From contig JAFTYI010000006.1 in assembly GCA_017464815.1 (NCBI GenBank), positions 1 through 64,000 of the forward strand: a stretch of 64,000 nt of DNA. The letters are read 5' to 3'. Position numbers and translations under genes: made by a program. How positions within the stretch are numbered: the first letter of the stretch is position 1; each line of letters starts with the position of its first letter. Positions 1-64,000 of this stretch are shown here, piece after piece. The stretch comes from Bacteroidaceae bacterium. GTDB lineage: Bacteria; Bacteroidota; Bacteroidia; Bacteroidales; Bacteroidaceae. Below the pieces are notes generated by a model. It searched no databases. It was not told where the DNA came from and worked only from the letters and a program-made list of their open reading frames with translations.

Positions 1-82
1 AAGGGGACTAACATTCTGAACGGTGTCGTATGCACCAATGACAGTTAATAATCTTCGTCCTTTACCTCTTCTGTTTTCTTTG

Positions 83-117
83 CGAAGATAGCGAAAAATT
101 CGCTATCTTCGTTTTTT
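83..117 (+). terminator. Rho-independent terminator, plus strand
   Basis: A perfect 13-bp stem (83-95 with 99-111) closes a three-base AAA loop and is followed by six T residues on the plus strand. It would end a plus-strand gene lying left of the window. On the minus strand the bases after the stem are not T-rich, so it is a poor terminator for trkH. Confidence 0.75.
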
Positions 118-173
118 CTGCAAATATAGAATGACAGAGACCGTCGGCATTTTGACACATCCTCTTAACCGAT

Positions 174-257
174 GACATCTTGATGTCGCACTCAACGACA
201 TCAAGTTCCCTCAAGCGGTGACATCTTGATGTCGTTCGAGGTGACATCTTGATGTCG
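174..257. repeat. 23-bp-period palindromic array behind trkH
   Basis: The palindromic unit GACATCTTGATGTC begins at 174, 220 and 243, and a decayed copy (GACATCAAG) begins at 197. All four starts are exactly 23 bp apart. The array ends about 20 bp from the trkH stop codon. The rest of positions 1-276 holds the terminator and, near 129-148, one copy of a dispersed motif (AATGACAGAGACCGTC) seen again near 12.6 kb. I see no gene there. Confidence 0.85.
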
Positions 258-276
258 TTTCAAGAAGCATCAAATC

Positions 277-1731
277 CTATCTTTTCCGCCAAAAGCCAGG
301 GGTAAGCAACAATAAGACACTGAACAGCTCCAGACGGCCGATGAGCATCAACAGGGCACTTACCCACTTGGCGGCATCGGGCAGATGTGCCCACGAATGG
401 ATGCCCGAACAACTGCCCAAGGCAGGACCCACGTTGCTCACACTGGAGACAACCACGCCGTAAGCATCCATGAAATCAAGGCCGAGAGCCATCATCAGTA
501 TCCACCCCACAAAAATGACCAACACGTAGAGGACAAAGAAGGCCAACAGGGTAATCTTGGCCTTGGAGTGGATGACGTGGCCGCTGATGCGCAAGGGGAT
601 GACGGCATTGGGATGTACGATGCGGAGGAACTCGTTGCGGGCAACCTTCAGCAACATGGCTATGCGCACACACTTGATGGCTCCGCTGGTGGAGCCGGCA
701 CAAGCGCCAAAATACATCACCACCGAAAGGAGGAACCACAGGACGGGAGGCCACAACATGTAGTCGGCCGACACGAAGCCGGTGGTCGTCTGCACAGAAA
801 CGACCTGAAAGAGGGCCTCACGGAAGGACTCCTCGAACTGCCCGCCACGCACGATGACCAATCCCAAGGCTATCACCAGCGTGAAGACCCCCACGAGGGA
901 GGCATACCAATGAAATTCAGTGTCGGAGAAGAGCTTGCCCACCCTCCCTTTGAAGATGGCAAGGAAAAGCAGGGTGAAGTTGATGCCCGAAAGGAACATG
1001 AAGAAGATGGTCACATACTCGATGTAGGCCGAGCCGAAAGCGGCTATGCTGGCATTGCGGGTGGAGAAGCCGCCCGTGGCAGTGGTGGCCATCGAATGGC
1101 AGATGCTGTCAAACGGCCCCATGCCTCCAGCCGCAAAAAACATGGCACACACGACGGTGAGCCCCAGATAGATGCTCCATATCCACTTGGCCGTCACCTC
1201 AATGCGCGGATGCACCTTGTCGTGACGGGGACCTGTGGCCTCGGCGGCAAACAGCTGCACACCGCCCACGCCGAAGACGGGCAACACGGCAATGGTGAAG
1301 AAGATGATGCCCAAGCCGCCTATCCACTGCGTCATGCTACGCCAGAAGAGGAGGCCGTGAGGAAGGGTCTCGATGTTGGGGAGGATGGATGCACCGGTGG
1401 TGGTGAACCCCGACATGGTTTCAAAGAAAGCATCGGAGATGGAGGGGATGTGGCCACTCAACACATAAGGCAACATGCCCACAAGGGAAAACACAACCCA
1501 CGAGAAGGAGACGATGATGTATCCGTCGCGACGGCTGAAGCGCTTCTCGGCACCACGGCCGATGTAGTTCAGCACCAAGCCGACGGCCAGAGCTACGCCG
1601 GCCACAATGACGAAGGGCCAGCGGTCGTCCTCGTCGTAATAGAATCCGAAGACCGAACAGAGGTCCAACAGCAACGACTCGATGTAGAGCAGGAAGCCGA
1701 GGATGCGGGCAATGATTTTCCAGTTTATCAT
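277..1731 (-). CDS. trkH: TrkH/KtrB family potassium transporter membrane subunit
   Basis: This is the potassium-conducting integral membrane subunit of a Trk/Ktr uptake system, which works with the cytoplasmic RCK protein TrkA encoded immediately upstream. The four pore-loop filter segments, each with its conserved glycine, are visible: TTTGAS at about 110-115, ATTATGGF at 215-222, TTTGF at 315-319 and SNVGPALG at 432-439. Hydrophobic segments run throughout. The length (484 residues) is normal for the family. The start MINWKII is the first Met of the frame. It lies 71 bp after the trkA stop, and the gap is filled by a 7-bp-period array, so the two genes are probably co-transcribed. Confidence 0.95.
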   Translation of the reverse strand: MINWKIIARILGFLLYIESLLLDLCSVFGFYYDEDDRWPFVIVAGVALAVGLVLNYIGRGAEKRFSRRDGYIIVSFSWVVFSLVGMLPYVLSGHIPSISDAFFETMSGFTTTGASILPNIETLPHGLLFWRSMTQWIGGLGIIFFTIAVLPVFGVGGVQLFAAEATGPRHDKVHPRIEVTAKWIWSIYLGLTVVCAMFFAAGGMGPFDSICHSMATTATGGFSTRNASIAAFGSAYIEYVTIFFMFLSGINFTLLFLAIFKGRVGKLFSDTEFHWYASLVGVFTLVIALGLVIVRGGQFEESFREALFQVVSVQTTTGFVSADYMLWPPVLWFLLSVVMYFGACAGSTSGAIKCVRIAMLLKVARNEFLRIVHPNAVIPLRISGHVIHSKAKITLLAFFVLYVLVIFVGWILMMALGLDFMDAYGVVVSSVSNVGPALGSCSGIHSWAHLPDAAKWVSALLMLIGRLELFSVLLLLTPGFWRKR

Positions 1732-1744
1732 ATTCTCAGTTATG

Positions 1745-1797
1745 AGCTACGAGTGACAGTGACAAGCTACGAGCTACAAGCTGCAAGCTACGAGTCA
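1745..1797. repeat. 7-bp-period array between trkA and trkH
   Basis: AGCTAC/AGCTGC cores begin at 1765, 1772, 1779 and 1786, exactly 7 bp apart. Another lies at 1745, with two degenerate units between. The array fills the gap between the trkH start and the trkA stop codon. It is not related in sequence to the arrays at the neighbouring genes. Confidence 0.75.
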
Positions 1798-1802
1798 GCA
1801 CT

Positions 1803-3140
1803 CTAAAAATATTTCTCAATCTTCTTGATCATTACGCCCGAACAGAAGACTACGACATGGTCGCCCGGACGGATGAGGGTGTTACCGGTGATGAGCTGCC
1901 CCTCGTCGTTGCGGATGAGTCCACCCAACGACACTCCCTTGGGTAATCCCAAGTCCTTCACCGGCTTGCGGGTGACGGGTGCATCCTCCTGCACGGTGAA
2001 CTCGGCCACGTCAGCGTTGGCCAGGGTGAGGCATTTCACATTGCTGACGTCGGCATCCAGCATCATCTGGTAGATGTGGCTGGCGGCAATCTGCTTCTTG
2101 TTGATGATGGTGCCGATGTCGAGTTCCTCGGCCATGTCGATATAATCGAGGTTTTCAATCTTGGCCACCGTTTTGCTCACGCCCAAGCGTTTTGCCGCAA
2201 GGCAGGCAAGCACGTTGGTTTCAGAGTTTTCGGTCAAAGCCACGAATGCGTCGTTATTCTCCAATCCCTCTTCCTTGAGCAAAGCAAGGTCGCGCCCGTC
2301 ACCATTGATTACCATCACACGGTTGTCCACCAACTCCGTCAGGCGGTTACACCGGTGACGGTCGCTCTCAATGATGGTCATCCTTATGTGGTCGGGGACG
2401 ATGTTGGCCGCACGCACGGCAATGCGTCCGCCTCCCATCACCATCACGTTGCGCACGTCGGGGTATTGTTCCTTGCCGGCAATCTTGCGGATGTAGGGGA
2501 TGTCCTCCTTCTTGGTCATGAAGTAGACGATGTCGTTCTCGTGAATCGAGTCGCTACCACGGGGGATAATGGTCTCGTTGCCGCGCTTGATGGCAACAAC
2601 GTGGTAGGGAAGACTGGCCGAACCCAATTCGTAGAAGGGAATGTCCAACACCTCGGCACCTTTGCGCAACTTCACGCCTAACAGCACCAAGGCACCGCCG
2701 CGCACCTCCCACCACTGGCGTATCCAGCTCATCTTCACGGCATCCACAATCTCCTTGGCGGCCAACATCTCGGGGAAGATGAGCGAATCCACTCCCATCT
2801 TCTTCCAAAACTCCTGATGCTTGGGCAAGAGGTACTCGTAGTTGTCGATGCGTGCCACCGTCTTGCGTGCGCCCAGGTTGTGGGCAATCATGCAAGCCGT
2901 CATGTTGCGGCTCTCGTCGGGAGTGACGGCGATGAAGAGGTCAGCGTCAGCCACGCCCGCATCCTTCAAACTGGCAATGGACGACGGCGAAGCCACCACG
3001 GTCATCAGGTCAAAGTCGTTGTCGAGCTTGCTCAGCCGCTCCTCACTTTCGTCCATCAGGATGATGTCCTGCCTTTCCCGCGAAAGCAGTTTGGCCAGGT
3101 GGGTGCCCACCTCTCCGGCTCCGGCAATGATTATTTTCAT
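1803..3140 (-). CDS. trkA: Trk system potassium uptake regulatory protein TrkA
   Basis: This is the cytoplasmic, nucleotide-binding regulatory subunit that gates the TrkH channel. The protein is a tandem duplication of the RCK module. The first Rossmann fold opens with GAGEVG at residues 7-12, followed by an acidic residue at the end of beta-2 (LMDESEE). A TrkA_C domain covers roughly 140-215, a second Rossmann fold begins near 231 (NVMVMGGGRI) and a second TrkA_C domain ends the protein. At 445 residues it has the usual length of two-RCK TrkA proteins. It lies between dxs and trkH on the same strand, probably in one operon. The dxs-trkA gap carries a 9-bp-period array. Confidence 0.95.
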   Translation of the reverse strand: MKIIIAGAGEVGTHLAKLLSRERQDIILMDESEERLSKLDNDFDLMTVVASPSSIASLKDAGVADADLFIAVTPDESRNMTACMIAHNLGARKTVARIDNYEYLLPKHQEFWKKMGVDSLIFPEMLAAKEIVDAVKMSWIRQWWEVRGGALVLLGVKLRKGAEVLDIPFYELGSASLPYHVVAIKRGNETIIPRGSDSIHENDIVYFMTKKEDIPYIRKIAGKEQYPDVRNVMVMGGGRIAVRAANIVPDHIRMTIIESDRHRCNRLTELVDNRVMVINGDGRDLALLKEEGLENNDAFVALTENSETNVLACLAAKRLGVSKTVAKIENLDYIDMAEELDIGTIINKKQIAASHIYQMMLDADVSNVKCLTLANADVAEFTVQEDAPVTRKPVKDLGLPKGVSLGGLIRNDEGQLITGNTLIRPGDHVVVFCSGVMIKKIEKYF

Positions 3141-3163
3141 AACTGTTTCTAATTAGATAGTGA

Positions 3164-3208
3164 CTATAGTCCCTATAGATACTATAGTTACTATAGGAAC
3201 TATATAGA
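3164..3208. repeat. 9-bp-period CTATAG array overlapping the dxs stop codon
   Basis: CTATAG palindromes begin at 3164, 3173, 3182 and 3191, and a variant (CTATATAG) at 3200. That is five units exactly 9 bp apart, each a 6-bp palindrome plus a 3-bp variable spacer. The last unit contains the final codons and the stop codon of dxs (stop at 3200-3202), so the array begins inside the gene end. Confidence 0.85.
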
Positions 3209-5107
3209 GGCTACACCTTTCAACGCTTTCACAATCCCCTCCTCATCCATGCCACAAAGGTGGTACAACTCTTTCACCGAACCGTGCTCTACGAAATGGT
3301 CGGGGATGCCCACGCGAGTGATGCGGGGAGTGAACCCGTGGTCGGCCATGTACTCAAGTACGGCGGCGCCCATGCCTCCACTCAGCACGCCATCTTCCAC
3401 GGTGACGATGCGGGTGAACCCTTCGCCCACCTCACGCAGGAGGTCAGCGTCCAGTGGCTTGAGAAAGCGCATATCATAGTGTGCAACGCTTTTTCCCGTC
3501 TCTTGTTCAAAGCAGGCAATGGCTTTGGCAGCCACGTTTCCGATGGGGCCAATGGTGAGCACGGCCATCTCTTTGCCCTCCTTCAAACGGCGGCCTTTGC
3601 CCACGGGAACTTCTTCGAGCGGGCATTGCCAATCGACCTTCACGCCGCGTCCACGGGGATAGCGGATGGCGAAGGGTCCCTTGTCGGGCAACTGGGCGGT
3701 GTACATCATCCGGCGCAGTTCGTGCTCGTCCATGGGTGAAGCGATGGTGAGGTTGGGGATGGGACGCAGATAAGCCAAGTCAAAGGCGCCGTGGTGTGTA
3801 GGGCCATCCTCGCCCACCAAGCCGGCACGGTCGAGACAAAGCACTACGGGGAGTTTCAGGATGGCAACGTCGTGGATAATGTTGTCGTAGGCGCGTTGCA
3901 TGAAGGATGAGTAGATGTTGCAGAAGGGCTGCATCCCATCCTTGGCCAAGCCGGCCGAGAAGGTGACGGCGTGTCCCTCGGCAATGCCCACGTCAAAAGC
4001 GCGGCCGGGCATGGCCTTCATCAGTATGTTCATCGAGCATCCGCTGGGCATGGCTGGTGTCACGCCTACGACGCGCGGATTCTCTCCGGCCAATTCGAGC
4101 AGGGTGCGTCCGAAGACGTCTTGGAAAAGGGGCGGCATTCCCTCGGTGTCAGTCACGATGCGTTCGCCCGTCTCCTTGTCAAATATGCCGGGCGCATGCC
4201 ACACGGTGGCCGCCTGTTCGGCAGGTGCAAAGCCCTTGCCCTTGGTGGTGTGGATGTGGAGCAGCTTGGGGCCTTCCATATCCTTGATGGCACGCAACAC
4301 CTGCACCAGATTTTTCACATTATGTCCATCCACAGGGCCGAAGTAGCGGATGTCCATACCCTCGAAGACATTCTGCTGATTGTTGAAGAGTGATTTAAGA
4401 CTGTTGTTGAAGCGAAGGATGCGCTTCTTCATCTTGTCGTTCAACCATCCCCACTCCATGAACTTCTGCGAGATGCGGTAGCGCCACAGATTGTACCATT
4501 TGCTGGTGTTCAGCTCCACCAGGTATTCCTTCAATCCACCCACGCTACGGTCGATGGCCATGTTGTTGTCGTTGAGGATAATCAGCAGGTTGTTGGGCGT
4601 GGTGGAGGCGTTGTTCAGTCCCTCGAAAGCGAGGCCGCCACTCATCGAACCGTCGCCGATGACGGCCACCACACGGCGGTCTTTCTCTCCCTTTTGGGTA
4701 GCAGCCACGGCCATACCCAATGCGGCCGAAATGGAGTTGCTTGCGTGTCCGCAGATGAATGCGTCGTATTCACTCTCTTCAGGCGAGGGGAAGGGACGTA
4801 TGCCGCCCAGCTTGCGATTGGTGCAGAAGGCGTCGCGACGGCCGGTCAACATCTTGTGTCCGTATGCCTGATGTCCCACATCCCACACGATGCGGTCGTA
4901 GGGGGTGTTGAAAACGTAGTGCAGAGCCACGGTGAGCTCCACCACTCCCAAACTGGAGCCGAAGTGACCGGGATTTTGCGACACTTCATCGATAATTTCT
5001 TGGCGAAGTTCGTTGCACACATCGGGCAACTGCTCGGGCTTCAAACGCTTCAAATCATCCGGCGTTTGGATGTCTTTCAACAGGTTATATGAGGTATTAT
5101 CATTCAT
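3200..5107 (-). CDS. dxs: 1-deoxy-D-xylulose-5-phosphate synthase
   Basis: DXS condenses pyruvate with glyceraldehyde 3-phosphate in the first step of the MEP isoprenoid pathway, using thiamine diphosphate. The family signatures are present: PGHFGSSLG near 47-55, GHQAYGHK near 78-85, the ThDP-binding GDGSMSGG (151-158) ending in NDNNMAID (179-186), and the transketolase-type pyrimidine-domain motif [15 protein letters not shown] later. At 635 residues it is full length. A TACATTTG -7 box on the minus strand at 5128-5135 supports the start at 5107. The gene heads a minus-strand run with trkA and trkH and is divergent from the GSCFA gene. Confidence 0.97.
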
Positions 5108-5127
5108 AATTGTTACAAATAATCGTG

Positions 5128-5135
5128 CAAATGTA
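5128..5135 (-). promoter_or_regulatory. Putative -7 box for dxs
   Basis: On the minus strand this reads TACATTTG, an exact match to the Bacteroidota TAnnTTTG box, 21 bases before the dxs ATG. I find no clear TTTG at the expected upstream spacing. Confidence 0.55.
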
Positions 5136-5156
5136 GCAAAATAACCTTAATATGAT

Positions 5157-5164
5157 TACATTTG
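5157..5164 (+). promoter_or_regulatory. Putative -7 box for the GSCFA operon
   Basis: TACATTTG matches TAnnTTTG and lies 23 bases upstream of the chosen GSCFA start at 5188. It overlaps the region upstream of the dxs promoter, so this is a compact divergent promoter region. It also argues against the earlier in-frame ATG at 5152, which would lie upstream of the box. Confidence 0.55.
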
Positions 5165-5187
5165 CACTGAAATTTTTAATCATAACC

Positions 5188-6189
5188 ATGTATAAAGGCT
5201 TTATTACCCCCGTAGAAGTGCCCCAAAGTGGGGTGGAAATCACCCACGAGTGTCCCATCATGCTCATGGGGTCGTGCTTCGCCGAAAACATAGGGAGCCG
5301 GTTGGCGGAAAACAAGTTTGTGTGCGACATAAACCCCTTCGGCGTGCTCTACAACCCATTGAGCATTGCCGAAGCCATCAAACAGGTGATGAGCGGACGA
5401 GTTTACGAGGAGGATGCGCCCGAGCTGACAGAACACGGCGGCCTGTGGCACAGCTGGATGCACCACAGTGCCTTCAGTGCCCCTTCGCGCGAAGAGTGCC
5501 TTGCACGCATCAACGGGCGGTTGGCCGGCGCTCATGCCTTCCTGCCCACCACACGGCTGATGCTGATTACCTTTGGCACGGCTTACGTCTATCGCCATCG
5601 CGAGGGGGGCATGGTGGTGGGCAATTGCCACAAGTTGCCCGAGCGCACTTTCATCCGCGAACGCCTCACACCCGACGAGATTGTGGAGGAGTACACGGCC
5701 CTCATCGGCGAGCTGGAAAAGATGAATCCCAAGGTGCACATCCTCTTCACCGTCAGCCCCATACGCCACCTGCGCGACGGCCTCCACGCCAACCAACTGA
5801 GCAAAGCCACCTTGTTGTTGGCCATCGACCGCCTGTGTCAACTGATGCCCGAGCGGTGCAGCTATTTCCCCGCCTACGAAATCATGATGGACGAGCTGCG
5901 CGACTACCGCTTCTATGCCGACGACATGATGCACCCCACCCCCCTGGCCGTGGAGCACATCTGGAGGCATTTCGCCGACGTTTTTTTTCCCCTACCTACA
6001 AAAAAGTTTTTGCAGACGTGGGAAAAAATTCGCCAAGGTCTTGCCCACCGCCCCTTCAACCCCGAAAGTGAAGAATATAAGCAATTTTTAAGTCAAATAG
6101 AGTTAAGAATTCACCAACTTAAAGAAAAATATCCGACCTTTGATGCCGAAAACGAATTATTGCTATGCCGTACACGATTAAAGAAATAG
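5188..6189 (+). CDS. GSCFA domain-containing protein
   Basis: This belongs to the GSCFA family (an SGNH/GDSL-hydrolase-like fold of unknown specific function), named for the N-terminal motif seen here as MGSCFAENIG. The start MYKGFITPVEVP matches the short N-terminus typical of the family. An in-frame ATG 36 bases upstream would add a segment not expected and lies ahead of the -7 box. The protein has 333 residues, with no signal peptide or membrane segment. It overlaps the following murF-alr gene by 25 bp, which implies co-transcription and probably translational coupling. The substrate is unknown; a role near cell-wall synthesis is suggested only by the neighbour. Confidence 0.85.
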   Translation: MYKGFITPVEVPQSGVEITHECPIMLMGSCFAENIGSRLAENKFVCDINPFGVLYNPLSIAEAIKQVMSGRVYEEDAPELTEHGGLWHSWMHHSAFSAPSREECLARINGRLAGAHAFLPTTRLMLITFGTAYVYRHREGGMVVGNCHKLPERTFIRERLTPDEIVEEYTALIGELEKMNPKVHILFTVSPIRHLRDGLHANQLSKATLLLAIDRLCQLMPERCSYFPAYEIMMDELRDYRFYADDMMHPTPLAVEHIWRHFADVFFPLPTKKFLQTWEKIRQGLAHRPFNPESEEYKQFLSQIELRIHQLKEKYPTFDAENELLLCRTRLKK

Positions 6190-8630
6190 CCAAACAGATG
6201 CACGCACAGGTGCAAGGCAATGAAAACCTGACGATTAACCGCATACTGACGGACAGCCGCTCGCTCTGCTTTCCCGAAGACACTCTTTTCTTCGCCCTCA
6301 AAAGCAAGCGGGGCGACGGACACCGCTATATCCACGAACTGTATGCCCGTGGCGTACGCTCCTTTGTGGTAAGCCGGTTACCCGAAGGGGAGGAAAGCAT
6401 GACGGATGCCACCTTCCTGCTGACCGAGAATCCCCAAAAGGCATTGCAACGGCTGGCCGAGATGCACCGCACGCGGTTCGACATCCCCGTCATCGGCATC
6501 ACGGGAAGCAACGGAAAGACCGTGGTGAAGGAGTGGCTCTACCAATTGTTGGGCGACACGCGACGCATCACCCGCTCGCCACGCAGTTACAATTCACAGA
6601 TAGGAGTGCCCCTGTCGGTGTGGATGCTGAGCGGGCAGACGGAACTTGGCATCTTCGAGGCGGGCATTTCAGAGATGGGTGAAATGGCCGCCCTGCAAAG
6701 CATCATACGCCCCACCATCGGCATACTCACCAACATCGGTGGTGCCCATCAGGAGAACTTCTACTCCTTGCAAGAGAAGTGCATGGAGAAACTGGCCCTC
6801 TTCAAGGATTGCGACGTCATCATCTACAACGGCGACAACCCGTTGATGAGCGAGTGTGTGGCCAAGTCGATGCTGACAGCCAAGGAGATTGCCTGGTCGG
6901 TGGAGGATGACGAGAAGCCGCTCTACATCCGCTCCATCAGTAAGGGCGAGACGGGCACCCACGTGCGCTACCGCTACATCGGCTTCGATGGCGAATACCG
7001 CATCCCCTACATCGACGAAGCCTCCATCGAAAACTCGCTGAATTGCCTGGCTGCCTGCCTCTACCTGATGATGACGCCCGACGAGATTGCCCGCCGTATG
7101 CCCCTGCTCGAGCCGGTGGCCATGCGCCTGGAGGTGAAGGAGGGCAAACACGGATGCACCATCATCAACGACACCTACAACAGCGACCTGGCTTCGCTGG
7201 ACATCGCGCTCGACTTCATGGCCCGACGACCCGACCGAAAGGGACGACGACGCACGCTCATCCTCTCGGACATCCTGCAGACGGGACAGACGGCCAAGTT
7301 CCTCTACCGACGCGTGGCGCAACTGGTGGAAAGCCGGGGCATCGACAAGATTATCGGCGTGGGCGAAGAGATTTCGGCCTCCGAAGAGTTCTTCCCCATG
7401 GAGAAACACTTCTTCCCCTCCACCGAGTCGCTCTTGGCCTCGGAGGTGTTTGCCTCGTTGCGCGACGAGGTGATATTGGTAAAAGGGGCGCGACGCTTCC
7501 GTTTCGACACCGTGACGGAGCAACTGGAGCTGAAGGTGCACGAAACCATCCTCGAGATTGACCTCAATGCCTTGGTGGCCAACTACAACTACTATCGGAG
7601 CCTGCTACAACCGGGCACCAAAATGGTGTGCATGGTGAAGGCATCGGCCTACGGCGCCGGCTCTTACGAGATTGCCAAGACATTGCAAGACCATCAGGTG
7701 GATTACCTGGCCGTGGCCGTGGCCGACGAGGGAGTGGAGCTTCGCAAGGCGGGCATCACCTGCCCCATCATCATCATGAATCCCGAGCTGACGGCCTTCA
7801 AGACAATGTTTGACTACCGCCTTGAGCCGGAAGTCTATAGTTTCAACCTGCTGGGCGAATTGGTAAAAGCCGCCGAGAAGGAGGGAGTGACCAACTTCCC
7901 CATCCACGTGAAGGTGGACACGGGTATGCACCGCTTGGGTTTCTTGCCCGAAGAGATGCCTCTGTTGGTCGAGCGGTTGGGCGGACAATCGTCCGTAGTG
8001 CCCCGCTCGGTGTTCTCACACTTTGTGGGAAGCGATAGCGACGGATTCGACTCCTTCAGCCACCATCAGTTCGACCTCTTCAAGCAGGCGGCCGCCACGT
8101 TGCAAGCGGCTTTCCCCCACAAGATATTGCGCCACATCTGCAACTCGGCAGGCATCGAGCGCTTCCCCGAGGCACAGATGGAGATGGTGCGCCTCGGCCT
8201 CGGTCTCTACGGCGTAAGCCCCATCGATAACCACATCATGCACAACGTGAGCACACTGAAGACCACCATCCTGCAAATCCACGACGTGCCGGCCGACGAC
8301 ACAGTGGGCTATAGCCGCCGTGGCCTGCTCAACCGTCCTTCGCGCATCGCCGCCCTGCCCATCGGGTATGCCGACGGACTCAACCGTCGCTTGGGCAACG
8401 GACGTGCCTATTGTCTGGTGAACGGGCAGAAGGCTCCCTACGTGGGAAACATCTGCATGGATGTCTGCATGATTGATGTCACGGACATTGATTGTCACGA
8501 GGGCGACACGGCCGTCATCTTCGGCACCAAACTGCCCGTGACAGTGCTGAGCGACACCCTGGAGACCATCCCCTACGAAATACTCACCAGCGTGAGCAAC
8601 CGGGTGAAGCGCATCTATTTCCAAGACTGA
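6165..8630 (+). CDS. murF-alr: Bifunctional UDP-MurNAc-tripeptide:D-Ala-D-Ala ligase / alanine racemase
   Basis: Two consecutive peptidoglycan enzymes are fused in one 821-residue chain, an arrangement known in Bacteroidota. Residues about 1-450 form the Mur ligase, with the ATP-binding loop ITGSNGKT near 111-118 and the late NDTYNSD motif. Residues about 455-821 form alanine racemase. Its PLP lysine is Lys492 in MVKASAYGAGS, followed by KVDTGMHRLGF, MVRLGLGLYG, and the second catalytic tyrosine in VGYSRRG near NICMDVCMID. The racemase supplies D-alanine and the ligase adds D-Ala-D-Ala to the UDP-MurNAc tripeptide. The start overlaps GSCFA by 25 bp and the stop overlaps the next gene (TGATG), so the three genes form one unit. 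Confidence 0.95.
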   Translation: MPYTIKEIAKQMHAQVQGNENLTINRILTDSRSLCFPEDTLFFALKSKRGDGHRYIHELYARGVRSFVVSRLPEGEESMTDATFLLTENPQKALQRLAEMHRTRFDIPVIGITGSNGKTVVKEWLYQLLGDTRRITRSPRSYNSQIGVPLSVWMLSGQTELGIFEAGISEMGEMAALQSIIRPTIGILTNIGGAHQENFYSLQEKCMEKLALFKDCDVIIYNGDNPLMSECVAKSMLTAKEIAWSVEDDEKPLYIRSISKGETGTHVRYRYIGFDGEYRIPYIDEASIENSLNCLAACLYLMMTPDEIARRMPLLEPVAMRLEVKEGKHGCTIINDTYNSDLASLDIALDFMARRPDRKGRRRTLILSDILQTGQTAKFLYRRVAQLVESRGIDKIIGVGEEISASEEFFPMEKHFFPSTESLLASEVFASLRDEVILVKGARRFRFDTVTEQLELKVHETILEIDLNALVANYNYYRSLLQPGTKMVCMVKASAYGAGSYEIAKTLQDHQVDYLAVAVADEGVELRKAGITCPIIIMNPELTAFKTMFDYRLEPEVYSFNLLGELVKAAEKEGVTNFPIHVKVDTGMHRLGFLPEEMPLLVERLGGQSSVVPRSVFSHFVGSDSDGFDSFSHHQFDLFKQAAATLQAAFPHKILRHICNSAGIERFPEAQMEMVRLGLGLYGVSPIDNHIMHNVSTLKTTILQIHDVPADDTVGYSRRGLLNRPSRIAALPIGYADGLNRRLGNGRAYCLVNGQKAPYVGNICMDVCMIDVTDIDCHEGDTAVIFGTKLPVTVLSDTLETIPYEILTSVSNRVKRIYFQD

Positions 8631-9640
8631 TGAAGGCACTGCTTCTCCTCATTCTGCTCCTTCTCCCCCTGCTGACTCCGGCTCAGGTGGCCGACACATT
8701 ACGGGTCATGTGGTATAATGTGGAAAATCTGTTTGATTGTCAGGACGACCCTCAGAAGGCCGACGAAGAGTTTCTTCCCGAGGGGACACACCGATGGACG
8801 CCCTACCGATATTGGCAGAAGCAACGGGCCGTGGCGCGAGTGATTGCCGCCGTGGGCGACCAGCGCTTGCCCGATATTATTGGGTTGTGCGAAGTAGAAG
8901 GAGACTCCGTCCTGACCGACCTCACCCGTCGTTCGCCCCTCCGCACGGCGGGCTACCGATACATCGTCACCCATTCGCCCGACGAACGGGGGATAGACGT
9001 GGCGCTGCTCTATCTGCCCGGGCGCTTCCGTCCACTCTCCCAACGAAGCATCTCCATCCACGGAGGCGATCGGCCTACGCGCGACATCCTGCATGTCCAA
9101 GGGTTGGTTTCACCCACTGACACCCTCGAACTCTTCCTTTGCCACTTCCCTTCGCGTCGCGGAGGCGAACGGCAGAGCCGCCCCTTCCGCCTACTAGCCG
9201 CACAGACGTTGCGCCACGCCATCGACTCGGTGTGTCAAGCCAATCCACAATCCAATGTGGTGATAATGGGCGACTTCAACGACAACCTCATCGACACCCG
9301 CGTAGCTCAGGAGCTGGGTGTTGTGCCCTCATCCCAGGTTTCGTCCTACCCCACCCTTGGCCTCATCTCCCTGATGGCCGACAAGCAACCGGGCACCTAT
9401 GCCTATCAGGGGCGGTGGGAGATCATCGACCACATCCTCGTCTCCCCCTCCCTGCTGAAAGCGGAAGGGAGGTTCAGCACACACCCATCCTTGGCACGCA
9501 TCGCCGCCCTACCTTTCCTGCTCACCACGGATGAGAAGTACGGCATCCACGTCCCCCATCGCACCTACATGGGGCCACGACACTTGGGCGGATTCAGTGA
9601 TCACTTGCCTATTGTTGTGGATTTTATAAAACATTTCTAG
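8630..9640 (+). CDS. Secreted endonuclease/exonuclease/phosphatase family protein
   Basis: The protein has the EEP (DNase I-like) phosphohydrolase fold. Family elements are visible in order: NVENLFD at 30-36, the metal-binding glutamate region LCEVEGDS at 87-93, GIDVALLY near 121-128, GDFNDN at 214-219 and the C-terminal SDHLP at 323-327. The first 19 residues are strongly hydrophobic and end in TPAQ, a signal peptide, so the enzyme acts outside the cytoplasm. The ATG shares a base with the murF-alr stop (TGATG). A longer in-frame start exists at 8492 but would overlap the racemase by 139 bp and hide the signal peptide. The substrate (nucleic acid, phosphoester or lipid) cannot be read from the sequence. 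Confidence 0.88.
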   Translation: MKALLLLILLLLPLLTPAQVADTLRVMWYNVENLFDCQDDPQKADEEFLPEGTHRWTPYRYWQKQRAVARVIAAVGDQRLPDIIGLCEVEGDSVLTDLTRRSPLRTAGYRYIVTHSPDERGIDVALLYLPGRFRPLSQRSISIHGGDRPTRDILHVQGLVSPTDTLELFLCHFPSRRGGERQSRPFRLLAAQTLRHAIDSVCQANPQSNVVIMGDFNDNLIDTRVAQELGVVPSSQVSSYPTLGLISLMADKQPGTYAYQGRWEIIDHILVSPSLLKAEGRFSTHPSLARIAALPFLLTTDEKYGIHVPHRTYMGPRHLGGFSDHLPIVVDFIKHF

Positions 9641-10095
9641 AAAATCAGCTCCGACGTATAGACCAACAGGGCGTAGCGGGCCAGTTTGCCGAGAGTCATG
9701 TAGAGGAATACCAGCCAACCGTTGGCACGCATCATGCCAAGCACGATGGCAAAGGCTTCGCCCAAGGCGGGGAGAAAACAGAAGAAGGCCATCCAGGCAC
9801 CACGTCCACGGACATAGCGCTCGGCACGAGCCAGTTGCTCGGGCTTGACGTGGAAAAGGCGCTCGACCCACCGCATGTTGCCCAACAGGCCCACCCAGTA
9901 GCAGGTCATGCTTCCCAACGTGTTGCCCAACGTGCCCACCAGCATCGTGGCCAATGGCTCCAGCCCCACTTTGATGAGGCCGAACATTACCAGCTCGGAA
10001 CTGAACGGCACAACGGAGCCGGAAAGGAAAGCAGCTATGAACATGCCCACATAGCCGTATTGAAGCAAAATATCTACCAACGCATCCATACGCAA
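9637..10095 (-). CDS. YqaA/DedA-like small membrane protein
   Basis: A 152-residue multi-pass membrane protein of the SNARE-associated/DedA superfamily, closest in form to YqaA. Hydrophobic segments lie near 12-32, 42-68, 100-122 and 126-145, with the characteristic loop GTLGNTLGSMTCYW and a conserved glycine/proline-rich re-entrant region (CFLPALGEAFAIVLG). Larger DedA relatives are thought to act in lipid or proton-dependent transport; nothing here fixes the substrate. The stop overlaps the convergent exonuclease-fold gene by 4 bp. The start overlaps the upstream membrane-protein gene by 22 bp, suggesting coupling. An internal Met two codons in is an alternative start. Confidence 0.8.
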   Translation of the reverse strand: MRMDALVDILLQYGYVGMFIAAFLSGSVVPFSSELVMFGLIKVGLEPLATMLVGTLGNTLGSMTCYWVGLLGNMRWVERLFHVKPEQLARAERYVRGRGAWMAFFCFLPALGEAFAIVLGMMRANGWLVFLYMTLGKLARYALLVYTSELIF

Positions 10096-11057
10096 CTATA
10101 CACTGACAACATGACCAACCACACTAACACGCCAAGGAAGCAAATGTTGCTGGCACGGGTGCGGGTGAACGAAAACAGGTGACCGGCCAACAATCCGACA
10201 CTGGCAAACAACAGGGGAGACAACAGTTTGCCGACCGAAGGGGCCACAATCCACAACAACGCCACCAAGAAGGTCCACCAGAGCAGAAAGGCCAGAAACA
10301 GACGGGTGCGAATCTTGTAGCGCCCATAGCGATAGAGGACAAATCCCAAAGAACCCGCCGACAACAACAACGAACTGCCCCAAAGCACCCACGCCAAGAA
10401 GGGCACATGGGTATAACCGGAGAAGAAGGGAGGAAGAAACGTGGAGAAAAAGGTGGCAAACAACTCCATCCTGTCGGCACAGAAGGCGAAGACAAACAAC
10501 ACCCAATAGGGCCACAGAAGCCCCATCAGTCCTGCCAGAAAGGAGCGGACAGAGAGGGATTGGAAAAACCAGGCGGACACGTAGAGCAACGGGACGAGCA
10601 ACAACACAGGGGGACAAAGCAGGCTACCCAACCCCACAAAGGCGGAAAGGCCGAAGAGCGCCCCTACGCCATGGCGCTGCTGATACCCGTCGAACAGGTT
10701 GCCGACGGTGGCCAACAGGAAGCAAAGCAACAAGTTGGCCTCCACACAATGGCTCACCCAAGGAGCCGCCACCCACATCAGCAGGAAAAAGAGGCCATGA
10801 AGCATCGTGCGACGCCCCACCAGGGAGTAGGCACTGTTCAGCTCGGCCATCATGTAGAGGGCTATCAGACACAACAACATGTTGGCCCCCTCCACCGCCC
10901 ACATCGGAGCAGCGAGCGTGCCCCACCAGCCACTGAGCACGACGTCGGCATCCAACGGCCACTCTACCCCCAGACACCAAAGCAACAAAGCAAAGACGGC
11001 CATCACGGGGAAGGTCGTCTTTGCTTTTATGATGCGTTGTTGGAGATGTTGCGACAT
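10074..11057 (-). CDS. Conserved multi-pass membrane protein of unknown function
   Basis: A 327-residue protein with at least eight hydrophobic segments from about residue 15 to the C-terminus and few charged loops. It resembles the uncharacterised membrane proteins that sit beside purD in Bacteroidales, but I recognise no catalytic or transport motif. It starts one base after the purD stop codon and overlaps the YqaA-like gene, so all three are probably read from the purD promoter. The positional link with purD says little about function. Confidence 0.7.
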   Translation of the reverse strand: MSQHLQQRIIKAKTTFPVMAVFALLLWCLGVEWPLDADVVLSGWWGTLAAPMWAVEGANMLLCLIALYMMAELNSAYSLVGRRTMLHGLFFLLMWVAAPWVSHCVEANLLLCFLLATVGNLFDGYQQRHGVGALFGLSAFVGLGSLLCPPVLLLVPLLYVSAWFFQSLSVRSFLAGLMGLLWPYWVLFVFAFCADRMELFATFFSTFLPPFFSGYTHVPFLAWVLWGSSLLLSAGSLGFVLYRYGRYKIRTRLFLAFLLWWTFLVALLWIVAPSVGKLLSPLLFASVGLLAGHLFSFTRTRASNICFLGVLVWLVMLSVYSCVWMRW

Positions 11058-11058
11058 A

Positions 11059-12330
11059 TTACAAATCCGCTCCGATATCCGAACGGAAATATTTCTTCTC
11101 GAACTGAATCTTCTTGGCTCCCTCGAACGAGAGTTTCAGCGCCTCGGCCTTGTCGGCACCATAGGAGCTGACGGCAATCACACGACCTCCGGACGTCACC
11201 ACCTGCCCGTCCTTCATGGCCGTACCGGCATGGAAGACAATGCTCTCGGGGTTCACCTCATTGATGCCCGTGATGGCATAGCCCTTGTCGTAAGCCTCGG
11301 GATAGCCGCCCGAAACGAGCATCACACACACGGCCGAGCGGGGGTCAAACTCCAGTGTCTTTTCGTTCAGGTTGCCCTCGGCCACGCCTTCGAACAGTTC
11401 CACCAAGTCGCTCTTGATACGCAGCATCACGCTCTCGGTCTCGGGGTCGCCCATGCGGACGTTGTATTCGATCACCATCGGCTCGCCCTTCACGTTGATG
11501 AGTCCGAAGAAGATGAAGCCCTTGTAGACGATGCCTTCCTCGGCTAGACCTTCCACGGTGGGACGGATGATGCGCTCCTCCACCTTCTGCATCCACTCCT
11601 TGGTGGCAAACGGAACGGGAGTGACCGAACCCATACCGCCGGTGTTCAGCCCTGTGTCGCCCTCGCCGATGCGCTTGTAGTCCTTGGCTTCGGGCAGAAT
11701 CTTGTAGTTCTTGCCATCGGTGAGCACAAACACCGAGCACTCGATACCGCTCAAAAACTCCTCGATGACCACCGTTGAAGAGGCGTTGCCGAACATACCG
11801 CCCAGCATCTCCTTCAGCTCCTTCTTAGCATCTTCCAAAGTGTTCAGGATGAGCACACCCTTTCCGGCGCAGAGACCGTCGGCCTTCAACACGTAAGGTG
11901 CCTGCAGGGTCTCCAGATAAGCCAATCCCTCTTCCAGCTGCTCGCCCGTAAAACTGCGATAACCGGCCGTGGGGATGCCGTGGCGTTGCATGAATCCCTT
12001 GGCAAACTCCTTGCTTCCCTCCAATACAGCTCCGGCCTTTGAGGGACCGATAACGGGGACAGCCTTCAGCGCCTCGTCCTGCTGGAAGTAGTCGTAGATG
12101 CCCTTCACCAACGGGTCTTCGGGACCAACCACCACCATGTCGATGCCATTCTCCAACACAAACCGGCGGATGCCATCGAAGTCATCACCCTTGATGGCCA
12201 CATTCTCGGCCACATTACTCGTGCCGGCATTACCCGGAGCCACATACAGTTTCTCAATCTTCGGGCTTTGGGCTATCTTCCAAGCCAAGGCGTGTTCGCG
12301 TCCGCCACTGCCCAACAATAACAGTTTCAT
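11059..12330 (-). CDS. purD: Phosphoribosylamine-glycine ligase (GAR synthetase)
   Basis: PurD joins phosphoribosylamine and glycine with ATP in the second step of de novo purine synthesis. The N-terminal signature [14 protein letters not shown] (3-16) and the PGNAGTS that follows are diagnostic. The ATP-grasp core includes [11 protein letters not shown] and the metal-binding stretch [12 protein letters not shown]. The 423-residue length is full. The start is supported by a well-formed promoter (TTTG, 19 bp, TATCTTTG) about 48-78 bases upstream. It heads a three-gene minus-strand unit with two membrane-protein genes. Confidence 0.97.
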
Positions 12331-12377
12331 ATCTATTCCTTATACCTTATTATATTCCTCGTTTCACAAAACGGGGA

Positions 12378-12408
12378 CAAAGATAGTGCAAGCTGAGCGG
12401 AATACAAA
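12378..12408 (-). promoter_or_regulatory. purD promoter, proximal copy
   Basis: On the minus strand TTTG (12405-12408) is followed after 19 bases by TATCTTTG (12378-12385), the Bacteroidota -33/-7 arrangement. A second, nearly identical copy lies 85 bp upstream. Confidence 0.7.
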
Positions 12409-12462
12409 ATAAAAACTCTTTTTTATTTTTATTCCCGAAGCGAAGCCTATCTTGGGCATAGC

Positions 12463-12493
12463 CAAAGATAGTGCAAACCGAGCGGAATACAAA
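12463..12493 (-). promoter_or_regulatory. Duplicate promoter-like unit upstream of purD
   Basis: This repeats the proximal purD promoter with the same core. On the plus strand both copies read CAAAGATAGTGCAA, then two or three variable bases, then GAGCGGAATACAAAA. The -33 TTTG is at 12490-12493 and the -7 TATCTTTG at 12463-12470, again 19 bases apart. Direct duplication of a whole promoter unit is visible. Confidence 0.6.
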
Positions 12494-12558
12494 ACAAATC
12501 CTTTTGTTTATTGGTGTCCGATTATAAATTCCGTTGGTTTATTACCCTATGAATTCAT

Positions 12559-12690
12559 GCCGTCTCTGTCATTCTGAACGGAGTGAAGAATCTGATAACG
12601 TATGCTTTAAATTGTCTTGCTAACGCACACAGATTCTTCGCTACGCTCAGAATGACAAGAGACCGTCTGAAATGAATGACAAGAGACCGT
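12559..12690. repeat. Dispersed inverted-repeat element (GACGGTCTC...CATTCT type)
   Basis: Left arm 12559-12594 and right arm 12630-12667 are imperfect inverted copies of about 36 bp. The shared core reads TGTCATTCTGA in the left arm and TCAGAATGACA in the right, and AGAATCTG lies at the inner ends. A third partial copy (AATGACAAGAGACCGTC) follows near 12674-12690. Related sequence occurs near 129-148 and 32824-32926. It lies downstream of the outer-membrane protein gene ending at 12737. The stretch 12331-12736 otherwise holds the purD promoters and no gene. Confidence 0.65.
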
Positions 12691-12736
12691 CAGAAAGCAT
12701 AAGAAGCACAAGTGTTTACCGGGTACCTATATTTCC

Positions 12737-13603
12737 CTATTTCCCACTACCCGACTTCTTGCCAAACACCCTGAACCGTATCTGGCCCTTCACCGTCAGC
12801 TGGTGGTCAAAGTTGTGGCGGAAAGGCTTCTCCCAAGCACGGCGGACGCCATACTCCACACCCATGGAGAAGTTGGTAATAAAGCGGAAATGAGCCTTCA
12901 CCTTCAATCCGGCCGACCAGTGGCGGAAGGTAAAGTCCTCGTCCCACGGAGCTGGGATTTCGGGGGCGGGTTCAGGAATATAGTCGAATCCCTCTTCGGG
13001 CGAATATACGTAAGGATCGTGTTCATCCACCCAATGGCTCCACCGCTTCCACGCCACAGTGGGTCCGGCACTCAGCGTCAGGCGTTTGATGTTCCACGAG
13101 TGCAGGAGGTCAATCTGATGGACAACGCTGCTCTCCCCCGTACTGCCTCCACATCCGATGGCATCGACCGAGCCACTGACCGACCACCCTAACGACACCA
13201 TGCGGTTGTCGCGGTAGGCATACTCGAACCCCACGCCCAATCCCGTAAAGAAAGTGGCTCCGCCCGTTTCCGCATGGGTGTCCGCCTGTGGCACATACGT
13301 CCAGTGGCGGGTGTAGGTGTTTCCGAACAACAGGAGATTGACGTTCCCCCTGTAGATGTTGTAGTCCGCCGGAGCTTTCTCCTTCACCGGCTTCTCCTGC
13401 TTCGTCGTGTCCGGCTGGTAGTGCATGTACTTCTCCTTGTTCTTCGACAGGAACCACAGGGCCGGCCGGTTGCGGTTGCGCATGGCGCGTTCCTTCACGG
13501 TCAATTGCGCACTGGCAGGGGTCGGGAGCAGACAGAGCAGCCCCACAACCAGGCAGAGGCCACCCATAAAAAGTTTCGGCAGATTGTTCTTCGCAGGTTT
13601 CAT
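12737..13603 (-). CDS. Putative outer-membrane/secreted protein, function unknown
   Basis: A 288-residue protein with a clear signal peptide: positive MKPAKNNLPK, then a hydrophobic stretch ending TPASAQ. Alternating aromatic and polar residues in the C-terminal two thirds (for example TGLGVGFEYAYRDN, SLGWSVSGSV, LSAGPTVAWKRW, FSMGVEYGVRRAW) suggest a small beta-barrel. The frame is open upstream to 13819, but the promoter at 13640-13670 and the signal peptide fix the start at 13603. I recognise no specific family. It is divergent from the HU-like gene. Confidence 0.72.
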   Translation of the reverse strand: MKPAKNNLPKLFMGGLCLVVGLLCLLPTPASAQLTVKERAMRNRNRPALWFLSKNKEKYMHYQPDTTKQEKPVKEKAPADYNIYRGNVNLLLFGNTYTRHWTYVPQADTHAETGGATFFTGLGVGFEYAYRDNRMVSLGWSVSGSVDAIGCGGSTGESSVVHQIDLLHSWNIKRLTLSAGPTVAWKRWSHWVDEHDPYVYSPEEGFDYIPEPAPEIPAPWDEDFTFRHWSAGLKVKAHFRFITNFSMGVEYGVRRAWEKPFRHNFDHQLTVKGQIRFRVFGKKSGSGK

Positions 13604-13639
13604 GGCAGTGTCGTCTTTATTTGTCAAATCAGTTCGCCG

Positions 13640-13670
13640 CAAATGTAGTGAATAATCTCTTGTCTGCAAA
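13640..13670 (-). promoter_or_regulatory. Promoter of the putative outer-membrane protein
   Basis: On the minus strand TTTG (13667-13670) and TACATTTG (13640-13647) are separated by 19 bases. It predicts a leader of roughly 30 bases before the ATG at 13603 and rules out a start further upstream. Confidence 0.72.
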
Positions 13671-13728
13671 ACATTTACATAAGAATCCCCGTAATTTAAC
13701 ATTTCCCCCTCACTTTCCTGCACTTTTA

Positions 13729-13760
13729 TTTGGTCATCACGCAACCTTTGCTTACCTTTG
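13729..13760 (+). promoter_or_regulatory. Promoter of the HU-like gene
   Basis: TTTG (13729-13732), 20 bases, then TACCTTTG (13753-13760), an exact -33/-7 pair. Transcription would start near 13768, giving a leader of about 150 bases that contains the whole 22-bp-period array. Confidence 0.65.
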
Positions 13761-13773
13761 CCGCAACTTAGTG

Positions 13774-13864
13774 ATTCACCATAAGGCTTATGAACGTTAT
13801 TCGTAAGGCTTATAGACATCGTTCATAAGGCTTATGCATTTTATCCATAAGGCTTATGGTGAAT
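13774..13864. repeat. 22-bp-period palindrome array in the HU-gene leader
   Basis: CATAAGGCTTATG begins at 13780, 13824 and 13846, and a variant (CGTAAGGCTTATA) at 13802. The four 13-bp palindromes are exactly 22 bp apart, separated by unrelated 9-bp spacers. The array is bracketed by ATTCAC on the left and GTGAAT on the right, in inverted orientation. It lies just downstream of the predicted start of transcription of the HU-like gene. Confidence 0.88.
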
Positions 13865-13918
13865 ACTGGGGAGGTGGGATTATCTTATAAAGAAGATTGG
13901 AATAGCAGATAAAGACGT

Positions 13919-14338
13919 ATGTTTTACAAGAAAAGTTACTCCGTGATAAACGGACAGAAAAAGTGGTTTCCACGGGCTTGCGTGGTGGGAAAGACGGTGA
14001 ACACGCAACGGTTGGCCAACGAAATCAGGAAGTATTGCACCGCTTCGCCGGCTGACGTGCACGCCGTGATAAGGGCACTGCCCGAGGTGATGAAGTTCTT
14101 TATGGACAATGGGCACAGCATCCATCTGGACGGATTGGGGAGCTTCCGCTACAAATTCAGTTGCGCAGGCAATGGGGTGGACACGGCCGAGGAGGTGACG
14201 CCCGAGCAGATTGTCTCCGTGCGCGTCCAGTTCATCCCCGAATGCCAGCGCACCGTGGGCGGAAAGATGGAGCGTCCGCTTGTGCAAGCATCGGAGTTCA
14301 TCGAGATTGCGAGGAAAGATGAGGAAGTTTCGAAATAG
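13919..14338 (+). CDS. HU-like DNA-binding protein
   Basis: A 139-residue member of the HU/IHF (DNABII) superfamily in the Bacteroidetes-type variant. The N-terminal helical part (VNTQRLANEIRKYCTASPADV) is followed by helix ALPEVMKFFMDNG and the hallmark turn LDGLGSFRY leading into the DNA-contacting beta arm. The C-terminal tail after about residue 110 is charged. It should bind and bend DNA, either as a nucleoid protein or a local regulator. Its own leader carries four phased palindromes, so self-regulation is an attractive inference. A GNAT gene follows after 16 bp, probably in the same transcript. Confidence 0.85.
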   Translation: MFYKKSYSVINGQKKWFPRACVVGKTVNTQRLANEIRKYCTASPADVHAVIRALPEVMKFFMDNGHSIHLDGLGSFRYKFSCAGNGVDTAEEVTPEQIVSVRVQFIPECQRTVGGKMERPLVQASEFIEIARKDEEVSK

Positions 14339-14354
14339 CCCTAGCCATCCACCT

Positions 14355-14903
14355 ATGATAGAGACGACACGCCTCCGTGCGACGGAGACACCCGAATACC
14401 GCTTTGTGGAAGAGCTGATGGCCGAGGCTTTTCCACGGGAAGAGCGCCGCGACGAGGCCGACCTGCGCGCCATCACGAGGGACGAGGCACGCTTCCACAA
14501 CCTTGTGATAACCGACGAGGGCGCACCCGTCGGGCTGATAACCTGTTGGGAGCTGGGGCGATTCTGCTACATCGAGCACTTTGCCATCCTGCCCACGATG
14601 CGCAACAGGGGATATGGCCGGCGGGTGATGGAGCTGATGCAGGGGCGGCTCAACCTCCCCATCGTGTTGGAGGCCGAGCCGCCCGTGGAGGAGGTTGCCC
14701 GCCGGCGCATCGCCTTCTACCAGCGCCTGGGCTTCACGCTCTGGCAAAGCCCCTACCTGCAACCGCCCTACCGGGCCACAGACGACTTTCTGCCCCTCTG
14801 CCTCATGGCCTGCGGGGCGCTGGACGAGGCAGCCGACTTCACCCACGTGAGGGAGACCATCCACCGCGTGGTGTATGGGCATGAGGCGACGATTCAACAT
14901 TAA
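14355..14903 (+). CDS. GNAT family N-acetyltransferase
   Basis: A 182-residue acyl-CoA N-acetyltransferase fold. The acetyl-CoA pyrophosphate-binding loop is RNRGYG at 83-88, preceded by the beta-4 strand YIEHFAILPTM and followed by an alpha-3 helix. The C-terminal part FYQRLGFTLW is typical of the family. The start MIETTRLRA lies 16 bp after the HU-like gene; a longer in-frame opening overlaps that gene and was not used. The acceptor substrate (small molecule or protein) cannot be told from sequence. Confidence 0.85.
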   Translation: MIETTRLRATETPEYRFVEELMAEAFPREERRDEADLRAITRDEARFHNLVITDEGAPVGLITCWELGRFCYIEHFAILPTMRNRGYGRRVMELMQGRLNLPIVLEAEPPVEEVARRRIAFYQRLGFTLWQSPYLQPPYRATDDFLPLCLMACGALDEAADFTHVRETIHRVVYGHEATIQH

Positions 14904-14929
14904 ACAATTCTTAAAATTCCATCGTATTA

Positions 14930-14961
14930 GTTGTTTCTGTCGGACAAATCGCTTTAATTTG
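14930..14961 (+). promoter_or_regulatory. Putative promoter of the BlaI-M56 operon
   Basis: GTTG (14930-14933), 20 bases, then TTAATTTG (14954-14961): each box differs by one base from the TTTG/TAnnTTTG consensus. This is the only plausible promoter between the GNAT gene and the BlaI-type repressor, which would be expected to bind here. Confidence 0.45.
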
Positions 14962-15014
14962 CATCGGTTTAACACGCAAATATGTTATAAGCAAATTCTA
15001 TAAAACGACAGATT

Positions 15015-15374
15015 ATGGTAAAACTGACTGCAAAAGAGGAAGAAGTGATGGAGCACATCTGGCAACTGGGCGAATGTGCTCCCAAGGAGGTGCACCAGCT
15101 CTATCCCGAGCCGCGCCCGCTCATCAACGGCATCCAGAATGCCTTCCAATCGCTGGAGCGCAAGGGGTACTTGACGCATCGCCAACAGGGACGGGGCTAT
15201 ATCTACCGCCCCATCGTGGAAAAACAGGAGTATGGGCGCGGCAAGCTGGGAGCGTTCGTCGACAAGTATTTCGACGGTTCGTGCCTGAGTGTCGTCTCCC
15301 AATTCGTCAACGAAGAGCGGCTTACCGAGACGGAGCTGATGCAGTTTCTGGCCGACTTGATGAAAAGGAGGTAG
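15015..15374 (+). CDS. BlaI/MecI family transcriptional repressor
   Basis: A 119-residue winged-helix repressor (Penicillinase_R family). The start MVKLTAKEEEVMEHIWQLGE matches the family N-terminus, and SLERKGYLTHRQQGRGYIYRP is the typical recognition helix plus wing. The C-terminal dimerisation helix is LTETELMQFLADLM. In BlaI/MecI systems the repressor is cleaved or released when the partner M56 membrane protease senses a signal. Here the partner gene begins 6 bp downstream. The regulated genes are probably its own operon and perhaps the barrel and GLPGLI genes that follow, rather than a beta-lactamase, which is absent. Confidence 0.92.
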   Translation: MVKLTAKEEEVMEHIWQLGECAPKEVHQLYPEPRPLINGIQNAFQSLERKGYLTHRQQGRGYIYRPIVEKQEYGRGKLGAFVDKYFDGSCLSVVSQFVNEERLTETELMQFLADLMKRR

Positions 15375-15380
15375 TGGCCT

Positions 15381-16985
15381 ATGACCGCATTTCTCATCTA
15401 CATCGCCAAGGCGGCCATTGCCCTGACGCTGCTCTACTCGCTCTACGGCATTTGCCTGCGACGCGAGTCGTTCCATTCACTCAACCGGGCGGTGCTGATG
15501 CTCATTTTGGTGGCATCGGTGGCGCTTCCTTTCATCCGTGTTGAGAGTTCCTTCCCCACCCTGTTCGGATGGATGACCGGCTCTTCTACAAGGGTGGAGA
15601 TTACCGATGTCAGAGCCATACCCATGACGGACGACGTGGCCGACGCGGCTCCTGCCGACATGGCTCAAGCTTCCATGCCCGTCATCGGTTGGGCTGAGGT
15701 GTTGTTCACCTTATATATAATAGGTGTAGTGTTTTTCGCTTTGCGCTATCTGCTGGCTATCCTACGCACGGTGCGCACCATCCGTCAGGCAAGCCCCGCC
15801 AGCGTGGAGGGAGGGGGTAATGAACGCATTCTGATGAACCGCGACTTGGGAAGCTCGTGCAGCTGGTTGCACTGGGTATTGTTGGCTCCTGCCGACGTGG
15901 ACAACCCGAGCATCCTCACCCACGAACGGGCACACATCCGCCTCGGACACTCCTACGACAAGGTGGTGTGCGAGGTCGTGGTGCGCCTCCTTTGGTTTGT
16001 CCCCTTCGGATGGATGTTGCGCGAAGACCTCTCGGACATCCATGAGTACGAGGCCGACCGCGCGGTGTTGGATGCGGGATTCGACGTCAGGGAGTACTGC
16101 CTGCTGCTTATCCATCGCGCCACACATCCCAACATGATGCCCGTGGTGAATGCCTTCAACGAGAGCAAGACCAAGCAGCGCATGGCCCGCATGTTCCAAC
16201 CCAAGTCCTCGAGCCGCTCGGCACTGAAGGCCCTCTACCTGCTTCCCCTCGCAACAGTGGCCATCGTGGCTACGGCAGAGCCAAAGCAAGAGAAGGAACC
16301 CAAAGTTGCACCATCACCCGTCCACTTCATAAAGGGAAAGGCGGTGGCGAATGAGGCACAACCACTTATCGTTGTGAACGGGAAGGTAATAGATATCGCC
16401 AAGCTTGATTGGACAGATGCGACAGACACTGATTTGGCCGAAGCCCTCCACATCAACCCCGAAGATATTGAAAGCATCACCGTGTTGAAAGGAGCGACAG
16501 GCAAAGCCATCTGGGGCGAGCGGGGAGCCAACGGCGTGATACAGATTGAAACGAAGCTTCCGGTGGACGACGAAGACCCTGCCCACGAGGTGTTCATCGT
16601 TGCCGAAGAGCCGGCCGAGTTTGTTGGAGGAAGCGAAGCCCTGATGCAGTATCTCAGTCGCAACACCCGCTATCCGTCGATAGCTATCGAACATGGTGTG
16701 CAGGGCACAGTACACGTCGAGTTCATCGTGCAGAAGGATGGCGAGATTACCAACGTGAAGGCTACCCTGTTGGAAAACCCTGACCAAAAGGGTGATGTCA
16801 CCGTTACTGCCTATGCAACGGAGAAAAGGACTCCACATATAGAGAGCATCACCCAAGCTAAAGAAGTGCTGAAAGCCTCGGCCGTAGCCATGGTTCGCAA
16901 CATGCCCGACTGGAAACCGGCCCGCCAACGCGGCCAACCTGTGCGCATGAAGATGTCGTTGCCCATCACCTACCGGTTGCAATAA
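15381..16985 (+). CDS. M56 (BlaR1-type) membrane protease fused to plug-like and TonB C-terminal modules
   Basis: A 534-residue sensor protease. Membrane segments lie near 5-25, 35-55 and 105-125, with a fourth at about 281-300. The gluzincin zinc motif is HERAH (181-185) and the third-ligand motif is HEYEAD near 221-226. After the fourth membrane segment a periplasmic part begins. Residues about 325-395 (ending GANGVIQIETK) resemble a TonB-dependent-receptor plug. Residues about 410-530 resemble the TonB C-terminal domain (GVQGTVHVEFIVQKDGEI). The chain therefore could link the inner-membrane protease to an outer-membrane receptor. A large outer-membrane barrel gene follows 85 bp downstream. 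Confidence 0.88.
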   Translation: MTAFLIYIAKAAIALTLLYSLYGICLRRESFHSLNRAVLMLILVASVALPFIRVESSFPTLFGWMTGSSTRVEITDVRAIPMTDDVADAAPADMAQASMPVIGWAEVLFTLYIIGVVFFALRYLLAILRTVRTIRQASPASVEGGGNERILMNRDLGSSCSWLHWVLLAPADVDNPSILTHERAHIRLGHSYDKVVCEVVVRLLWFVPFGWMLREDLSDIHEYEADRAVLDAGFDVREYCLLLIHRATHPNMMPVVNAFNESKTKQRMARMFQPKSSSRSALKALYLLPLATVAIVATAEPKQEKEPKVAPSPVHFIKGKAVANEAQPLIVVNGKVIDIAKLDWTDATDTDLAEALHINPEDIESITVLKGATGKAIWGERGANGVIQIETKLPVDDEDPAHEVFIVAEEPAEFVGGSEALMQYLSRNTRYPSIAIEHGVQGTVHVEFIVQKDGEITNVKATLLENPDQKGDVTVTAYATEKRTPHIESITQAKEVLKASAVAMVRNMPDWKPARQRGQPVRMKMSLPITYRLQ

Positions 16986-17070
16986 TTCTACTCTCATTTA
17001 CTGACTAAAAACAAGCGGATGCAAGCCTCGAAACGGTTTGTACGGCCCTTGCTATACCCATTAAAGACGT

Positions 17071-19641
17071 ATGAAACGATTTACCTACATCCTATTATTC
17101 CTGACGCTGACCATCGGAGCCTCGGCGCAGACAACGGTGAGCGGACGGGTGACCAATCTGCAAAGCCGTCCCGTGAGCGATGTCATTGTGAAACTGACTC
17201 TGAAGGGGCGCATACTCACCTTTGGGACAACCGACACAAAGGGGAACTATTCGCTCCGCGTGGAAGAGGTGAAGGAGGGCACCATCCTCTCCTTTGCCCA
17301 CATCAGTTACGAGGCCGAGGAGGTGGCACTGAAACCGACCGAGCGGAAAGAGATTGTCGAAAACATGGTGTTGGTGCAGAAGAGCATCAGCCTGAAGGAG
17401 GTGAAGGTGCGGGCCAATCCCCTGTTGCTGAAGGGCGACACGCTGAGCTACAACTTGGCTTCGTTCTTGGGAAAGGGCGACGTGACGTTGGAGGACGGAC
17501 TGAAACGCTTGCCGGGTGTGGAGGTATCCAAAAGCGGAGCCATCTCCTACATGGGCAAAGGCATTTCGGCCTTCAACATCGAGGGACTGAATATGTTGGA
17601 TGGCAAATACAACCTGGCCACCCGCAACATGGGAGCCGACATGGTGACCAAGGTGGAGGTAGTGCGCAACTATCATGCCCGCAAGATGGACGAAGACAAA
17701 CCCAGCGACGCCGTGGCACTGAACATCAGACTGGCCAAGAAGGCAAAGTTCAAGCCCTTCGGACAGGAGGAAGCGGGAGTAGGACACATGCAGGACGGGC
17801 GTGACGAATGGCTCGGTCTATTAGGACTGACGGGCATGATGTTCACCGACAACTTCCAAACCATCTGTTCGGCCAAAGCGGGCAACTACAAGGAGTATGG
17901 CGCGGGCGACATGACTTACCACTTCGGTGGGGGCGGTCTCTCCACCCATGCCACATCGTTGTTCGGCGGTTTTGGTGGCGGCCGTCCGCCACAAGGCGAA
18001 TCAGAATACCGCCATAGCGGCATGGGCACACTCAATGCCATACTGAAATTGGACAGCACCCGCACCCTGCGCATGAATGCCGACTACACCTACCGACGAA
18101 GCACAAACGACATGGCTACCGTCAGCACCTATCTGTCCGAGAGCGGAGAGCGCATCACCGTGAACGAACAGACCTCACCTCTGTCCGCACAACACCAGCC
18201 ACGCTTCTCCGTCAACTACTTGGAAAACGGACGTCAACGCTACACCAACGAGACCTTCACGCTGAAGGCCCGATTTGAGCGCAACGAAGGAGACATGCGC
18301 TACAACGCCGAACAGGCTGCCCAACGCCGGCGGGCCACCTCCATAGAGGCCGACAACGCTCTCCGCCTATCACGCATGTGGGGCAAGCATCGCTATTCGC
18401 TCAATTCAAACATCAACTTCCAGCGCACTCCCACCCTGCGCCTGTCGTTCGGCAACCAAGGAGTAAAGTATGGACAGACGGCACAATCCACCTCGCTCAC
18501 AACACACCACAGCACCTCGTTCGACATCCGCCTGGGCAAGAAATTCACACTGAACCTGCCCGTCAGCCTACAGGCCGATTACCATTTCGTAGAGACAGTG
18601 CGCACACCCGACGATGACCGCAACCGACTGGACGGGTGGACACTCATCCCCTCGTTCAATCCGGGTTTTGAATGGCGGAGCAGCGACCGCCGTTTCTATG
18701 CCGGCATGGGTGTGCCCGTGTCGTTGCGGATGTTGGACTACGGAACCACCACACTGAGCAAGCTCTACCTCAATCCGCGCCTCAACCTCAACTACACCTT
18801 CTCGGCCAACAGCAAGTTGTCGGCCTCAACGAACATCAGTCACGGCACAGGCGACATGCTGGACCTGCTGACGGCTCCCATGCAGACCGACTACCGCACT
18901 ACGCGGGTGGCATCGGGCATCATCGGCGAGTCGCGCAACTGGAGTTCGTCCATCGACTGGAAGTGGCAAGTACCGCTCAGTTACTTCACGTTCGACATCG
19001 GTGCCAACTATAGCAAGGGTAAGCGAAACACCCTCTACTCACAATCCATTGACGGAGTAGATATCAACACACAATCGCTTCTGCGCGACACCTACACGCG
19101 CCGTACCTCGTTCAACCTCTCCAGCACAAAGAGCATCCCCGCCCTCTTTGCCAAATTCGGCATTCAGGGAAACTACTCGTTCAGCGATAGCGAACAGGCG
19201 GTAGGAAGCGAAGTCATCGCTACCGACAACCAAAGCTACAGCGTGCGGGGAAGCCTCTCCGTCACACCCATCCAATGGTTGGAGGTGGGCTATCACATCA
19301 ACTACAGTTGGTCACGTTCGTCGTATGGCGACACCCGCAATACGACCACTTCGCTCAGCCACAACGGCAGCATACACCTCTTTCCTATCCCTCAGCTCGA
19401 CCTCTCGGCCAGTTACGACTATGTGCGCCGCCAGCTCACTGCCGACCGCTACAAGCACATGTCGCTTTTCAACGCCTCGGCGCAATACAAGTTCAAGCGG
19501 GCGGTACTCCGTCTGGAATTGGACAACCTGCTGAACCAACGGTCGTACTCCTACACCCTCTTCGACGGTATCAACACCTACAGCTACGACTACGGCCTTT
19601 GTGGTCGCACGGCATTGCTGAAACTTACATTTTCTTTATAA
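17071..19641 (+). CDS. Outer-membrane beta-barrel protein with carboxypeptidase-like and plug domains
   Basis: An 856-residue outer-membrane protein. A signal peptide (MKRFTYILLFLTLTIGASAQ) is followed by a carboxypeptidase D regulatory-like domain (about 22-110, VSGRVTNLQSRPVSDVIVKL). Next comes a plug-like domain (about 125-220, with LEDGLKRLPGVEVSKSG and NIEGLNMLDGKYNLATR). The remaining ~630 residues show alternating beta-strand character and end in LLKLTFSL with a terminal aromatic-containing strand. It resembles receptors that accompany GLPGLI proteins in Bacteroidota. No typical TonB box is obvious, so energised transport is unproven. It lies between the M56-TonB fusion and a GLPGLI gene, 20 bp apart from the latter. 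Confidence 0.85.
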   Translation: MKRFTYILLFLTLTIGASAQTTVSGRVTNLQSRPVSDVIVKLTLKGRILTFGTTDTKGNYSLRVEEVKEGTILSFAHISYEAEEVALKPTERKEIVENMVLVQKSISLKEVKVRANPLLLKGDTLSYNLASFLGKGDVTLEDGLKRLPGVEVSKSGAISYMGKGISAFNIEGLNMLDGKYNLATRNMGADMVTKVEVVRNYHARKMDEDKPSDAVALNIRLAKKAKFKPFGQEEAGVGHMQDGRDEWLGLLGLTGMMFTDNFQTICSAKAGNYKEYGAGDMTYHFGGGGLSTHATSLFGGFGGGRPPQGESEYRHSGMGTLNAILKLDSTRTLRMNADYTYRRSTNDMATVSTYLSESGERITVNEQTSPLSAQHQPRFSVNYLENGRQRYTNETFTLKARFERNEGDMRYNAEQAAQRRRATSIEADNALRLSRMWGKHRYSLNSNINFQRTPTLRLSFGNQGVKYGQTAQSTSLTTHHSTSFDIRLGKKFTLNLPVSLQADYHFVETVRTPDDDRNRLDGWTLIPSFNPGFEWRSSDRRFYAGMGVPVSLRMLDYGTTTLSKLYLNPRLNLNYTFSANSKLSASTNISHGTGDMLDLLTAPMQTDYRTTRVASGIIGESRNWSSSIDWKWQVPLSYFTFDIGANYSKGKRNTLYSQSIDGVDINTQSLLRDTYTRRTSFNLSSTKSIPALFAKFGIQGNYSFSDSEQAVGSEVIATDNQSYSVRGSLSVTPIQWLEVGYHINYSWSRSSYGDTRNTTTSLSHNGSIHLFPIPQLDLSASYDYVRRQLTADRYKHMSLFNASAQYKFKRAVLRLELDNLLNQRSYSYTLFDGINTYSYDYGLCGRTALLKLTFSL

Positions 19642-19661
19642 ACCACATTAAAACAGAAAAC

Positions 19662-20543
19662 ATGAAAAAGATTCTATTGACCACCGCTCTCGCACTGACG
19701 GTGTCAGCGCAGGCACAGAATGACACAATCGGAGTGTCTAAGTTCACCGCCGTCTATCTCTATGAGTGCAAAACCACCAATGCCGCCGGCACACCCATTA
19801 CCGATTCGCTGATGATAGCCGTTCAGTCGGCAAACGGAGTGACCAAAAGTTTCCCCTATTATTCCTATAACAAGCAGACAAAGAAGAGCTACGACAACTA
19901 CCACATTTACAAAGCAGCACAGATGCACATGGGCGATGTCTTCATAAATTATCCCACAGGTCGCATCACCGTACAGGAAGAGCTCTATCCCAACCGCTAC
20001 CAAACAGACGAGTCGTTGAAACTCCCTAAATGGAACTTGAGCGAACAGCAGGATTCAATCTTCGGATATTTCTGCCATACGGCCGAAACCCGTTTCCGAG
20101 GGAAAGTGTGGCAAGCCTATTATACAGAAGAAGTTCCGGCAAGCATCGGACCGTGGAAATTAGGCGGACTACCGGGCATGATTATCAAGGTGCAGGACAA
20201 AGAAGGCATACACACCTTCACCCTCTGCGGCCTGCTCAATGAAGAACAGCCCCTAATATTCACTGAATACATCACTTGGATAGTGCCGGAGAACGGAATG
20301 AACTTTGTGAAGCAACGAGTGGATTACCACAAGATGACAGCCGAAAAGTTTCTGAAATACAAGAAGAAAACACTTGGTAATCCGCGCTATGTGCAAGACC
20401 CTGCGTATTACGCTCCAGACGCAATGGAAGCATTCGGGTATAAGGAATACCGCAACAGCCGCATCTCCGACCAACAGATTACCAGCGTTGCAGGAGTTAT
20501 CATTCTATCTGAAGCCCATGTCTATCAACCATTGGAACAATAA
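19662..20543 (+). CDS. GLPGLI family protein (first copy)
   Basis: A 293-residue exported protein of the GLPGLI family, named for a motif seen here as LGGLPGMIIKV near 167-177, just after the family's TEEVPASIGPWK stretch. A signal peptide (MKKILLTTALALTVSAQAQ) fixes the start; the frame is open further upstream inside the barrel gene. The molecular function of the family is unknown. It starts 20 bp after the barrel gene and is probably its partner. A second GLPGLI gene lies 650 bp downstream, beyond a minus-strand toxin-antitoxin pair. Confidence 0.9.
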   Translation: MKKILLTTALALTVSAQAQNDTIGVSKFTAVYLYECKTTNAAGTPITDSLMIAVQSANGVTKSFPYYSYNKQTKKSYDNYHIYKAAQMHMGDVFINYPTGRITVQEELYPNRYQTDESLKLPKWNLSEQQDSIFGYFCHTAETRFRGKVWQAYYTEEVPASIGPWKLGGLPGMIIKVQDKEGIHTFTLCGLLNEEQPLIFTEYITWIVPENGMNFVKQRVDYHKMTAEKFLKYKKKTLGNPRYVQDPAYYAPDAMEAFGYKEYRNSRISDQQITSVAGVIILSEAHVYQPLEQ

Positions 20544-20546
20544 AAA

Positions 20547-20873
20547 CTATTCGCAAAACATTTGACGAAGCACAATTTGCAATTCGGTTTGCTCATCGGT
20601 CGAAAGAGTGGCAATTCGTCTCTTCAGACGACTTTTGTCAACTGTCCTTATTTGGTCAGTAACAATTTCGCCCTCCCGTCCTTCTATTTGACAAGCAACC
20701 CGATAAGGATAACCATGAATGGACGAAGTAATAGGAATAACAATGACCGTCGCAAGGTATTGATTCAATTCCTTGGGACTCACTACGACACAAGGACGTA
20801 TTTTCTGCATTTCGGCTCCAACCGTAGGATTGAGATTAACCCAATAGACATCAAACTGGTTTACCATGACCAA
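20547..20873 (-). CDS. MazF/PemK-type endoribonuclease toxin
   Basis: A 108-residue PemK/MazF-fold toxin, expected to cut mRNA. Signature elements are FDVYWVNLNPTVGAEMQKIRPCVVVSP at the N-terminus (beta-1 and the conserved RP turn), VIPITSS in the centre and VTDQIRTVDKSRL with the catalytic-region arginine/threonine. The start overlaps the antitoxin stop by 13 bp if MVMVNQ is used, or 7 bp if the second Met is used. Both indicate translational coupling. The stop is three bases beyond the end of the first GLPGLI gene, on the opposite strand. Confidence 0.9.
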   Translation of the reverse strand: MVMVNQFDVYWVNLNPTVGAEMQKIRPCVVVSPKELNQYLATVIVIPITSSIHGYPYRVACQIEGREGEIVTDQIRTVDKSRLKRRIATLSTDEQTELQIVLRQMFCE

Positions 20874-21115
20874 TCCTCCACCTTGTCGTCTTCAAATACA
20901 TCTGCGTCCAACAACCGGTCGTTTCCCGCTTTGTGCGCTTCGCATGCTGCTGCCGACCATCCTTGTCGGACATCCTTCTTGGATGCCGGCACTTCGGTGA
21001 AAATCATTTTGCGGATGTCGCGCAAAGCCAAAAGAGCTTTCTTCATGGCCACTTCACTTTCAAAGATAGGATTGAGTTCACGGAGTAACTCCGCGCGTAA
21101 CTGCATTGTTGTCAT
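20861..21115 (-). CDS. Putative antitoxin of the MazF-type module
   Basis: An 84-residue protein encoded directly upstream of, and overlapping, the MazF-type toxin, the usual antitoxin position. It is rich in charged residues, helical at the N-terminus, and ends in an acidic tail (LLDADVFEDDKVEDWSW) of the kind that can cover a toxin's RNA-binding face. I do not recognise a standard DNA-binding fold in it, so the assignment rests on position and composition. A TACCTTTG box lies about 28 bases upstream. Confidence 0.72.
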   Translation of the reverse strand: MTTMQLRAELLRELNPIFESEVAMKKALLALRDIRKMIFTEVPASKKDVRQGWSAAACEAHKAGNDRLLDADVFEDDKVEDWSW

Positions 21116-21142
21116 ATCTTGCTAAGATTTGGATTAACACTG

Positions 21143-21150
21143 CAAAGGTA
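21143..21150 (-). promoter_or_regulatory. Putative -7 box of the toxin-antitoxin operon
   Basis: On the minus strand this reads TACCTTTG, an exact TAnnTTTG match, 28 bases before the antitoxin ATG. No clear -33 TTTG is seen at the right spacing. Confidence 0.5.
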
Positions 21151-21191
21151 TAAAAATAAATCAAGAATTGTATGTAATGATAAAAATAATT

Positions 21192-22058
21192 ATGAAAATG
21201 AAACTTTTAATTACTTTATTCACTCTCACACTGACCATGTCAGCGCAGGCACAAACAAAAGATTCTATCGACACGGCGCAATTTGCCGCAATTTATGACT
21301 ACACTGTCCGGACACAAGACGATGAAGGAAAGGATGTGTGCGACTCCATACAAGTGGCCGTGCAGGTGGGACAACGGGTGACAAAGTCCATGCCAAGGAG
21401 CCATTATCAGGCAGGAGAAGACAAAGACGCAGGAATCACGGAGTATCGGAAGTTGATGGAGGTACAGCATCGCGAAACCTTGACGCACATGCCCACCGTG
21501 TGGACAAACCATCCCGAAGGAGAGACCACCGTGCGCGAAATGGTATTCCCCCGAGAGTTCGAAGGACACGAACCTACGCCCTCCTTGGATTGGACGCTTA
21601 CGGACGACACACTGACCATCAACGGTTACCTCTGTTCGCGGGCAGAAGTCACCTTCCGAGGCATCCGTTGGACGGCCTGGTACACCCAAGAAGTCCCTTC
21701 GTCCGTAGGCCCATGGCGTTTGCGCGGATTGCCAGGTATTATCGTCAAGGCAACGGGCAATGCCCACACATTCACCCTGACGGAACTGCGCGACGAGACC
21801 TCGGCCATCACCTATGCGACCAACATCAAAATAGAGCGGATGAAATACCCCAAACTGTTGAAATACCGCAACCAAGTGTTCGGAAGCAAACAGTATCCCA
21901 AGAATCCCCATCACCATCTCCCCACAAACACCGACATGGGCATCGAACAGGTGACTGCCATAAAGAACGAGAGTGGCGACGGTGGCTACATCCTTGTCAA
22001 CGGCGGTTTCCACATGTTGCAGAAGGCTCACGTCCACCAACCGTTGGAAAAGGAGTGA
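21192..22058 (+). CDS. GLPGLI family protein (second copy)
   Basis: A 288-residue paralogue of the protein encoded at 19662-20543. It shares the signal peptide type (MKMKLLITLFTLTLTMSAQAQ), the TQEVPSSVGPWRLRGLPGIIVK segment carrying the GLPGLI motif, and the C-terminal AHVHQPLE ending. Several Met codons precede it; the one directly before the signal peptide was chosen. The two copies are clearly diverged but share order and ends, so they are an old tandem duplication now split by the toxin-antitoxin genes. The function is unknown. Confidence 0.88.
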   Translation: MKMKLLITLFTLTLTMSAQAQTKDSIDTAQFAAIYDYTVRTQDDEGKDVCDSIQVAVQVGQRVTKSMPRSHYQAGEDKDAGITEYRKLMEVQHRETLTHMPTVWTNHPEGETTVREMVFPREFEGHEPTPSLDWTLTDDTLTINGYLCSRAEVTFRGIRWTAWYTQEVPSSVGPWRLRGLPGIIVKATGNAHTFTLTELRDETSAITYATNIKIERMKYPKLLKYRNQVFGSKQYPKNPHHHLPTNTDMGIEQVTAIKNESGDGGYILVNGGFHMLQKAHVHQPLEKE

Positions 22059-22080
22059 AGAATACTATTCCTTTCACAAA

Positions 22081-22118
22081 AAGAATGCCATTCCTACTGC
22101 GGTAAGAATGGCATTCTT
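22081..22118. terminator. Bidirectional terminator between convergent genes
   Basis: A 13-bp stem (22081-22093 with 22106-22118, AAGAATGCCATTC and its complement) lies between the convergent GLPGLI and dipeptidyl peptidase genes. On the minus strand it is followed by a T-rich run (CTTTTTG); on the plus strand by TTCT only. It probably serves mainly the minus-strand peptidase gene. Confidence 0.75.
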
Positions 22119-22131
22119 CTAACCCCCTTTA

Positions 22132-24285
22132 TCACTTCAAATAATCCTCGAAGTAGCGGGTGATGTGTTCATGGAGATGCACACGGTCGCGCCCCATCAT
22201 GTTGTGCCCGTGGCCGGGATAGATGAAGAGGTCGGGATGCGTCCCCTTGTCGATGCAGGCTTTCAGGAAGGAGTAGGTCATCTGGGGGACACAGACGGGA
22301 TCGTTGCCGCCATGGATGACGAGCAGGCGGCCCTGCAGGTTGCCGGCCTTCTCCAGGAGGCTGCTGTTCTTATATCCCTCGGGGTTGCTTTGGGGGGTGT
22401 CCATGTAGCGCTCGCCGTACATCACTTCGTAGTATTTCCAATCGGTGACGGGGCCACCGGCCACACCCACCTTGAACACGTCGGGATAGGTGAGCATCAG
22501 GTTGGTGGTCATGAATCCGCCATAACTCCAGCCGTGTACACCGAGACGGTCAATGTCCACGTAGGGCAGACTCTTGAGGAAATCGACTCCCTTCAACTGG
22601 TCTTTCATCTCCTCCACGCCCAACTGGCGGAAGGTGCAGTTCTCGAACGCCAAGCCACGGTTGCTGCTTCCGCGATTATCAACGGTGAACACCACGTAAC
22701 CCTGTTGGGCCATGTAGATGTCCCATCCGCGCACGTCGTAGTTCCACGAGTTGTGAATCATCTGCGCATGGGGGCCGCCATAGACGTAGATGACGGCGGG
22801 ATAGGTCTTCGACGGGTCGAAATCGACGGGCTTCACCAAGCGGTAGTAGAGGTCGGTCACCCCATCGGCGGCTTTCAGGGTGCCTACGCTTATCTCAGGG
22901 GCATTGAAGCCCTCCCAAGGATTGGGGGCATCGAGCAACGTATGAGCAACTTTTCCCGTTTTCACCGACACCAATTCGATGCGGCGCGGAGTGGTGGGGG
23001 CGGAATAGCGGTCGATCATCCAGTCGGACGAGGCGGAGAGCTGCACGGAGTGTACGCCCTCACTGTTGCCTAAGGGACGGCGCTTTCCGCTCTTTACATT
23101 GACAGCATATAGGTTGGTCTGCAAGGGGGAGACTTCGGTGGTGGCCACGATGACCTCCTTGCGCCCTTCGTGGAAGCCCACGAGCTGTTGCACGAGCCAT
23201 TCGCCCTTTGTCAACTGAGCCAGTTCCTTCCCCTCCACATCGTATAGATACAGGTGGTTGAATCCGTCCTTCTGACTATGGTAAATGAACTTCGTGTCGT
23301 CCCAAGGGAGGAAGGTAATGGGGTGCTGCGGCTCCACATACTTCTCGTGCGCCTCGGTAATGAGCACAGCATCCTTCTCGCCCGTCAAGGCATTGTAGCG
23401 CACCAGTTCGGCACGATTCTGTTCGCGCGGATGCTCCATCATATAGATGTAGTCTCCACAAGGACTCCAAGCAATGTTGGAGAAGTAGCGGTCAGTGGGG
23501 TCACCGGCTTGCAAGTAGATGGTCTTGCCCGTGGCGACGTCATAGACACCCACCGTCACCTTGTGGCTGGCCGTGCCGGCCATGGGGTATTTGTCGGGCT
23601 GATATTCGGCCGTGCGTGCCTCGGTGTCGACTTGCGGATAGTCGCTCACCATCGTCTCGTCCATGCGGTAGAAGGCAAGGCGCTGGCCATCGGGGCTCCA
23701 GAAGGTTCCCTTCTCGATGCCGAACTCATTGCGGTGTACGGCTTGTCCGCACTTGATGCCCGCTGGTTCGTCGGTCACCTGCACACGTTGGCCATCGGCC
23801 GTGGTTACCCACAGGTTGTTATCAACGGTGTAGGCCATGTGGCGCGAGCGTTTGTGCCAATCCTTGTCGGAGGCCTTTGCATCGACGGGTAAGCTCCACA
23901 CCACGTCACCCGTCAACCAATTAAGCAGGATGTATTCGCGATTTGCCTGAAGCAGTGCCAATGGCTCATCGGCATAGGGGAAGGAGAGGCTCTGCAACGT
24001 ATGCACAGGCTTCTTATCTGCCGCCTCGAGCCACTTGTTCACTTGGTCGAGGGTGAACAGCACCGTGGCCGGCTTACGGCTTCGGGGGGAGTGCACGGTG
24101 AGCGTGTCCACGTCCAACTTCACACACTGGTCGCCCCACCAGGTGTACCATGCATTTTCAGGGGTACACTGGCGGTAGGTCTCGCCTCCAGGAATGAGGT
24201 CGTGCAGGGTGAAAGGTTTCTTTTCTTGTGCCATAGTGGTAAAAACAACAACCAATGCTGCAAGAGCTAAAATACTTTTCTTCAT
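22132..24285 (-). CDS. S9 family prolyl (dipeptidyl) peptidase, DPP IV type
   Basis: A 717-residue exported serine peptidase that should release dipeptides, commonly Xaa-Pro, from peptide N-termini. A signal peptide (MKKSILALAALVVVFTTMAQ) is followed by a DPP IV N-terminal beta-propeller (to about 450) and an alpha/beta-hydrolase domain. The nucleophile is Ser587 in GWSYGG, the acid is Asp662 in HGGNDPV and the histidine lies in PGHGHNMMG near 692-694. Its periplasmic or surface location fits peptide catabolism in Bacteroidales. It is the last gene of a minus-strand run and ends at a strong terminator. Confidence 0.95.
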   Translation of the reverse strand: MKKSILALAALVVVFTTMAQEKKPFTLHDLIPGGETYRQCTPENAWYTWWGDQCVKLDVDTLTVHSPRSRKPATVLFTLDQVNKWLEAADKKPVHTLQSLSFPYADEPLALLQANREYILLNWLTGDVVWSLPVDAKASDKDWHKRSRHMAYTVDNNLWVTTADGQRVQVTDEPAGIKCGQAVHRNEFGIEKGTFWSPDGQRLAFYRMDETMVSDYPQVDTEARTAEYQPDKYPMAGTASHKVTVGVYDVATGKTIYLQAGDPTDRYFSNIAWSPCGDYIYMMEHPREQNRAELVRYNALTGEKDAVLITEAHEKYVEPQHPITFLPWDDTKFIYHSQKDGFNHLYLYDVEGKELAQLTKGEWLVQQLVGFHEGRKEVIVATTEVSPLQTNLYAVNVKSGKRRPLGNSEGVHSVQLSASSDWMIDRYSAPTTPRRIELVSVKTGKVAHTLLDAPNPWEGFNAPEISVGTLKAADGVTDLYYRLVKPVDFDPSKTYPAVIYVYGGPHAQMIHNSWNYDVRGWDIYMAQQGYVVFTVDNRGSSNRGLAFENCTFRQLGVEEMKDQLKGVDFLKSLPYVDIDRLGVHGWSYGGFMTTNLMLTYPDVFKVGVAGGPVTDWKYYEVMYGERYMDTPQSNPEGYKNSSLLEKAGNLQGRLLVIHGGNDPVCVPQMTYSFLKACIDKGTHPDLFIYPGHGHNMMGRDRVHLHEHITRYFEDYLK

Positions 24286-24324
24286 GATTATTTCATTTAT
24301 CGAATAGGGTATACCATTTATTTT

Positions 24325-24400
24325 TCAGACGCGGATGACGCAGATGACGCGGATATTTTATAAGAAAAAATCTGCGTCATCCACGTTATCTGCGTCTGAA
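24325..24400. repeat. 9-bp-period inverted array behind the RlmL-type gene
   Basis: Left arm: GACGCGGAT/GACGCAGAT units at 24328, 24337 and 24346. Right arm: ATCTGCGTC/ATCCACGTT units at 24370, 24379 and 24388. All are exactly 9 bp apart, and the arms are inverted copies that could form a stem of about 30 bp. It lies 16 bases past the stop of the RNA methyltransferase gene and before the dipeptidyl peptidase start. Confidence 0.82.
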
Positions 24401-24415
24401 AGTTCATTATTCAGG

Positions 24416-25993
24416 CTACTCTTCCGTCTTCTTCGGTTCAAAACTCATGGCTTGAATGCCACTGAGACGCTTGCGTTCGCCACGGAGTTCGCGCTCTTCG
24501 TCGGTCTGTCGCCAGGTGCCGAAGCGGCGTTCCTGCTTCTGGTCGCGCTCCTCGCGACGAGGCTTGAAGCCACCATCCTTGCGGTTGCGGTCGAACTTGC
24601 GGTCACCATCGAACTTACGGTCGTCGCGACGCGGACGGTCGTCGAACTTGCGCTCGCGACGGTCATCAGACTTGCGTGCGCGGTCGGTATCCTTCTTGAA
24701 CCGGCGGTCGCCATCACGTTTGCCATGACGGTCTTCACGCTCTTTCCGCTCCTCAAAGCGGCGTTGGCGACGCTCCTCGTAACGGCCCGTGCCGGCACGG
24801 CGTTCGTCACGCTCACGACGCTCCTTGCGCTCGGCCAACTCCTCACCCTCGCGACGGAAGTCGTTGTAGCGTCCACTGAAGAGCTGGTATTTGCGAAACT
24901 CGCACGCCAAGGCTCCGTTGAACACGGGTATCTTCACCGAGGGCTTCAGACCTATCTTGTCGAAGCACTCCTCGCGATAGCTCAATATCCAGGCATCGCC
25001 CTCCTTGAAGACGTTCTTCAGGCGGTTGCCAATCATGGCGTAGAGGCCCAGCAGGTCGTCGGCCGAGATGCGCTCGCCATAAGGCGGATTGCTGACGATA
25101 ATGGCCTTCTCTTCGGGTGTCTGGAAGTCGGCAAAGTCCTGCAACTTCAGCTCTATCTCGCCAGTCAATCCGGCGGCACGCACATTGCGCGTGGCCACTT
25201 CGATGGCTTGCCGGTTATTGTCGTAGCCATATATCTTGTGGGCAAACTCGCGCTCGGCCGAGTCGTCGTTATAGACGTGGTCGAAGAGGGCTTGGTCGAA
25301 GTCGTTCCACTTCTCGAAGGCGTACTCCTTGCGGAAGACACCCGGTGCAATGTTGCGGGCAATGAGGGCGGCCTCGATGGGCAATGTGCCCGAGCCGCAC
25401 ATGGGATCGATGAAATCGCACTCGCCCTGCCAACCGGTCATCAGTATCATACCCGCGGCCAACACTTCGTTGAGCGGAGCCTCCATCGTCTCCTGACGGT
25501 AGCCACGGCGATGAAGCGACTCACCCGATGAGTCGAGCGAAAGGGTACACTTTTCCTGCGCCACGTGGATGTTGAGCGAGAGGTCGGGGTTGTTCAACCG
25601 CACGTTGGGACGCTCGCCCGTCTTCTCGCGGAAGTAGTCGGCAATGGCGTCCTTCACCTTGTAAGCCACAAACTTCGAGTGGCGGAACTCATCGCTGAAC
25701 ACCACCGCATCCACGGCAAAGGTTTTGTCATTCGTCAGATACTGCTCCCACTCGATGGCCTTCACGGCATCGTACACCTCGTCGGCCGACTGGGCCTTGA
25801 AGTGCTTGATAGGTTTCAAGATGCGCAACGCCGTGCGCAAACTGAAGTTGGCGCGGTACATCATCTCCTTGTCGCCGGTGAATGAGACCATCCGTCGGCC
25901 AATCTCTACATTGTTTGCTCCCAGTGCGGTGAGCTCTTTTGCCAACACCTCTTCCAGTCCTTGGAAGGTTTTGGCGATGAGTTCAAATTCCAT
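24416..25993 (-). CDS. RlmL-type 23S rRNA (guanine-N2) methyltransferase with arginine-rich tail
   Basis: A class I SAM-dependent RNA methyltransferase of the THUMP-UPF0020 type. The N-terminal ferredoxin-like/THUMP region covers about 1-160. The methyltransferase core carries DPMCGSGTLPIEAAL (196-210, SAM site) and the catalytic SNPPYGER (301-308). In E. coli RlmL this part modifies G2445 of 23S rRNA. The E. coli protein has an added RlmK half; here it is replaced by a tail of about 145 residues (380-525) made almost only of Arg, Asp, Glu and Lys, with RxxRRF/DRKFD-like repeats. Such tails often help bind RNA. cysE lies upstream on the same strand. Confidence 0.88.
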   Translation of the reverse strand: MEFELIAKTFQGLEEVLAKELTALGANNVEIGRRMVSFTGDKEMMYRANFSLRTALRILKPIKHFKAQSADEVYDAVKAIEWEQYLTNDKTFAVDAVVFSDEFRHSKFVAYKVKDAIADYFREKTGERPNVRLNNPDLSLNIHVAQEKCTLSLDSSGESLHRRGYRQETMEAPLNEVLAAGMILMTGWQGECDFIDPMCGSGTLPIEAALIARNIAPGVFRKEYAFEKWNDFDQALFDHVYNDDSAEREFAHKIYGYDNNRQAIEVATRNVRAAGLTGEIELKLQDFADFQTPEEKAIIVSNPPYGERISADDLLGLYAMIGNRLKNVFKEGDAWILSYREECFDKIGLKPSVKIPVFNGALACEFRKYQLFSGRYNDFRREGEELAERKERRERDERRAGTGRYEERRQRRFEERKEREDRHGKRDGDRRFKKDTDRARKSDDRRERKFDDRPRRDDRKFDGDRKFDRNRKDGGFKPRREERDQKQERRFGTWRQTDEERELRGERKRLSGIQAMSFEPKKTEE

Positions 25994-26026
25994 ATATCTT
26001 TCTTTTAATACTTATCTTTTTATTAG

Positions 26027-26168
26027 GAGTGAAACTTTCTCTTTCAAGGAGTGTAGGAGAGAAGGAGTGAAGCTTCGCTTAGGAGTGTAGACAATAGTAT
26101 TGGCTTATCTCCCTCTATCTCCTTTTCTTATCACTCCTCTACTCCTACCTCCTACACTCCTTTACTTT
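26027..26168. repeat. Inverted AGGAGTG-type array behind cysE
   Basis: AGGAGTG occurs at 26027, 26049, 26065 and 26083, often followed by TAGGAG. The complementary CACTCCT/CTACTCCT copies fill 26134-26162. The two halves could fold back on each other. It lies directly after the cysE stop codon and fills the gap before the methyltransferase gene. The spacing is less regular than in the other arrays. I see no gene or clear promoter in this gap. Confidence 0.65.
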
Positions 26169-26175
26169 ACTATCT

Positions 26176-27072
26176 TCATCCTCTCCTCTGCACAATCCGC
26201 TCACCGGCCGGCACATCCTCGGTCACCCAAATGTTGCCACCCACCGTGGCGCCACGTCCGATGGTGATGCGCCCGAGAATGGTGGCGTTGCTATAAACGA
26301 TGACATCGTCCTCCAGTATCGGGTGGCGGGGGATTCCCTTGATGGGGTTTCCATCCTCGTCGAGGGGGAAGCTCTTGGCACCGAGGGTCACTCCCTGATA
26401 GAGCTTCACGTTGTTGCCGATGATGCAGGTTTCGCCAATCACCACACCCGTGCCATGGTCGATGGTGAAGTGGTGGCCGATGGAGGCTCCTGGGTGGATA
26501 TCGATACCCGTCTCGCTATGCGCCATCTCGGTGATGATGCGGGGGATGAGGGGAACACCCAAGGTGAGCAATTCGTGAGCAATGCGATAGTTGCTGATGG
26601 CGCGTATGGCCGGATAGCAACAGATGACCTCGCCGTAGTTCGTTGCCGCAGGGTCGCCATTGTAAGCCGCTTCCACGTCGGTGGCCAGCGTGCGACGCAT
26701 CTCGGGCAAGCGGGCTATGAACTGGGCGCCCAACAGACGGGCCTGTTCACAGAGGGTCTCGGCATCACCGCTATCCTCAGACAGGTCGAAAGCCAATCCC
26801 GCCTGAATCTGGTTGACCAGCAGGTGGTAGAGTTGCTCCACGTTCACACCGATGTGATAGGTTACCGTCTGGGCATTCACGGTGGAGTTTCCAAAATATC
26901 CGGGGAAAAGGATGGCACGCGCCAAGTTGACAATGCGTGTCAACTGTTCGGCCGAAGGCAAGGGTTGCCCTTGGCGGTGATTGTGACAAAGGCCGGTGTA
27001 GGACGACGCCTCGGAGAGTTGCTCAACGGCACTGGTCAGTGTCTGTATATAGCTCTGTGGGTTCATACTCAC
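26176..27072 (-). CDS. cysE: Serine O-acetyltransferase
   Basis: The enzyme makes O-acetylserine from serine and acetyl-CoA, the first step of cysteine synthesis. The C-terminal left-handed beta-helix shows the family signature DIHPGASIGHHFTIDHGTGVVIGE in two parts: Asp191-His193 in DIHPGA and His206 in DHGTGVVIGE. The helical N-terminal part (1-150) is the longer EpsC/plant-like form. Its 298 residues fit that type. Translation may start at MSMNPQ or two codons later. A weak promoter (TTACTTTG on the minus strand near 27120) lies upstream. There is no cysK beside it. Confidence 0.93.
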   Translation of the reverse strand: MSMNPQSYIQTLTSAVEQLSEASSYTGLCHNHRQGQPLPSAEQLTRIVNLARAILFPGYFGNSTVNAQTVTYHIGVNVEQLYHLLVNQIQAGLAFDLSEDSGDAETLCEQARLLGAQFIARLPEMRRTLATDVEAAYNGDPAATNYGEVICCYPAIRAISNYRIAHELLTLGVPLIPRIITEMAHSETGIDIHPGASIGHHFTIDHGTGVVIGETCIIGNNVKLYQGVTLGAKSFPLDEDGNPIKGIPRHPILEDDVIVYSNATILGRITIGRGATVGGNIWVTEDVPAGERIVQRRG

Positions 27073-27215
27073 GATTCAATATTATTACGCGCGGAGGGCT
27101 ACTCCACCAATTTAAGGTGCAAAGTAACACAAAATCCGTCGGATAATCAAGAAGTTGGCGGATTATTCGCAAAAAACTCCGGCCAAGGTTCGCTTTTCAC
27201 CCGACCTCAACTCTA

Positions 27216-27360
27216 GGGATGAGGCAAGCTTAGCCTTGGGTTAAGGCAACCTTAACCTTGGGATAAGGCAGGCTTAGCCTTGGGATAAGGTTCCCTCAAT
27301 CGGCCACTGATGTCTCTTCTATCGGCCACTGATGTCTCCTCAATCAGTCACTGATGTCTC
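27216..27360. repeat. Two adjoining 22-bp-period arrays behind the pectate lyase gene
   Basis: The first array has units GGGATAAGGCaagcttaGCCTT beginning at 27216, 27238, 27260 and (partial) 27282, exactly 22 bp apart, with AAGGC...GCCTT inverted halves. The second array follows at once with ATCGGCCACTGATGTCTC units at 27299, 27321 and 27343, again exactly 22 bp apart but unrelated in sequence. The pair ends 15 bp from the pectate lyase stop. Together with a weak cysE promoter they fill the 300-bp gap 27073-27375. Confidence 0.87.
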
Positions 27361-27375
27361 CCCCTATCCCCTGCA

Positions 27376-29316
27376 TCACCTTTCGAGAGGGGTTATCAAG
27401 ATGCCATCGGTGCGGCAACTTTCGCCTCCCTCGGGTAAGAGTTCGATGCGCAACTGGTCGCCGGTGTTCAGTTCAAAGGTGCCTAACGGGTGATTAACCA
27501 ACGCATCGGTGTTGACGTCAGCGCTTATGGTGCTCTTCAACACATCGTTGATGTAAAGGCGGTAACGCCCCTTTCCATCGCTCTCGTCGAACATGCGCAC
27601 GGACACCTCGGCCTTCAATCGAGCACCACGCCACACGGCATTCAGTGTGCCCACTCCGGCCTCGCCGCTCACCACGCGGTCACCCGAGGCCTTGAACCAA
27701 GCCCCATCCTGCACCTCGACGAACGAACGGAGGCCACGTGTCCATCCCTCCGCCTCGTTCATGCCTTCGCAAGCCTCGGCTATCGGAGCCGAAAAGCTCC
27801 ATTGAGGCGCATCCGCCATCGCCTTTCCTTTCACGATGGGAGCCACCGACCACGTGTAGTTGCGCCCATACGGCAAGGTGGCGGGTTGCCACGTGGTGGT
27901 GCGTGCGTCCACCTCTGCCGTGCGAGTCACCTCCCCTTCGGCATCCGTCAAGGTCAATCGGTATCCCTCGGCGCCAAAGGCCGGTCGCCAGCTGAGCACC
28001 AAGGGTTGCGCCTCCGTCTCCCCCTTCATTGCTTGTAGCGAAACATGAGTTTCCCCATCGGCAGGGAAAGGCTTGCAAGCATAGCGGGAAGCAGTGGTGA
28101 ATTGCCACACGGCCCCCCGTAGCAACGTGTCGGCCAACTGGGTATCTACGCGCCAATAGTAGGTAGTGGCGGGCTTCAATGCATTCGTTTTCAATCCATT
28201 ATCAACCACGCGCTTCGGTCTCTTCTTATCCAACTTGTCAGGCGCAGTGGCCAATCGCACGTGATAAGCCACGGCTTCAGGCGCCTTGCTCCACCTGAGC
28301 ACTCCATCGGTGTGAGGATAATCGATGCGCCCATGATTGGGCAAGGGGATGAGGTCGTACTCCAAGCCCGCCACTGGGCCTGCCGAAGCCGTCACCACCC
28401 TCTGCACATCGGTCGAAGCGTCCAACGTCATGGTGTAGTCATAGAGGGCCTTTGCATCAAACACCTCGCCCGTCCCTTCCATGTTTCCTGAGCATTCGAC
28501 GAACAGATTGTCCACCGACGAAGCGTGTCCATAGAAAGGCGAAGCAGGGTCGGTGCTGTACATCTGTTTCAACGGAGTCTTGCATCGCTGGAAGCTATTT
28601 CCCTCCACCACCACACGGGCACCACAGAAGAATCCCACACAATAAGACCTCACATCTTCGTAATGATTATTCCACACATGTCCGCATCCATATCCGATGC
28701 GGGGATTGCGCTGGGTGGTGCGGAGAAAGGCATTGTGGTGATACGACACATTCAGCCTCCCCACATCCTCGGCATGTTGGGTGCCCGAGTTGCACACCGA
28801 CACCTTATTGTGGTCATGCAGGCAATTCCACGAGGCCGTCATCAAGTCGGAGCCAATGGTGAAGTCGAGCAATCCGTCATCGGAATTTCCCAAGTCGCAA
28901 TGGTCCACCCACACGTGGTGCGACGAGCGGAAGGCAATGGCATCCTGATGAGCATTGCGGATGGTGAAGCCACGGATAACCACGTTGCTCACCCCATTTC
29001 CTCTGAATCCGATGCCATCCAACACGGCACGTCCGTTCAAGCCAATAATCGTCTTGTCCGAAGCCACGTCAATGTCGCGCTCATCATCCAAGTCAATCGT
29101 CCCCTCAAACAGAATGGTGTAAGGTCCCTCGGCCGCACAATAACGGCGCAAGCCGGCCTCATCGGTCACACGCACCACCTCACCCAATCCGCCACCAATC
29201 GTGCCTTCAACTCCATAACCGGGCATTGCGGCAAAGCCCACAAGACCGTGCTCCCCCCGTTGTGCCTGCACACTCAGGACACCCCCCAACAAAAGTATTG
29301 GTAAAATGTGTTTCAT
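27376..29316 (-). CDS. Secreted pectate lyase family 1 protein with C-terminal modules
   Basis: A 646-residue exported protein. A signal peptide (MKHILPILLLGGVLSVQAQ) fixes the start, supported by a promoter 22 bases upstream. Residues about 25-310 form a parallel beta-helix of the pectate lyase 1 type, with VWVDHCDLGNSDDGLLD (the vWiDH motif), the calcium-region aspartates and TQRNPRIGYG in the position of the family's RxPRxR motif, here altered. Residues about 320-520 look like fibronectin/Ig-type folds with tryptophan-containing strands, and a carbohydrate-binding-like end follows. No SusC/SusD genes or T9SS tail are seen, so it is not in a typical polysaccharide utilisation locus. Confidence 0.85.
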   Translation of the reverse strand: MKHILPILLLGGVLSVQAQRGEHGLVGFAAMPGYGVEGTIGGGLGEVVRVTDEAGLRRYCAAEGPYTILFEGTIDLDDERDIDVASDKTIIGLNGRAVLDGIGFRGNGVSNVVIRGFTIRNAHQDAIAFRSSHHVWVDHCDLGNSDDGLLDFTIGSDLMTASWNCLHDHNKVSVCNSGTQHAEDVGRLNVSYHHNAFLRTTQRNPRIGYGCGHVWNNHYEDVRSYCVGFFCGARVVVEGNSFQRCKTPLKQMYSTDPASPFYGHASSVDNLFVECSGNMEGTGEVFDAKALYDYTMTLDASTDVQRVVTASAGPVAGLEYDLIPLPNHGRIDYPHTDGVLRWSKAPEAVAYHVRLATAPDKLDKKRPKRVVDNGLKTNALKPATTYYWRVDTQLADTLLRGAVWQFTTASRYACKPFPADGETHVSLQAMKGETEAQPLVLSWRPAFGAEGYRLTLTDAEGEVTRTAEVDARTTTWQPATLPYGRNYTWSVAPIVKGKAMADAPQWSFSAPIAEACEGMNEAEGWTRGLRSFVEVQDGAWFKASGDRVVSGEAGVGTLNAVWRGARLKAEVSVRMFDESDGKGRYRLYINDVLKSTISADVNTDALVNHPLGTFELNTGDQLRIELLPEGGESCRTDGILITPLER

Positions 29317-29337
29317 ATTCCTCTTTCTAATTTGCGA

Positions 29338-29369
29338 CAAAAGTAATAAAGCCTATTTGCATAACCAAA
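29338..29369 (-). promoter_or_regulatory. Promoter of the pectate lyase gene
   Basis: On the minus strand TTTG (29366-29369), 20 bases, then TACTTTTG (29338-29345). It leaves about 22 bases before the ATG at 29316 and excludes the slightly longer reading frame opening. Confidence 0.7.
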
Positions 29370-29411
29370 CCAACAAGAAAGTTTTTTATCTCACTTTCGT
29401 CATTTCTGCAA

Positions 29412-29447
29412 CAAAAGGCCATGCACTCTACCGTGCACAGCCTTTTT
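29412..29447 (-). terminator. Terminator downstream of carB
   Basis: AAAAGGC (29413-29419) pairs with GCCTTTT (29440-29446), and an inner TGCA/TGCA pair lies inside. On the minus strand the stem is followed by T-rich sequence (CTTTTGTTG). It begins about 75 bases past the carB stop codon and can also work on the plus strand. Confidence 0.6.
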
Positions 29448-29522
29448 GCATTTATGTGAGAAGGTGGGTGAGCCCTATCCCTACACTTATCCACCAATAA
29501 CTGGCAACTACCAGCCAACAAT

Positions 29523-32500
29523 TTACTTATACTCCTGCCAGCTCTTGATCTGGATATTCTCCTCGCCCTTCTCGCAGAAGGCTTCGATGAAGGCACTGGC
29601 CAGGCGGGCATTGGTAATCAAGGGGATGTTGTGGTCGATGGCGCCACGGCGAATCTTGTAACCGTTGGTCAGCTCGCGCTTGGTGTGGTTCTTCGGGATG
29701 TTGACGATGAGGTCGAACTTGTGGTCGGCAATCATCTTCATCACGTTGTTCTCGGCATCGGCCTTCTCATCGGGCCAATAGACGGGAGTGGTGCTCACAC
29801 CGTGGGCATTGAGGAATGTAGCGGTTCCTGCCGTGGCATAAATATTGTAGCCCTGAGCAGAGAGCACGCGGCTGGCATCCAAGAGGTCCACCTTCGACTT
29901 CATGGCTCCGCTGGAGAGCATCACGCCCTTCTCCTTGCGAGGAATCTTGAAGCCGGTAGAAATCATGGCGCTGAGGAGGGCTTCGCTAAAGTCGTCGCCC
30001 ATGCAACCAACCTCACCGGTTGAGGACATATCTACGCCCAACACGGGGTCGGCCTTATGCAGACGTGAGAAGGAGAACTGAGAGGCTTTCACACCAATCC
30101 AGTCGATATCGAATGCGCTCTTGTCGGGACGGGTATAGGGGGCATCCAACATGATGCGGGTAGCCGTTTCGATGAAGTTGCGCTTGAGAATCTTACTTAC
30201 GAAGGGGAACGAACGTGAGGCACGGAGGTTACACTCGATAACCTTCACCTCGTTGTTGCGAGCCAGGAACTGGATGTTGAAAGGTCCTGAAATGTTCAGT
30301 TCCTTGGCAATCTGACGGCTGATCTGCTTGATACGGCGGGCCGTAGCGAAGTAAATCTTCTGTGCGGGGAAGACGAGGGTTGCGTCACCAGAGTGTACGC
30401 CGGCAAACTCGATATGCTCGCTGATGGCATACTCTACCACCTCACCATTCTGAGCCACGGCGTCGAACTCAATCTCCTTGGTGTTCTCCAAGAACTGGCT
30501 TACCACCACGGGGAACTCCTTAGAGACCTCAGAGGCCATCTGGAGGAACTCTTTCAGCTCATCGTCGTTGTAGCAGACGTTCATGGCCGCACCTGAAAGC
30601 ACGTATGAAGGACGTACAAGGACGGGATAGCCCACCTTATCGACAAACTGTTTCACATCCTCGAGGCTGGTCAGCTCCTGCCAAGCGGGCTGGTCGATGC
30701 CCAGCTGGTCGAGCATGGCTGAGAACTTGTTGCGGTTCTCGGCACGGTCGATGCTCAACGGAGAAGTACCGAGGATGGGCACTGACTGGCGATGGAGCTT
30801 CATGGCCAGGTTATTAGGAATCTGTCCACCCACAGAAACGATGACACCACCCGGTTGCTCGAGGTCAATCACGTCGAGCACGCGCTCGAACGAAAGTTCA
30901 TCGAAGTAGAGACGGTCGCACATGTCGTAGTCGGTCGATACGGTCTCGGGGTTGTAGTTGATCATGATGGACTTGTAGCCCAACTTGCGGGCGGTCTGCA
31001 CGGCATTCACCGAGCACCAGTCGAACTCAACCGACGAACCGATGCGATAGGCACCTGAGCCGAGGACAACGACAGACTTGTCTGTCTTATAGTAGTTCAC
31101 ATCATAACCCTCTACAGCGTATGTCATATAGAGGTAGTTGGTCAGTTCGGGATGCTCGCTGGCCACGGTGTTGATGCGCTTCACGGCAGGCAGGACGCCC
31201 AACTCCTTACGGCGTGAGCGGACGGCCAGCACCTCTTTCTCCATACCGGCAGTGGGTTTGCTGACGAAGCGGGCAATCTGGAAGTCGGAGAAGCCCAACA
31301 CCTTTGCCTGACGCATTACGTCGGCAGGTACTTCGGCCAGTGAGTTATATCCGCAGAGCACCTGCTTATAGTCAACGATATTCTTCAATCTTTCGAGGAA
31401 CCAGGGAGAGATGCGTGTCAGCTCGTAGAGGCGGTCGATGGTGTAACCCTCCTCGAGTGCCTGAGCAAGGGCAAAGACGCGCAGGTCGGTGGGGTTGGCC
31501 AGCTCATGGTCGAGGTTGTCGAACTTGGTGTGTTCGTTGCCCACGAATCCGTGCATACCCTGACCAATCATGCGGAGACCCTTCTGGATAACCTCCTCGA
31601 ACGAACGACCGATGGACATGATTTCGCCCACCGACTTCATGCTTGAGCCGATTTCGCGAGACACGCCGGCAAACTTCGTCAAGTCCCAACGAGGAATCTT
31701 GCAGATGAGGTAGTCGAGCTGAGGAGCCACATAAGCCGAGTTGGGAGTACCCATTTCGCCAATCTCGTCGAGCGTATAGCCGAGGGCAATCTTGGCAGCC
31801 ACGAAGGCGAGTGGATAACCCGTAGCCTTAGAGGCAAGGGCTGATGAGCGGCTCAGACGGGCGTTCACCTCGATGACACGATAGTCGTTGGTGTCGCCAT
31901 TGAACGCATACTGGATGTTGCACTCGCCCACGATGCCGAGGTGGCGGATGGCCTTCACGGAGAGTTCCTGAAGCATCTGCACCTGCTCTTCGCTGAGCGA
32001 GCAAGTGGGAGCCACCACGATACTCTCACCCGTGTGGATACCCAGCGGGTCGAAGTTCTCCATGCTGGCCACGGTGAAGCAGTGGTTGTTGGCATCGCGG
32101 ATAACCTCGAACTCTATCTCCTTCCAGCCCTTCAGCGACTCTTCCACAAGAATCTGCTTGCTGAAGGTGAACGAGCTTTCGGCCAACTTCACGAACTCCT
32201 CCTTATTCTGACAGATACCGCTACCGAGTCCGCCCAAAGCGTAAGCCGAACGGACCATCACGGGGAAGCCGATGCGCTCAGCGGCGGCGATGGCATCTTC
32301 CATCGTCTCCACGGCCTGGCTGACGGGAGTCTTCATCTCAATCTCGTCGAGCTTCTTCACGAAGAGGTCGCGGTCCTCGGTGTACATGATGGCATCCACC
32401 GACGTACCCAGCACCTGCACGCCATACTGCTCAAGGATGCCACGGGTGTAGAGGTCGGTACCACAGTTCAGCGCCGTCTGTCCGCCGAAGGCCAACAGGA

Positions 32501-32753
32501 TGCCGTCGGGACGCTCCTTCTTGATGATTTCCTCCACAAAGAAGGGAGTCACGGGCAGGAAGTACACCTGGTCGGCAATACCCTCTGATGTCTGGATGGT
32601 GGCCACGTTGGGGTTCACCAACACTGAACTGATACCCTCTTCACGCAACGCCTTCAAGGCCTGCGAACCGCTGTAGTCAAACTCTCCGGCCTGACCAATC
32701 TTCAGTGCGCCCGAGCCGAGCACGAGCACTTTCTTCAGCTTCTTTTTCTCCAT
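29523..32753 (-). CDS. carB: Carbamoyl-phosphate synthase large subunit
   Basis: CarB makes carbamoyl phosphate from ammonia, bicarbonate and two ATP for pyrimidine and arginine synthesis. The 1076-residue chain has the duplicated form: an ATP-grasp half opening KKVLVLGSGALKIGQAGEFD, a second half opening VVVLGSGAYRIGSSVEFDW near 560, and a C-terminal MGS-like regulatory domain (about 940-1076, KGVMLSSGAMKSK). The glutamine-amidotransferase partner carA is not in the window. I find no convincing promoter within 250 bases upstream. The nearest on this strand drives the 14-codon ORF at 33065-33109, which may form part of a leader. Confidence 0.97.
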   Translation of the reverse strand: MEKKKLKKVLVLGSGALKIGQAGEFDYSGSQALKALREEGISSVLVNPNVATIQTSEGIADQVYFLPVTPFFVEEIIKKERPDGILLAFGGQTALNCGTDLYTRGILEQYGVQVLGTSVDAIMYTEDRDLFVKKLDEIEMKTPVSQAVETMEDAIAAAERIGFPVMVRSAYALGGLGSGICQNKEEFVKLAESSFTFSKQILVEESLKGWKEIEFEVIRDANNHCFTVASMENFDPLGIHTGESIVVAPTCSLSEEQVQMLQELSVKAIRHLGIVGECNIQYAFNGDTNDYRVIEVNARLSRSSALASKATGYPLAFVAAKIALGYTLDEIGEMGTPNSAYVAPQLDYLICKIPRWDLTKFAGVSREIGSSMKSVGEIMSIGRSFEEVIQKGLRMIGQGMHGFVGNEHTKFDNLDHELANPTDLRVFALAQALEEGYTIDRLYELTRISPWFLERLKNIVDYKQVLCGYNSLAEVPADVMRQAKVLGFSDFQIARFVSKPTAGMEKEVLAVRSRRKELGVLPAVKRINTVASEHPELTNYLYMTYAVEGYDVNYYKTDKSVVVLGSGAYRIGSSVEFDWCSVNAVQTARKLGYKSIMINYNPETVSTDYDMCDRLYFDELSFERVLDVIDLEQPGGVIVSVGGQIPNNLAMKLHRQSVPILGTSPLSIDRAENRNKFSAMLDQLGIDQPAWQELTSLEDVKQFVDKVGYPVLVRPSYVLSGAAMNVCYNDDELKEFLQMASEVSKEFPVVVSQFLENTKEIEFDAVAQNGEVVEYAISEHIEFAGVHSGDATLVFPAQKIYFATARRIKQISRQIAKELNISGPFNIQFLARNNEVKVIECNLRASRSFPFVSKILKRNFIETATRIMLDAPYTRPDKSAFDIDWIGVKASQFSFSRLHKADPVLGVDMSSTGEVGCMGDDFSEALLSAMISTGFKIPRKEKGVMLSSGAMKSKVDLLDASRVLSAQGYNIYATAGTATFLNAHGVSTTPVYWPDEKADAENNVMKMIADHKFDLIVNIPKNHTKRELTNGYKIRRGAIDHNIPLITNARLASAFIEAFCEKGEENIQIKSWQEYK

Positions 32754-32823
32754 TGTTCTGTTAATGTTAACTTTATATTATTATTTTCTTTTTTTCGCTT
32801 TTTTGATTCTATCAGTGGCGTTT

Positions 32824-32926
32824 GTCATCACTGAATGCAGTGAAGGATCTGTAAACATCCACCCACTTTCCTTTTGCTGACGAACACAGATTTTCCGCTA
32901 CGCTCAAAATGGCAGGAGTCCGTCAG
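32824..32926. repeat. Second copy of the dispersed inverted-repeat element
   Basis: Left arm 32824-32852 (GTCATCACTGAATGCAGTGAAGGATCTG) and right arm 32884-32926 (CAGATTTTCCGCTACGCTCAAAATGGCAGGAGTCCGTC) match, with more decay, the inverted element at 12559-12667. It lies in the stretch between carB and the small terminator at 33012. The remainder of 32754-33011 is AT-rich with a short CTGAAAAATATTTTTCTCAG palindrome and no gene. Confidence 0.55.
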
Positions 32927-33011
32927 CTGTTTTTCTTCCCCGTCTGAAAAATATTTTTCTCAGGTAGGGGAGAAAAAATTCTCAGGTCTTTCCGTTCACA
33001 GTCCCTCGTAT

Positions 33012-33056
33012 ATAAAGAAAATGCATCGCTCTTCCCGTGGGAAGGGAGCAATGCAT
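33012..33056 (-). terminator. Strong hairpin terminator after the 14-codon ORF
   Basis: Positions 33021-33056 form a long imperfect stem with ATGCAT at each outer end and a GCTC..TTCCC/GGGAA..GAGC core. On the minus strand it is followed by TTTCTTTATA. It lies 8 bases after the stop of the small ORF at 33065-33109. Confidence 0.65.
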
Positions 33057-33064
33057 ACCTTATA

Positions 33065-33109
33065 TTATATGTCCCAGCCGGAGTGGCCGACAAACTGTTT
33101 CACGTCCAT
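33065..33109 (-). CDS. Candidate 14-residue leader peptide or micro-protein upstream of carB
   Basis: The frame starts with ATG at 33109 and reads MDVKQFVGHSGWDI, stop. It has its own well-formed promoter (TTTG, 19 bases, TTACTTTG) about 20 bases upstream and a hairpin terminator 8 bases after its stop. The next gene on the strand is carB, about 310 bases further, which lacks a recognisable promoter. This looks like either a leader peptide with attenuator or a small RNA of about 110 bases carrying a tiny ORF. A 14-codon frame could arise by chance; the promoter and terminator at its edges are the reasons to list it. Confidence 0.4.
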   Translation of the reverse strand: MDVKQFVGHSGWDI

Positions 33110-33126
33110 ACTTTCAGAATTTCGTG

Positions 33127-33157
33127 CAAAGTAACAACTTATTTCTGACATAACAAA
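33127..33157 (-). promoter_or_regulatory. Promoter of the 14-codon ORF/small RNA
   Basis: On the minus strand TTTG (33154-33157), 19 bases, then TTACTTTG (33127-33134), one base away from TAnnTTTG. Transcription would begin near 33120. Confidence 0.55.
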
Positions 33158-33212
33158 AAAAAGTGGGAGAAGTTTTCTAAAAAAATCAGGAGCCACCAGA
33201 TGAAGACGAGAA

Positions 33213-33239
33213 GAGCCGCATCGGATATCGACGCGGCTC
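33213..33239. terminator. Hairpin downstream of tRNA-Gln
   Basis: GAGCCGC (33213-33219) pairs with GCGGCTC (33233-33239). On the plus strand a T-rich run (TTTTTT) follows; on the minus strand, the direction of the tRNA, only TTCTCGTCTTC follows. It may mark the end of the tRNA transcript, but weakly. Confidence 0.4.
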
Positions 33240-33263
33240 CCTGCTTTTTTGCTTTGCTTTCGG

Positions 33264-33334
33264 TTGGACTACCAGGATTCGAACCTGGAAAAACAGAACC
33301 AAAACCTGTTGTGTTACCATTACACCATAGTCCA
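33264..33334 (-). tRNA. tRNA-Gln (anticodon TTG)
   Basis: The minus strand folds as a complete 71-base cloverleaf: acceptor stem TGGACTA with TAGTCCA, D arm GTGTAATGGTAACAC, anticodon stem ACAGG/TCTGT with loop TTTTGGT (anticodon TTG, reading CAA) and T arm with GTTCGAATC. The discriminator base is A. The CCA end is not encoded. A good promoter lies about 30 bases upstream. Confidence 0.96.
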
Positions 33335-33365
33335 ATCATCAGGTGCTTTCTGTTAAAAAGCGGTG

Positions 33366-33397
33366 CAAAGATAGTGCTCTCTCGCGAATTATCCAAA
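33366..33397 (-). promoter_or_regulatory. Promoter of tRNA-Gln
   Basis: On the minus strand TTTG (33394-33397), 20 bases, then TATCTTTG (33366-33373), an exact match to the Bacteroidota pattern and about 32 bases before the tRNA 5' end. Confidence 0.72.
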
Positions 33398-33421
33398 AAA
33401 AACGCGAAGAAAATTCACCTT

Positions 33422-33507
33422 AGGCACGGATTACACGGATTACACAGATTTCAAAATCATATAAACGAATGGTTTTTTCCATGTAATCCGTGTAATCCGC
33501 GCCTAAA
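33422..33507. repeat. 9-bp-period inverted array behind tyrS
   Basis: CACGGATTA units begin at 33425 and 33434, with a variant at 33443. TGTAATCCG units begin at 33482 and 33491. All spacing is 9 bp, and the two arms are inverted (TAGGCACGG ... CCGCGCCTA). It lies between the tyrS stop (6 bases away) and the tRNA promoter. Copies of the same sequence family occur at 34929-34946 and 43384-43538. Confidence 0.82.
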
Positions 33508-33512
33508 ATATC

Positions 33513-34805
33513 TTACTTTGCAATCACCAAATAATAGTTCTTCTTACCACGTTGCACGAGCAGGTATTTGTCGTTCAACAGGTCGGCCGTGGTGATTGTC
33601 TGGTCAAAGGCAGCCAGCTTCTCCTTGTTCAGCGACACACCGCCACCCTGCACCAGCTTGCGCATCTCGCCCTTCGAGGGGAATACGGCAACATTCTCCA
33701 CAAACAGGTCGACGGCCTTCACTCCCTCGGCGAGCAGATTCTTGTCAATCTCGAACTGGGGAACTCCCTCAAACACGGCCAGCAACGTAGCCTCGTCTAA
33801 CTTGTGAAGCGCCTCGCTCGTGGCATTTCCAAACAAGATGCCCGAAGCCTCCACGGCAGCATTGTAGTCCTCCTCGGAGTGAACCATGATGGTGACCTCC
33901 TTGGCCAAGCGCTTCTGCAACAGACGCAAGTGAGGTGCCTCGGTGTGCTCGGCGATGAGCGCGTCAATCTCCTCCTTACCGATGGAGGTGAAAATCTTGA
34001 TGTAGCGGGCAGCATCCTCGTCGCTCACGTTCAACCAGAATTGGTAGAACTTGTAAGGCGACGTATAAGCGGGGTCGAGCCAGATGTTTCCGCTCTCGGT
34101 CTTTCCAAACTTGCCACCATCGGCCTTGGTGATGAGGGGGCAAGTCAGCGCATACGCCTCGCCACCCGTCGTGCGACGGATAAGCTCCGTACCCGTGGTG
34201 ATGTTTCCCCACTGGTCGCTACCACCCACCTGCAACTTACAATTCTTGTGAGTGTTCAGGTAGAGGAAGTCGTATCCCTGCAGGAGCTGGTAGGTGAACT
34301 CGGTGAACGAAAGACCGTCGCGAGCCTCGCCATTCAAGCGCTTCTGCACACTGTCCTTGGCCATCATGTAGTTCACGGTGATGTGCTTGCCGATGTCGCG
34401 TGCAAAGTCAAGGAAGGTGAAGTCCTTCATCCAATCATAGTTGTTCACCAACTCAGCCTTGTTTTCAGCATCGCTATTGAAGTCGAGGAATTTCTCGAGC
34501 TGCTTTTTGATGCAAGCCACGTTGTGAGTCAGCGTGGCCTCATCGAGCAAATTGCGCTCTTGCGACTTACCCGAAGGGTCGCCAATCATACCCGTGGCTC
34601 CACCGATGAGTGCCAACGGTTTGTGTCCGCAACGTTGCAAGTGGCGGAGCATCATCACACCGCACAAGTGTCCGATGTGGAGTGAGTCAGCCGTAGGGTC
34701 GATACCCAAGTAAGCCGTTACCATCTCTTTCGAGAGCAGTTCTTCAGTGCCCGGCATCATGGTGTGCAACATGCCGCGCCATCTAAGTTCTTCTACAAAG
34801 TTCAT
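33513..34805 (-). CDS. tyrS: Tyrosyl-tRNA synthetase
   Basis: A class I aminoacyl-tRNA synthetase of the bacterial TyrRS type, charging tRNA-Tyr. HIGH is at 43-46 ([10 protein letters not shown]). The tyrosine-binding YQLLQGYDF and GGSDQWGN lie at 172-180 and 194-201. The KMSKS-equivalent is KFGKT at 232-236. An S4 RNA-binding domain occupies about 365-430 ([15 protein letters not shown]). The length (430) is full. A promoter with TAATTTTG at 34862-34869 precedes the start at 34805. Confidence 0.97.
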
Positions 34806-34861
34806 TGTATCGTTTCGCTTTTAGTTATTTCTTATTAAGGTATAGGGGTTCAATCGAGCGG

Positions 34862-34893
34862 CAAAATTACGACCTTTTTGGGGAATAGACAAG
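34862..34893 (-). promoter_or_regulatory. Promoter of tyrS
   Basis: On the minus strand CTTG (34890-34893), 20 bases, then TAATTTTG (34862-34869). The -7 box is exact and the -33 box differs by one base. The leader would be about 50 bases. Confidence 0.6.
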
Positions 34894-34928
34894 AAATCAG
34901 TTGGATTTTAGTCAAAAATAGATTTCGG

Positions 34929-34946
34929 CACGGATGACACGGAGTT
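34929..34946. repeat. Two-unit 9-bp array behind the CotH gene
   Basis: CACGGATGA (34929) and CACGGAGTT (34938), preceded by CGG, form a half-length copy of the CACGGATTA array family, 29 bases past the cotH-like stop codon. No inverted partner is present. Confidence 0.6.
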
Positions 34947-34974
34947 TATGCTATTGAGGTTGTGATTCGTTATC

Positions 34975-36423
34975 TTAACGAATTACAACTTTCTTTCCAT
35001 TCATGATGTAGATACCTTTCTGCAATATGCCTTCACGACTGTTCACTATTCTTCCCGAAAGGTCGTATATTGTCGTGGAAATGGTCTCTTTCAGTGCAGG
35101 TAGATTTTCTATGTTTTCCACATCAGATAGCAGTTGTGCGTCTATCCATTCAAACCGTTCTTTCAACCAGGATGCAGCATTTTCTATTTCGGTTGCCAAT
35201 GCGGTGATGTTGTCATTCCAGCGTTGTTTGTTCATTTGTCTGCTTTCATTTATGGCAATACCTTTAAGTTGATTTATGGTGTACAGGTAGCCGATGAGTT
35301 CATCAGGTAGTGTGTCCCGCATGTTTTTCCACAGGGTGATGTAGGTGGAATAGAAATCTTGTCGTTTCAGTAGTTTGGTGAAATAAAAGCTGTATGACAT
35401 GCCATGTATGTGACTCCAGGTGTTCACACACTTGAATGTAGCATCAAAATCCCATAATACTCCCATCTGTAAGGGTGTCTCCGATGGGTTTGCAGGATTG
35501 AAATCTTTTTTATAGAGGTAGCGGTTGGTGCCTCCACTATCACCTTGTCCTAAAATGTCTTGAGCCAACAGCCATGCGGCAAAGCTTGACATGTCGATGT
35601 GCGTGGTGATGTTTCCATCATTGACGAGCAGTTCTTCAAATTCAAGTATGTAGTTTTTGATGTTATTTATAATGGAATCGTTTATGTCGTCAGTATCAGG
35701 ATATTTGAAAGTGTATCCCGTTTGGTGTGTGAGTATGTTTCCTTTAAAATGAACATCTTCGTTCCACCAATATGCATCGTCTTCAATGATGTAGCCAGTG
35801 TCATCGATGTTGATTCGGCCTTTTTCTTTTTCCACACTTTCGATGAGTATGTAGTCACCTTTGTAATCTCCGTTGATGACCAAGTTGACATACTCCCATT
35901 GGGGTTGCCATCCAAGTCCTATTAATTTGCCCAATTGGTTACCGGTGAAGAAACGCGTGAGAAATCCGTCATAAACGCGGAGGAGCACCCAATCTTTATC
36001 TTTGTATCTGGATTCATTTCTGAAGAGTAAATCCGCTTTTTTGGAAAGTTTTATTTTGTAGGGTTTCTTTTCCCAGTAATAACTGCTGGTGTTTCCGCGT
36101 AGTTTTATCCGTACTCCACTGATATTTTCGACGTATTCACCACTTTCATAAAGTGTGCTGCCATTCAGCGACATCCTCATTTGTCCGGTGACATATTCAT
36201 TGTCAGTCAATCCTATCCCCCACAATCCTTCAGGAGCTGTAATGTGGTTACCCGTAGGTTCCGTCCCGTCGGTTGTCCATATTTCGACAAGGGGAACTTG
36301 TATTTTCTGCAACAGGGAATCGTATTGGGACGAAGGAAGTGAGGTATTGGCATGTAAACCAAGACTTTTCCCCATCGAACAGCACATGATGAGGATAAAC
36401 AGTTTATGAAGGTTTCTGCTCAT
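34975..36423 (-). CDS. CotH kinase family protein with T9SS-like C-terminal tail
   Basis: A 482-residue exported protein of the CotH family; spore-coat CotH proteins are atypical protein kinases, and bacterial relatives are widespread and poorly characterised. A signal peptide lies at 1-26. The family core is visible from about 80 to 370: ISGVRIKLRGNTS, KPYKIKLSKKADLL, DWVLLRVYDG, GDYILIESVEKEKGRI, the acidic IIEDDAYWW and LWDFDATFKC. The last ~70 residues (YDLSGRIVNSREGILQKGIYIMNGKKVVIR) match the T9SS type A sorting-domain pattern, so the protein is probably surface-delivered. It starts 17 bp after porZ, likely as the last gene of the leuS operon. The gene is more AT-rich than its neighbours. 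Confidence 0.85.
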   Translation of the reverse strand: MSRNLHKLFILIMCCSMGKSLGLHANTSLPSSQYDSLLQKIQVPLVEIWTTDGTEPTGNHITAPEGLWGIGLTDNEYVTGQMRMSLNGSTLYESGEYVENISGVRIKLRGNTSSYYWEKKPYKIKLSKKADLLFRNESRYKDKDWVLLRVYDGFLTRFFTGNQLGKLIGLGWQPQWEYVNLVINGDYKGDYILIESVEKEKGRINIDDTGYIIEDDAYWWNEDVHFKGNILTHQTGYTFKYPDTDDINDSIINNIKNYILEFEELLVNDGNITTHIDMSSFAAWLLAQDILGQGDSGGTNRYLYKKDFNPANPSETPLQMGVLWDFDATFKCVNTWSHIHGMSYSFYFTKLLKRQDFYSTYITLWKNMRDTLPDELIGYLYTINQLKGIAINESRQMNKQRWNDNITALATEIENAASWLKERFEWIDAQLLSDVENIENLPALKETISTTIYDLSGRIVNSREGILQKGIYIMNGKKVVIR

Positions 36424-36440
36424 GATGAGGAATGGAGGAA

Positions 36441-38750
36441 CTACTTAATCATTACTATCTTTGTTACCACTCCTTCTTGTCCCTCTTCGTCGGTGGCCAT
36501 GACGTGGTAGACGCCTGAGGCCACGCGGCGTCCTTGGGCATTGCGTCCGTTCCACGAGAAGGAGCCGCCTACTGAGGTGCCTTCATGAACGATGCTGCCA
36601 TACGAGTCGGTAATCTTCACTTGGGAATTCATCATCAAGCCATCGATGCGGATGTAGCCCTGATAGTCGGGGCGGACGGGATTGGGATAGGCGCGCACGC
36701 GGCTCTCGTTGAACGAGGGTTGTGCTTCGGTGGCGTCGCTCTGATAGGCTACCAATCCTTTGTTGGTGCCTATGTAGACCATGCCCGTAGTTTCATCGGT
36801 GACGATGTTATAGATTTCGTTGGATGGCAAGGGGCTGTTCTCGGTGGTAAAGTGGTGGATGGCTTCCAATCCGTCGGCCGAGAGGAGGTAGACACCGTTC
36901 TTTTCGGTACCCACCCACTTGCGGTTGGCACCGTCTACGGCTATATTGAGTACGGTGACTCCTTCGAGCAGGAAGTCGGCCAAATTGGTGCCATCATTGC
37001 GCGGCACTTTTACTTGGGTGACGGTGACGGTGCTACTCTGTGCCGCCATCAGTTGGGTGGGGTTACTGATGAGCCAAGTGCCGTTAGTGGTGCCCAACCA
37101 AATGACACCTTCCTTATCTTCGACGGCGCAGTGTACTTGCTGATGTTCGAGCAAAGTGCCGTCCTGATTATAAAACCTATTCATAAACAGACTTTTATCA
37201 TCGGATGTATCTTCTAATGTACCATTGGTGTTGAGCATGAACACACCATTGTCATCGTAATGCGGAGTGACGGCCCACATCCACCCACGATTATCGAAAA
37301 AAGTGCCTCGAAGTGCTGATTTACGATAGGTACCCTTGTGATATAGTTTTATCCAACGACTGTCTTTGGTAAGAATGCTGATGGCACTGTCAGCATTGGC
37401 ACATAACGACCAGAGGTTGTTGTCATTGTCATAAACCAATCCGTTTACGCGGATGATACTAGGATAACGATAGTCGCTGCTGATACTGCTATTGGATGGA
37501 GTGTGCACAGCTACACACTTTCCTTGTAAAAACTCATATACTCCTTCTCCGGCTGATGAGGCAAAGACACGACTATCATTGTAGGGATCAATAGCCAATG
37601 AAGTGATGTCGCGATACTTTTTTCCAGTGATGTCAGAAATTCCATCTTCTTTATAGATTTGCCAAGTTCCATCATTATGCAGTACTTGGATGGTTCCTGG
37701 TAAATAGTATCGGTCAAGATAGATACCTCCTCCACACGTGTAGAGTTTCCCATTATGTACCTGCATCTGGTAGAAGAGATTGCGGCGTGGAGCATTCAAT
37801 GAGATGGAGCTTGTGGTGAGTTCCAATTGGTTGTCAGACAGTTTGTAGCCGCTGAGTTTTTCTTCGGTGCCGGCCATCCAATAGGTGGAGTTCCCATAGC
37901 AGATGTCGGTCATTCCACTGGGAATCTGAATCAGCTTGTACGACTTGGGCGATTCGAAGAGATAGAGTTTTCCCGTAGCATTTCCGGCCAATAATTCTCC
38001 ATTCACCTCTTCGAGAAAAGTGAAGTTGTCCTTCACTATCAATTCATAGGAGCGGGCCGACGGGTCCACGGTCAGCAGGGCGTGACCGGGGATGCAGGCA
38101 TAGATGGTTTCTCCCACCGTTTTCAGCAGGGTGAAGGTGTTTGTCATCATCCGCGTCCAGTTGTCCTTCTCCAGCAGGTTGTCGGTGAGTTTGCCGTAGT
38201 AGAGTCCGTCTCCGGGTGTGGTGGCTGCCATCAGGTAGTTGCCTTTTACGGCCGTGGCCACAATCTCTTTGTCTAGCGTGTAGGTGGTGCTGATGATGCG
38301 TTTGGCGATGTCCAGCACCACGATGCCGAAGTTGGTGGCGAGGTATGCTTTGTTGCCTTGCACGTTCACGTTGTTCACCGTCTTGTCGGTCACGTGGCTG
38401 TTCTTCAAGTCGGTGATGTTGTACACCTCCTCCTGCTCGTTCATCAGGTCGATGTTTCCGTTTGCATAGACGATGAGCAGCTTTTTCTCTGCCGGGCAGG
38501 TTGCCAGGTGGGTAATCTCCACGTCGCTCATGGGATACACGATGTCAAAGGTCTGTATATCCTCGTCTTCGGGGTCGTAGGAGAAGAGCGAACCTTCTGA
38601 AACGGCGTACACTTTTCCGTTGAAATAGGCACAAGTGGAGGCTTTATCGTAAGCCATGAATGCCTGCCATTCGCCAAGTGGAAGGCGGGCATCCATCGTT
38701 TGCCATCCGATGGCGAAAAGGGTCAGCAGAATCAGTGTAAGTCGTTTCAC
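36441..38750 (-). CDS. porZ: PorZ-type beta-propeller protein of type IX secretion
   Basis: A 769-residue exported protein with a signal peptide (MKRLTLILLTLFAIGWQTMDA) and repeated two-component-regulator-type propeller blades through about residue 680. Examples are KGVIWLGTTNGTWLIS-like and MVYIGTNKGLVAY stretches. A C-terminal sorting domain follows (YPNPVRPDYQGYIRIDG...KIVMIK). This architecture matches PorZ of Porphyromonas gingivalis, a surface component of the T9SS attachment complex that delivers anionic lipopolysaccharide to cargo proteins. It lies 15 bp after rdgB and 17 bp before the cotH-like gene. The naming is by architecture and is likely, not certain. Confidence 0.8.
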   Translation of the reverse strand: MKRLTLILLTLFAIGWQTMDARLPLGEWQAFMAYDKASTCAYFNGKVYAVSEGSLFSYDPEDEDIQTFDIVYPMSDVEITHLATCPAEKKLLIVYANGNIDLMNEQEEVYNITDLKNSHVTDKTVNNVNVQGNKAYLATNFGIVVLDIAKRIISTTYTLDKEIVATAVKGNYLMAATTPGDGLYYGKLTDNLLEKDNWTRMMTNTFTLLKTVGETIYACIPGHALLTVDPSARSYELIVKDNFTFLEEVNGELLAGNATGKLYLFESPKSYKLIQIPSGMTDICYGNSTYWMAGTEEKLSGYKLSDNQLELTTSSISLNAPRRNLFYQMQVHNGKLYTCGGGIYLDRYYLPGTIQVLHNDGTWQIYKEDGISDITGKKYRDITSLAIDPYNDSRVFASSAGEGVYEFLQGKCVAVHTPSNSSISSDYRYPSIIRVNGLVYDNDNNLWSLCANADSAISILTKDSRWIKLYHKGTYRKSALRGTFFDNRGWMWAVTPHYDDNGVFMLNTNGTLEDTSDDKSLFMNRFYNQDGTLLEHQQVHCAVEDKEGVIWLGTTNGTWLISNPTQLMAAQSSTVTVTQVKVPRNDGTNLADFLLEGVTVLNIAVDGANRKWVGTEKNGVYLLSADGLEAIHHFTTENSPLPSNEIYNIVTDETTGMVYIGTNKGLVAYQSDATEAQPSFNESRVRAYPNPVRPDYQGYIRIDGLMMNSQVKITDSYGSIVHEGTSVGGSFSWNGRNAQGRRVASGVYHVMATDEEGQEGVVTKIVMIK

Positions 38751-38765
38751 GTTTTTAATCCTTAG

Positions 38766-39341
38766 TTATGAATTGTGAGTTTTCAGGAACTCCACCAGCT
38801 TCTCCACCGCACGGGCGCGGTGGCTGATGCGGTTTTTCACCTCGTCACCCAGTCGGGCAAAGGAGTGTTCGTAGCCATCGGGGCAGAAGATAGGGTCGTA
38901 GCCGAAGCCTTCGCCCTCTTCGCGCTCTTCCATGATGTGGCCGGTGACGATGCCTTCGAAGAGGTATTCCCGTCCCTCCTTTATTAACGCAATAACGGTG
39001 CGAAATTGTGCACGGCGGTCACTTTTTCCTTCCATTTCGGCCAAAAGTTTCTGCATGTTGGCTTCCGAGTCATGCCCAGGGCCGGCATAGCGGGCTGAGT
39101 ACACGCCTGGTCGTCCGTCCAAGGCGGCCACTTCCAAGCCGGTGTCGTCGGCAAAGCAGTCGCCTCCGTAGCGCTCGTGGATGTAGCGTGCCTTCATCAG
39201 GGCATTTCCCTCCAGGGTGTTGGCCGTTTCGGGAATGTCGTCGGTGCAACCTATGTCACGCAAGCTCTTTAGAGCCATCTTTCCGCCGAGCATAGCGCCC
39301 ACCTCTTGCAATTTGTGGGGATTGTTTGTTACGAAAATCAT
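38766..39341 (-). CDS. rdgB: Non-canonical purine NTP pyrophosphatase (RdgB/HAM1)
   Basis: The enzyme removes ITP, dITP and XTP from the nucleotide pool. The family signatures are present: [12 protein letters not shown] at 3-14 (SxNxxK-type phosphate loop), [20 protein letters not shown] near 61-80 with catalytic aspartates, GFGYDPIF near 145-152 and SHRARAVEK near 173-181. At 191 residues it is normal in length. It lies between yitT and porZ on the same strand, with a 7-bp-period array in the gap to yitT. Confidence 0.95.
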
Positions 39342-39349
39342 TATAATAA

Positions 39350-39440
39350 GGTTTAGGGTTGAAGGTTTAGGGATTATGGTTTAGGGTTTAGGGTTTAGGG
39401 ACTAACTCCCTACACCCTACACCTTCAACCCTACACCTTC
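39350..39440. repeat. 7-bp-period GGTTTAG array overlapping the yitT stop codon
   Basis: GGTTTAG units begin at 39350, 39364, 39378, 39385 and 39392, with variants (GGTTGAA, GGATTAT) filling the 7-bp steps. From about 39406 the units run in the opposite orientation (CACCCTA, AACCCTA, CACCTTC). The yitT stop codon at 39431-39433 lies inside the last units. The match to a telomere-type repeat (TTTAGGG) is coincidental. Confidence 0.78.
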
Positions 39441-40384
39441 TTCTTGCTTTTAACTTTTATCTGGTCAAATCCTTCGCCATACACGCCCACCACGTTGCTT
39501 TGCGAGATGAACGCACCCGGGTCAATGTCCTTCACCAGGCGGAAAATGTGGATGGCTTCGCTCTTCTTGGCCAACACGCACAGCACCTTCACTGGTTGTT
39601 TGCTATAGAATCCTGTGCCGTCCAACACCGTCACTCCGCGGTTCACTTCCGTCATCACAGCTTCGCCTATCTCCTCATACTTCTTGCTGAAGATGAGGAA
39701 TTGCACACTCTGTCGGGCACTGTTCACGATGTAGTCGATGGCCACGCTGATGATGATGAGTGTGACGAAGCCGAACACCACGCGGCGCCAATCCTCGAAC
39801 ACAAAGTAGCACGAGGAGATGATGACGATGTCGCACACCATTATCATGCGCCCGAAGGAGACGGTTTTGTACTTGTTTACGATGGCGGCAATGATGTCGG
39901 TTCCTCCTGTGCTTCCACCCACGATGAACACCACCGCGATGCCCACTCCGCAAAAGATGGCACCTATGACACAAGCCATGAAGTCTTGTCCGGGACCTAT
40001 TATCTGCAGGAACTCGCCCGTCTCGGGATTCTTCATCATCTGTTGGAAGATGTCGAGGAAGAAGGTCAGCACAGTCACCGAATAGATGGTCTTCAGGCAG
40101 AACTTCAATCCCAACACGTAGAGGGCTACGGCCAGGAAGGCGGCATTGATGATGAAGTAGGAGATTTGCATCTCGATGCCCGTGGCGTAGTAGATGATGG
40201 CCGAGATACCCGTCACGCCTCCTGTAGTTATCTGATAGGGCAGCAAGAAAAGACACCATCCCAGGGCGTAGGCCATCAGTCCCAAGGTGATGGTGATGTA
40301 GTCTTTAGTCTCGCGCCAAAAGAGACCCACCCCCCTACCCCTCCCAGGGGAAGGGAGTGGATTGCCTTGTTTATCTGTTTTCAT
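39431..40384 (-). CDS. YitT family membrane protein (DUF161/DUF2179)
   Basis: A 317-residue membrane protein with about five hydrophobic segments from 35 to 215 (for example ITLGLMAYALGWCLFLLPY and GPGQDFMACVIGAIFCGVGI) and a C-terminal cytoplasmic DUF2179 domain (RGVTVLDGTGFYSKQPVKVL, residues about 245-305). The function of the family is unknown. The conserved region begins near ETKDYITITLG at residue 26. The preceding NPLPSPGRGRGVG is encoded by a G/C-rich repeat (40328-40361) of the kind dispersed between genes in Bacteroidota, so the N-terminus may be extended by repeat DNA. The gene lies 44 bp after leuS. Confidence 0.85.
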   Translation of the reverse strand: MKTDKQGNPLPSPGRGRGVGLFWRETKDYITITLGLMAYALGWCLFLLPYQITTGGVTGISAIIYYATGIEMQISYFIINAAFLAVALYVLGLKFCLKTIYSVTVLTFFLDIFQQMMKNPETGEFLQIIGPGQDFMACVIGAIFCGVGIAVVFIVGGSTGGTDIIAAIVNKYKTVSFGRMIMVCDIVIISSCYFVFEDWRRVVFGFVTLIIISVAIDYIVNSARQSVQFLIFSKKYEEIGEAVMTEVNRGVTVLDGTGFYSKQPVKVLCVLAKKSEAIHIFRLVKDIDPGAFISQSNVVGVYGEGFDQIKVKSKKKV

Positions 40385-40428
40385 ACGTCTGTCTATTTAC
40401 TCCCCTCTCTTGAGAGTGGAGGGTTTGT

Positions 40429-43263
40429 TTACAGCACTATATTCACAATCTTCTTCGGCACGATGATGACCTTCTTCGGAGTTTTTCCTTCAATCCATTT
40501 TTGGCTCTGCTCGTTGGCCATCACGGTGCTTTCAATTGTGGCATTGTCGGCATCGGCGGGGAATTCCAGTGTGAAGCGTGCCTTTCCGTTGAACGAGATG
40601 GTGTACTTCACGGTGTCTTCCACCAGATACGATTCGTTGCATACGGGCCACTGGGCATCGCACACGCTCGTTGTGCTTCCAAGCATCTCCCAAAGTTCCT
40701 CTGCCAAGTGTGGTGCGAAGGGGGCGATGAGCACCGTCAGCAGGCGCAGCACCTCTTTGCTCTGGCACTTCAGCTGAGTCAGTTCGTTCACGCAAATCAT
40801 GAAGGCACTGATGCTGGTGTTGTACGAGAATGTCTCGATGTCGCCCGTCACCTTCTTGATGAGCTTGTGGATGCTCTTCAGCTGTTCCTTTGTCGGCTCG
40901 ATGTCGGTGGGCAGGTATTCTCCTGTGCGGCTATAGAAGAGGCTCCACAACTTCTTCAAGAAGCGGTGTACACCGTCGATTCCGTTGGTGTCCCACGGCT
41001 TGCTCTGCTCCACAGGGCCGAGGAACATTTCATACATGCGCAGTGTGTCGGCACCGTATTTCTCCACAATCATGTCGGGGTTCACCACGTTGAACATCGA
41101 CTTCGACATCTTCTCCACGGCCCATCCGCAGATGTACTTGCCATCTTCCAGGATGAACTCGGCATCGTTGTACTCGGGGCGCCAAGCCTTGAAGGCCTCC
41201 ACGTCGAGCACATCGGCGCTCACGATATTCACGTCCACGTGCAGGGGAGTCACGTCGTACTGCTCCTTCAGTCCGAGGCTGACGAATGTGTTGGTGTCCT
41301 TGATGCGGTATACAAAGTTGCTTCGTCCCTGAATCATACCCTGGTTGACCAGTTTCTGGAAGGGCTCGTCCTTCACGCTCACGCCCAGGTCATAGAGGAA
41401 CTTGTTCCAAAAGCGGCTATAGATCAAGTGACCCGTAGCGTGCTCGGTACCACCCACATAGAGGTCAACATTCTGCCAATAGTTATCGGCCTTCTCGCTC
41501 ACCAGTGCTTCGGTGTTGTGGGGGTCCATATAGCGCAGGTAGTAGGCGCTTGAGCCGGCAAAGCCCGGCATGGTGTTCAGTTCGAGGGGGAAGACGTTTA
41601 CGTTGTCGATGAGTGCGTTGTCCACCACTTCGCCCTTCTGCACATCCCACGCCCACTTGGTGGCGTTGCCGAGGGGAGGTTCGCCCGTCTCGGTAGGCAG
41701 GAACTTGCTTACCTCCGGCAATTCCAGCGGCAACTTGGCCGAGTCAATCATGTAGGGCATACCGTCCTTGTAGTACACGGGGAAGGGTTCACCCCAGTAG
41801 CGCTGGCGGCTGAAGATGGCGTCGCGCAGGCGGAAGTTCACCTTCACGCGGCCCAATCCGTGTTCCTTCACATATTTCTTAGTGGCGGCAATCGCCTCCT
41901 TGATGGTGAGTCCGTTGAGCACCAGGTCGCAATAAGGCTCCACACCCGCCTTGGGCGAGTTGGTGACAATTCCCTCCTTGGCGTCGAAGCTCTCTTCGCT
42001 CACGTCGCAACCCTCCACCAACGGCACGATGGGGAGTCCGAAGTGCTTGGCAAAGGCATAGTCGCGGCTATCGTGGGCAGGCACGGCCATGATGGCTCCC
42101 GTGCCATATCCGGCCAACACATAATCGCTGATCCACACCGGCACGGCTTCGCCCGTGAAGGGGTTGATGGCATACGAACCGCTGAACACGCCCGTCACCT
42201 TGCGGTCGCTGATGCGCTCGCGCTCGGTGCGCTTCTTCGTGCGGTCGAGGTAAGCCTCCACTTCAGCCTTCTGTTCGGGGGTAGTCAGCTGGGCCACCAG
42301 TTCGCTTTCGGGGGCCAACACCATGAAGGTCACGCCATACATCGTGTCGGCACGTGTGGTGAAGATGGTGAACTCCACGTCCGAATCCTTCACCTTGAAC
42401 ACAATTTCAGCACCCTCTGAGCGTCCGATCCAGTTCTTCTGTGTCTCCTTCAGCGAGTCAGTCCAGTCGATGTTGTCCAATCCGTCGAGCAGGCGCTGGG
42501 CGTATGCACTCACGCGCAAGCACCATTGGCGCATCTTCTTCTGCACCACGGGGTGTCCGCCGCGTTCGCTCACGCCGTCCACCACCTCGTCGTTGGCAAG
42601 CACGGTGCCCAGTGCGGGACACCAGTTCACCATCGTCTCGCCCAAGTAGGCGATGCGGTAGTTCATCAATGTCTCCTGCTGCTCCTTCTCCGTCATGGCC
42701 TTCCATTCCTCGGCGGTGAAGGTCAGCTCTTCGCTCTGTGCCACGTCCAGTCCCTCGGTGCCCTTCTCGGCAAAGCGCTCCACCAGTTTGCTGATGGGCA
42801 TAGCTTTCTGGCACGTGTTGCAATAGAAGTGCTCATACATCTGCTGGAAAGCCCACTGTGTCCAGTGGTAATATCCCGGCTCACAGGTGCGCACCTCGCG
42901 GTCCCAGTCGAAGCAGAATCCGATTTTGTCCAACTGCTCGCGGTAGCGGTTGATGTTTGCCTCGGTCGTCACGGCCGGGTGTTGTCCTGTCTGTATGGCA
43001 TACTGCTCGGCGGGCAGTCCGTAGGCATCGTATCCCATGGGGTTCAACACGTTGAATCCCTGCAAGCGCTTGTAGCGTGCGTAGATATCGCTGGCGATGT
43101 ATCCCAGCGGATGACCCACGTGCAATCCTGCTCCCGACGGATAGGGGAACATATTAAGTACATAGAATTTCTTCTTCGCCTCATCTTCGGCCACCTTGTA
43201 GGTCTTCTGCTCCACCCACCGTTGTTGCCATTTCTTTTCAATTTCTCTGAAATTATATTCCAT
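40429..43263 (-). CDS. leuS: Leucyl-tRNA synthetase
   Basis: A class I synthetase charging tRNA-Leu, with the CP1 editing domain. HVGH is at 48-51 within [17 protein letters not shown]; the editing domain covers about 230-430; KMSKS is at 718-722 and the anticodon-binding domain follows. The 944-residue form starts [12 protein letters not shown], the usual N-terminus. The frame is open to 43389, but the promoter at 43318-43349 lies inside that extension and rules it out. It leads an apparent operon leuS-yitT-rdgB-porZ-cotH with short gaps of 44, 89, 15 and 17 bp. Confidence 0.96.
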
Positions 43264-43317
43264 AGCGGATATCGTTTGTTTCTTTATGTGATTACACCTT
43301 ATTATAATAAACGGGTG

Positions 43318-43349
43318 CAAAGATAGTAATCCCATCAGAATTGACCAAA
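43318..43349 (-). promoter_or_regulatory. Promoter of leuS
   Basis: On the minus strand TTTG (43346-43349), 20 bases, then TATCTTTG (43318-43325). Transcription would start near 43310, leaving a leader of about 45 bases before the ATG at 43263. Confidence 0.75.
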
Positions 43350-43383
43350 GAAACTCCAGCCTTTTTCTTCCATAGATAATTTT

Positions 43384-43538
43384 AGGCACGGATTACACGG
43401 ATTACACGGTTTCTTCTATAAACGAAGGCTGTTGGCTATGGCTGTAGGCCTTTGACTTTCTTAGCCATAGTAGCGAATCGAATCGCCATAGCCATCGTTA
43501 ATTTATTCCGTGTTAATCCGTGAAATCCGTGCCTAAAA
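43384..43538. repeat. Long inverted 9-bp array behind the BIG2 gene
   Basis: The left arm has CACGGATTA at 43387 and 43396 and CACGGTTTC at 43405. The right arm (43507-43538) has three TCCGTG units at 9- and 10-bp spacing, ending GCCTAAA. Between them lies a second nested pair (GGCTATGGC ... GCCATAGCC). It is the longest copy of the CACGGATTA family here and begins about 50 bases after the BIG2 stop. Together with the leuS promoter it accounts for the gap 43264-43586; no gene is seen. Confidence 0.78.
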
Positions 43539-43586
43539 AAGAATGATGCTATTTTAGATACACCTCCATTAGGCAAGGTTAATAGC

Positions 43587-45665
43587 TTACAGCATTACCT
43601 TTGCTGATTTTCCTCCTTCAACTTTGATGTAGATACCATGTTTGGGATTTTCAACAGGACGTCCAGTCAAATCAAAGTATCTGGCTTTTTCTGCATCCAC
43701 TCGAATTTCGTCGATTCTGTCCGCTGTAACATTAATGGTTTTCTCCACCACTTTAGCCACATCGAACTCTTTATCACCTGACTGGGATGCCTCAACCCGA
43801 ATCGTGCCTGCAGCATTTACCGTGAGCTTGTTTCCTTGAATGGTTGCATCGCCTTCCAACACTTTATAAACAACATTCAACCCTGACGATGCTGTCGCAT
43901 TCAGTTCTACAACATCACCTTCGACAATATTTGCAAAAGTCTGATTCCAAGTGATAGTCTGACTTTTCTTGGATACAGTCACCTTGCAACTGGCGGTTTT
44001 ACCTCCACAGGTTGCCGTTATTGTTGCAGTTCCTGCAGAAACAGGGGTGACTTTTCCATTGGCATCCACGGTGGCGATGCTCTTGTCTGATGAAGTCCAT
44101 GTAACGCTCTTGTCAGTAGCATTCGTGGGAGATACCGTGGCAGTCAATTGCCCACTGCCCCCCATCGTAAGCGACATGGATGTTTTGTTCAACGTCACGG
44201 AAGTCACGGCCACGGGAAGTACGGTCACCTTACAACTGGCTGTTGCCTCACCACAGGTTGCCGTTATCGTGGCAGTTCCTGCAGCCTTAGCAACAATGCG
44301 TCCACTGGCATTCACCGCCACTACGCTGGCATCCGACGAAGTCCATTTCACACTTTTGTCAGTCGTGTTCGCAGGGGAAACGGTGGCTGTCAACTTGTCG
44401 CTGCTACCCACGATGAGTTCCAATGTTGATTTGTCCAATGTTACGGAAGAGGCAGCAATGGTAATAACAGTCACCTCGCAATTAGCCGTCACCTCACCAC
44501 AAGAAACCGTTATCGTGGCACTTCCAACAGACACGGCTGTAACGTTTCCATTGGTATCAACGGTGGCGATGCTGTTATCCGACGATGCCCATGTCACACT
44601 CTTATCAGTGGTATTCTCAGGCAAAACAGTGGCACTCAGTTGCTCACTGCCACCAATAGCGAGTTCCAATGTTGACTTGTTCAGTGTCACAGATGAAGCA
44701 GGTACAGTATAGACCGTCACCTCACAACTGGTTGTCACATCCCCGCTTTTTGCCATTATCGTGGCTGTTCCTGCCGAAATGGCCTTTACATTTCCATTGG
44801 CGTCCACTGTCGCCACTTTTTTGTCCGACGATGTCCATGTCACACTCTTGTCGGTGGCATTCTCCGGCAAAACGGTGGCGCTCAGTTGTTCACTGCCACC
44901 CACAGCAAGCTCTAAGGATGTTTTGTTCAACGTCACAGAAGACACCGCAATAGGAAGCACCTTCACTTCGCAACCGGCCGTCACATCCCCACTTTTTGCC
45001 GTTATCGTAGCCGTTCCTAATGAAACAGCGGTAACATTTCCATTTGTATCTACAGTAGCTACACTATTATTAGACGAAGTCCATGTTACGCTCTTATCTG
45101 TGGCATTCTCCGGCAAAACAGTGGCATTCAATTTACTACTTTCGCCCACATGAAGTTCCAATGTAGAATTATCCAGAACCACACTTTGCACATACACAGG
45201 TTCCACAGTCAGAACAATCTCCGAATCGTCCATATAATAAGCCTTCGCACCAGAGGCTGTAGCCACTGCATTTTGCAACTTGATGCTGTAATCCCCAAGG
45301 GGAACATCCACACTTAATGGAACATTCAGCACCACGCCGCTATTCCCAGTAAAAGCCGTGTTAGGATTGGAATAGACCAACACTCTCATGGCACCACCTT
45401 CCTGTTCCTTTGTCACTAATGTATGCACTCCCTCTTGGTGACGGAGCATTGTCATAGCGCCTGAAATCTTCACACCTTCGGGAAGGGTTATGTCGCATTG
45501 GAAGCCCACAGCCTCACCCGCATTCTTTAGTTCTATAGCAAGTGTGGCCGCTTCCCCTTCTGTTACCGATATGTCAGCTGCAGTTACCTCATAGTCGGCA
45601 GCTTTGGTAACAACGCCTATTAGTGCCAGAGACACTAACAGGCTGATTTTTCTCAATAATTTCAT
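43587..45665 (-). CDS. Secreted BIG2-repeat protein with cohesin-like N-terminal domain
   Basis: A 692-residue exported protein. The signal peptide is MKLLRKISLLVSLALIGVVTKA. Residues about 24-155 form a beta-rich domain (AVGFQCDITLPEGVKIS, MRVLVYSNPNTAF) resembling cohesin folds. Five bacterial Ig-like group 2 repeats of ~79 residues follow (about 160-555), each with DKSVTWTSSD..VATVD.NG.V and GTATITA. Next is a beta module opening QTITWNQTF (about 558-645), and the last ~45 residues end GIYIKVEGGKSAKVML, similar to T9SS sorting tails. The first domain and the ITWxQxF module recur in the C-terminal part of the giant protein encoded one base upstream, so the two are probably co-expressed surface partners. 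Confidence 0.88.
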   Translation of the reverse strand: MKLLRKISLLVSLALIGVVTKAADYEVTAADISVTEGEAATLAIELKNAGEAVGFQCDITLPEGVKISGAMTMLRHQEGVHTLVTKEQEGGAMRVLVYSNPNTAFTGNSGVVLNVPLSVDVPLGDYSIKLQNAVATASGAKAYYMDDSEIVLTVEPVYVQSVVLDNSTLELHVGESSKLNATVLPENATDKSVTWTSSNNSVATVDTNGNVTAVSLGTATITAKSGDVTAGCEVKVLPIAVSSVTLNKTSLELAVGGSEQLSATVLPENATDKSVTWTSSDKKVATVDANGNVKAISAGTATIMAKSGDVTTSCEVTVYTVPASSVTLNKSTLELAIGGSEQLSATVLPENTTDKSVTWASSDNSIATVDTNGNVTAVSVGSATITVSCGEVTANCEVTVITIAASSVTLDKSTLELIVGSSDKLTATVSPANTTDKSVKWTSSDASVVAVNASGRIVAKAAGTATITATCGEATASCKVTVLPVAVTSVTLNKTSMSLTMGGSGQLTATVSPTNATDKSVTWTSSDKSIATVDANGKVTPVSAGTATITATCGGKTASCKVTVSKKSQTITWNQTFANIVEGDVVELNATASSGLNVVYKVLEGDATIQGNKLTVNAAGTIRVEASQSGDKEFDVAKVVEKTINVTADRIDEIRVDAEKARYFDLTGRPVENPKHGIYIKVEGGKSAKVML

Positions 45666-45666
45666 C

Positions 45667-48600
45667 TTATTTTATAATTACTTTATTCTTACCAATGATA
45701 TATACACCCTGCTTCAAAGCAAACTTGTTATAGCCGGCTTTGACATCGAGCATGTGGACGATACCGTCAACAGATGTAACGGGCAACTGATAATCCACTG
45801 GTGAATAGATTGAAATCTCTTCTCCCTGAGTCTTTATCTTCATGCTTGAAATCACATCTTCCATGCTCTCCATGCCTGTAACATAGCCGTATTCGAACGG
45901 ACGATATATAATCGTTCCATTTTCACGGAATGAGTATCCGGCATTCTCTATTTCGATGTCGCCATTTCTCGATACACTTTCCAGCAACAAGGTCACTGCC
46001 TGGTTGTTGGCCATCGGTGTGTTGTCAGTAGAGTACAGCAGTATTCTGATGCATCCCTCTTCCACGAAGCGGGCTACGGCCACTTGTGTACCTGCCGCCT
46101 CACTGTGGCGGAGGGTCACTATCGGATTACCTGCATCATCCAATTTGGGCAAGCAGTCGTCTGACAGACGGATGTCGCACTGGAAGGTCAGGTATTCACC
46201 CATGTTGCTTGAGAGTATCACGTTCAATCCGTTGGCCGACATTTCACCACGCAGAACTTCGCCTGTTGAGCGGGTCATCAGTTCGGCCTCGTCAATGGTA
46301 GCCGGAGCAGTCAGTACGATGTCTACCACACCCGACACGTCGGCCACGTTCACACGTTGGTCTTTGTTCACGTCGGCAGCTCTGAACAGGAACTCCTGCG
46401 GGTCGTTACCGATGGCATAGTCAATGGTTGTCGCAAGGTCGGCCGAGTTGATTTCTCTGTTACCGTTGGCATCGCCATATTCGTATGCTTGGATATACTT
46501 CACATCCGTAGAGATAGAGGCGTATTGGTTATCACCCTTCTGCTGGGCAATAAGGGCAATGGCTCCCGGTTTCACAATCGCCAGTGTGTTGTCACTCAAG
46601 TTGGCAAACTGGCTTGACTCGTTATTTCCGAACGCAAAGTTTACCGACAGACCACTGGAAGCCGCAGCGTTCAGTGTAATCTTATCGCCTACCATTACGG
46701 GTTGTTCAAACTCTTGTTCCCAAGTAATCACCTGTGCGGTCTTGGTCAACTCCGAGAAGTTGACTACCAATTCAGCACTTTGCTTGTCAGCCGTTGTCAC
46801 AAACACACCGTCCACAATCTGTGAAGTGATGTCTTCGCCGTCTAACGTGGCTGACACAATCTCCTCACCCTCTTCGGGAGTGATGTAGAAGCGTACGGTT
46901 CCATCTTTCGGCACATAGAGTGAAGAACCATCTTCTACGGTTGTCACCGTGCTTTCTGTTTCGTTGGTTGCAGCACGGGTGGCTCTTGTTACCGGGGCAG
47001 GAGTATTTCCCTCTTCGGCAGTCTCACCGCTGGCGAAGCTGATAGAGCCGTTACCCTTCTTCTGCACGACAATGTCGTTACGCATCTGGATGAAGCGTCC
47101 CCAATAAGTTGCCAATGCATACTCCTTTTTAGATTCCGTAGGAATGGAAACGATACATCTGTCGGTGTTCACTCCACGGAACGTGTTGTCCGCTACTGTG
47201 GGAGGTGTAAGCGCCTTCACCGTGAGGTTCATCAACTGACGGCAGTTGTAGAACACGCCATCTTCCAACGAAGTGATGGTTGAGGGCAATGTGGCAAAGC
47301 GCAAATTGGCACAGTCGGCAAAGGTATATTCGCGCAAGGTCTTCACACTTTCCGGCACACTCACACTTCTGATGGGGATGGCACGGAATGCTTCGCGCTC
47401 AATCTCTTCCACCTTTTGTGAGAGTCGCAGATCTTTCAGTGAAGTACATCCCTGGAAGGCCGATGCATTGATGCGGGTAATGTTGTCGGGGATATACACC
47501 ACGTTGAGCTGCGGACAGTTGGCAAATACGGATGATTCAAGAGTCGTCATCTTACCAGAGATGAACACCGTAGAGATGTTGGTACCACTGAATGCACGTT
47601 GTCCCACTGTGGTCACCGATTCAGGGATGGTCAAGTGGCCGGTAATGCCGCTTTGTCCCTCAAAGGCCCTCTCGCCGATGCTGGTCAATGTCTCCGAGAA
47701 GTACAGTTCCTGTTCCAGATTACATCCTTGGAATGCCTCGCTACCGATTGATTCCACCTTGTTTTGGAAGGAAATCTCTTTCAGTGGCGTGTTGGCAAAG
47801 GCGCGGTTACCGATTTTCTGCAAGGCATAGTTGAAGTCCAATGTCTCGATGTTGGTACCAGCAAAGGCTCCGTCGCCAATCTCTGTCAAGTCAGTGGGCA
47901 ACACCAGTTCTTCAATGCCGTGGCATCCTTGGAAGGCATAGTTGCCCACCACCTTTGTTGTACTGGGAAGTTGCAGCGACAGCAACTGCTGCTTGCCGTC
48001 AAAGGCATTGTTGGGCACCTTGTTCACTTTGGCATTCGACAAATCGAGGTAAAGTAGCGACTTCATATTTAAATTCATTTGTTCGAAGTCATCATCGTTG
48101 ATTTCACCACGTACTGTCAGGCCTACCACTTTGGCAGGGGCCATATTATGTTTGTCAATAATTTCCCAACTCAGCTCACCGGGTGTACTTACCAGTACAT
48201 CCACCTTGTTGCTTTGGTTGGTCAGTTGCATACCTTCCCAACCTTTGGCAGTAGAATATTTGTTCTGGTCACTGGGATTCAAGAGTACCACCACTCCATA
48301 GGCTCCATTGTCGAACAGGCATTTGGGGAAGGGACTCCAGTCTTCGTCATTTTCTTTTGTAATCGTCGGAGGAGTAGTCGCATTGCTTACCACAATCAAG
48401 GCATTGGGGAACTCACCTTCTATCTTGGTAAGATTGCTTCCTAAGGTCAAATTGGTAATCTTTTCACTACGTCCTTTCGGAAGAATCTTTAATCCGTTAC
48501 CTGTGTTCAATGAGGTAATGCAAGAATTGTAGAGTAAAGGCAATATAGGTGCTTCTGTGAATTTTTCAGGAATCTCCAATGCAGTCAAAGGTTGCTTGCC

Positions 48601-51600
48601 TATATACAGTTCTTTAAAGAGATAGTCGTTTCCGTTATTGGAATTGATTTCTACTTTAAATAGCCAGTCAAGACTTGGTATATAGGTTAAAGTATGGCGT
48701 CCATTACCTAACCCGAGTCCTACGTATCCAAAAGCTGCTTCACCAATGGACTGAATAGAATTCCCTAATGTGACAGATTCCAATCCATAGCAATCGTAGA
48801 AAGCTTCGCTTGGAATAGTGGTTACAGAATTGGGAATCTCAATAGATTCCAAAGCCCTGCAATACATGAAAGCTCTTTCACCAATAGTCTGAAGAGAATT
48901 ACTCAAGGTGACAGATGTCAGATTGTTACAATTATAAAATGCTTCTCGTGAAAGAGTTGTTACAGAGTTGGGCATTTCGATGGAAGTCAATGAAGGATTA
49001 TCAGCAAAAGCTGCGAAACCTATGGTTTGGAGGGAATCTCCTAATGTAACGGATGATAAATTGTCACAAACGCGGAACGCTTGATCTGAAATAACCTTCA
49101 CTGAATTGGGAATCTCAACAGAGGTCAATGCCTTACAGTTATAGAAAGCACCAGCTCCAATAATATCTACTGAATTACCCAAAGAAAGAGTTGCTAATTT
49201 CTCACAACCGTTAAAAGCGTTGTCGCCAATCTTCTTCACTGAATTGGGAATCTCAACAGAGGTCAATGCCTTACAGTTATAGAAAGCACCAGCTCCAATA
49301 GTATCTACTGAATTACCCAAAGAAAGAGTTGCTAATTTCTCACAACCGTTAAAAGCGTTGTCGCCAATAGTTTCTACAGAATTAGGGATTACCAATGATT
49401 TTATTCCACGTCCATTAAAGATTCCACCAGGTATCTTTTTTACCGTATTAGGTACTTCCAAATCAACAATTTCTTCATTGTTCACACACAAGTTTGTAGC
49501 TGTTTCGAAGGGGCTTGACCGATACCCATCAAATTTGAATTCGTTGAAAAGAACCTCTAACTTTGCCACGTTAATTGTTAATGAATCGCATCCATTGAAG
49601 GCACAATAACCAAAATTACTTATAGAATCACCAAGCGTGATATACGATAAGTTTTTGCATCCACTAAATGTTTCTGTTCCGATACTTTTCACCGAATTAG
49701 GGATAGTTACAGAAGTAATACCTTCCGCGCCAAAGAAAGCATATGGAGAGATTTGAGTTACACCCTCGGGAATCACTAAATCCGTCACTTCCTCACCATT
49801 CAAGTAAAGGTGCTTGGCCTTTGAAAGCGGATTGGAATCTCCTCTTTCGAATCCACTATTACATAGGGTTGCTACATCGGTTACATGTACAGATGTTAAA
49901 GAAGGACAATTCTCAAATACTCCCCACTGGATATTTTTCACAGGGCCACCCATTGTCACTGTGGTTAAAGCCGCACAGTCATAGAACGCCCTATAACCAA
50001 TGTTCTCTACTGAGTTCCCAATAGACACAGTTGCTAATTTCGGCCAACCATAGAAAATATCCGCTCCAATCGTTCTTACCGAATTAGGAATGGTTATTGA
50101 GGTTACATTCTTACCAAAGTTATAGAAGAATCCGTTATGGATTTGTGTAACTCCTTCAGGAATCACCAAATCTGTCACTTCTTTTCCGTTTACATGCAAT
50201 TTGGAGGCGATACTGAAAGGGTTGCCAGCATGACCATATTGAATATTAAACATAGTCCCTAGTTTGTTTAGATTCACTGTTTGCAAGCTGTCACAACCAT
50301 TGAATGCAAATTCGCCAATCGTTCTTACTGAATCGCCCAATGTGATATGCGACAGATTGGTACAGAACTCAAAAACTCTGTCCTCAATAGTGACAACAGA
50401 ATTAGGAATGACAATTGATTTTAAATTCGTACATTTGTGGAAAGATCCTCCACCAATTGTGCGAAGAGAATCTCCCAACGTTACAGATTTCAAATTCGTA
50501 CATCCCAAAAATACATTACGTGGAAAAAATTTAATCGAATTGGGAACCTCAATAGCAGTCAAAGAAACACAATTCTGAAAAATTCCTTCACCGATGGTAT
50601 CTACCGAATTTTCCCATGATACAGAAGCTAACTTCGACCAATCATTAAAAGCATAATTATTTATCTTCTTTACTGATTTAGGGATAATTATTGAAGTTAT
50701 ATTCTTTCCGAATTTGTAGAACATTCCGCTCTTAATTTCTGAGATACTTTCAGGAATCACCAAATCAGTCACTTCTTTGCCATTCAGATGCAATTTGGAG
50801 GCTATGCTGAATGGATTACTGTTGCTATGACCGCATTGAATATTAAACATGGTTTCAAGGCTGTTTACATTTACGACTTGGAAACTATCACAGCGATTGA
50901 ATGCATAAGAATCAATAGATTTTACAGAATCTCCCAATGAAATATAAGATAGATTAGTACAATCTTCGAATGCTCCATATCCAATAGAGACAACGGAGTT
51001 GGGGAAAACCACAGATTTCAAACTTTTACATTCTCTGAAAGCATACTGTCCTATTGTCCGGAGAGAATCTCCCAAAACAACTGATGCAAGATTGGTACAA
51101 TTGCGGAACACTTCATTCGGGAATGCTTTTACCGAATTGGGTATTTTGATAGCAGTCAAAGCTGTACAATTTTGGAATGCGCTTGTTCCAATAGTTTCCA
51201 AAGAACTGCTTAATGTAACAGATTCCAAGTTTACTAACCCCATGAATGCACGGTCGCCAATCTTTACTACTGAATTGGGAAGAACGATAGACTTGATGTT
51301 CTTATACCCCTTGAAGAATCCTTCGTTGATTTCAGTGATGCCTTCGGGAATTTTCAGGCCTGTCACCTCTTCACCATTAAAGTAGAGATGCTGGGCAATG
51401 GTCAGCGGGTTGGCACTTTGGTTTTCAAAATAAATAGCATACCATGCATCTAAGTTGGTTACGTCCACTCGCTTCAAGCTGTCACAACCAGCGAAGGCAT
51501 TTGTTTCAATGCTGTCAATAGATTCACCAAAGGTAACGGAAGTCAAAGCTGTACAGCTTGCAAATGCAGAATTTCCGATTTTCTCTACGGAATCGCCTAA

Positions 51601-54600
51601 TTTCAGTGAAGTGATCTTGCTACCTTCAAAGAGGTGATCTTTAATCTCCTTGACGGTATTGGGCACTACCAATTCGGTAATCTCTTTACCATCTGAATAA
51701 AAATGCTTTGCTTTTGTAAGAGGGTTAGAATGATAGTCTCCAAATTCAATGTTGAACCAGTCTTCTAATTTAGCAATATGCACATCCTCTAACGAATCAC
51801 ATTGATAGAATGCATGATATCCAACAGTTGTTAAAGAATCACCAAAAGTAACAGAACGCAAATTCTTACATCCACCAAAGGCACGTTCACTCAGATATTT
51901 CAATGAATTTGGAAGTACAACCTTGGTCAATGATTTACTGCCTTCGAACATATGCCAACCATAAATTCCTTGAACTGAATTAGCAAATACCAAAGAGGTG
52001 ATGAAATCGTATCCGGAAAGGAGGTTTCCTCTCACTTCTGTGGCGCCATAAGGCTGAACATATTCAGTCACAAGCTTATCATCGCAATACAAACCTTTTG
52101 TTATTTTCGCAGGATTAGACGAATCTGAACCGAAATTAATCGCAAAATATGCCGCAGCATCAGTCACATCCACTCGGGACAGCTTTTCACATCCATTAAA
52201 TACATTATGCTCAATTGTTTTAATCTGATTTCCAAGTGACACTGATTCCAGATTGGTACATCCATCAAACGCATGGTCACCGATAAATGTCAATGGCTCG
52301 GGAAACTCAATAGATGTCAAAGAGGTACAACCCCTGAATGCTTCTCTACCAATACTCTCTAATGAACTGCTTAATGTAACAGACTCCAAGTTTGCTAATC
52401 CCTTGAATGCGCGGTCGCCAATCTTTACTACTGAATTAGGAAGAACAATAGACTTGATGTTTTCATACCCCTTGAAGAATCCTTCGTTGATTTCAGTGAT
52501 ACCTTCAGGAATCTTCAAACCTGTTACCTCTTCACCATTAAAGTAGAGATGCTGAGCAATGGTCAGCGGATTGGCACTTTGATTTTCAAAGTTAATGGCA
52601 TACCATGTATCCAAGTTGGTGACATCTACTCGTTTCAGACTATCGCAACCATTGAAGGCATAACTGCCGACAGAAGAGATGGCGTCACCGAAGGTAACGG
52701 ATGACAATTTGGTACAACCTTCAAAGGCCGCTTTCTCAATAGCTACCACCGTATTGGGAATAACAACGGATTCCAATCCCTTACAGTAGCGGAATGCACC
52801 TGCAGCAATGGTGTCCACTGAAGCACCCCAATTGATAGATGTCAATGCTGAACAGCCTTCAAATGCATTCTTTCCCGTTCTTTCCAATGTCACAGATTCC
52901 AACTTGGGCCAGTTCTGGAAGGCATAATCACCGACTTTAACTGAATTCGGGATAGTTACAGAAGTTACATTGTTTCCGAAATTATATAAGAAGCCTTTGT
53001 TTATTTCAGTAAGATATTCAGGTATAACTAAATCGGTAACTTCTTCACCACTCAGATGTAAATTAGAAGCGATGCTGAACGGATTACTGCCACTGCCGTT
53101 GCATGTGAGATTGAACATGGTCTCAAGACTATGTATATTCACAGTTTTCAGGCTGTCACAAAACCAAAAAGCACGGTCTCCTATGGTTTTTACAGAATCA
53201 CCTAATGTAACGTACGACAATGCATCGCAATCATGAAATACATATTCTCCTATACTTTTTACAGAAGTTGGAATAAACACAGAAGTAATGCTTGACGCAC
53301 CACTGAATGCATAATTGGATATATGAGTTACATCATCGGGAATAATCAACTCTGTAACCTCCTCTCCATTCAAGTAGAGGTGTTTTGCTATTGATAAAGG
53401 ATTGGAATTACCACCGCCAGAATTGTGGGATGCAAATTCAATGTTACACAAAGTACTGATATTGGGAACGTTCACTTTTGTCAATTTGTCACATCCACTA
53501 AATGGATACAACCCGACTGTTTTTATAGAATCTCCCAATGATATGGATTCCAATTCAGACCAATTCTGAAAAGCTCCACCATTTATACTTTTTACTGAAT
53601 TGGGGATAGTTACCGAAGTCACAATATTCCCAAAATTGTAAAAAAATCCTTGATTAATTTCTGTTACTCCTTCAGGAATTTCCAATTCTGTGATTTCTTT
53701 GCCGTTCAGATGCAACTTAGAGGCTTTGCTGAATGGGTTAGCATTGCTTCCACCGCATTGAATGTTGAACATGGTCAAAAGAGTGTTCACATTTACTGTT
53801 TGTAAACTATCACAGCCATTAAACGAACGAGAGCCAATAGATTTTACAGAATCTCCTAGTGTAATGTATGACAAATTGGTACAGAATTCAAAGACTCCAT
53901 CCTCAAGAGTGACGACAGAATTAGGAATGACAATGGATTTTAAATTTTTACATTCTTTGAACGAACCTCCAGCAATTGTACGAAGAGAATCGCTCAATGT
54001 TACAGATTGCAAATTAGTACATCCAAAGAATACATTACGTGAGAGCGCTTTTACCGAATTAGGAATTTCAACAGCGGTCAAAGAGGTACAATACTGAAAT
54101 GCTTCCGTTCCAATTGTTTCCAAAGAACTGCTTAATGTCACTGATTCCAAATTTGCCAATCCCTTGAATGCGCGGTCACCAATCTTTACTACCGAATTGG
54201 GAAGAACGATTGACTTGATGTTCTCATACCCCTTGAAGAAACCTTCGTTGATTTCAGTGATGCCCTCGGGGATAGTCAAACCCGTCACCTCTTCACCATT
54301 GTAATAAAGATGCTGAGCTATGGTCAGCGGGTTGGCACTTTGGTTCTCGAAGTTGATGGCATACCATGCATCCAAGTTGGTGACATCCACTCGTTTCAAA
54401 CTGTCACAACCATTGAAGGCATAGCTGCCGACAGAGGCGATGGCGTCACCAAATGTAACGGATGCCAATTTGGTACAACCTTCGAATGCTGCCTTCTCAA
54501 TAGCTACCACCGTATTGGGGATAACAACGGATTCCAATCCCTTACAGTAGCGGAACGCTCCCGCAGCAATGGTATCGACCGAAGCTCCCAAGGTGATAGA

Positions 54601-57600
54601 GGTCAATGCGGAACAACCTTCGAACGCGTTCTTACCCGTTCGTTCCAGTGTAACAGATGCCAACTTGGGCCAGTTCTGGAAGGCATAATCACCAACTTTT
54701 ACCGAATTAGGGATAGTCACGGAAGTAACATTGTTTCCAAAGTTATAAAGGAATCCTTTCTTGATTTCAGTGATGCTTTCAGGAATTACAAGGTTAGTCA
54801 CTTCTTCACCGTTGAGGTACAGTTTGGAGGCTTTGCAGAACGGATTACGATGTGATATATTTCCGTATTTCACAGAGTTCAGAACAGTTTCAAGACTGTT
54901 TACATTCATTGTCTTCAGACTGTCGCAATTATCAAATGCCCAATCACCAATAGTCTCTACGGAATTGCCCCATGTGATATATGCCAAATTCGTACAACCA
55001 TTGAATGCAGTACCTCCAATGCTTTTGACTGAATTAGGAATGGAAAGAGATGTGATACCCTTCGCATCAACAAAAGCAAATGGAGCGATTTGGGTTACAC
55101 CCTCAGGAATCACCAATTCTGTCACCTCCTCGTCATTCATGTAGAGGTGTTTGGCAATTCTAAGAGGATTAGAATTAACGTCTGTGTATGCAACATTACA
55201 CAATGCGGCAATATTTGTTGTATTTACTCTTGCCAACTTCTCACATCCGTTGAACACATTCTGCAGAATGGTCTTTATGGAGTCACCGAATGTAACAGCC
55301 TCCAAGTTGGAACATCCATCAAAAGCATTACGCCCTATAAGCTCCAACGAATTAGGGAATGTTACAGATGTTAATCCCGTTTTCTTAAAAGCCTCATATT
55401 CGATCGTTTTTACAGAATCACCAATGATTACCGTTGCCAAAGCAGAACAATTTTCGAACGCTCTATATCCAATTGTCTTCACAGAATTACCGATGGATGC
55501 GGATGTCAGTTTTGACCAATTTTGGAATGCATTACCACCGATTGTCTTCACCGAATTGGGAATAGTCACCGAGGTGATGTTTTCCCAAAAATTGTAGAAG
55601 AATCCGTTCTTAATCTCTGTAACACCTTCGGGGATTACCAAATCAGTGATCTCTTCACCGTTGAGATGCAGTTTGGTGGCAACAGTGAACGGATTACCAA
55701 GATGATTGTTACTTTTAAGATTGAATAGCGATACAAGACTCTTTACATTTACGGTCTGCAGTTTCTCACAACCATTGAAGGTGTATTCACCGATAGTCTC
55801 TACAGAATCACCCATTGTAATGTATGACAGATTGGAGCAGGATTCAAACACTCGATCCTCAATGGTCTTGACAGAGTTCGGAATGACAATGGACTCTAGG
55901 CTCGTACAATCATGGAATGAACCTCCACCAATTGTTTGCAGCGAATCGCCCAAGGTGACAGATGACAAACTCGTGCAACCATAGAACACATTGCGTGCGA
56001 ATGTCTTCACGGAGTTGGGAATGACGACAGCTGTCAAGGCCGTACAGCCCCTGAATGCATCCTCTCCAATACTCTGCAGGGAGTCGTTCAAGGTGACGGA
56101 CTCCAAATTCGTCAAATTATAAAAGGCACGGTAGCCGATTTTCTTGACGGACTTGGGGAGCGTTATTGATTTGATGTTTTCATATCCTTTGAAGAAACCT
56201 TCGTTGATTTCAGTGATACCCTCGGGGATGGTAAAGCCAGTCACCTCTTCATCATTGAAGTAAAGATGTTTGGCGATGACAAGCGGGTTGGCACTTTCAT
56301 TTCCAAAGTTGATGGCATACCATGCATCCAAGTCGGTCACATTCACCCGTTGCAAGCTGTTGCAACCATTGAAAGCATACTCTCCCACACTGTCTACAGA
56401 TTCGCTGAAGGTGACAGATGCCAGTTTGGAGCAACCTTCAAACGCTCTGTTCTCAATGACAACAACAGAGTTGGGGATAACGACCGATTCCAGTCCCGTA
56501 CAATTCTTGAATGCTCCCGCAGCAATGGTGTCCACCGAAGCGCCCAAGGTGATGGATGTCAATGCCGAACAGCCCTCAAAAGCGTTCTTACCCGTTCGTC
56601 CCAATGTAACAGATGCCAACTTGGGCCAATTTTGGAAGGCGTAATCACCGACATTCACCGACTTAGGAATAGTCACCGAAGTTACATTGTTTCCAAAGTT
56701 ATAGAGGAATCCCTTATTGAGTTCTGTGATGCTTTCGGGAATTACCAAATTGGTCACTTCTACCCCATTCAGATGTAGCTTGGAAGCCATCTTAAATGGA
56801 TTGTTATTTGTGGAATTACCATATTTTACAGAATTGAAAATGGTTTCAAGTTTGTTCACATTCACCGTTTGCAAATTGTCACAACCATTAAATGCATATT
56901 GTCCTATAGACTCTACAGAATCACCCAATGTAACGGATGACAAATTGGAACAATAGTAAAAAGCAGCATTCTCAATAGTAATTACGGAATTGGGAATATT
57001 AACAGCAGTCAAAGAAGAACAACGGTTAAAAGCATTATCTCCAATGATTTTTACTGAATCACCAATGGCTACAGAAGCCAATTTTGTCCAATTAGAAAAA
57101 GCAGAACTACCGATTTTCTTCACCGAATTGGGAATAGTCACCGAAGTGATGTCACTGCCCCAATTATAGAAGAATCCTTGCTTAATCTCTGTTACACCTT
57201 CGGGGATTACCAGTTCTGTAGTAATCTCTTCACCATTCACACTAAGTTTGGGAGCAATTTTGAAGGGGTTGCTATTACTATTCCCACATGTCACATTGAA
57301 CATTGTCAAAAGTGTGTTCACATCCACTGTTGTCAAACTGCTGCAACCATTGAACGCCCAATTGCCGATTGTCTTCACTGAATCTCCCAATGTGATGGAT
57401 GACAGATTGGTACAACCGTCAAATGCATATTCGCCAATGGTAGAAACCGGAATGGGGAGTTCTATTGTTGTCAGCGCTGTACAGCCCTTGAAGGCATTTG
57501 CTCCAATGCTTTTGACAGAATTGCCAATAGTCACGGAGGCCAACTTCGTCCAATCTTGGAAGGCGGCATCGCCAATGGTTGTCACCGAACCGGGGATAGT

Positions 57601-59169
57601 CAATGAAGTGACATTCTTGCCAAAGTTGTTAAAGAAGCCTTGGTTGATTTCCGTCATGCCATCCGGCAAGGTCAATTCTGTGACTTCCGTGTCAGCCACA
57701 TAGATATGCTTGGCCAACGTGAAAGGGTTGGACGAACCTTCGCCCCATGAGATGGCATCGCCGTACAAGATGGCAAACATACGGTCATTGCTTGAGACAT
57801 GGATTTTGCTCAAGTTGCTGCAACTCTTAAAGGCATCGTCACCGATGGAGGCTATGGCATCGCCCATGGTAAGTTCTGACAAACCTGTGCATCCCGAGAA
57901 TGCAGCCTTCTCAATAGTAGTGACTGTGTTGGGAAGAACCACCTTTGTCAGCTGGGTGAAGTTCTCAAACGCCCCCTCGGCAATGTTGACAGTTCCTTCA
58001 GTCACCTCGATGGCGGTGTTGGCCTCCATCGTACCCTTATATTTATAGAGCACCTTATTAATATATATAGGCCCGTCTTCTAAACCGTCATACCATGTAG
58101 TACCCGTGAAAGCGTCCTTACCGATGTGGGTTACTGACTCGGGAATTGTGATACCGACCAAGTTGGTTTGGTTCTTGAACGCACCTTCGGCGATACTGGT
58201 AGTACCTTCCTTTACAGCGATGGTTGTATTCTCCGGCATGTCACCTTTATATTGATAAAGGACGGAGCCGATATAGACAACATTGTCATCGGATTGATGA
58301 TTGCTTATCCATGCCGTATTTGCAAAGACATCCTTTCCCATATTGATAGAAGATTCGGGGAAAGTTACAGTGGCCAGATTGGTACATCCGTTGAAAGCAT
58401 TATCGCCAATGGACGTGACGGATGAGGGGATGGTAATGGAAGTTATGCTGGCAACATCTTTGAAAAATTCATTAGGTATTTCGGTTACACCGTCTGGTAT
58501 GACCAAGTTTGTCACCTCTGTTTCCCCGCCATTTTCATCCTTCACATAAATATGTTTGGCTATTGGCAAGGGGTTGGAACTGTAGCTGACAAATTCAATA
58601 TTGAAAAGGGTGCTGATATTGGGAAAAATCACTTTATTTAAGCTTGTACAGGAGCTAAATGTAGCTTCTTGAATGGACTTTATGGATTCTCCGAATGATA
58701 CCGATTCCAATTTGTCACATGATTGGAATGCACGAGTTTCGATAGTTTCTAAAGAATTAGGTAATTCCACTGATGTCAAAGCGGAACAATGATTGAATGC
58801 ATAGGCACTTATCGTCTTTACAGAATTTCCCAATTGTACCGTAGCCAGATTGGTGCAATTCTGAAAGGCTGCACTCCCAATGCTAACCACAGAATTAGGA
58901 ATTGTAACAGAAGTCAAGTTTGAACATCCGTTGAAAACCATATTCCCAATCGCTGTTACGGCATATTGGATTTCATTGTTGGTTACATTTTCGGGAATGA
59001 CAATGTTTCCCGCATACGGACTTTCTCCACTCACAACGGAGACCGTACTTTCCGACGTGATTTCATACGTGATGGAAACTCCATCATCATTCTCAACAGA
59101 GAATGTCTCTGCGAAACACGGCATGTTCATGAACATGGCCATGCTTAGAAAAAACAACATTTTTTTCAT
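45667..59169 (-). CDS. Giant BspA-type leucine-rich-repeat surface protein (4500 residues)
   Basis: A single uninterrupted 13.5-kb frame. A signal peptide (MKKMLFFLSMAMFMNMPCFA) is followed by LRR_5/BspA (Treponema pallidum-type) repeats of about 23 residues with the pattern SVTLGDSVKTIGxxAFxxC, to about residue 4050. After these come a Thr/Glu-rich linker, a beta module opening ITWEQEF (about 4145-4230) and a dockerin-like pair of calcium loops (4231-4285, GDANGNREINSADL and ADVNKDQRVNVADV). A cohesin-like domain (4308-4422) and a tail ending QGVYIIGKNKVIIK like T9SS sorting domains complete the chain. BspA proteins bind host matrix and other bacteria; this is an inference here. Long internal duplications are present, and the gene is clearly more AT-rich than the flanking genes. 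Confidence 0.93.
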   Translation of the reverse strand: MKKMLFFLSMAMFMNMPCFAETFSVENDDGVSITYEITSESTVSVVSGESPYAGNIVIPENVTNNEIQYAVTAIGNMVFNGCSNLTSVTIPNSVVSIGSAAFQNCTNLATVQLGNSVKTISAYAFNHCSALTSVELPNSLETIETRAFQSCDKLESVSFGESIKSIQEATFSSCTSLNKVIFPNISTLFNIEFVSYSSNPLPIAKHIYVKDENGGETEVTNLVIPDGVTEIPNEFFKDVASITSITIPSSVTSIGDNAFNGCTNLATVTFPESSINMGKDVFANTAWISNHQSDDNVVYIGSVLYQYKGDMPENTTIAVKEGTTSIAEGAFKNQTNLVGITIPESVTHIGKDAFTGTTWYDGLEDGPIYINKVLYKYKGTMEANTAIEVTEGTVNIAEGAFENFTQLTKVVLPNTVTTIEKAAFSGCTGLSELTMGDAIASIGDDAFKSCSNLSKIHVSSNDRMFAILYGDAISWGEGSSNPFTLAKHIYVADTEVTELTLPDGMTEINQGFFNNFGKNVTSLTIPGSVTTIGDAAFQDWTKLASVTIGNSVKSIGANAFKGCTALTTIELPIPVSTIGEYAFDGCTNLSSITLGDSVKTIGNWAFNGCSSLTTVDVNTLLTMFNVTCGNSNSNPFKIAPKLSVNGEEITTELVIPEGVTEIKQGFFYNWGSDITSVTIPNSVKKIGSSAFSNWTKLASVAIGDSVKIIGDNAFNRCSSLTAVNIPNSVITIENAAFYYCSNLSSVTLGDSVESIGQYAFNGCDNLQTVNVNKLETIFNSVKYGNSTNNNPFKMASKLHLNGVEVTNLVIPESITELNKGFLYNFGNNVTSVTIPKSVNVGDYAFQNWPKLASVTLGRTGKNAFEGCSALTSITLGASVDTIAAGAFKNCTGLESVVIPNSVVVIENRAFEGCSKLASVTFSESVDSVGEYAFNGCNSLQRVNVTDLDAWYAINFGNESANPLVIAKHLYFNDEEVTGFTIPEGITEINEGFFKGYENIKSITLPKSVKKIGYRAFYNLTNLESVTLNDSLQSIGEDAFRGCTALTAVVIPNSVKTFARNVFYGCTSLSSVTLGDSLQTIGGGSFHDCTSLESIVIPNSVKTIEDRVFESCSNLSYITMGDSVETIGEYTFNGCEKLQTVNVKSLVSLFNLKSNNHLGNPFTVATKLHLNGEEITDLVIPEGVTEIKNGFFYNFWENITSVTIPNSVKTIGGNAFQNWSKLTSASIGNSVKTIGYRAFENCSALATVIIGDSVKTIEYEAFKKTGLTSVTFPNSLELIGRNAFDGCSNLEAVTFGDSIKTILQNVFNGCEKLARVNTTNIAALCNVAYTDVNSNPLRIAKHLYMNDEEVTELVIPEGVTQIAPFAFVDAKGITSLSIPNSVKSIGGTAFNGCTNLAYITWGNSVETIGDWAFDNCDSLKTMNVNSLETVLNSVKYGNISHRNPFCKASKLYLNGEEVTNLVIPESITEIKKGFLYNFGNNVTSVTIPNSVKVGDYAFQNWPKLASVTLERTGKNAFEGCSALTSITLGASVDTIAAGAFRYCKGLESVVIPNTVVAIEKAAFEGCTKLASVTFGDAIASVGSYAFNGCDSLKRVDVTNLDAWYAINFENQSANPLTIAQHLYYNGEEVTGLTIPEGITEINEGFFKGYENIKSIVLPNSVVKIGDRAFKGLANLESVTLSSSLETIGTEAFQYCTSLTAVEIPNSVKALSRNVFFGCTNLQSVTLSDSLRTIAGGSFKECKNLKSIVIPNSVVTLEDGVFEFCTNLSYITLGDSVKSIGSRSFNGCDSLQTVNVNTLLTMFNIQCGGSNANPFSKASKLHLNGKEITELEIPEGVTEINQGFFYNFGNIVTSVTIPNSVKSINGGAFQNWSELESISLGDSIKTVGLYPFSGCDKLTKVNVPNISTLCNIEFASHNSGGGNSNPLSIAKHLYLNGEEVTELIIPDDVTHISNYAFSGASSITSVFIPTSVKSIGEYVFHDCDALSYVTLGDSVKTIGDRAFWFCDSLKTVNIHSLETMFNLTCNGSGSNPFSIASNLHLSGEEVTDLVIPEYLTEINKGFLYNFGNNVTSVTIPNSVKVGDYAFQNWPKLESVTLERTGKNAFEGCSALTSINWGASVDTIAAGAFRYCKGLESVVIPNTVVAIEKAAFEGCTKLSSVTFGDAISSVGSYAFNGCDSLKRVDVTNLDTWYAINFENQSANPLTIAQHLYFNGEEVTGLKIPEGITEINEGFFKGYENIKSIVLPNSVVKIGDRAFKGLANLESVTLSSSLESIGREAFRGCTSLTSIEFPEPLTFIGDHAFDGCTNLESVSLGNQIKTIEHNVFNGCEKLSRVDVTDAAAYFAINFGSDSSNPAKITKGLYCDDKLVTEYVQPYGATEVRGNLLSGYDFITSLVFANSVQGIYGWHMFEGSKSLTKVVLPNSLKYLSERAFGGCKNLRSVTFGDSLTTVGYHAFYQCDSLEDVHIAKLEDWFNIEFGDYHSNPLTKAKHFYSDGKEITELVVPNTVKEIKDHLFEGSKITSLKLGDSVEKIGNSAFASCTALTSVTFGESIDSIETNAFAGCDSLKRVDVTNLDAWYAIYFENQSANPLTIAQHLYFNGEEVTGLKIPEGITEINEGFFKGYKNIKSIVLPNSVVKIGDRAFMGLVNLESVTLSSSLETIGTSAFQNCTALTAIKIPNSVKAFPNEVFRNCTNLASVVLGDSLRTIGQYAFRECKSLKSVVFPNSVVSIGYGAFEDCTNLSYISLGDSVKSIDSYAFNRCDSFQVVNVNSLETMFNIQCGHSNSNPFSIASKLHLNGKEVTDLVIPESISEIKSGMFYKFGKNITSIIIPKSVKKINNYAFNDWSKLASVSWENSVDTIGEGIFQNCVSLTAIEVPNSIKFFPRNVFLGCTNLKSVTLGDSLRTIGGGSFHKCTNLKSIVIPNSVVTIEDRVFEFCTNLSHITLGDSVRTIGEFAFNGCDSLQTVNLNKLGTMFNIQYGHAGNPFSIASKLHVNGKEVTDLVIPEGVTQIHNGFFYNFGKNVTSITIPNSVRTIGADIFYGWPKLATVSIGNSVENIGYRAFYDCAALTTVTMGGPVKNIQWGVFENCPSLTSVHVTDVATLCNSGFERGDSNPLSKAKHLYLNGEEVTDLVIPEGVTQISPYAFFGAEGITSVTIPNSVKSIGTETFSGCKNLSYITLGDSISNFGYCAFNGCDSLTINVAKLEVLFNEFKFDGYRSSPFETATNLCVNNEEIVDLEVPNTVKKIPGGIFNGRGIKSLVIPNSVETIGDNAFNGCEKLATLSLGNSVDTIGAGAFYNCKALTSVEIPNSVKKIGDNAFNGCEKLATLSLGNSVDIIGAGAFYNCKALTSVEIPNSVKVISDQAFRVCDNLSSVTLGDSLQTIGFAAFADNPSLTSIEMPNSVTTLSREAFYNCNNLTSVTLSNSLQTIGERAFMYCRALESIEIPNSVTTIPSEAFYDCYGLESVTLGNSIQSIGEAAFGYVGLGLGNGRHTLTYIPSLDWLFKVEINSNNGNDYLFKELYIGKQPLTALEIPEKFTEAPILPLLYNSCITSLNTGNGLKILPKGRSEKITNLTLGSNLTKIEGEFPNALIVVSNATTPPTITKENDEDWSPFPKCLFDNGAYGVVVLLNPSDQNKYSTAKGWEGMQLTNQSNKVDVLVSTPGELSWEIIDKHNMAPAKVVGLTVRGEINDDDFEQMNLNMKSLLYLDLSNAKVNKVPNNAFDGKQQLLSLQLPSTTKVVGNYAFQGCHGIEELVLPTDLTEIGDGAFAGTNIETLDFNYALQKIGNRAFANTPLKEISFQNKVESIGSEAFQGCNLEQELYFSETLTSIGERAFEGQSGITGHLTIPESVTTVGQRAFSGTNISTVFISGKMTTLESSVFANCPQLNVVYIPDNITRINASAFQGCTSLKDLRLSQKVEEIEREAFRAIPIRSVSVPESVKTLREYTFADCANLRFATLPSTITSLEDGVFYNCRQLMNLTVKALTPPTVADNTFRGVNTDRCIVSIPTESKKEYALATYWGRFIQMRNDIVVQKKGNGSISFASGETAEEGNTPAPVTRATRAATNETESTVTTVEDGSSLYVPKDGTVRFYITPEEGEEIVSATLDGEDITSQIVDGVFVTTADKQSAELVVNFSELTKTAQVITWEQEFEQPVMVGDKITLNAAASSGLSVNFAFGNNESSQFANLSDNTLAIVKPGAIALIAQQKGDNQYASISTDVKYIQAYEYGDANGNREINSADLATTIDYAIGNDPQEFLFRAADVNKDQRVNVADVSGVVDIVLTAPATIDEAELMTRSTGEVLRGEMSANGLNVILSSNMGEYLTFQCDIRLSDDCLPKLDDAGNPIVTLRHSEAAGTQVAVARFVEEGCIRILLYSTDNTPMANNQAVTLLLESVSRNGDIEIENAGYSFRENGTIIYRPFEYGYVTGMESMEDVISSMKIKTQGEEISIYSPVDYQLPVTSVDGIVHMLDVKAGYNKFALKQGVYIIGKNKVIIK
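49097..49368 (-). repeat. Nearly exact 138-bp tandem duplication inside the giant gene
   Basis: The block beginning TTCACTGAATTGGGAATCTC at 49097 repeats at 49235, 138 bp (46 codons, two leucine-rich repeats) later. I count one difference over the shared block (AATAATATC against AATAGTATC, Ile to Thr). This is a very recent in-frame duplication. Confidence 0.85.
51290..56720 (-). repeat. 1.8-2.0-kb superrepeats inside the giant gene
   Basis: A block of several hundred residues containing GDYAFQNWPKL, TGKNAFEGCSALTSI, ASVDTIAAGAF and NPLTIAQHLY recurs. The DNA for its CCAACTTGGGCCA anchor lies near 52897, 54660 and 56613, about 1.76 and 1.95 kb apart. A fourth, shorter copy of the NQSANPLTIAQHLYFNGEEV part lies near 51.4 kb. 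The two copies nearest the 3' side are the most alike at DNA level. Confidence 0.8.
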
Positions 59170-59490
59170 AGGTTACTTATTTTGTTAGTTTTGATGTTCT
59201 TTTTCTCTCTCCGAAGAAGAGCAGACAAGGCGAAAATGAAATATCCTAAGTCCCTCGGGCAAAAAAGAAACGCAAGCACATCTTTGATGCCTTTGTCCAT
59301 TGAGGTCTTAGGATACCCGAAACTACAAAAGATTAAGATGCACCTGCGTACGCAGGCATCTGCCATCTTATTCTCATCGTAATTTCTTGAAAGTTCCTAA
59401 GTTTCAATGGACGATTAGAATAATAGCAAACGCTATACTTTTCCACAATGTCAGTTTTCAACACTCACCGCTGTGAACGATTGATGGGGC
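59170..59490 (-). other. Structured leader of the giant LRR gene
   Basis: About 320 bases separate a TATCTTTG box at 59491-59498 from the ATG. Three segments can pair in two exclusive ways. Segment B (59295-59315) pairs with C (59395-59412, two stems of 9 and 7 bp) or with A (59242-59253, 11 of 12 positions). A perfect CCTGCGTACGCAGG palindrome lies at 59343-59356 between B and C. A 44-codon frame starting at 59300 inside B ends at 59166 and overlaps the giant gene's ATG as ATGA. The stretch 59500-59690 upstream shows no gene. Confidence 0.45.
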
Positions 59491-59498
59491 AAAGATAC
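59491..59498 (-). promoter_or_regulatory. Putative -7 box of the giant LRR gene
   Basis: On the minus strand this reads TATCTTTG, an exact match, but no TTTG lies 19-20 bases upstream. It would give an unusually long leader of about 315 bases. Confidence 0.4.
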
Positions 59499-59696
59499 GT
59501 TTTAATTGTGAATTATTGATTATGAAATCTTATTTATTTTACAGAAAATGTTGCAGAACATGTTTTTACACCTTTTAGTAATAAATTTCGCGCTTCTATT
59601 TCATCCCTATTTCGTCAAAATGAAATGCCGCGTGAGGGGTGCGTGATTGCATATATATACAATGTAAAGATGAGGGGATGAGGTAAGGCACAAAGT

Positions 59697-59805
59697 GGTC
59701 AGCCCGTCTCCTCTCAAGTGGTCAGCGGCTAAGGTGTCCGACGGTTAGCCCGTGTCCTCTCGAGAGGTTAGCGGCTGACCTCTCGACACCTTAGCGGCTA
59801 AAGGG
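59697..59805. repeat. 23-bp-period array between the four-helix-bundle and giant LRR genes
   Basis: GGTCAGC/GGTTAGC/CCTTAGC cores begin at 59697, 59720, 59743, 59766 and 59789, five units exactly 23 bp apart. They are filled with variations of CCGTGTCCTCTCGAGA and GGCTAAGGTGTCC. Inverted halves (GGTTAGC...GACC, CTCTCGAGAG) are frequent. The remaining sequence from 59806 to 60128 is AT-rich with no gene I can support. Confidence 0.87.
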
Positions 59806-60128
59806 TGGGAAGAAGGCGGTTTTTGTTTGATTTTCCCGACCGAAAAATGTATAAATATACAGTGGGCGCATATTTATGCAAAACTGACCGCACGAGAATC
59901 GCGTATATGGGCGTGAATTTTCTTTTGAGCGAAAAATGGGAAGAATTTCAATCAGAATGCAAACAGCTAGGTTTCAGATTGTTAACAACACTCTGTTAAC
60001 CTTTGAAGGGGGCAGGCTTATCCCATGGATGAAGTGAGAGGGAAGAGGATGTATTCTTAAAAGCTGACATATTGTTTTCTCGCATATTTACAGGAGCTCT
60101 GCATTATCGGCATTTTTAGGGAGGAGGA

Positions 60129-61019
60129 TTAATCAGGGTGAGGGGGATTTTGAGGAATCGGAGGAGTCGGAGGAGTCGAATTATTCTGAGGATTCTGAGG
60201 GCTCGGAGTAATCTGAGGATTCTGAGTATTCTGAAGACTCGGAGTGTGCTGAAGACTCGGAGAGTTCGGAAGACTCTGAGAGCTCTGAGGATTCGGAGTG
60301 GGGTGGGTTATCTGGGACTTTTGGGCGTTCCTGTAATTTATCCTTGCTTGGAACATGCGTTCTTTGATGCCACCTTCGGTGACAAAACGCTGCTGCATGG
60401 TGATGAGCAGTTTGTGTAGCATATAAATGGCTTGGTGAATGAGGGTGATGCAGAGGTTGGCAATCTCCTCATCGTTCATGCGGCGTATGTTTTTCGCATA
60501 GGTGTTGCTGATTTGTCCGCTGCGGGCATACAGCCTCATTCTTTCGTAGCGTGGGTGCAAGGGACCCCATTGTTCAAGGTTTCGTACACGCAGATAGTCT
60601 TCGTAATCGTCGAGCAGTTCTTCAAGGCTTGCTTTGGCCACATTGGTGAGTTTGATTTCTGTTTCGCTGGATGTGGCCGCAGCTTGGTTGCCTTCGGCGA
60701 TGTTTTGCTTGCCGCTACGTGCGGCTTGCACCATCTGATCAATGGTGCGGTCGCCTTTGGAGAGATACTGGTGGGTAAAATTGTAGGTGATGTCGTAGAT
60801 TATCTCTGTCACTTGATAGACACGCAGGTTGCGGTAATGGCCGTGTTGGGGGAGGAAGGTGTGGGGCGCTTGAGGGGTCGGAGAAATCGGAGGGTTCGGA
60901 GAATTCGGAGTAATCGGAGAACTCTGAAGACTCTGAAGACTCTGAGGACTCTGAGGACTCTGAAAACTCTGAGAGCTCTCATTAATCTGAGCGAGCTGGG
61001 TGGGTTGATCGTTTTTCAT
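60129..61019 (-). CDS. Four-helix-bundle 'suffix' protein with repeat-derived tails
   Basis: A 296-residue protein. The central part (about 58-235) is the four-helix-bundle family related to 23S rRNA intervening-sequence proteins (YRNLRVYQVTEIIYDITYNF, QMVQAARSGKQNIAEGNQAA) plus the Bacteroidales suffix domain (ARSGQISNTYAKNIRRMNDEEIANL). The function is unknown. Both ends are low-complexity Ser/Gln/Pro/Asn tripeptides (SQS FQS PQS PQS LQS ... and LQN TQN PQI TPS PQN). They are encoded by strict 9-bp-period DNA arrays at 60878-60994 and 60158-60301. No Met lies between residue 1 and the bundle, so the N-terminal repeat is likely translated. The gene lies 35 bp after the DUF3108-type gene. Confidence 0.82.
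   Translation of the reverse strand: MKNDQPTQLAQINESSQSFQSPQSPQSLQSLQSSPITPNSPNPPISPTPQAPHTFLPQHGHYRNLRVYQVTEIIYDITYNFTHQYLSKGDRTIDQMVQAARSGKQNIAEGNQAAATSSETEIKLTNVAKASLEELLDDYEDYLRVRNLEQWGPLHPRYERMRLYARSGQISNTYAKNIRRMNDEEIANLCITLIHQAIYMLHKLLITMQQRFVTEGGIKERMFQARINYRNAQKSQITHPTPNPQSSQSLPNSPSLQHTPSLQNTQNPQITPSPQNPQNNSTPPTPPIPQNPPHPD
60158..60301. repeat. 9-bp-period TCKGAR array encoding the C-terminal tail
   Basis: Sixteen consecutive units with TCTGAG/TCGGAG/TCTGAA cores and a 3-bp variable part begin every 9 bp from 60158 to 60293 without a slip. Read on the minus strand they encode Ser/Pro/Gln/Asn/Thr tripeptides at the end of the four-helix-bundle protein. Confidence 0.9.
60878..60994. 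repeat. 9-bp-period TCKGAR array encoding the N-terminal tail
   Basis: Thirteen consecutive units of the same TCGGAG/TCTGAA type begin every 9 bp from 60878 to 60986, one (TCTCATTAA) degenerate. They encode the N-terminal Ser/Gln/Pro/Asn stretch of the same protein. The two arrays flank the folded domain. Confidence 0.9.
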
Positions 61020-61054
61020 GGCAGAAGAGGATTATTGGGGGGAATTATCGGACT

Positions 61055-61873
61055 TCACTCCTTCACCACGGAGGTCAGCGGGTGGCGATTGCCCTTGATG
61101 CCTTTGAGGAAGGCTTTGGCTGAACCGAAGTTGAGGAAGAGGTCGAGGCGGACGGGCAGGTGGTTCTTGTCGTCGGTGACGTAGAAGGTGATGACCTCCT
61201 GCTCCTTGCCCTTCTTGTCGTACTCTACAAGGGAGAAGACGAGGCAACGGTAGGTGGTTTCCTTGTCGTCTTCGGCTTCAAACTTCTTCTTGCCACGGTA
61301 GATGAGTGTCTGCTTCTCCACACGTCGGCCGGTGGCCATCTGGAAATGAATCTTGTCGCCTACCTTATAATCCGTGGGATCGAACGAGCGGGCGCGTTGA
61401 AGGATGCTGAGCATGTCGTAGATGCACTCGTCCATGGTGTCTTGGGCGGTCTTCACGCTGCCATCGCGATGCAGGCGGCGCTGACGTGCCTGACTTTTCC
61501 CGTCAGGGTAGCTGAACCATGCCTCGTCCACGGTGTAGCGTTTTCCCTCCTCGGCTCCTTTGCGGAAATAGAGGGGCTCCATCCGGGTGGTCATGCGGCT
61601 GATGAGCGTGTCGCGCATCTTGAAAAAGTAGTCGGCCCGCTTGCTGCTGGTGGCCACGAGCGAGGTTTCATATCCGGGTTGTCCGTCGTCGGTGGTGATG
61701 GCGTCGGTCTTCAGCACGGCTGTGCCGGCTTTTATCCACACGAACTTCCAGTTGAAGTACATCTCGTAATCCAGTTTCTCGCCACTCTGAAAAGCATAGT
61801 TTTCGGCGGGGCATTGGGCATAGGCACACCACCCGGTCACAAGGATGGCGATGAGGGCAAGTATTCTTTTCAT
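61055..61873 (-). CDS. DUF3108-type exported protein
   Basis: A 272-residue exported protein of the DUF3108 type. A signal peptide (MKRILALIAILVTGWCAYAQ) precedes AENYAFQSGEKLDYEMYFNW and WIKAGTAVLKTDAI, the usual opening of this family. The body is beta-rich and ends with a conserved FYVTDDKNHLPVRLDLFLNFG stretch. The function is unknown; many copies accompany envelope proteins in Bacteroidota. The start is fixed by the signal peptide; a longer frame reads back into the preceding gene. It lies 31 bp after the Ig-like lipoprotein gene and is probably in the same transcript. Confidence 0.83.
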   Translation of the reverse strand: MKRILALIAILVTGWCAYAQCPAENYAFQSGEKLDYEMYFNWKFVWIKAGTAVLKTDAITTDDGQPGYETSLVATSSKRADYFFKMRDTLISRMTTRMEPLYFRKGAEEGKRYTVDEAWFSYPDGKSQARQRRLHRDGSVKTAQDTMDECIYDMLSILQRARSFDPTDYKVGDKIHFQMATGRRVEKQTLIYRGKKKFEAEDDKETTYRCLVFSLVEYDKKGKEQEVITFYVTDDKNHLPVRLDLFLNFGSAKAFLKGIKGNRHPLTSVVKE

Positions 61874-61904
61874 GCTATATATATGTGTGTGATCAGTCTT
61901 TTCT

Positions 61905-63857
61905 CTATCTGTTATTCTTTCTCTTTCGTTCTTCGCGCTCGGCGTTCTTGCTCCGTCTTTCTTTCTTCTCCTCGGGCTTCTGCTTGGTGATGTCAAGGGG
62001 TTTCTGCTTCTCGATGGGCAGAGCGGAGACATTCCAATCCTGACGCATGTCCCACAAGGCGCGTACTTCCAGCATTTTGGGGTAGTAGTAGACGTGCTCG
62101 GGTTGCAACTTGTCGGCGTAGAGGCCGGTGTCCCACTTGCCATTTCCGTTGGCATCGTCCACTATGCGGGCGTAGTATTTGCCGGGATTGAGGAAGAAGA
62201 ACTCGACGTGGCCCTTCTCCAACGGCTCGCGCCGGATGGGTTTGTCGTCGCCATTGAGCAACTCCACATAGGCATGGGGGGAGAGTTGTGCATTCGTCAC
62301 ATCGAAGGCCAAGGTGCCATAGTCGTCGAGCGAGCGCATCTTCAGGGTCTGTTTCAACTTGTCGGTGTGCAAGCCATAGATGCCCGTGAAGGCGGCTGAG
62401 TCGATGACGAGTTCATACTCCTGTTCGGGTCGCCATTCGGCGCGAATGCGGTATTTGCGGGTGAATCCGTCCATCAGTTCAAAGCGGTAGGGGATGTCCT
62501 TCCACAACGTGTCCACCTTCAGACGCAGATGTATGGCTTGTGTGTCGACACGTGCCAACGGTTCTTCAAAATCGATGGTGAGGGTGGCGTACACGTCCTT
62601 GATGCTTCCCATCTTTGGTTTCAGGAATTTGATGGGAGGAAGCGTGTCGGTCAGCACCTCGCCCTCCTTCAGGCGACGGCGCTTCTTTTTCAGCTGTTTT
62701 TGAAACTCCTCCATCTCCTTGTCCTTCTCCTTCTGATACATGGCCAGTGTCTTCTTGGAAGCCATATAGAAGGTGTCGGTGCGCGGCACGAGTTGTCCGA
62801 GCGTGTCGGTGTAGAGGTAGTCTATCGTCATCTCCAACGTATCCAGACGGATGATGGCCGAGTCCTTCAACCAATAGTGGATGGTGTCGTTGTGCTGACT
62901 CTTTTCTATGACAAAGGCGTCCTTCTCGTCGAAGTTCATTCCCTTGAGGGTCGGCAAGGTGTCGGCCTTAGCGGCAAAGTAGAAGGAGAATTTGTTGGGC
63001 GTCAACCGCTCGTTCTTCAACAGATACTGGGTGGTCATTTCCTCCTTAAAGGCACGCAACACCAGGTCGTCGGGCAAAAAGCGGGTATAGGGGACATCAA
63101 CGATGGTGTCGATGGTGAGCGAATCAATCCAAAAGGTGTCCTGCCGCACGGCCGGCTCGCTATAGGGGACTACGAGCGAATCCATGAAGGCCACCATCTC
63201 GCTCTTCTGACTGAAGCGGTAGTCCTGATCGCCATCCATCAATCCATAGATGCGATAGGAACCCGGCGCCACTCCCTTGATGGAGAAGCGTCCGCTGGCA
63301 TCGGTGCGCGAAATGCGTTCGAAGGGTTTGGTGGTGAAAGCCGTGTCGGAGAGGTCGGCATAGAGTCCCACCTGCATACCTTTCACCGGCTCCAGATTGG
63401 AGGCGTCCAATATGGTGCCGGCCACTTCCATTGAGTCGATGGCTTCGCCCGTAGAGAAGGTAAAGGCAAATTGTCCCATAGGATTGCCCTCGTTGTTGTC
63501 AGTGATGGCGTCGCCAAAGTCGATAGAGTAGGTGGTGTTGGGCCTCATCGTGTCCTGCAATTCCACAATAACGCGCTTGCCGCTGGCCTTTATCTCGGGC
63601 ACATCAATCTGCGGGGGCGAGATGACCACCTTTTCCGAGGCATTCTGCAGTTTGATGTATTCGTCAAACTCCAGCACAATACGTTTTTCGTTGCTGTTGA
63701 TAGCACCTATGGCCGGATGGCTGTTCACCATCACGGGCGGTGTCTCGTCGTACATGCCGCCATCGGGCGACCCCATGCGAGCACACGAGACTATCATCAG
63801 AGCCAGCCATACCAGCGGACTCAGCAGGCGGTTGTTGTATGTGGGTTGGTTGGGCAT
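61905..63857 (-). CDS. Lipoprotein with N-terminal Ig-like (Big_5) domain
   Basis: A 650-residue lipoprotein: hydrophobic segment and lipobox ALMIVSC with Cys25. Next is an SbsA-type Ig-like (Big_5) domain at about 38-140 (PPVMVNSHPAIGAINSNEKRIVLEFDEYI, with the typical IDFGDAITDNNEGNP end). A carboxypeptidase-like beta domain (DASGRFSIKGVAPGSYRIYGL) and further beta segments with lysine/arginine-rich linkers (residues 365-400) follow. The tail is highly basic. It resembles conserved Bacteroidales envelope lipoproteins of unknown role. The first gene of a three-gene minus-strand unit, it has a 9-bp-period CTAG array immediately upstream, probably behind the next gene outside the window. Confidence 0.85.
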   Translation of the reverse strand: MPNQPTYNNRLLSPLVWLALMIVSCARMGSPDGGMYDETPPVMVNSHPAIGAINSNEKRIVLEFDEYIKLQNASEKVVISPPQIDVPEIKASGKRVIVELQDTMRPNTTYSIDFGDAITDNNEGNPMGQFAFTFSTGEAIDSMEVAGTILDASNLEPVKGMQVGLYADLSDTAFTTKPFERISRTDASGRFSIKGVAPGSYRIYGLMDGDQDYRFSQKSEMVAFMDSLVVPYSEPAVRQDTFWIDSLTIDTIVDVPYTRFLPDDLVLRAFKEEMTTQYLLKNERLTPNKFSFYFAAKADTLPTLKGMNFDEKDAFVIEKSQHNDTIHYWLKDSAIIRLDTLEMTIDYLYTDTLGQLVPRTDTFYMASKKTLAMYQKEKDKEMEEFQKQLKKKRRRLKEGEVLTDTLPPIKFLKPKMGSIKDVYATLTIDFEEPLARVDTQAIHLRLKVDTLWKDIPYRFELMDGFTRKYRIRAEWRPEQEYELVIDSAAFTGIYGLHTDKLKQTLKMRSLDDYGTLAFDVTNAQLSPHAYVELLNGDDKPIRREPLEKGHVEFFFLNPGKYYARIVDDANGNGKWDTGLYADKLQPEHVYYYPKMLEVRALWDMRQDWNVSALPIEKQKPLDITKQKPEEKKERRSKNAEREERKRKNNR

Positions 63858-63883
63858 ATTCTGTTGGGTTCTTTTGTTCTTTT

Positions 63884-63975
63884 CTAGGGGGGGCTAGAGA
63901 TTCTAGATATTCTAGATTGCCTAGATTTTCTAGAGATTCTAGACTGTCTAGACTAATCTAGATTATCTAGGAGAT
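63884..63975. repeat. 9-bp-period CTAGA array at the right edge
   Basis: CTAG cores begin at 63884, 63894, 63903, 63912, 63921, 63930, 63939, 63948, 63958 and 63967: 9-bp steps with two 10-bp slips. Most units read TCTAGA plus a 3-bp variable part, the same 6 + 3 design as the CTATAG array behind dxs but with a different core. It lies between the lipoprotein start and the window edge. Confidence 0.87.
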
Positions 63976-64000
63976 TCAGGGGGCTGACTTATTTTGAGTT

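Follow-up and report, generated by a model that had tools for sequence, protein, structure and literature searches.

The short-period arrays of the window, by which we mean the whole 64,000-nucleotide stretch analysed here, are mostly the cores of several dispersed, non-coding intergenic element families in Bacteroidaceae, and the spacing within these elements is constrained beyond their sequence. This stretch lies on contig C37 of a genome of 2.63 Mb that is 79% complete (the own genome, below), which belongs to a genus set of 15 genomes, itself included. Five arrays whose unit starts fall on exact multiples of 22 or 23 bp had been reported in the first-pass annotation, and all five are present without slip; none is assigned a strand. 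Array 1 (174..257), which lies 3' of trkH, has a 23-bp pitch and the palindrome GACATCTTGATGTC, with GACATC at 174, 197, 220 and 243 and a single half-site in one unit; relatives of it occur on the own contigs C39, C56, C42, C24, C49 and C15. By trkH, the six nearest named relatives are all MAGs of Bacteroidaceae, from the gut of sheep, goat, water buffalo and roe deer. Array 2 (13780..13858) consists of four CATAAGGCTTATG-type palindromes with diverged spacers at a 22-bp pitch (starts at 13780, 13802, 13824 and 13846), forms an inverted repeat when taken whole, and stands about 60 bp upstream of an HU-family (HU-HIG) gene. Arrays 3a (27213..27290; GGGATAAGGCAAGCTTAGCCTT, with GGGATAAGGC-type unit starts at 27216, 27238, 27260 and 27282) and 3b (27294..27361; ATCGGCCACTGATGTC / ATCAGTCACTGAT) both have a 22-bp pitch and lie side by side, out of phase with each other: by hand count their nearest centres are 32 apart, which speaks against the explanation that we favour below. 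Array 4 (59697..59805; GGTCAGC or GGTTAGC at 59697, 59720, 59743 and 59766) has a 23-bp pitch and is the core of a 531-bp element. Tandem Repeats Finder recovers all of the arrays, array 1 from 220 only and array 4 additionally as a 46-bp double unit.

That the arrays are unrelated in sequence, as had also been proposed, may hold for array 2, which in a search of both strands of the 15 genus genomes matched nothing except itself. The proposal does not extend to the others: array 3a on its own belongs to a large family in the own genome (at least 40 matches) that also includes the second array of the 531-bp element, the pair 3a+3b is partly repeated at two further own sites (C15:24966-25103 and C39:43324-43442), and array 1 recurs as listed above. 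Descent of all arrays from one sequence was considered and rejected, the palindrome classes A, B and C of the congener G009 and the arrays of the element subfamilies described below having no evident common core. A palindrome test on consensus units gave p<=0.05 for 20 of 44 arrays, and for only 5 of 18 in the own genome, which again counts against our favoured explanation; in this test, as in the gene-orientation counts for the own genome and the named loci, arrays outside the gaps between called ORFs were skipped. Our explanation is still weak for array 2 and for the palindromic character of many arrays.

An excess of 22-23 bp periods, which had been predicted from the window, was found both in array counts and in autocorrelation; an even spread of periods did not occur. 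Our array scorer is ungapped, covers periods of 10-60 and counts arrays lying mostly outside ORFs of at least 80 aa, the non-coding masks being rough ORF calls. In 452.8 kb of the own genome, window included, it found 42 non-coding arrays, 12 of them at 22 and 8 at 23 bp; with the window left out there were 34 (9 and 7, respectively), in stretches that are non-random since C42, C39 and C24 were known carriers of array-1-like sequence. The congener G009, sampled over 600 kb in stretches picked blind from the contig start, gave 31 arrays with 24 at 22 and one at 23 bp, so that 22-23 bp is the commonest non-coding array period in both samples (20/42 and 25/31). Three letter shuffles of the own gaps yielded no array at any period, and the shuffled gaps of every sample none at 22-23 bp. 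Among the samples that are neighbourhoods of one gene (trkH) rather than random DNA, named Bacteroides and kin had 18 arrays (7 at 22, 6 at 14), named Prevotellaceae and kin 25 (5 at 22, 8 at 14) and the Phocaeicola-like sample 2 (1 at 22). The sample of G019 held 3 arrays, one of them at 22 bp, and arrays of 22-23 bp were absent from the samples of G022 (0 arrays), G026 (7 arrays) and G032 (1 array), so that the order as a whole does not share the trait. Small controls outside Bacteroidota, E. coli K-12 (200 kb) and pSymB (50 kb), gave none at all. In the autocorrelation of the own non-coding DNA, lag 22 came top (380 positions vs 1.0 shuffled) and lag 23 next (256 vs 4.7); lag 22 was also top in G009 (200 kb), G019, the Phocaeicola-like and the Prevotellaceae samples, and ranked behind lag 14 in the Bacteroides sample and in the six closest MAG loci. 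As far as sampled, and the genomes sampled are mostly MAGs, the excess is bound to the lineage.

Whole elements, about 500-580 bp long in the best-studied family, are found between genes at unrelated places and show recurring ends; every one holds at least one array in which short palindromes, or half-sites in alternation, follow each other every 22-23 bp. The window copy of the best-studied family, the 531-bp element of subfamily I (59562..60092, + strand), opens with the left end motif CTTTACA-N6-AGTAATAAATC (59562..59585, + strand; 16 of 18 letters kept), which is followed by a leader with the AT palindrome TTGCATATATATACAA (59647..59662), by the 23-bp array 4, and by a middle part with the paired palindromes TGTATAAATATACA / GCATATTTATGCA (59848..59880), neither palindrome feature having a strand. 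In the family order, the middle is followed by the second array, which is of type 3a with a 22-bp pitch, and by the right end TTTCCTTACAT...AAATRTTTACA, with a T-run close to it; the presumed right end of the window copy, ATATTTACA (60084..60092, + strand), was chosen by eye, 531 bp from the left end. Measured from the start of the left motif, the AT palindrome is centred at 91.5 bp, a distance that returns in two further copies of subfamily I and in the subfamily II and III consensus. When 201 bp around array 4 served as query, 17 further places in the own genome were hit, 15 of which match nearly all of the query at 88-93%, and one full copy had 60 own matches of any length; the 14 full copies sit at places with unrelated left flanks. 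In subfamily I divergence is lowest in the array 4 segment (0.067 vs 0.226 in the leader), and the unit number of the first array is constant in the 14 full copies and the window copy. These results leave intact the part of the first-pass proposal according to which a constraint on spacing outlives the sequence; they do not support copying of a fixed length afresh at each site, since dispersed families account for four of the five arrays in the window and the unit number of the first array is kept. The anticipated alternative, copies of known repeat families, came true only by half: they are repeat families, and no known one was found in an Rfam scan of seven loci or in the open full-text literature.

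Indels normally accumulate in non-coding DNA. Nevertheless, all 14 other full copies of subfamily I measure 531-533 bp at 78% identity, and their alignment has 4 gapped vs 302 variable columns out of 534; for this measure the right ends were picked by eye, and C21 was omitted along with L326, L327, L331 and L332, which were scored later. Coding constraint as the reason for so few indels was rejected, all 14 copies having stops in all six frames. An automatic scorer places the left end 311-312 bp from an internal anchor in 15 of 15 subfamily I copies (311 in the window copy) and the right end 218-221 bp beyond the anchor in 14 of 14. From column 396 on, identity between the window copy and the others is down to about 46%, and MAFFT adds no gap there; the scorer misses its right end, the full pattern being unrecognised with a best score of 11/22 elsewhere. 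That this copy keeps 531 bp despite its diverged right part is thus suggestive only, its nine end letters having been seen before measuring. Copies within a family share history and are not independent events. As a yardstick, the CTTAAG family (9 copies) has 29 of 180 columns gapped and 96 variable in its leader, and 0 of 101 gapped and 32 variable in its array.

The full-copy search of the 15 genomes revealed places that match the left end and the right part only, and these define subfamilies II and III, which share the ends yet carry unrelated array modules of 22-bp pitch. Subfamily II, with TTTAGGAG sites, occurs in the own genome, at one G006 locus and on one metagenomic contig; subfamily III, with GTGTGCACAC palindromes, in G005 and at one G012 locus. 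The left part measures 363-366 bp in 15 of 16 recognised copies of II (the exception being L429, 352) and 294-297 in 19 of 21 copies of III (exceptions L394, 285, and L403, 305). Where the end score is at least 14/22, the right part is 218-219 in 14 of 15 copies of II (L438, 206) and 217-219 in 9 of 13 copies of III, the others being 206, 215, 241 and 242; all right-part lengths come from a bounded search, and an inner look-alike of the right end sits at 77-79. The left-part alignments, for which copies were pre-selected by left length (290-300 and 355-370), have 4 gapped vs 283 variable columns in II (12 copies, 70% identity) and 4 vs 202 in III (18 copies, 81% identity). This filter dropped L429 (352) and L435 (left end unrecognised), L394 (285) and L400 (295) were not entered, and L415 and L418, on contigs without the left end, fall outside these alignments. 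The consensus palindromes of III are centred at 139.5, 161.5 and 228.5, in steps of 22 and then 67 (about three pitches); the differences between the left lengths of I, II and III (311, 363 and 296) are not multiples of 22, which again does not favour the explanation given below. Nor is the lock absolute: L402, a divergent relative of I, has a left part of 251, i.e. 60 bp short, L403 is 9 bp long, and the weak left end of L332 lies at 333. Other divergent relatives of I have left/right parts of 309/219 (L326), 310/196 (L327) and 310/206 (L331), and those of L332 are 333/196. The departures are of -11 (L394, L429), -12 (L423, L331, L438), -22 (L327, L332) and +23 or +24 (L408, L400) bp, mostly near a half or a whole pitch; this would fit helical phasing, a lead rather than a result at end scores of 12-13, which are near noise. 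The class TATCTCTTAAGCGATA is a further one, dispersed in G012, G013, G006, G002 and G005, and its core is mostly 97-98 bp long.

A single pitch across unrelated palindromes is most evident in G009, where arrays are embedded in larger mosaics. Nearest neighbours of the same class lie 22 bp apart in 65 pairs of class A, 25 of B and 16 of C, each other listed distance occurring once or twice, and 9 of 21 class-A clusters have the same unit order in either orientation. Neighbouring A and B palindromes, both AT-rich, are 21.5-22.5 bp apart in 9 of the 10 pairs within 100 bp, and 92.5 in the remaining one; the half base reflects odd vs even palindromes, and the independent junctions number fewer than nine, several being copies of one composite. 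The three A/C pairs are 54, 65 and 72 apart. In a phase test on dissimilar palindromes, 31 of 63 G009 pairs were in phase vs 8.9 expected, the pairs not being independent; the effect was not clear in the own (1/12), Bacteroides (4/17) and Prevotellaceae (1/9) samples, and E. coli (3/5, p 0.023) has too few pairs to read. The spacing constraint proposed in the first-pass annotation is accordingly supported twice over, by unrelated palindromes in one phase in G009 and by the length-locked elements.

The nearest published kind that we found, to which PMC5771137 also leads, is the BrickBuilt MITE of Porphyromonas gingivalis, with 19 intergenic copies in strain ATCC 33277 (PMC4596501). According to that work, a leader and a tail enclose a tandem 23-nt core of imperfect repeats, for which no Rfam match is reported there; 1 to 22.8 units set a length of 84-991 nt, all copies form one repeat family with small inverted-repeat ends, and no BLASTn match is reported outside P. 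gingivalis (PMC4596501). Like BrickBuilt as there described, the elements studied here are intergenic, belong to Bacteroidales and, in the 531-bp family, flank a 23-bp array with conserved left and right parts. They differ from that description in that unit number and length are nearly fixed (531-533 bp in 14 of 14 copies), that arrays differ among subfamilies with common ends, and that several families coexist. In the open full-text literature, outside of which most subscription papers lie, we found nothing on a common 22-bp pitch with free sequence, and only BrickBuilt as portrayed there was similar. Plasmid-origin iterons, where several protein sites about 22 bp apart share a face of the DNA and AT-rich palindromes lie close by, differ from our arrays, which are chromosomal, dispersed and beside ordinary genes, with palindromic rather than direct sites. 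CRISPR arrays combine a constant core with a variable spacer at a fixed pitch; here the cores are about 12-18 bp, the spacers below 12 bp, and the arrays many, short and dispersed. REP/BIME and REPIN sequences are short dispersed extragenic palindromes without target duplication, as opposed to the ordered arrays at a fixed pitch of 22-23 bp within longer length-locked elements found here, whose link to RAYT is weak. Such elements and their RAYT transposases are treated in PMC3733652. Array-bearing intergenic repeats are a known kind, with reasonable odds that the present elements, by their spacing lock, are more than that.

Our best candidate for the cause of the constraint is a phased set of sites for a DNA-binding protein, where the first-pass annotation had named a DNA-bending one. 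We give about an even chance to the reading that the elements are non-autonomous, transposon-like platforms, their palindromes being sites, set two helical turns apart, at which a dimeric protein binds the DNA. Each palindrome would bind one dimer of a sequence-specific protein, and adjacent dimers, two turns apart on the same DNA face, would touch; a small shift would break their assembly, while the recognition letters would be free to co-evolve with the protein, and copies would spread non-autonomously, with the help of an enzyme. Such a row of dimer sites would lead to palindromy, pitch, free letters and intolerance of indels inside the arrays. It accounts less well for the lock of leader and tail unless phased sites are present there too, and the AT palindrome, whose distance of 91.5 bp from the left end is the same in three subfamilies, suggests that the leader may carry such sites. 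Two turns of B-DNA are 21 bp, and 22-23 bp is slightly longer, which does not help this reading, and no transposase or binding protein could be tied to the elements. More tentatively, and in our estimate rather doubtful, these could be a class of elements selected across Bacteroidaceae for near base-exact spacing instead of sequence: a two-turn lattice of exchangeable palindromic modules with fast-evolving dimeric readers, its architecture inherited while the letters turn over. Copies of 70-80% identity that are near base-exact in length, with rare exceptions near half or whole pitches, are an unusual signature of geometric selection and offer a testable handle on a DNA-binding or mobilising system of abundant gut bacteria; tandem-repeat callers class such platforms as minisatellites, a point of warning.

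Plain minisatellites, in which slippage multiplies units and the period is a by-product, come to mind from the near-identical units of some arrays (five units at L171:11412-11532) and from the related copy L402 with its left part shorter by 60 bp. Slippage fails on the fixed unit number of the 14 homologous copies and on the shared phase of unrelated cores; the recurrence of one unit order in the class-A clusters and the concentration of the periods, rather than a spread, also oppose it, so that for subfamily I this reading is largely refuted and overall we consider it very improbable. A similarly slight probability attaches to gene-specific operator arrays that each serve their own regulator of the next gene: array 2, about 60 bp upstream of the HU-family gene and apparently unique, would suit them, and the palindromes are operator-like, but the same class recurs at many sites, neighbouring genes lack a common function, and 13 of the 24 arrays in G009 sit in gaps between convergent genes, such gaps making up 24% of all gap bases (the bias being weaker elsewhere: own 5/18, named loci 4/16). 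Among 68 neighbour proteins (67 of 73 listed plus window:13919-14338, added by hand; four long frames and two overlapping ones were omitted) no Pfam family occurs in more than two, and a common regulon was not seen; HU-HIG proteins, considered as possible binders, account for 2 of the 68, one of them hand-added, a figure that stands without a background count. Action as RNA, with the palindromes as tandem hairpins of a transcript, is quite unlikely in our judgement, even though the second array of some 531-family copies contains long hairpins whose arms differ but remain complementary (CTTAGCCTTGGGATGA/TCATCCCAAGGCTAAG; CTCAGCCCATGGATGA/TCATCCATGGGCTGAG) and a T-run lies near the right end. 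Dimer sites also predict compensatory arms, classes A and B of G009 are AT-rich, and the RNA reading fails on the length lock, near base-exact length being unusual for RNA loops, and on weak covariation in the consensus fold of 14 copies (covariation term only -1.96 kcal/mol; two-sided changes in 10 of 114 pairs). An Rfam scan of seven loci returned nothing that reached its gathering score and four weak microRNA-family matches below threshold, one of which had E 0.00031 but 38 bits vs a threshold of 100; with little covariation besides, an RNA family was rejected.

That the elements move is deduced from their dispersal, their left ends and the breaks of synteny at which they sit. One full copy had no match among 72,556 plasmid records or among phages; viral contigs gave one exact anchor match, a subfamily II copy (left 363-364, right 205-206 instead of 218) that is possibly host DNA. 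Both ends of the 531 family, CTTTACA...GTAATAAATC and TTTCCTTACAT...AAATRTTTACA, hold TTTACA in direct orientation by eye, and no terminal inverted repeat was seen by eye. No target-site duplication was found in 14 copies, whose 12-bp outer flanks share a mean of 2.86 letters within vs 3.03 between copies. A search with a C7 stretch that includes two copies gave no clean empty site, because both copies adjoin synteny breaks; it did show other inserts, with 8-bp and 7-bp inverted tandem ends. These absences count against the transposon-like reading favoured above. The missing duplication, the inverted repeat not seen by eye and the direct TTTACA would suit REP/RAYT-type or other HUH elements, in which a Y1 tyrosine transposase cuts and joins the single-strand hairpins that palindromes form close to the ends, leaving no target duplication. 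Matches to PF01797 occur in 5 of the 15 genus genomes, and G000, G005 and G013, three of the four genomes richest in 531-family matches, each encode a single-copy protein of 343-345 aa that passes the Pfam cut-off for Y1_Tnp; those of G000 and G005 weakly resemble REP-associated tyrosine transposases, below the NCBIfam cut-off, under which the own candidate falls. Against this, the gene-carrying genomes are closely related, which confounds the correlation, the near-complete, array-rich G009 has no PF01797 match (though its arrays are from other families), and the sites form arrays, not REP pairs. We therefore regard HUH elements as unlikely, and the RAYT-like 345-aa protein as a weak candidate for the mover. 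No 531-family end motif was found within 1.5 kb of the five Y1 loci; at one of these, L333 of G008, a 22-bp array lies about 1.1 kb off.

Arrays with a 22-23 bp pitch, or the dispersed elements that carry them, directly adjoin the ends of conserved synteny blocks at positions 13704 and 27175 of the window and at about 2606-3298 and 13652 of L338 (a stretch of the same genome), as if the arrays and elements served as rearrangement sites. In a genome of the same genus (G008), an IS200-type transposase gene and a 22-bp array (L333:272-349) are about 1.1 kb apart. An array of about 12 units of 21 bp each was found in a different family of the order (L371-L372; genome G026, contig C3 from 29685), and 21 bp may therefore be a sister pitch.

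Other repeat units flank inserts. Short inserts in L343, L349, and L350 correspond to the own-genome site L338:11273-11288, and those in L346 and L348 to L338:3799-3808; all five are bounded at both ends by tandem 8-bp units in inverted orientation (TAATGTGC ... GCACATTA), the copy number of which varies among species, and the orthologous own sites are without the insert. In L347 (contig C45 of G012, a genome of the same genus, about 63826-64368) a gene is inserted between inverted arrays of 7-bp units (TTCAAGG ... CCTTGAA), the short form of this site being L338:5808-5834. Judged by eye, the inserted gene looks like a member of the 23S rRNA intervening-sequence protein family. Within the window, a frame at 60129-61019 that overlaps a stretch of 9-bp repeats matches such a protein weakly, under the Pfam cut-off.

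Positions 1-141 of the window contain a strong hairpin with a T-run after it, and are likely the end of an assembly-breaking repeat; several contig ends of the same genome match them at 99-100%. At 12560-12660, sequence of the CATTCTGA..GAAGAATCTG type is present as an inverted pair, and related sequence recurs many times in the sister genomes. The window also holds an open frame of 4500 aa (45667-59169), in which the scanned 723-aa stretch (57000-59169) matched BspA-type leucine-rich repeats.
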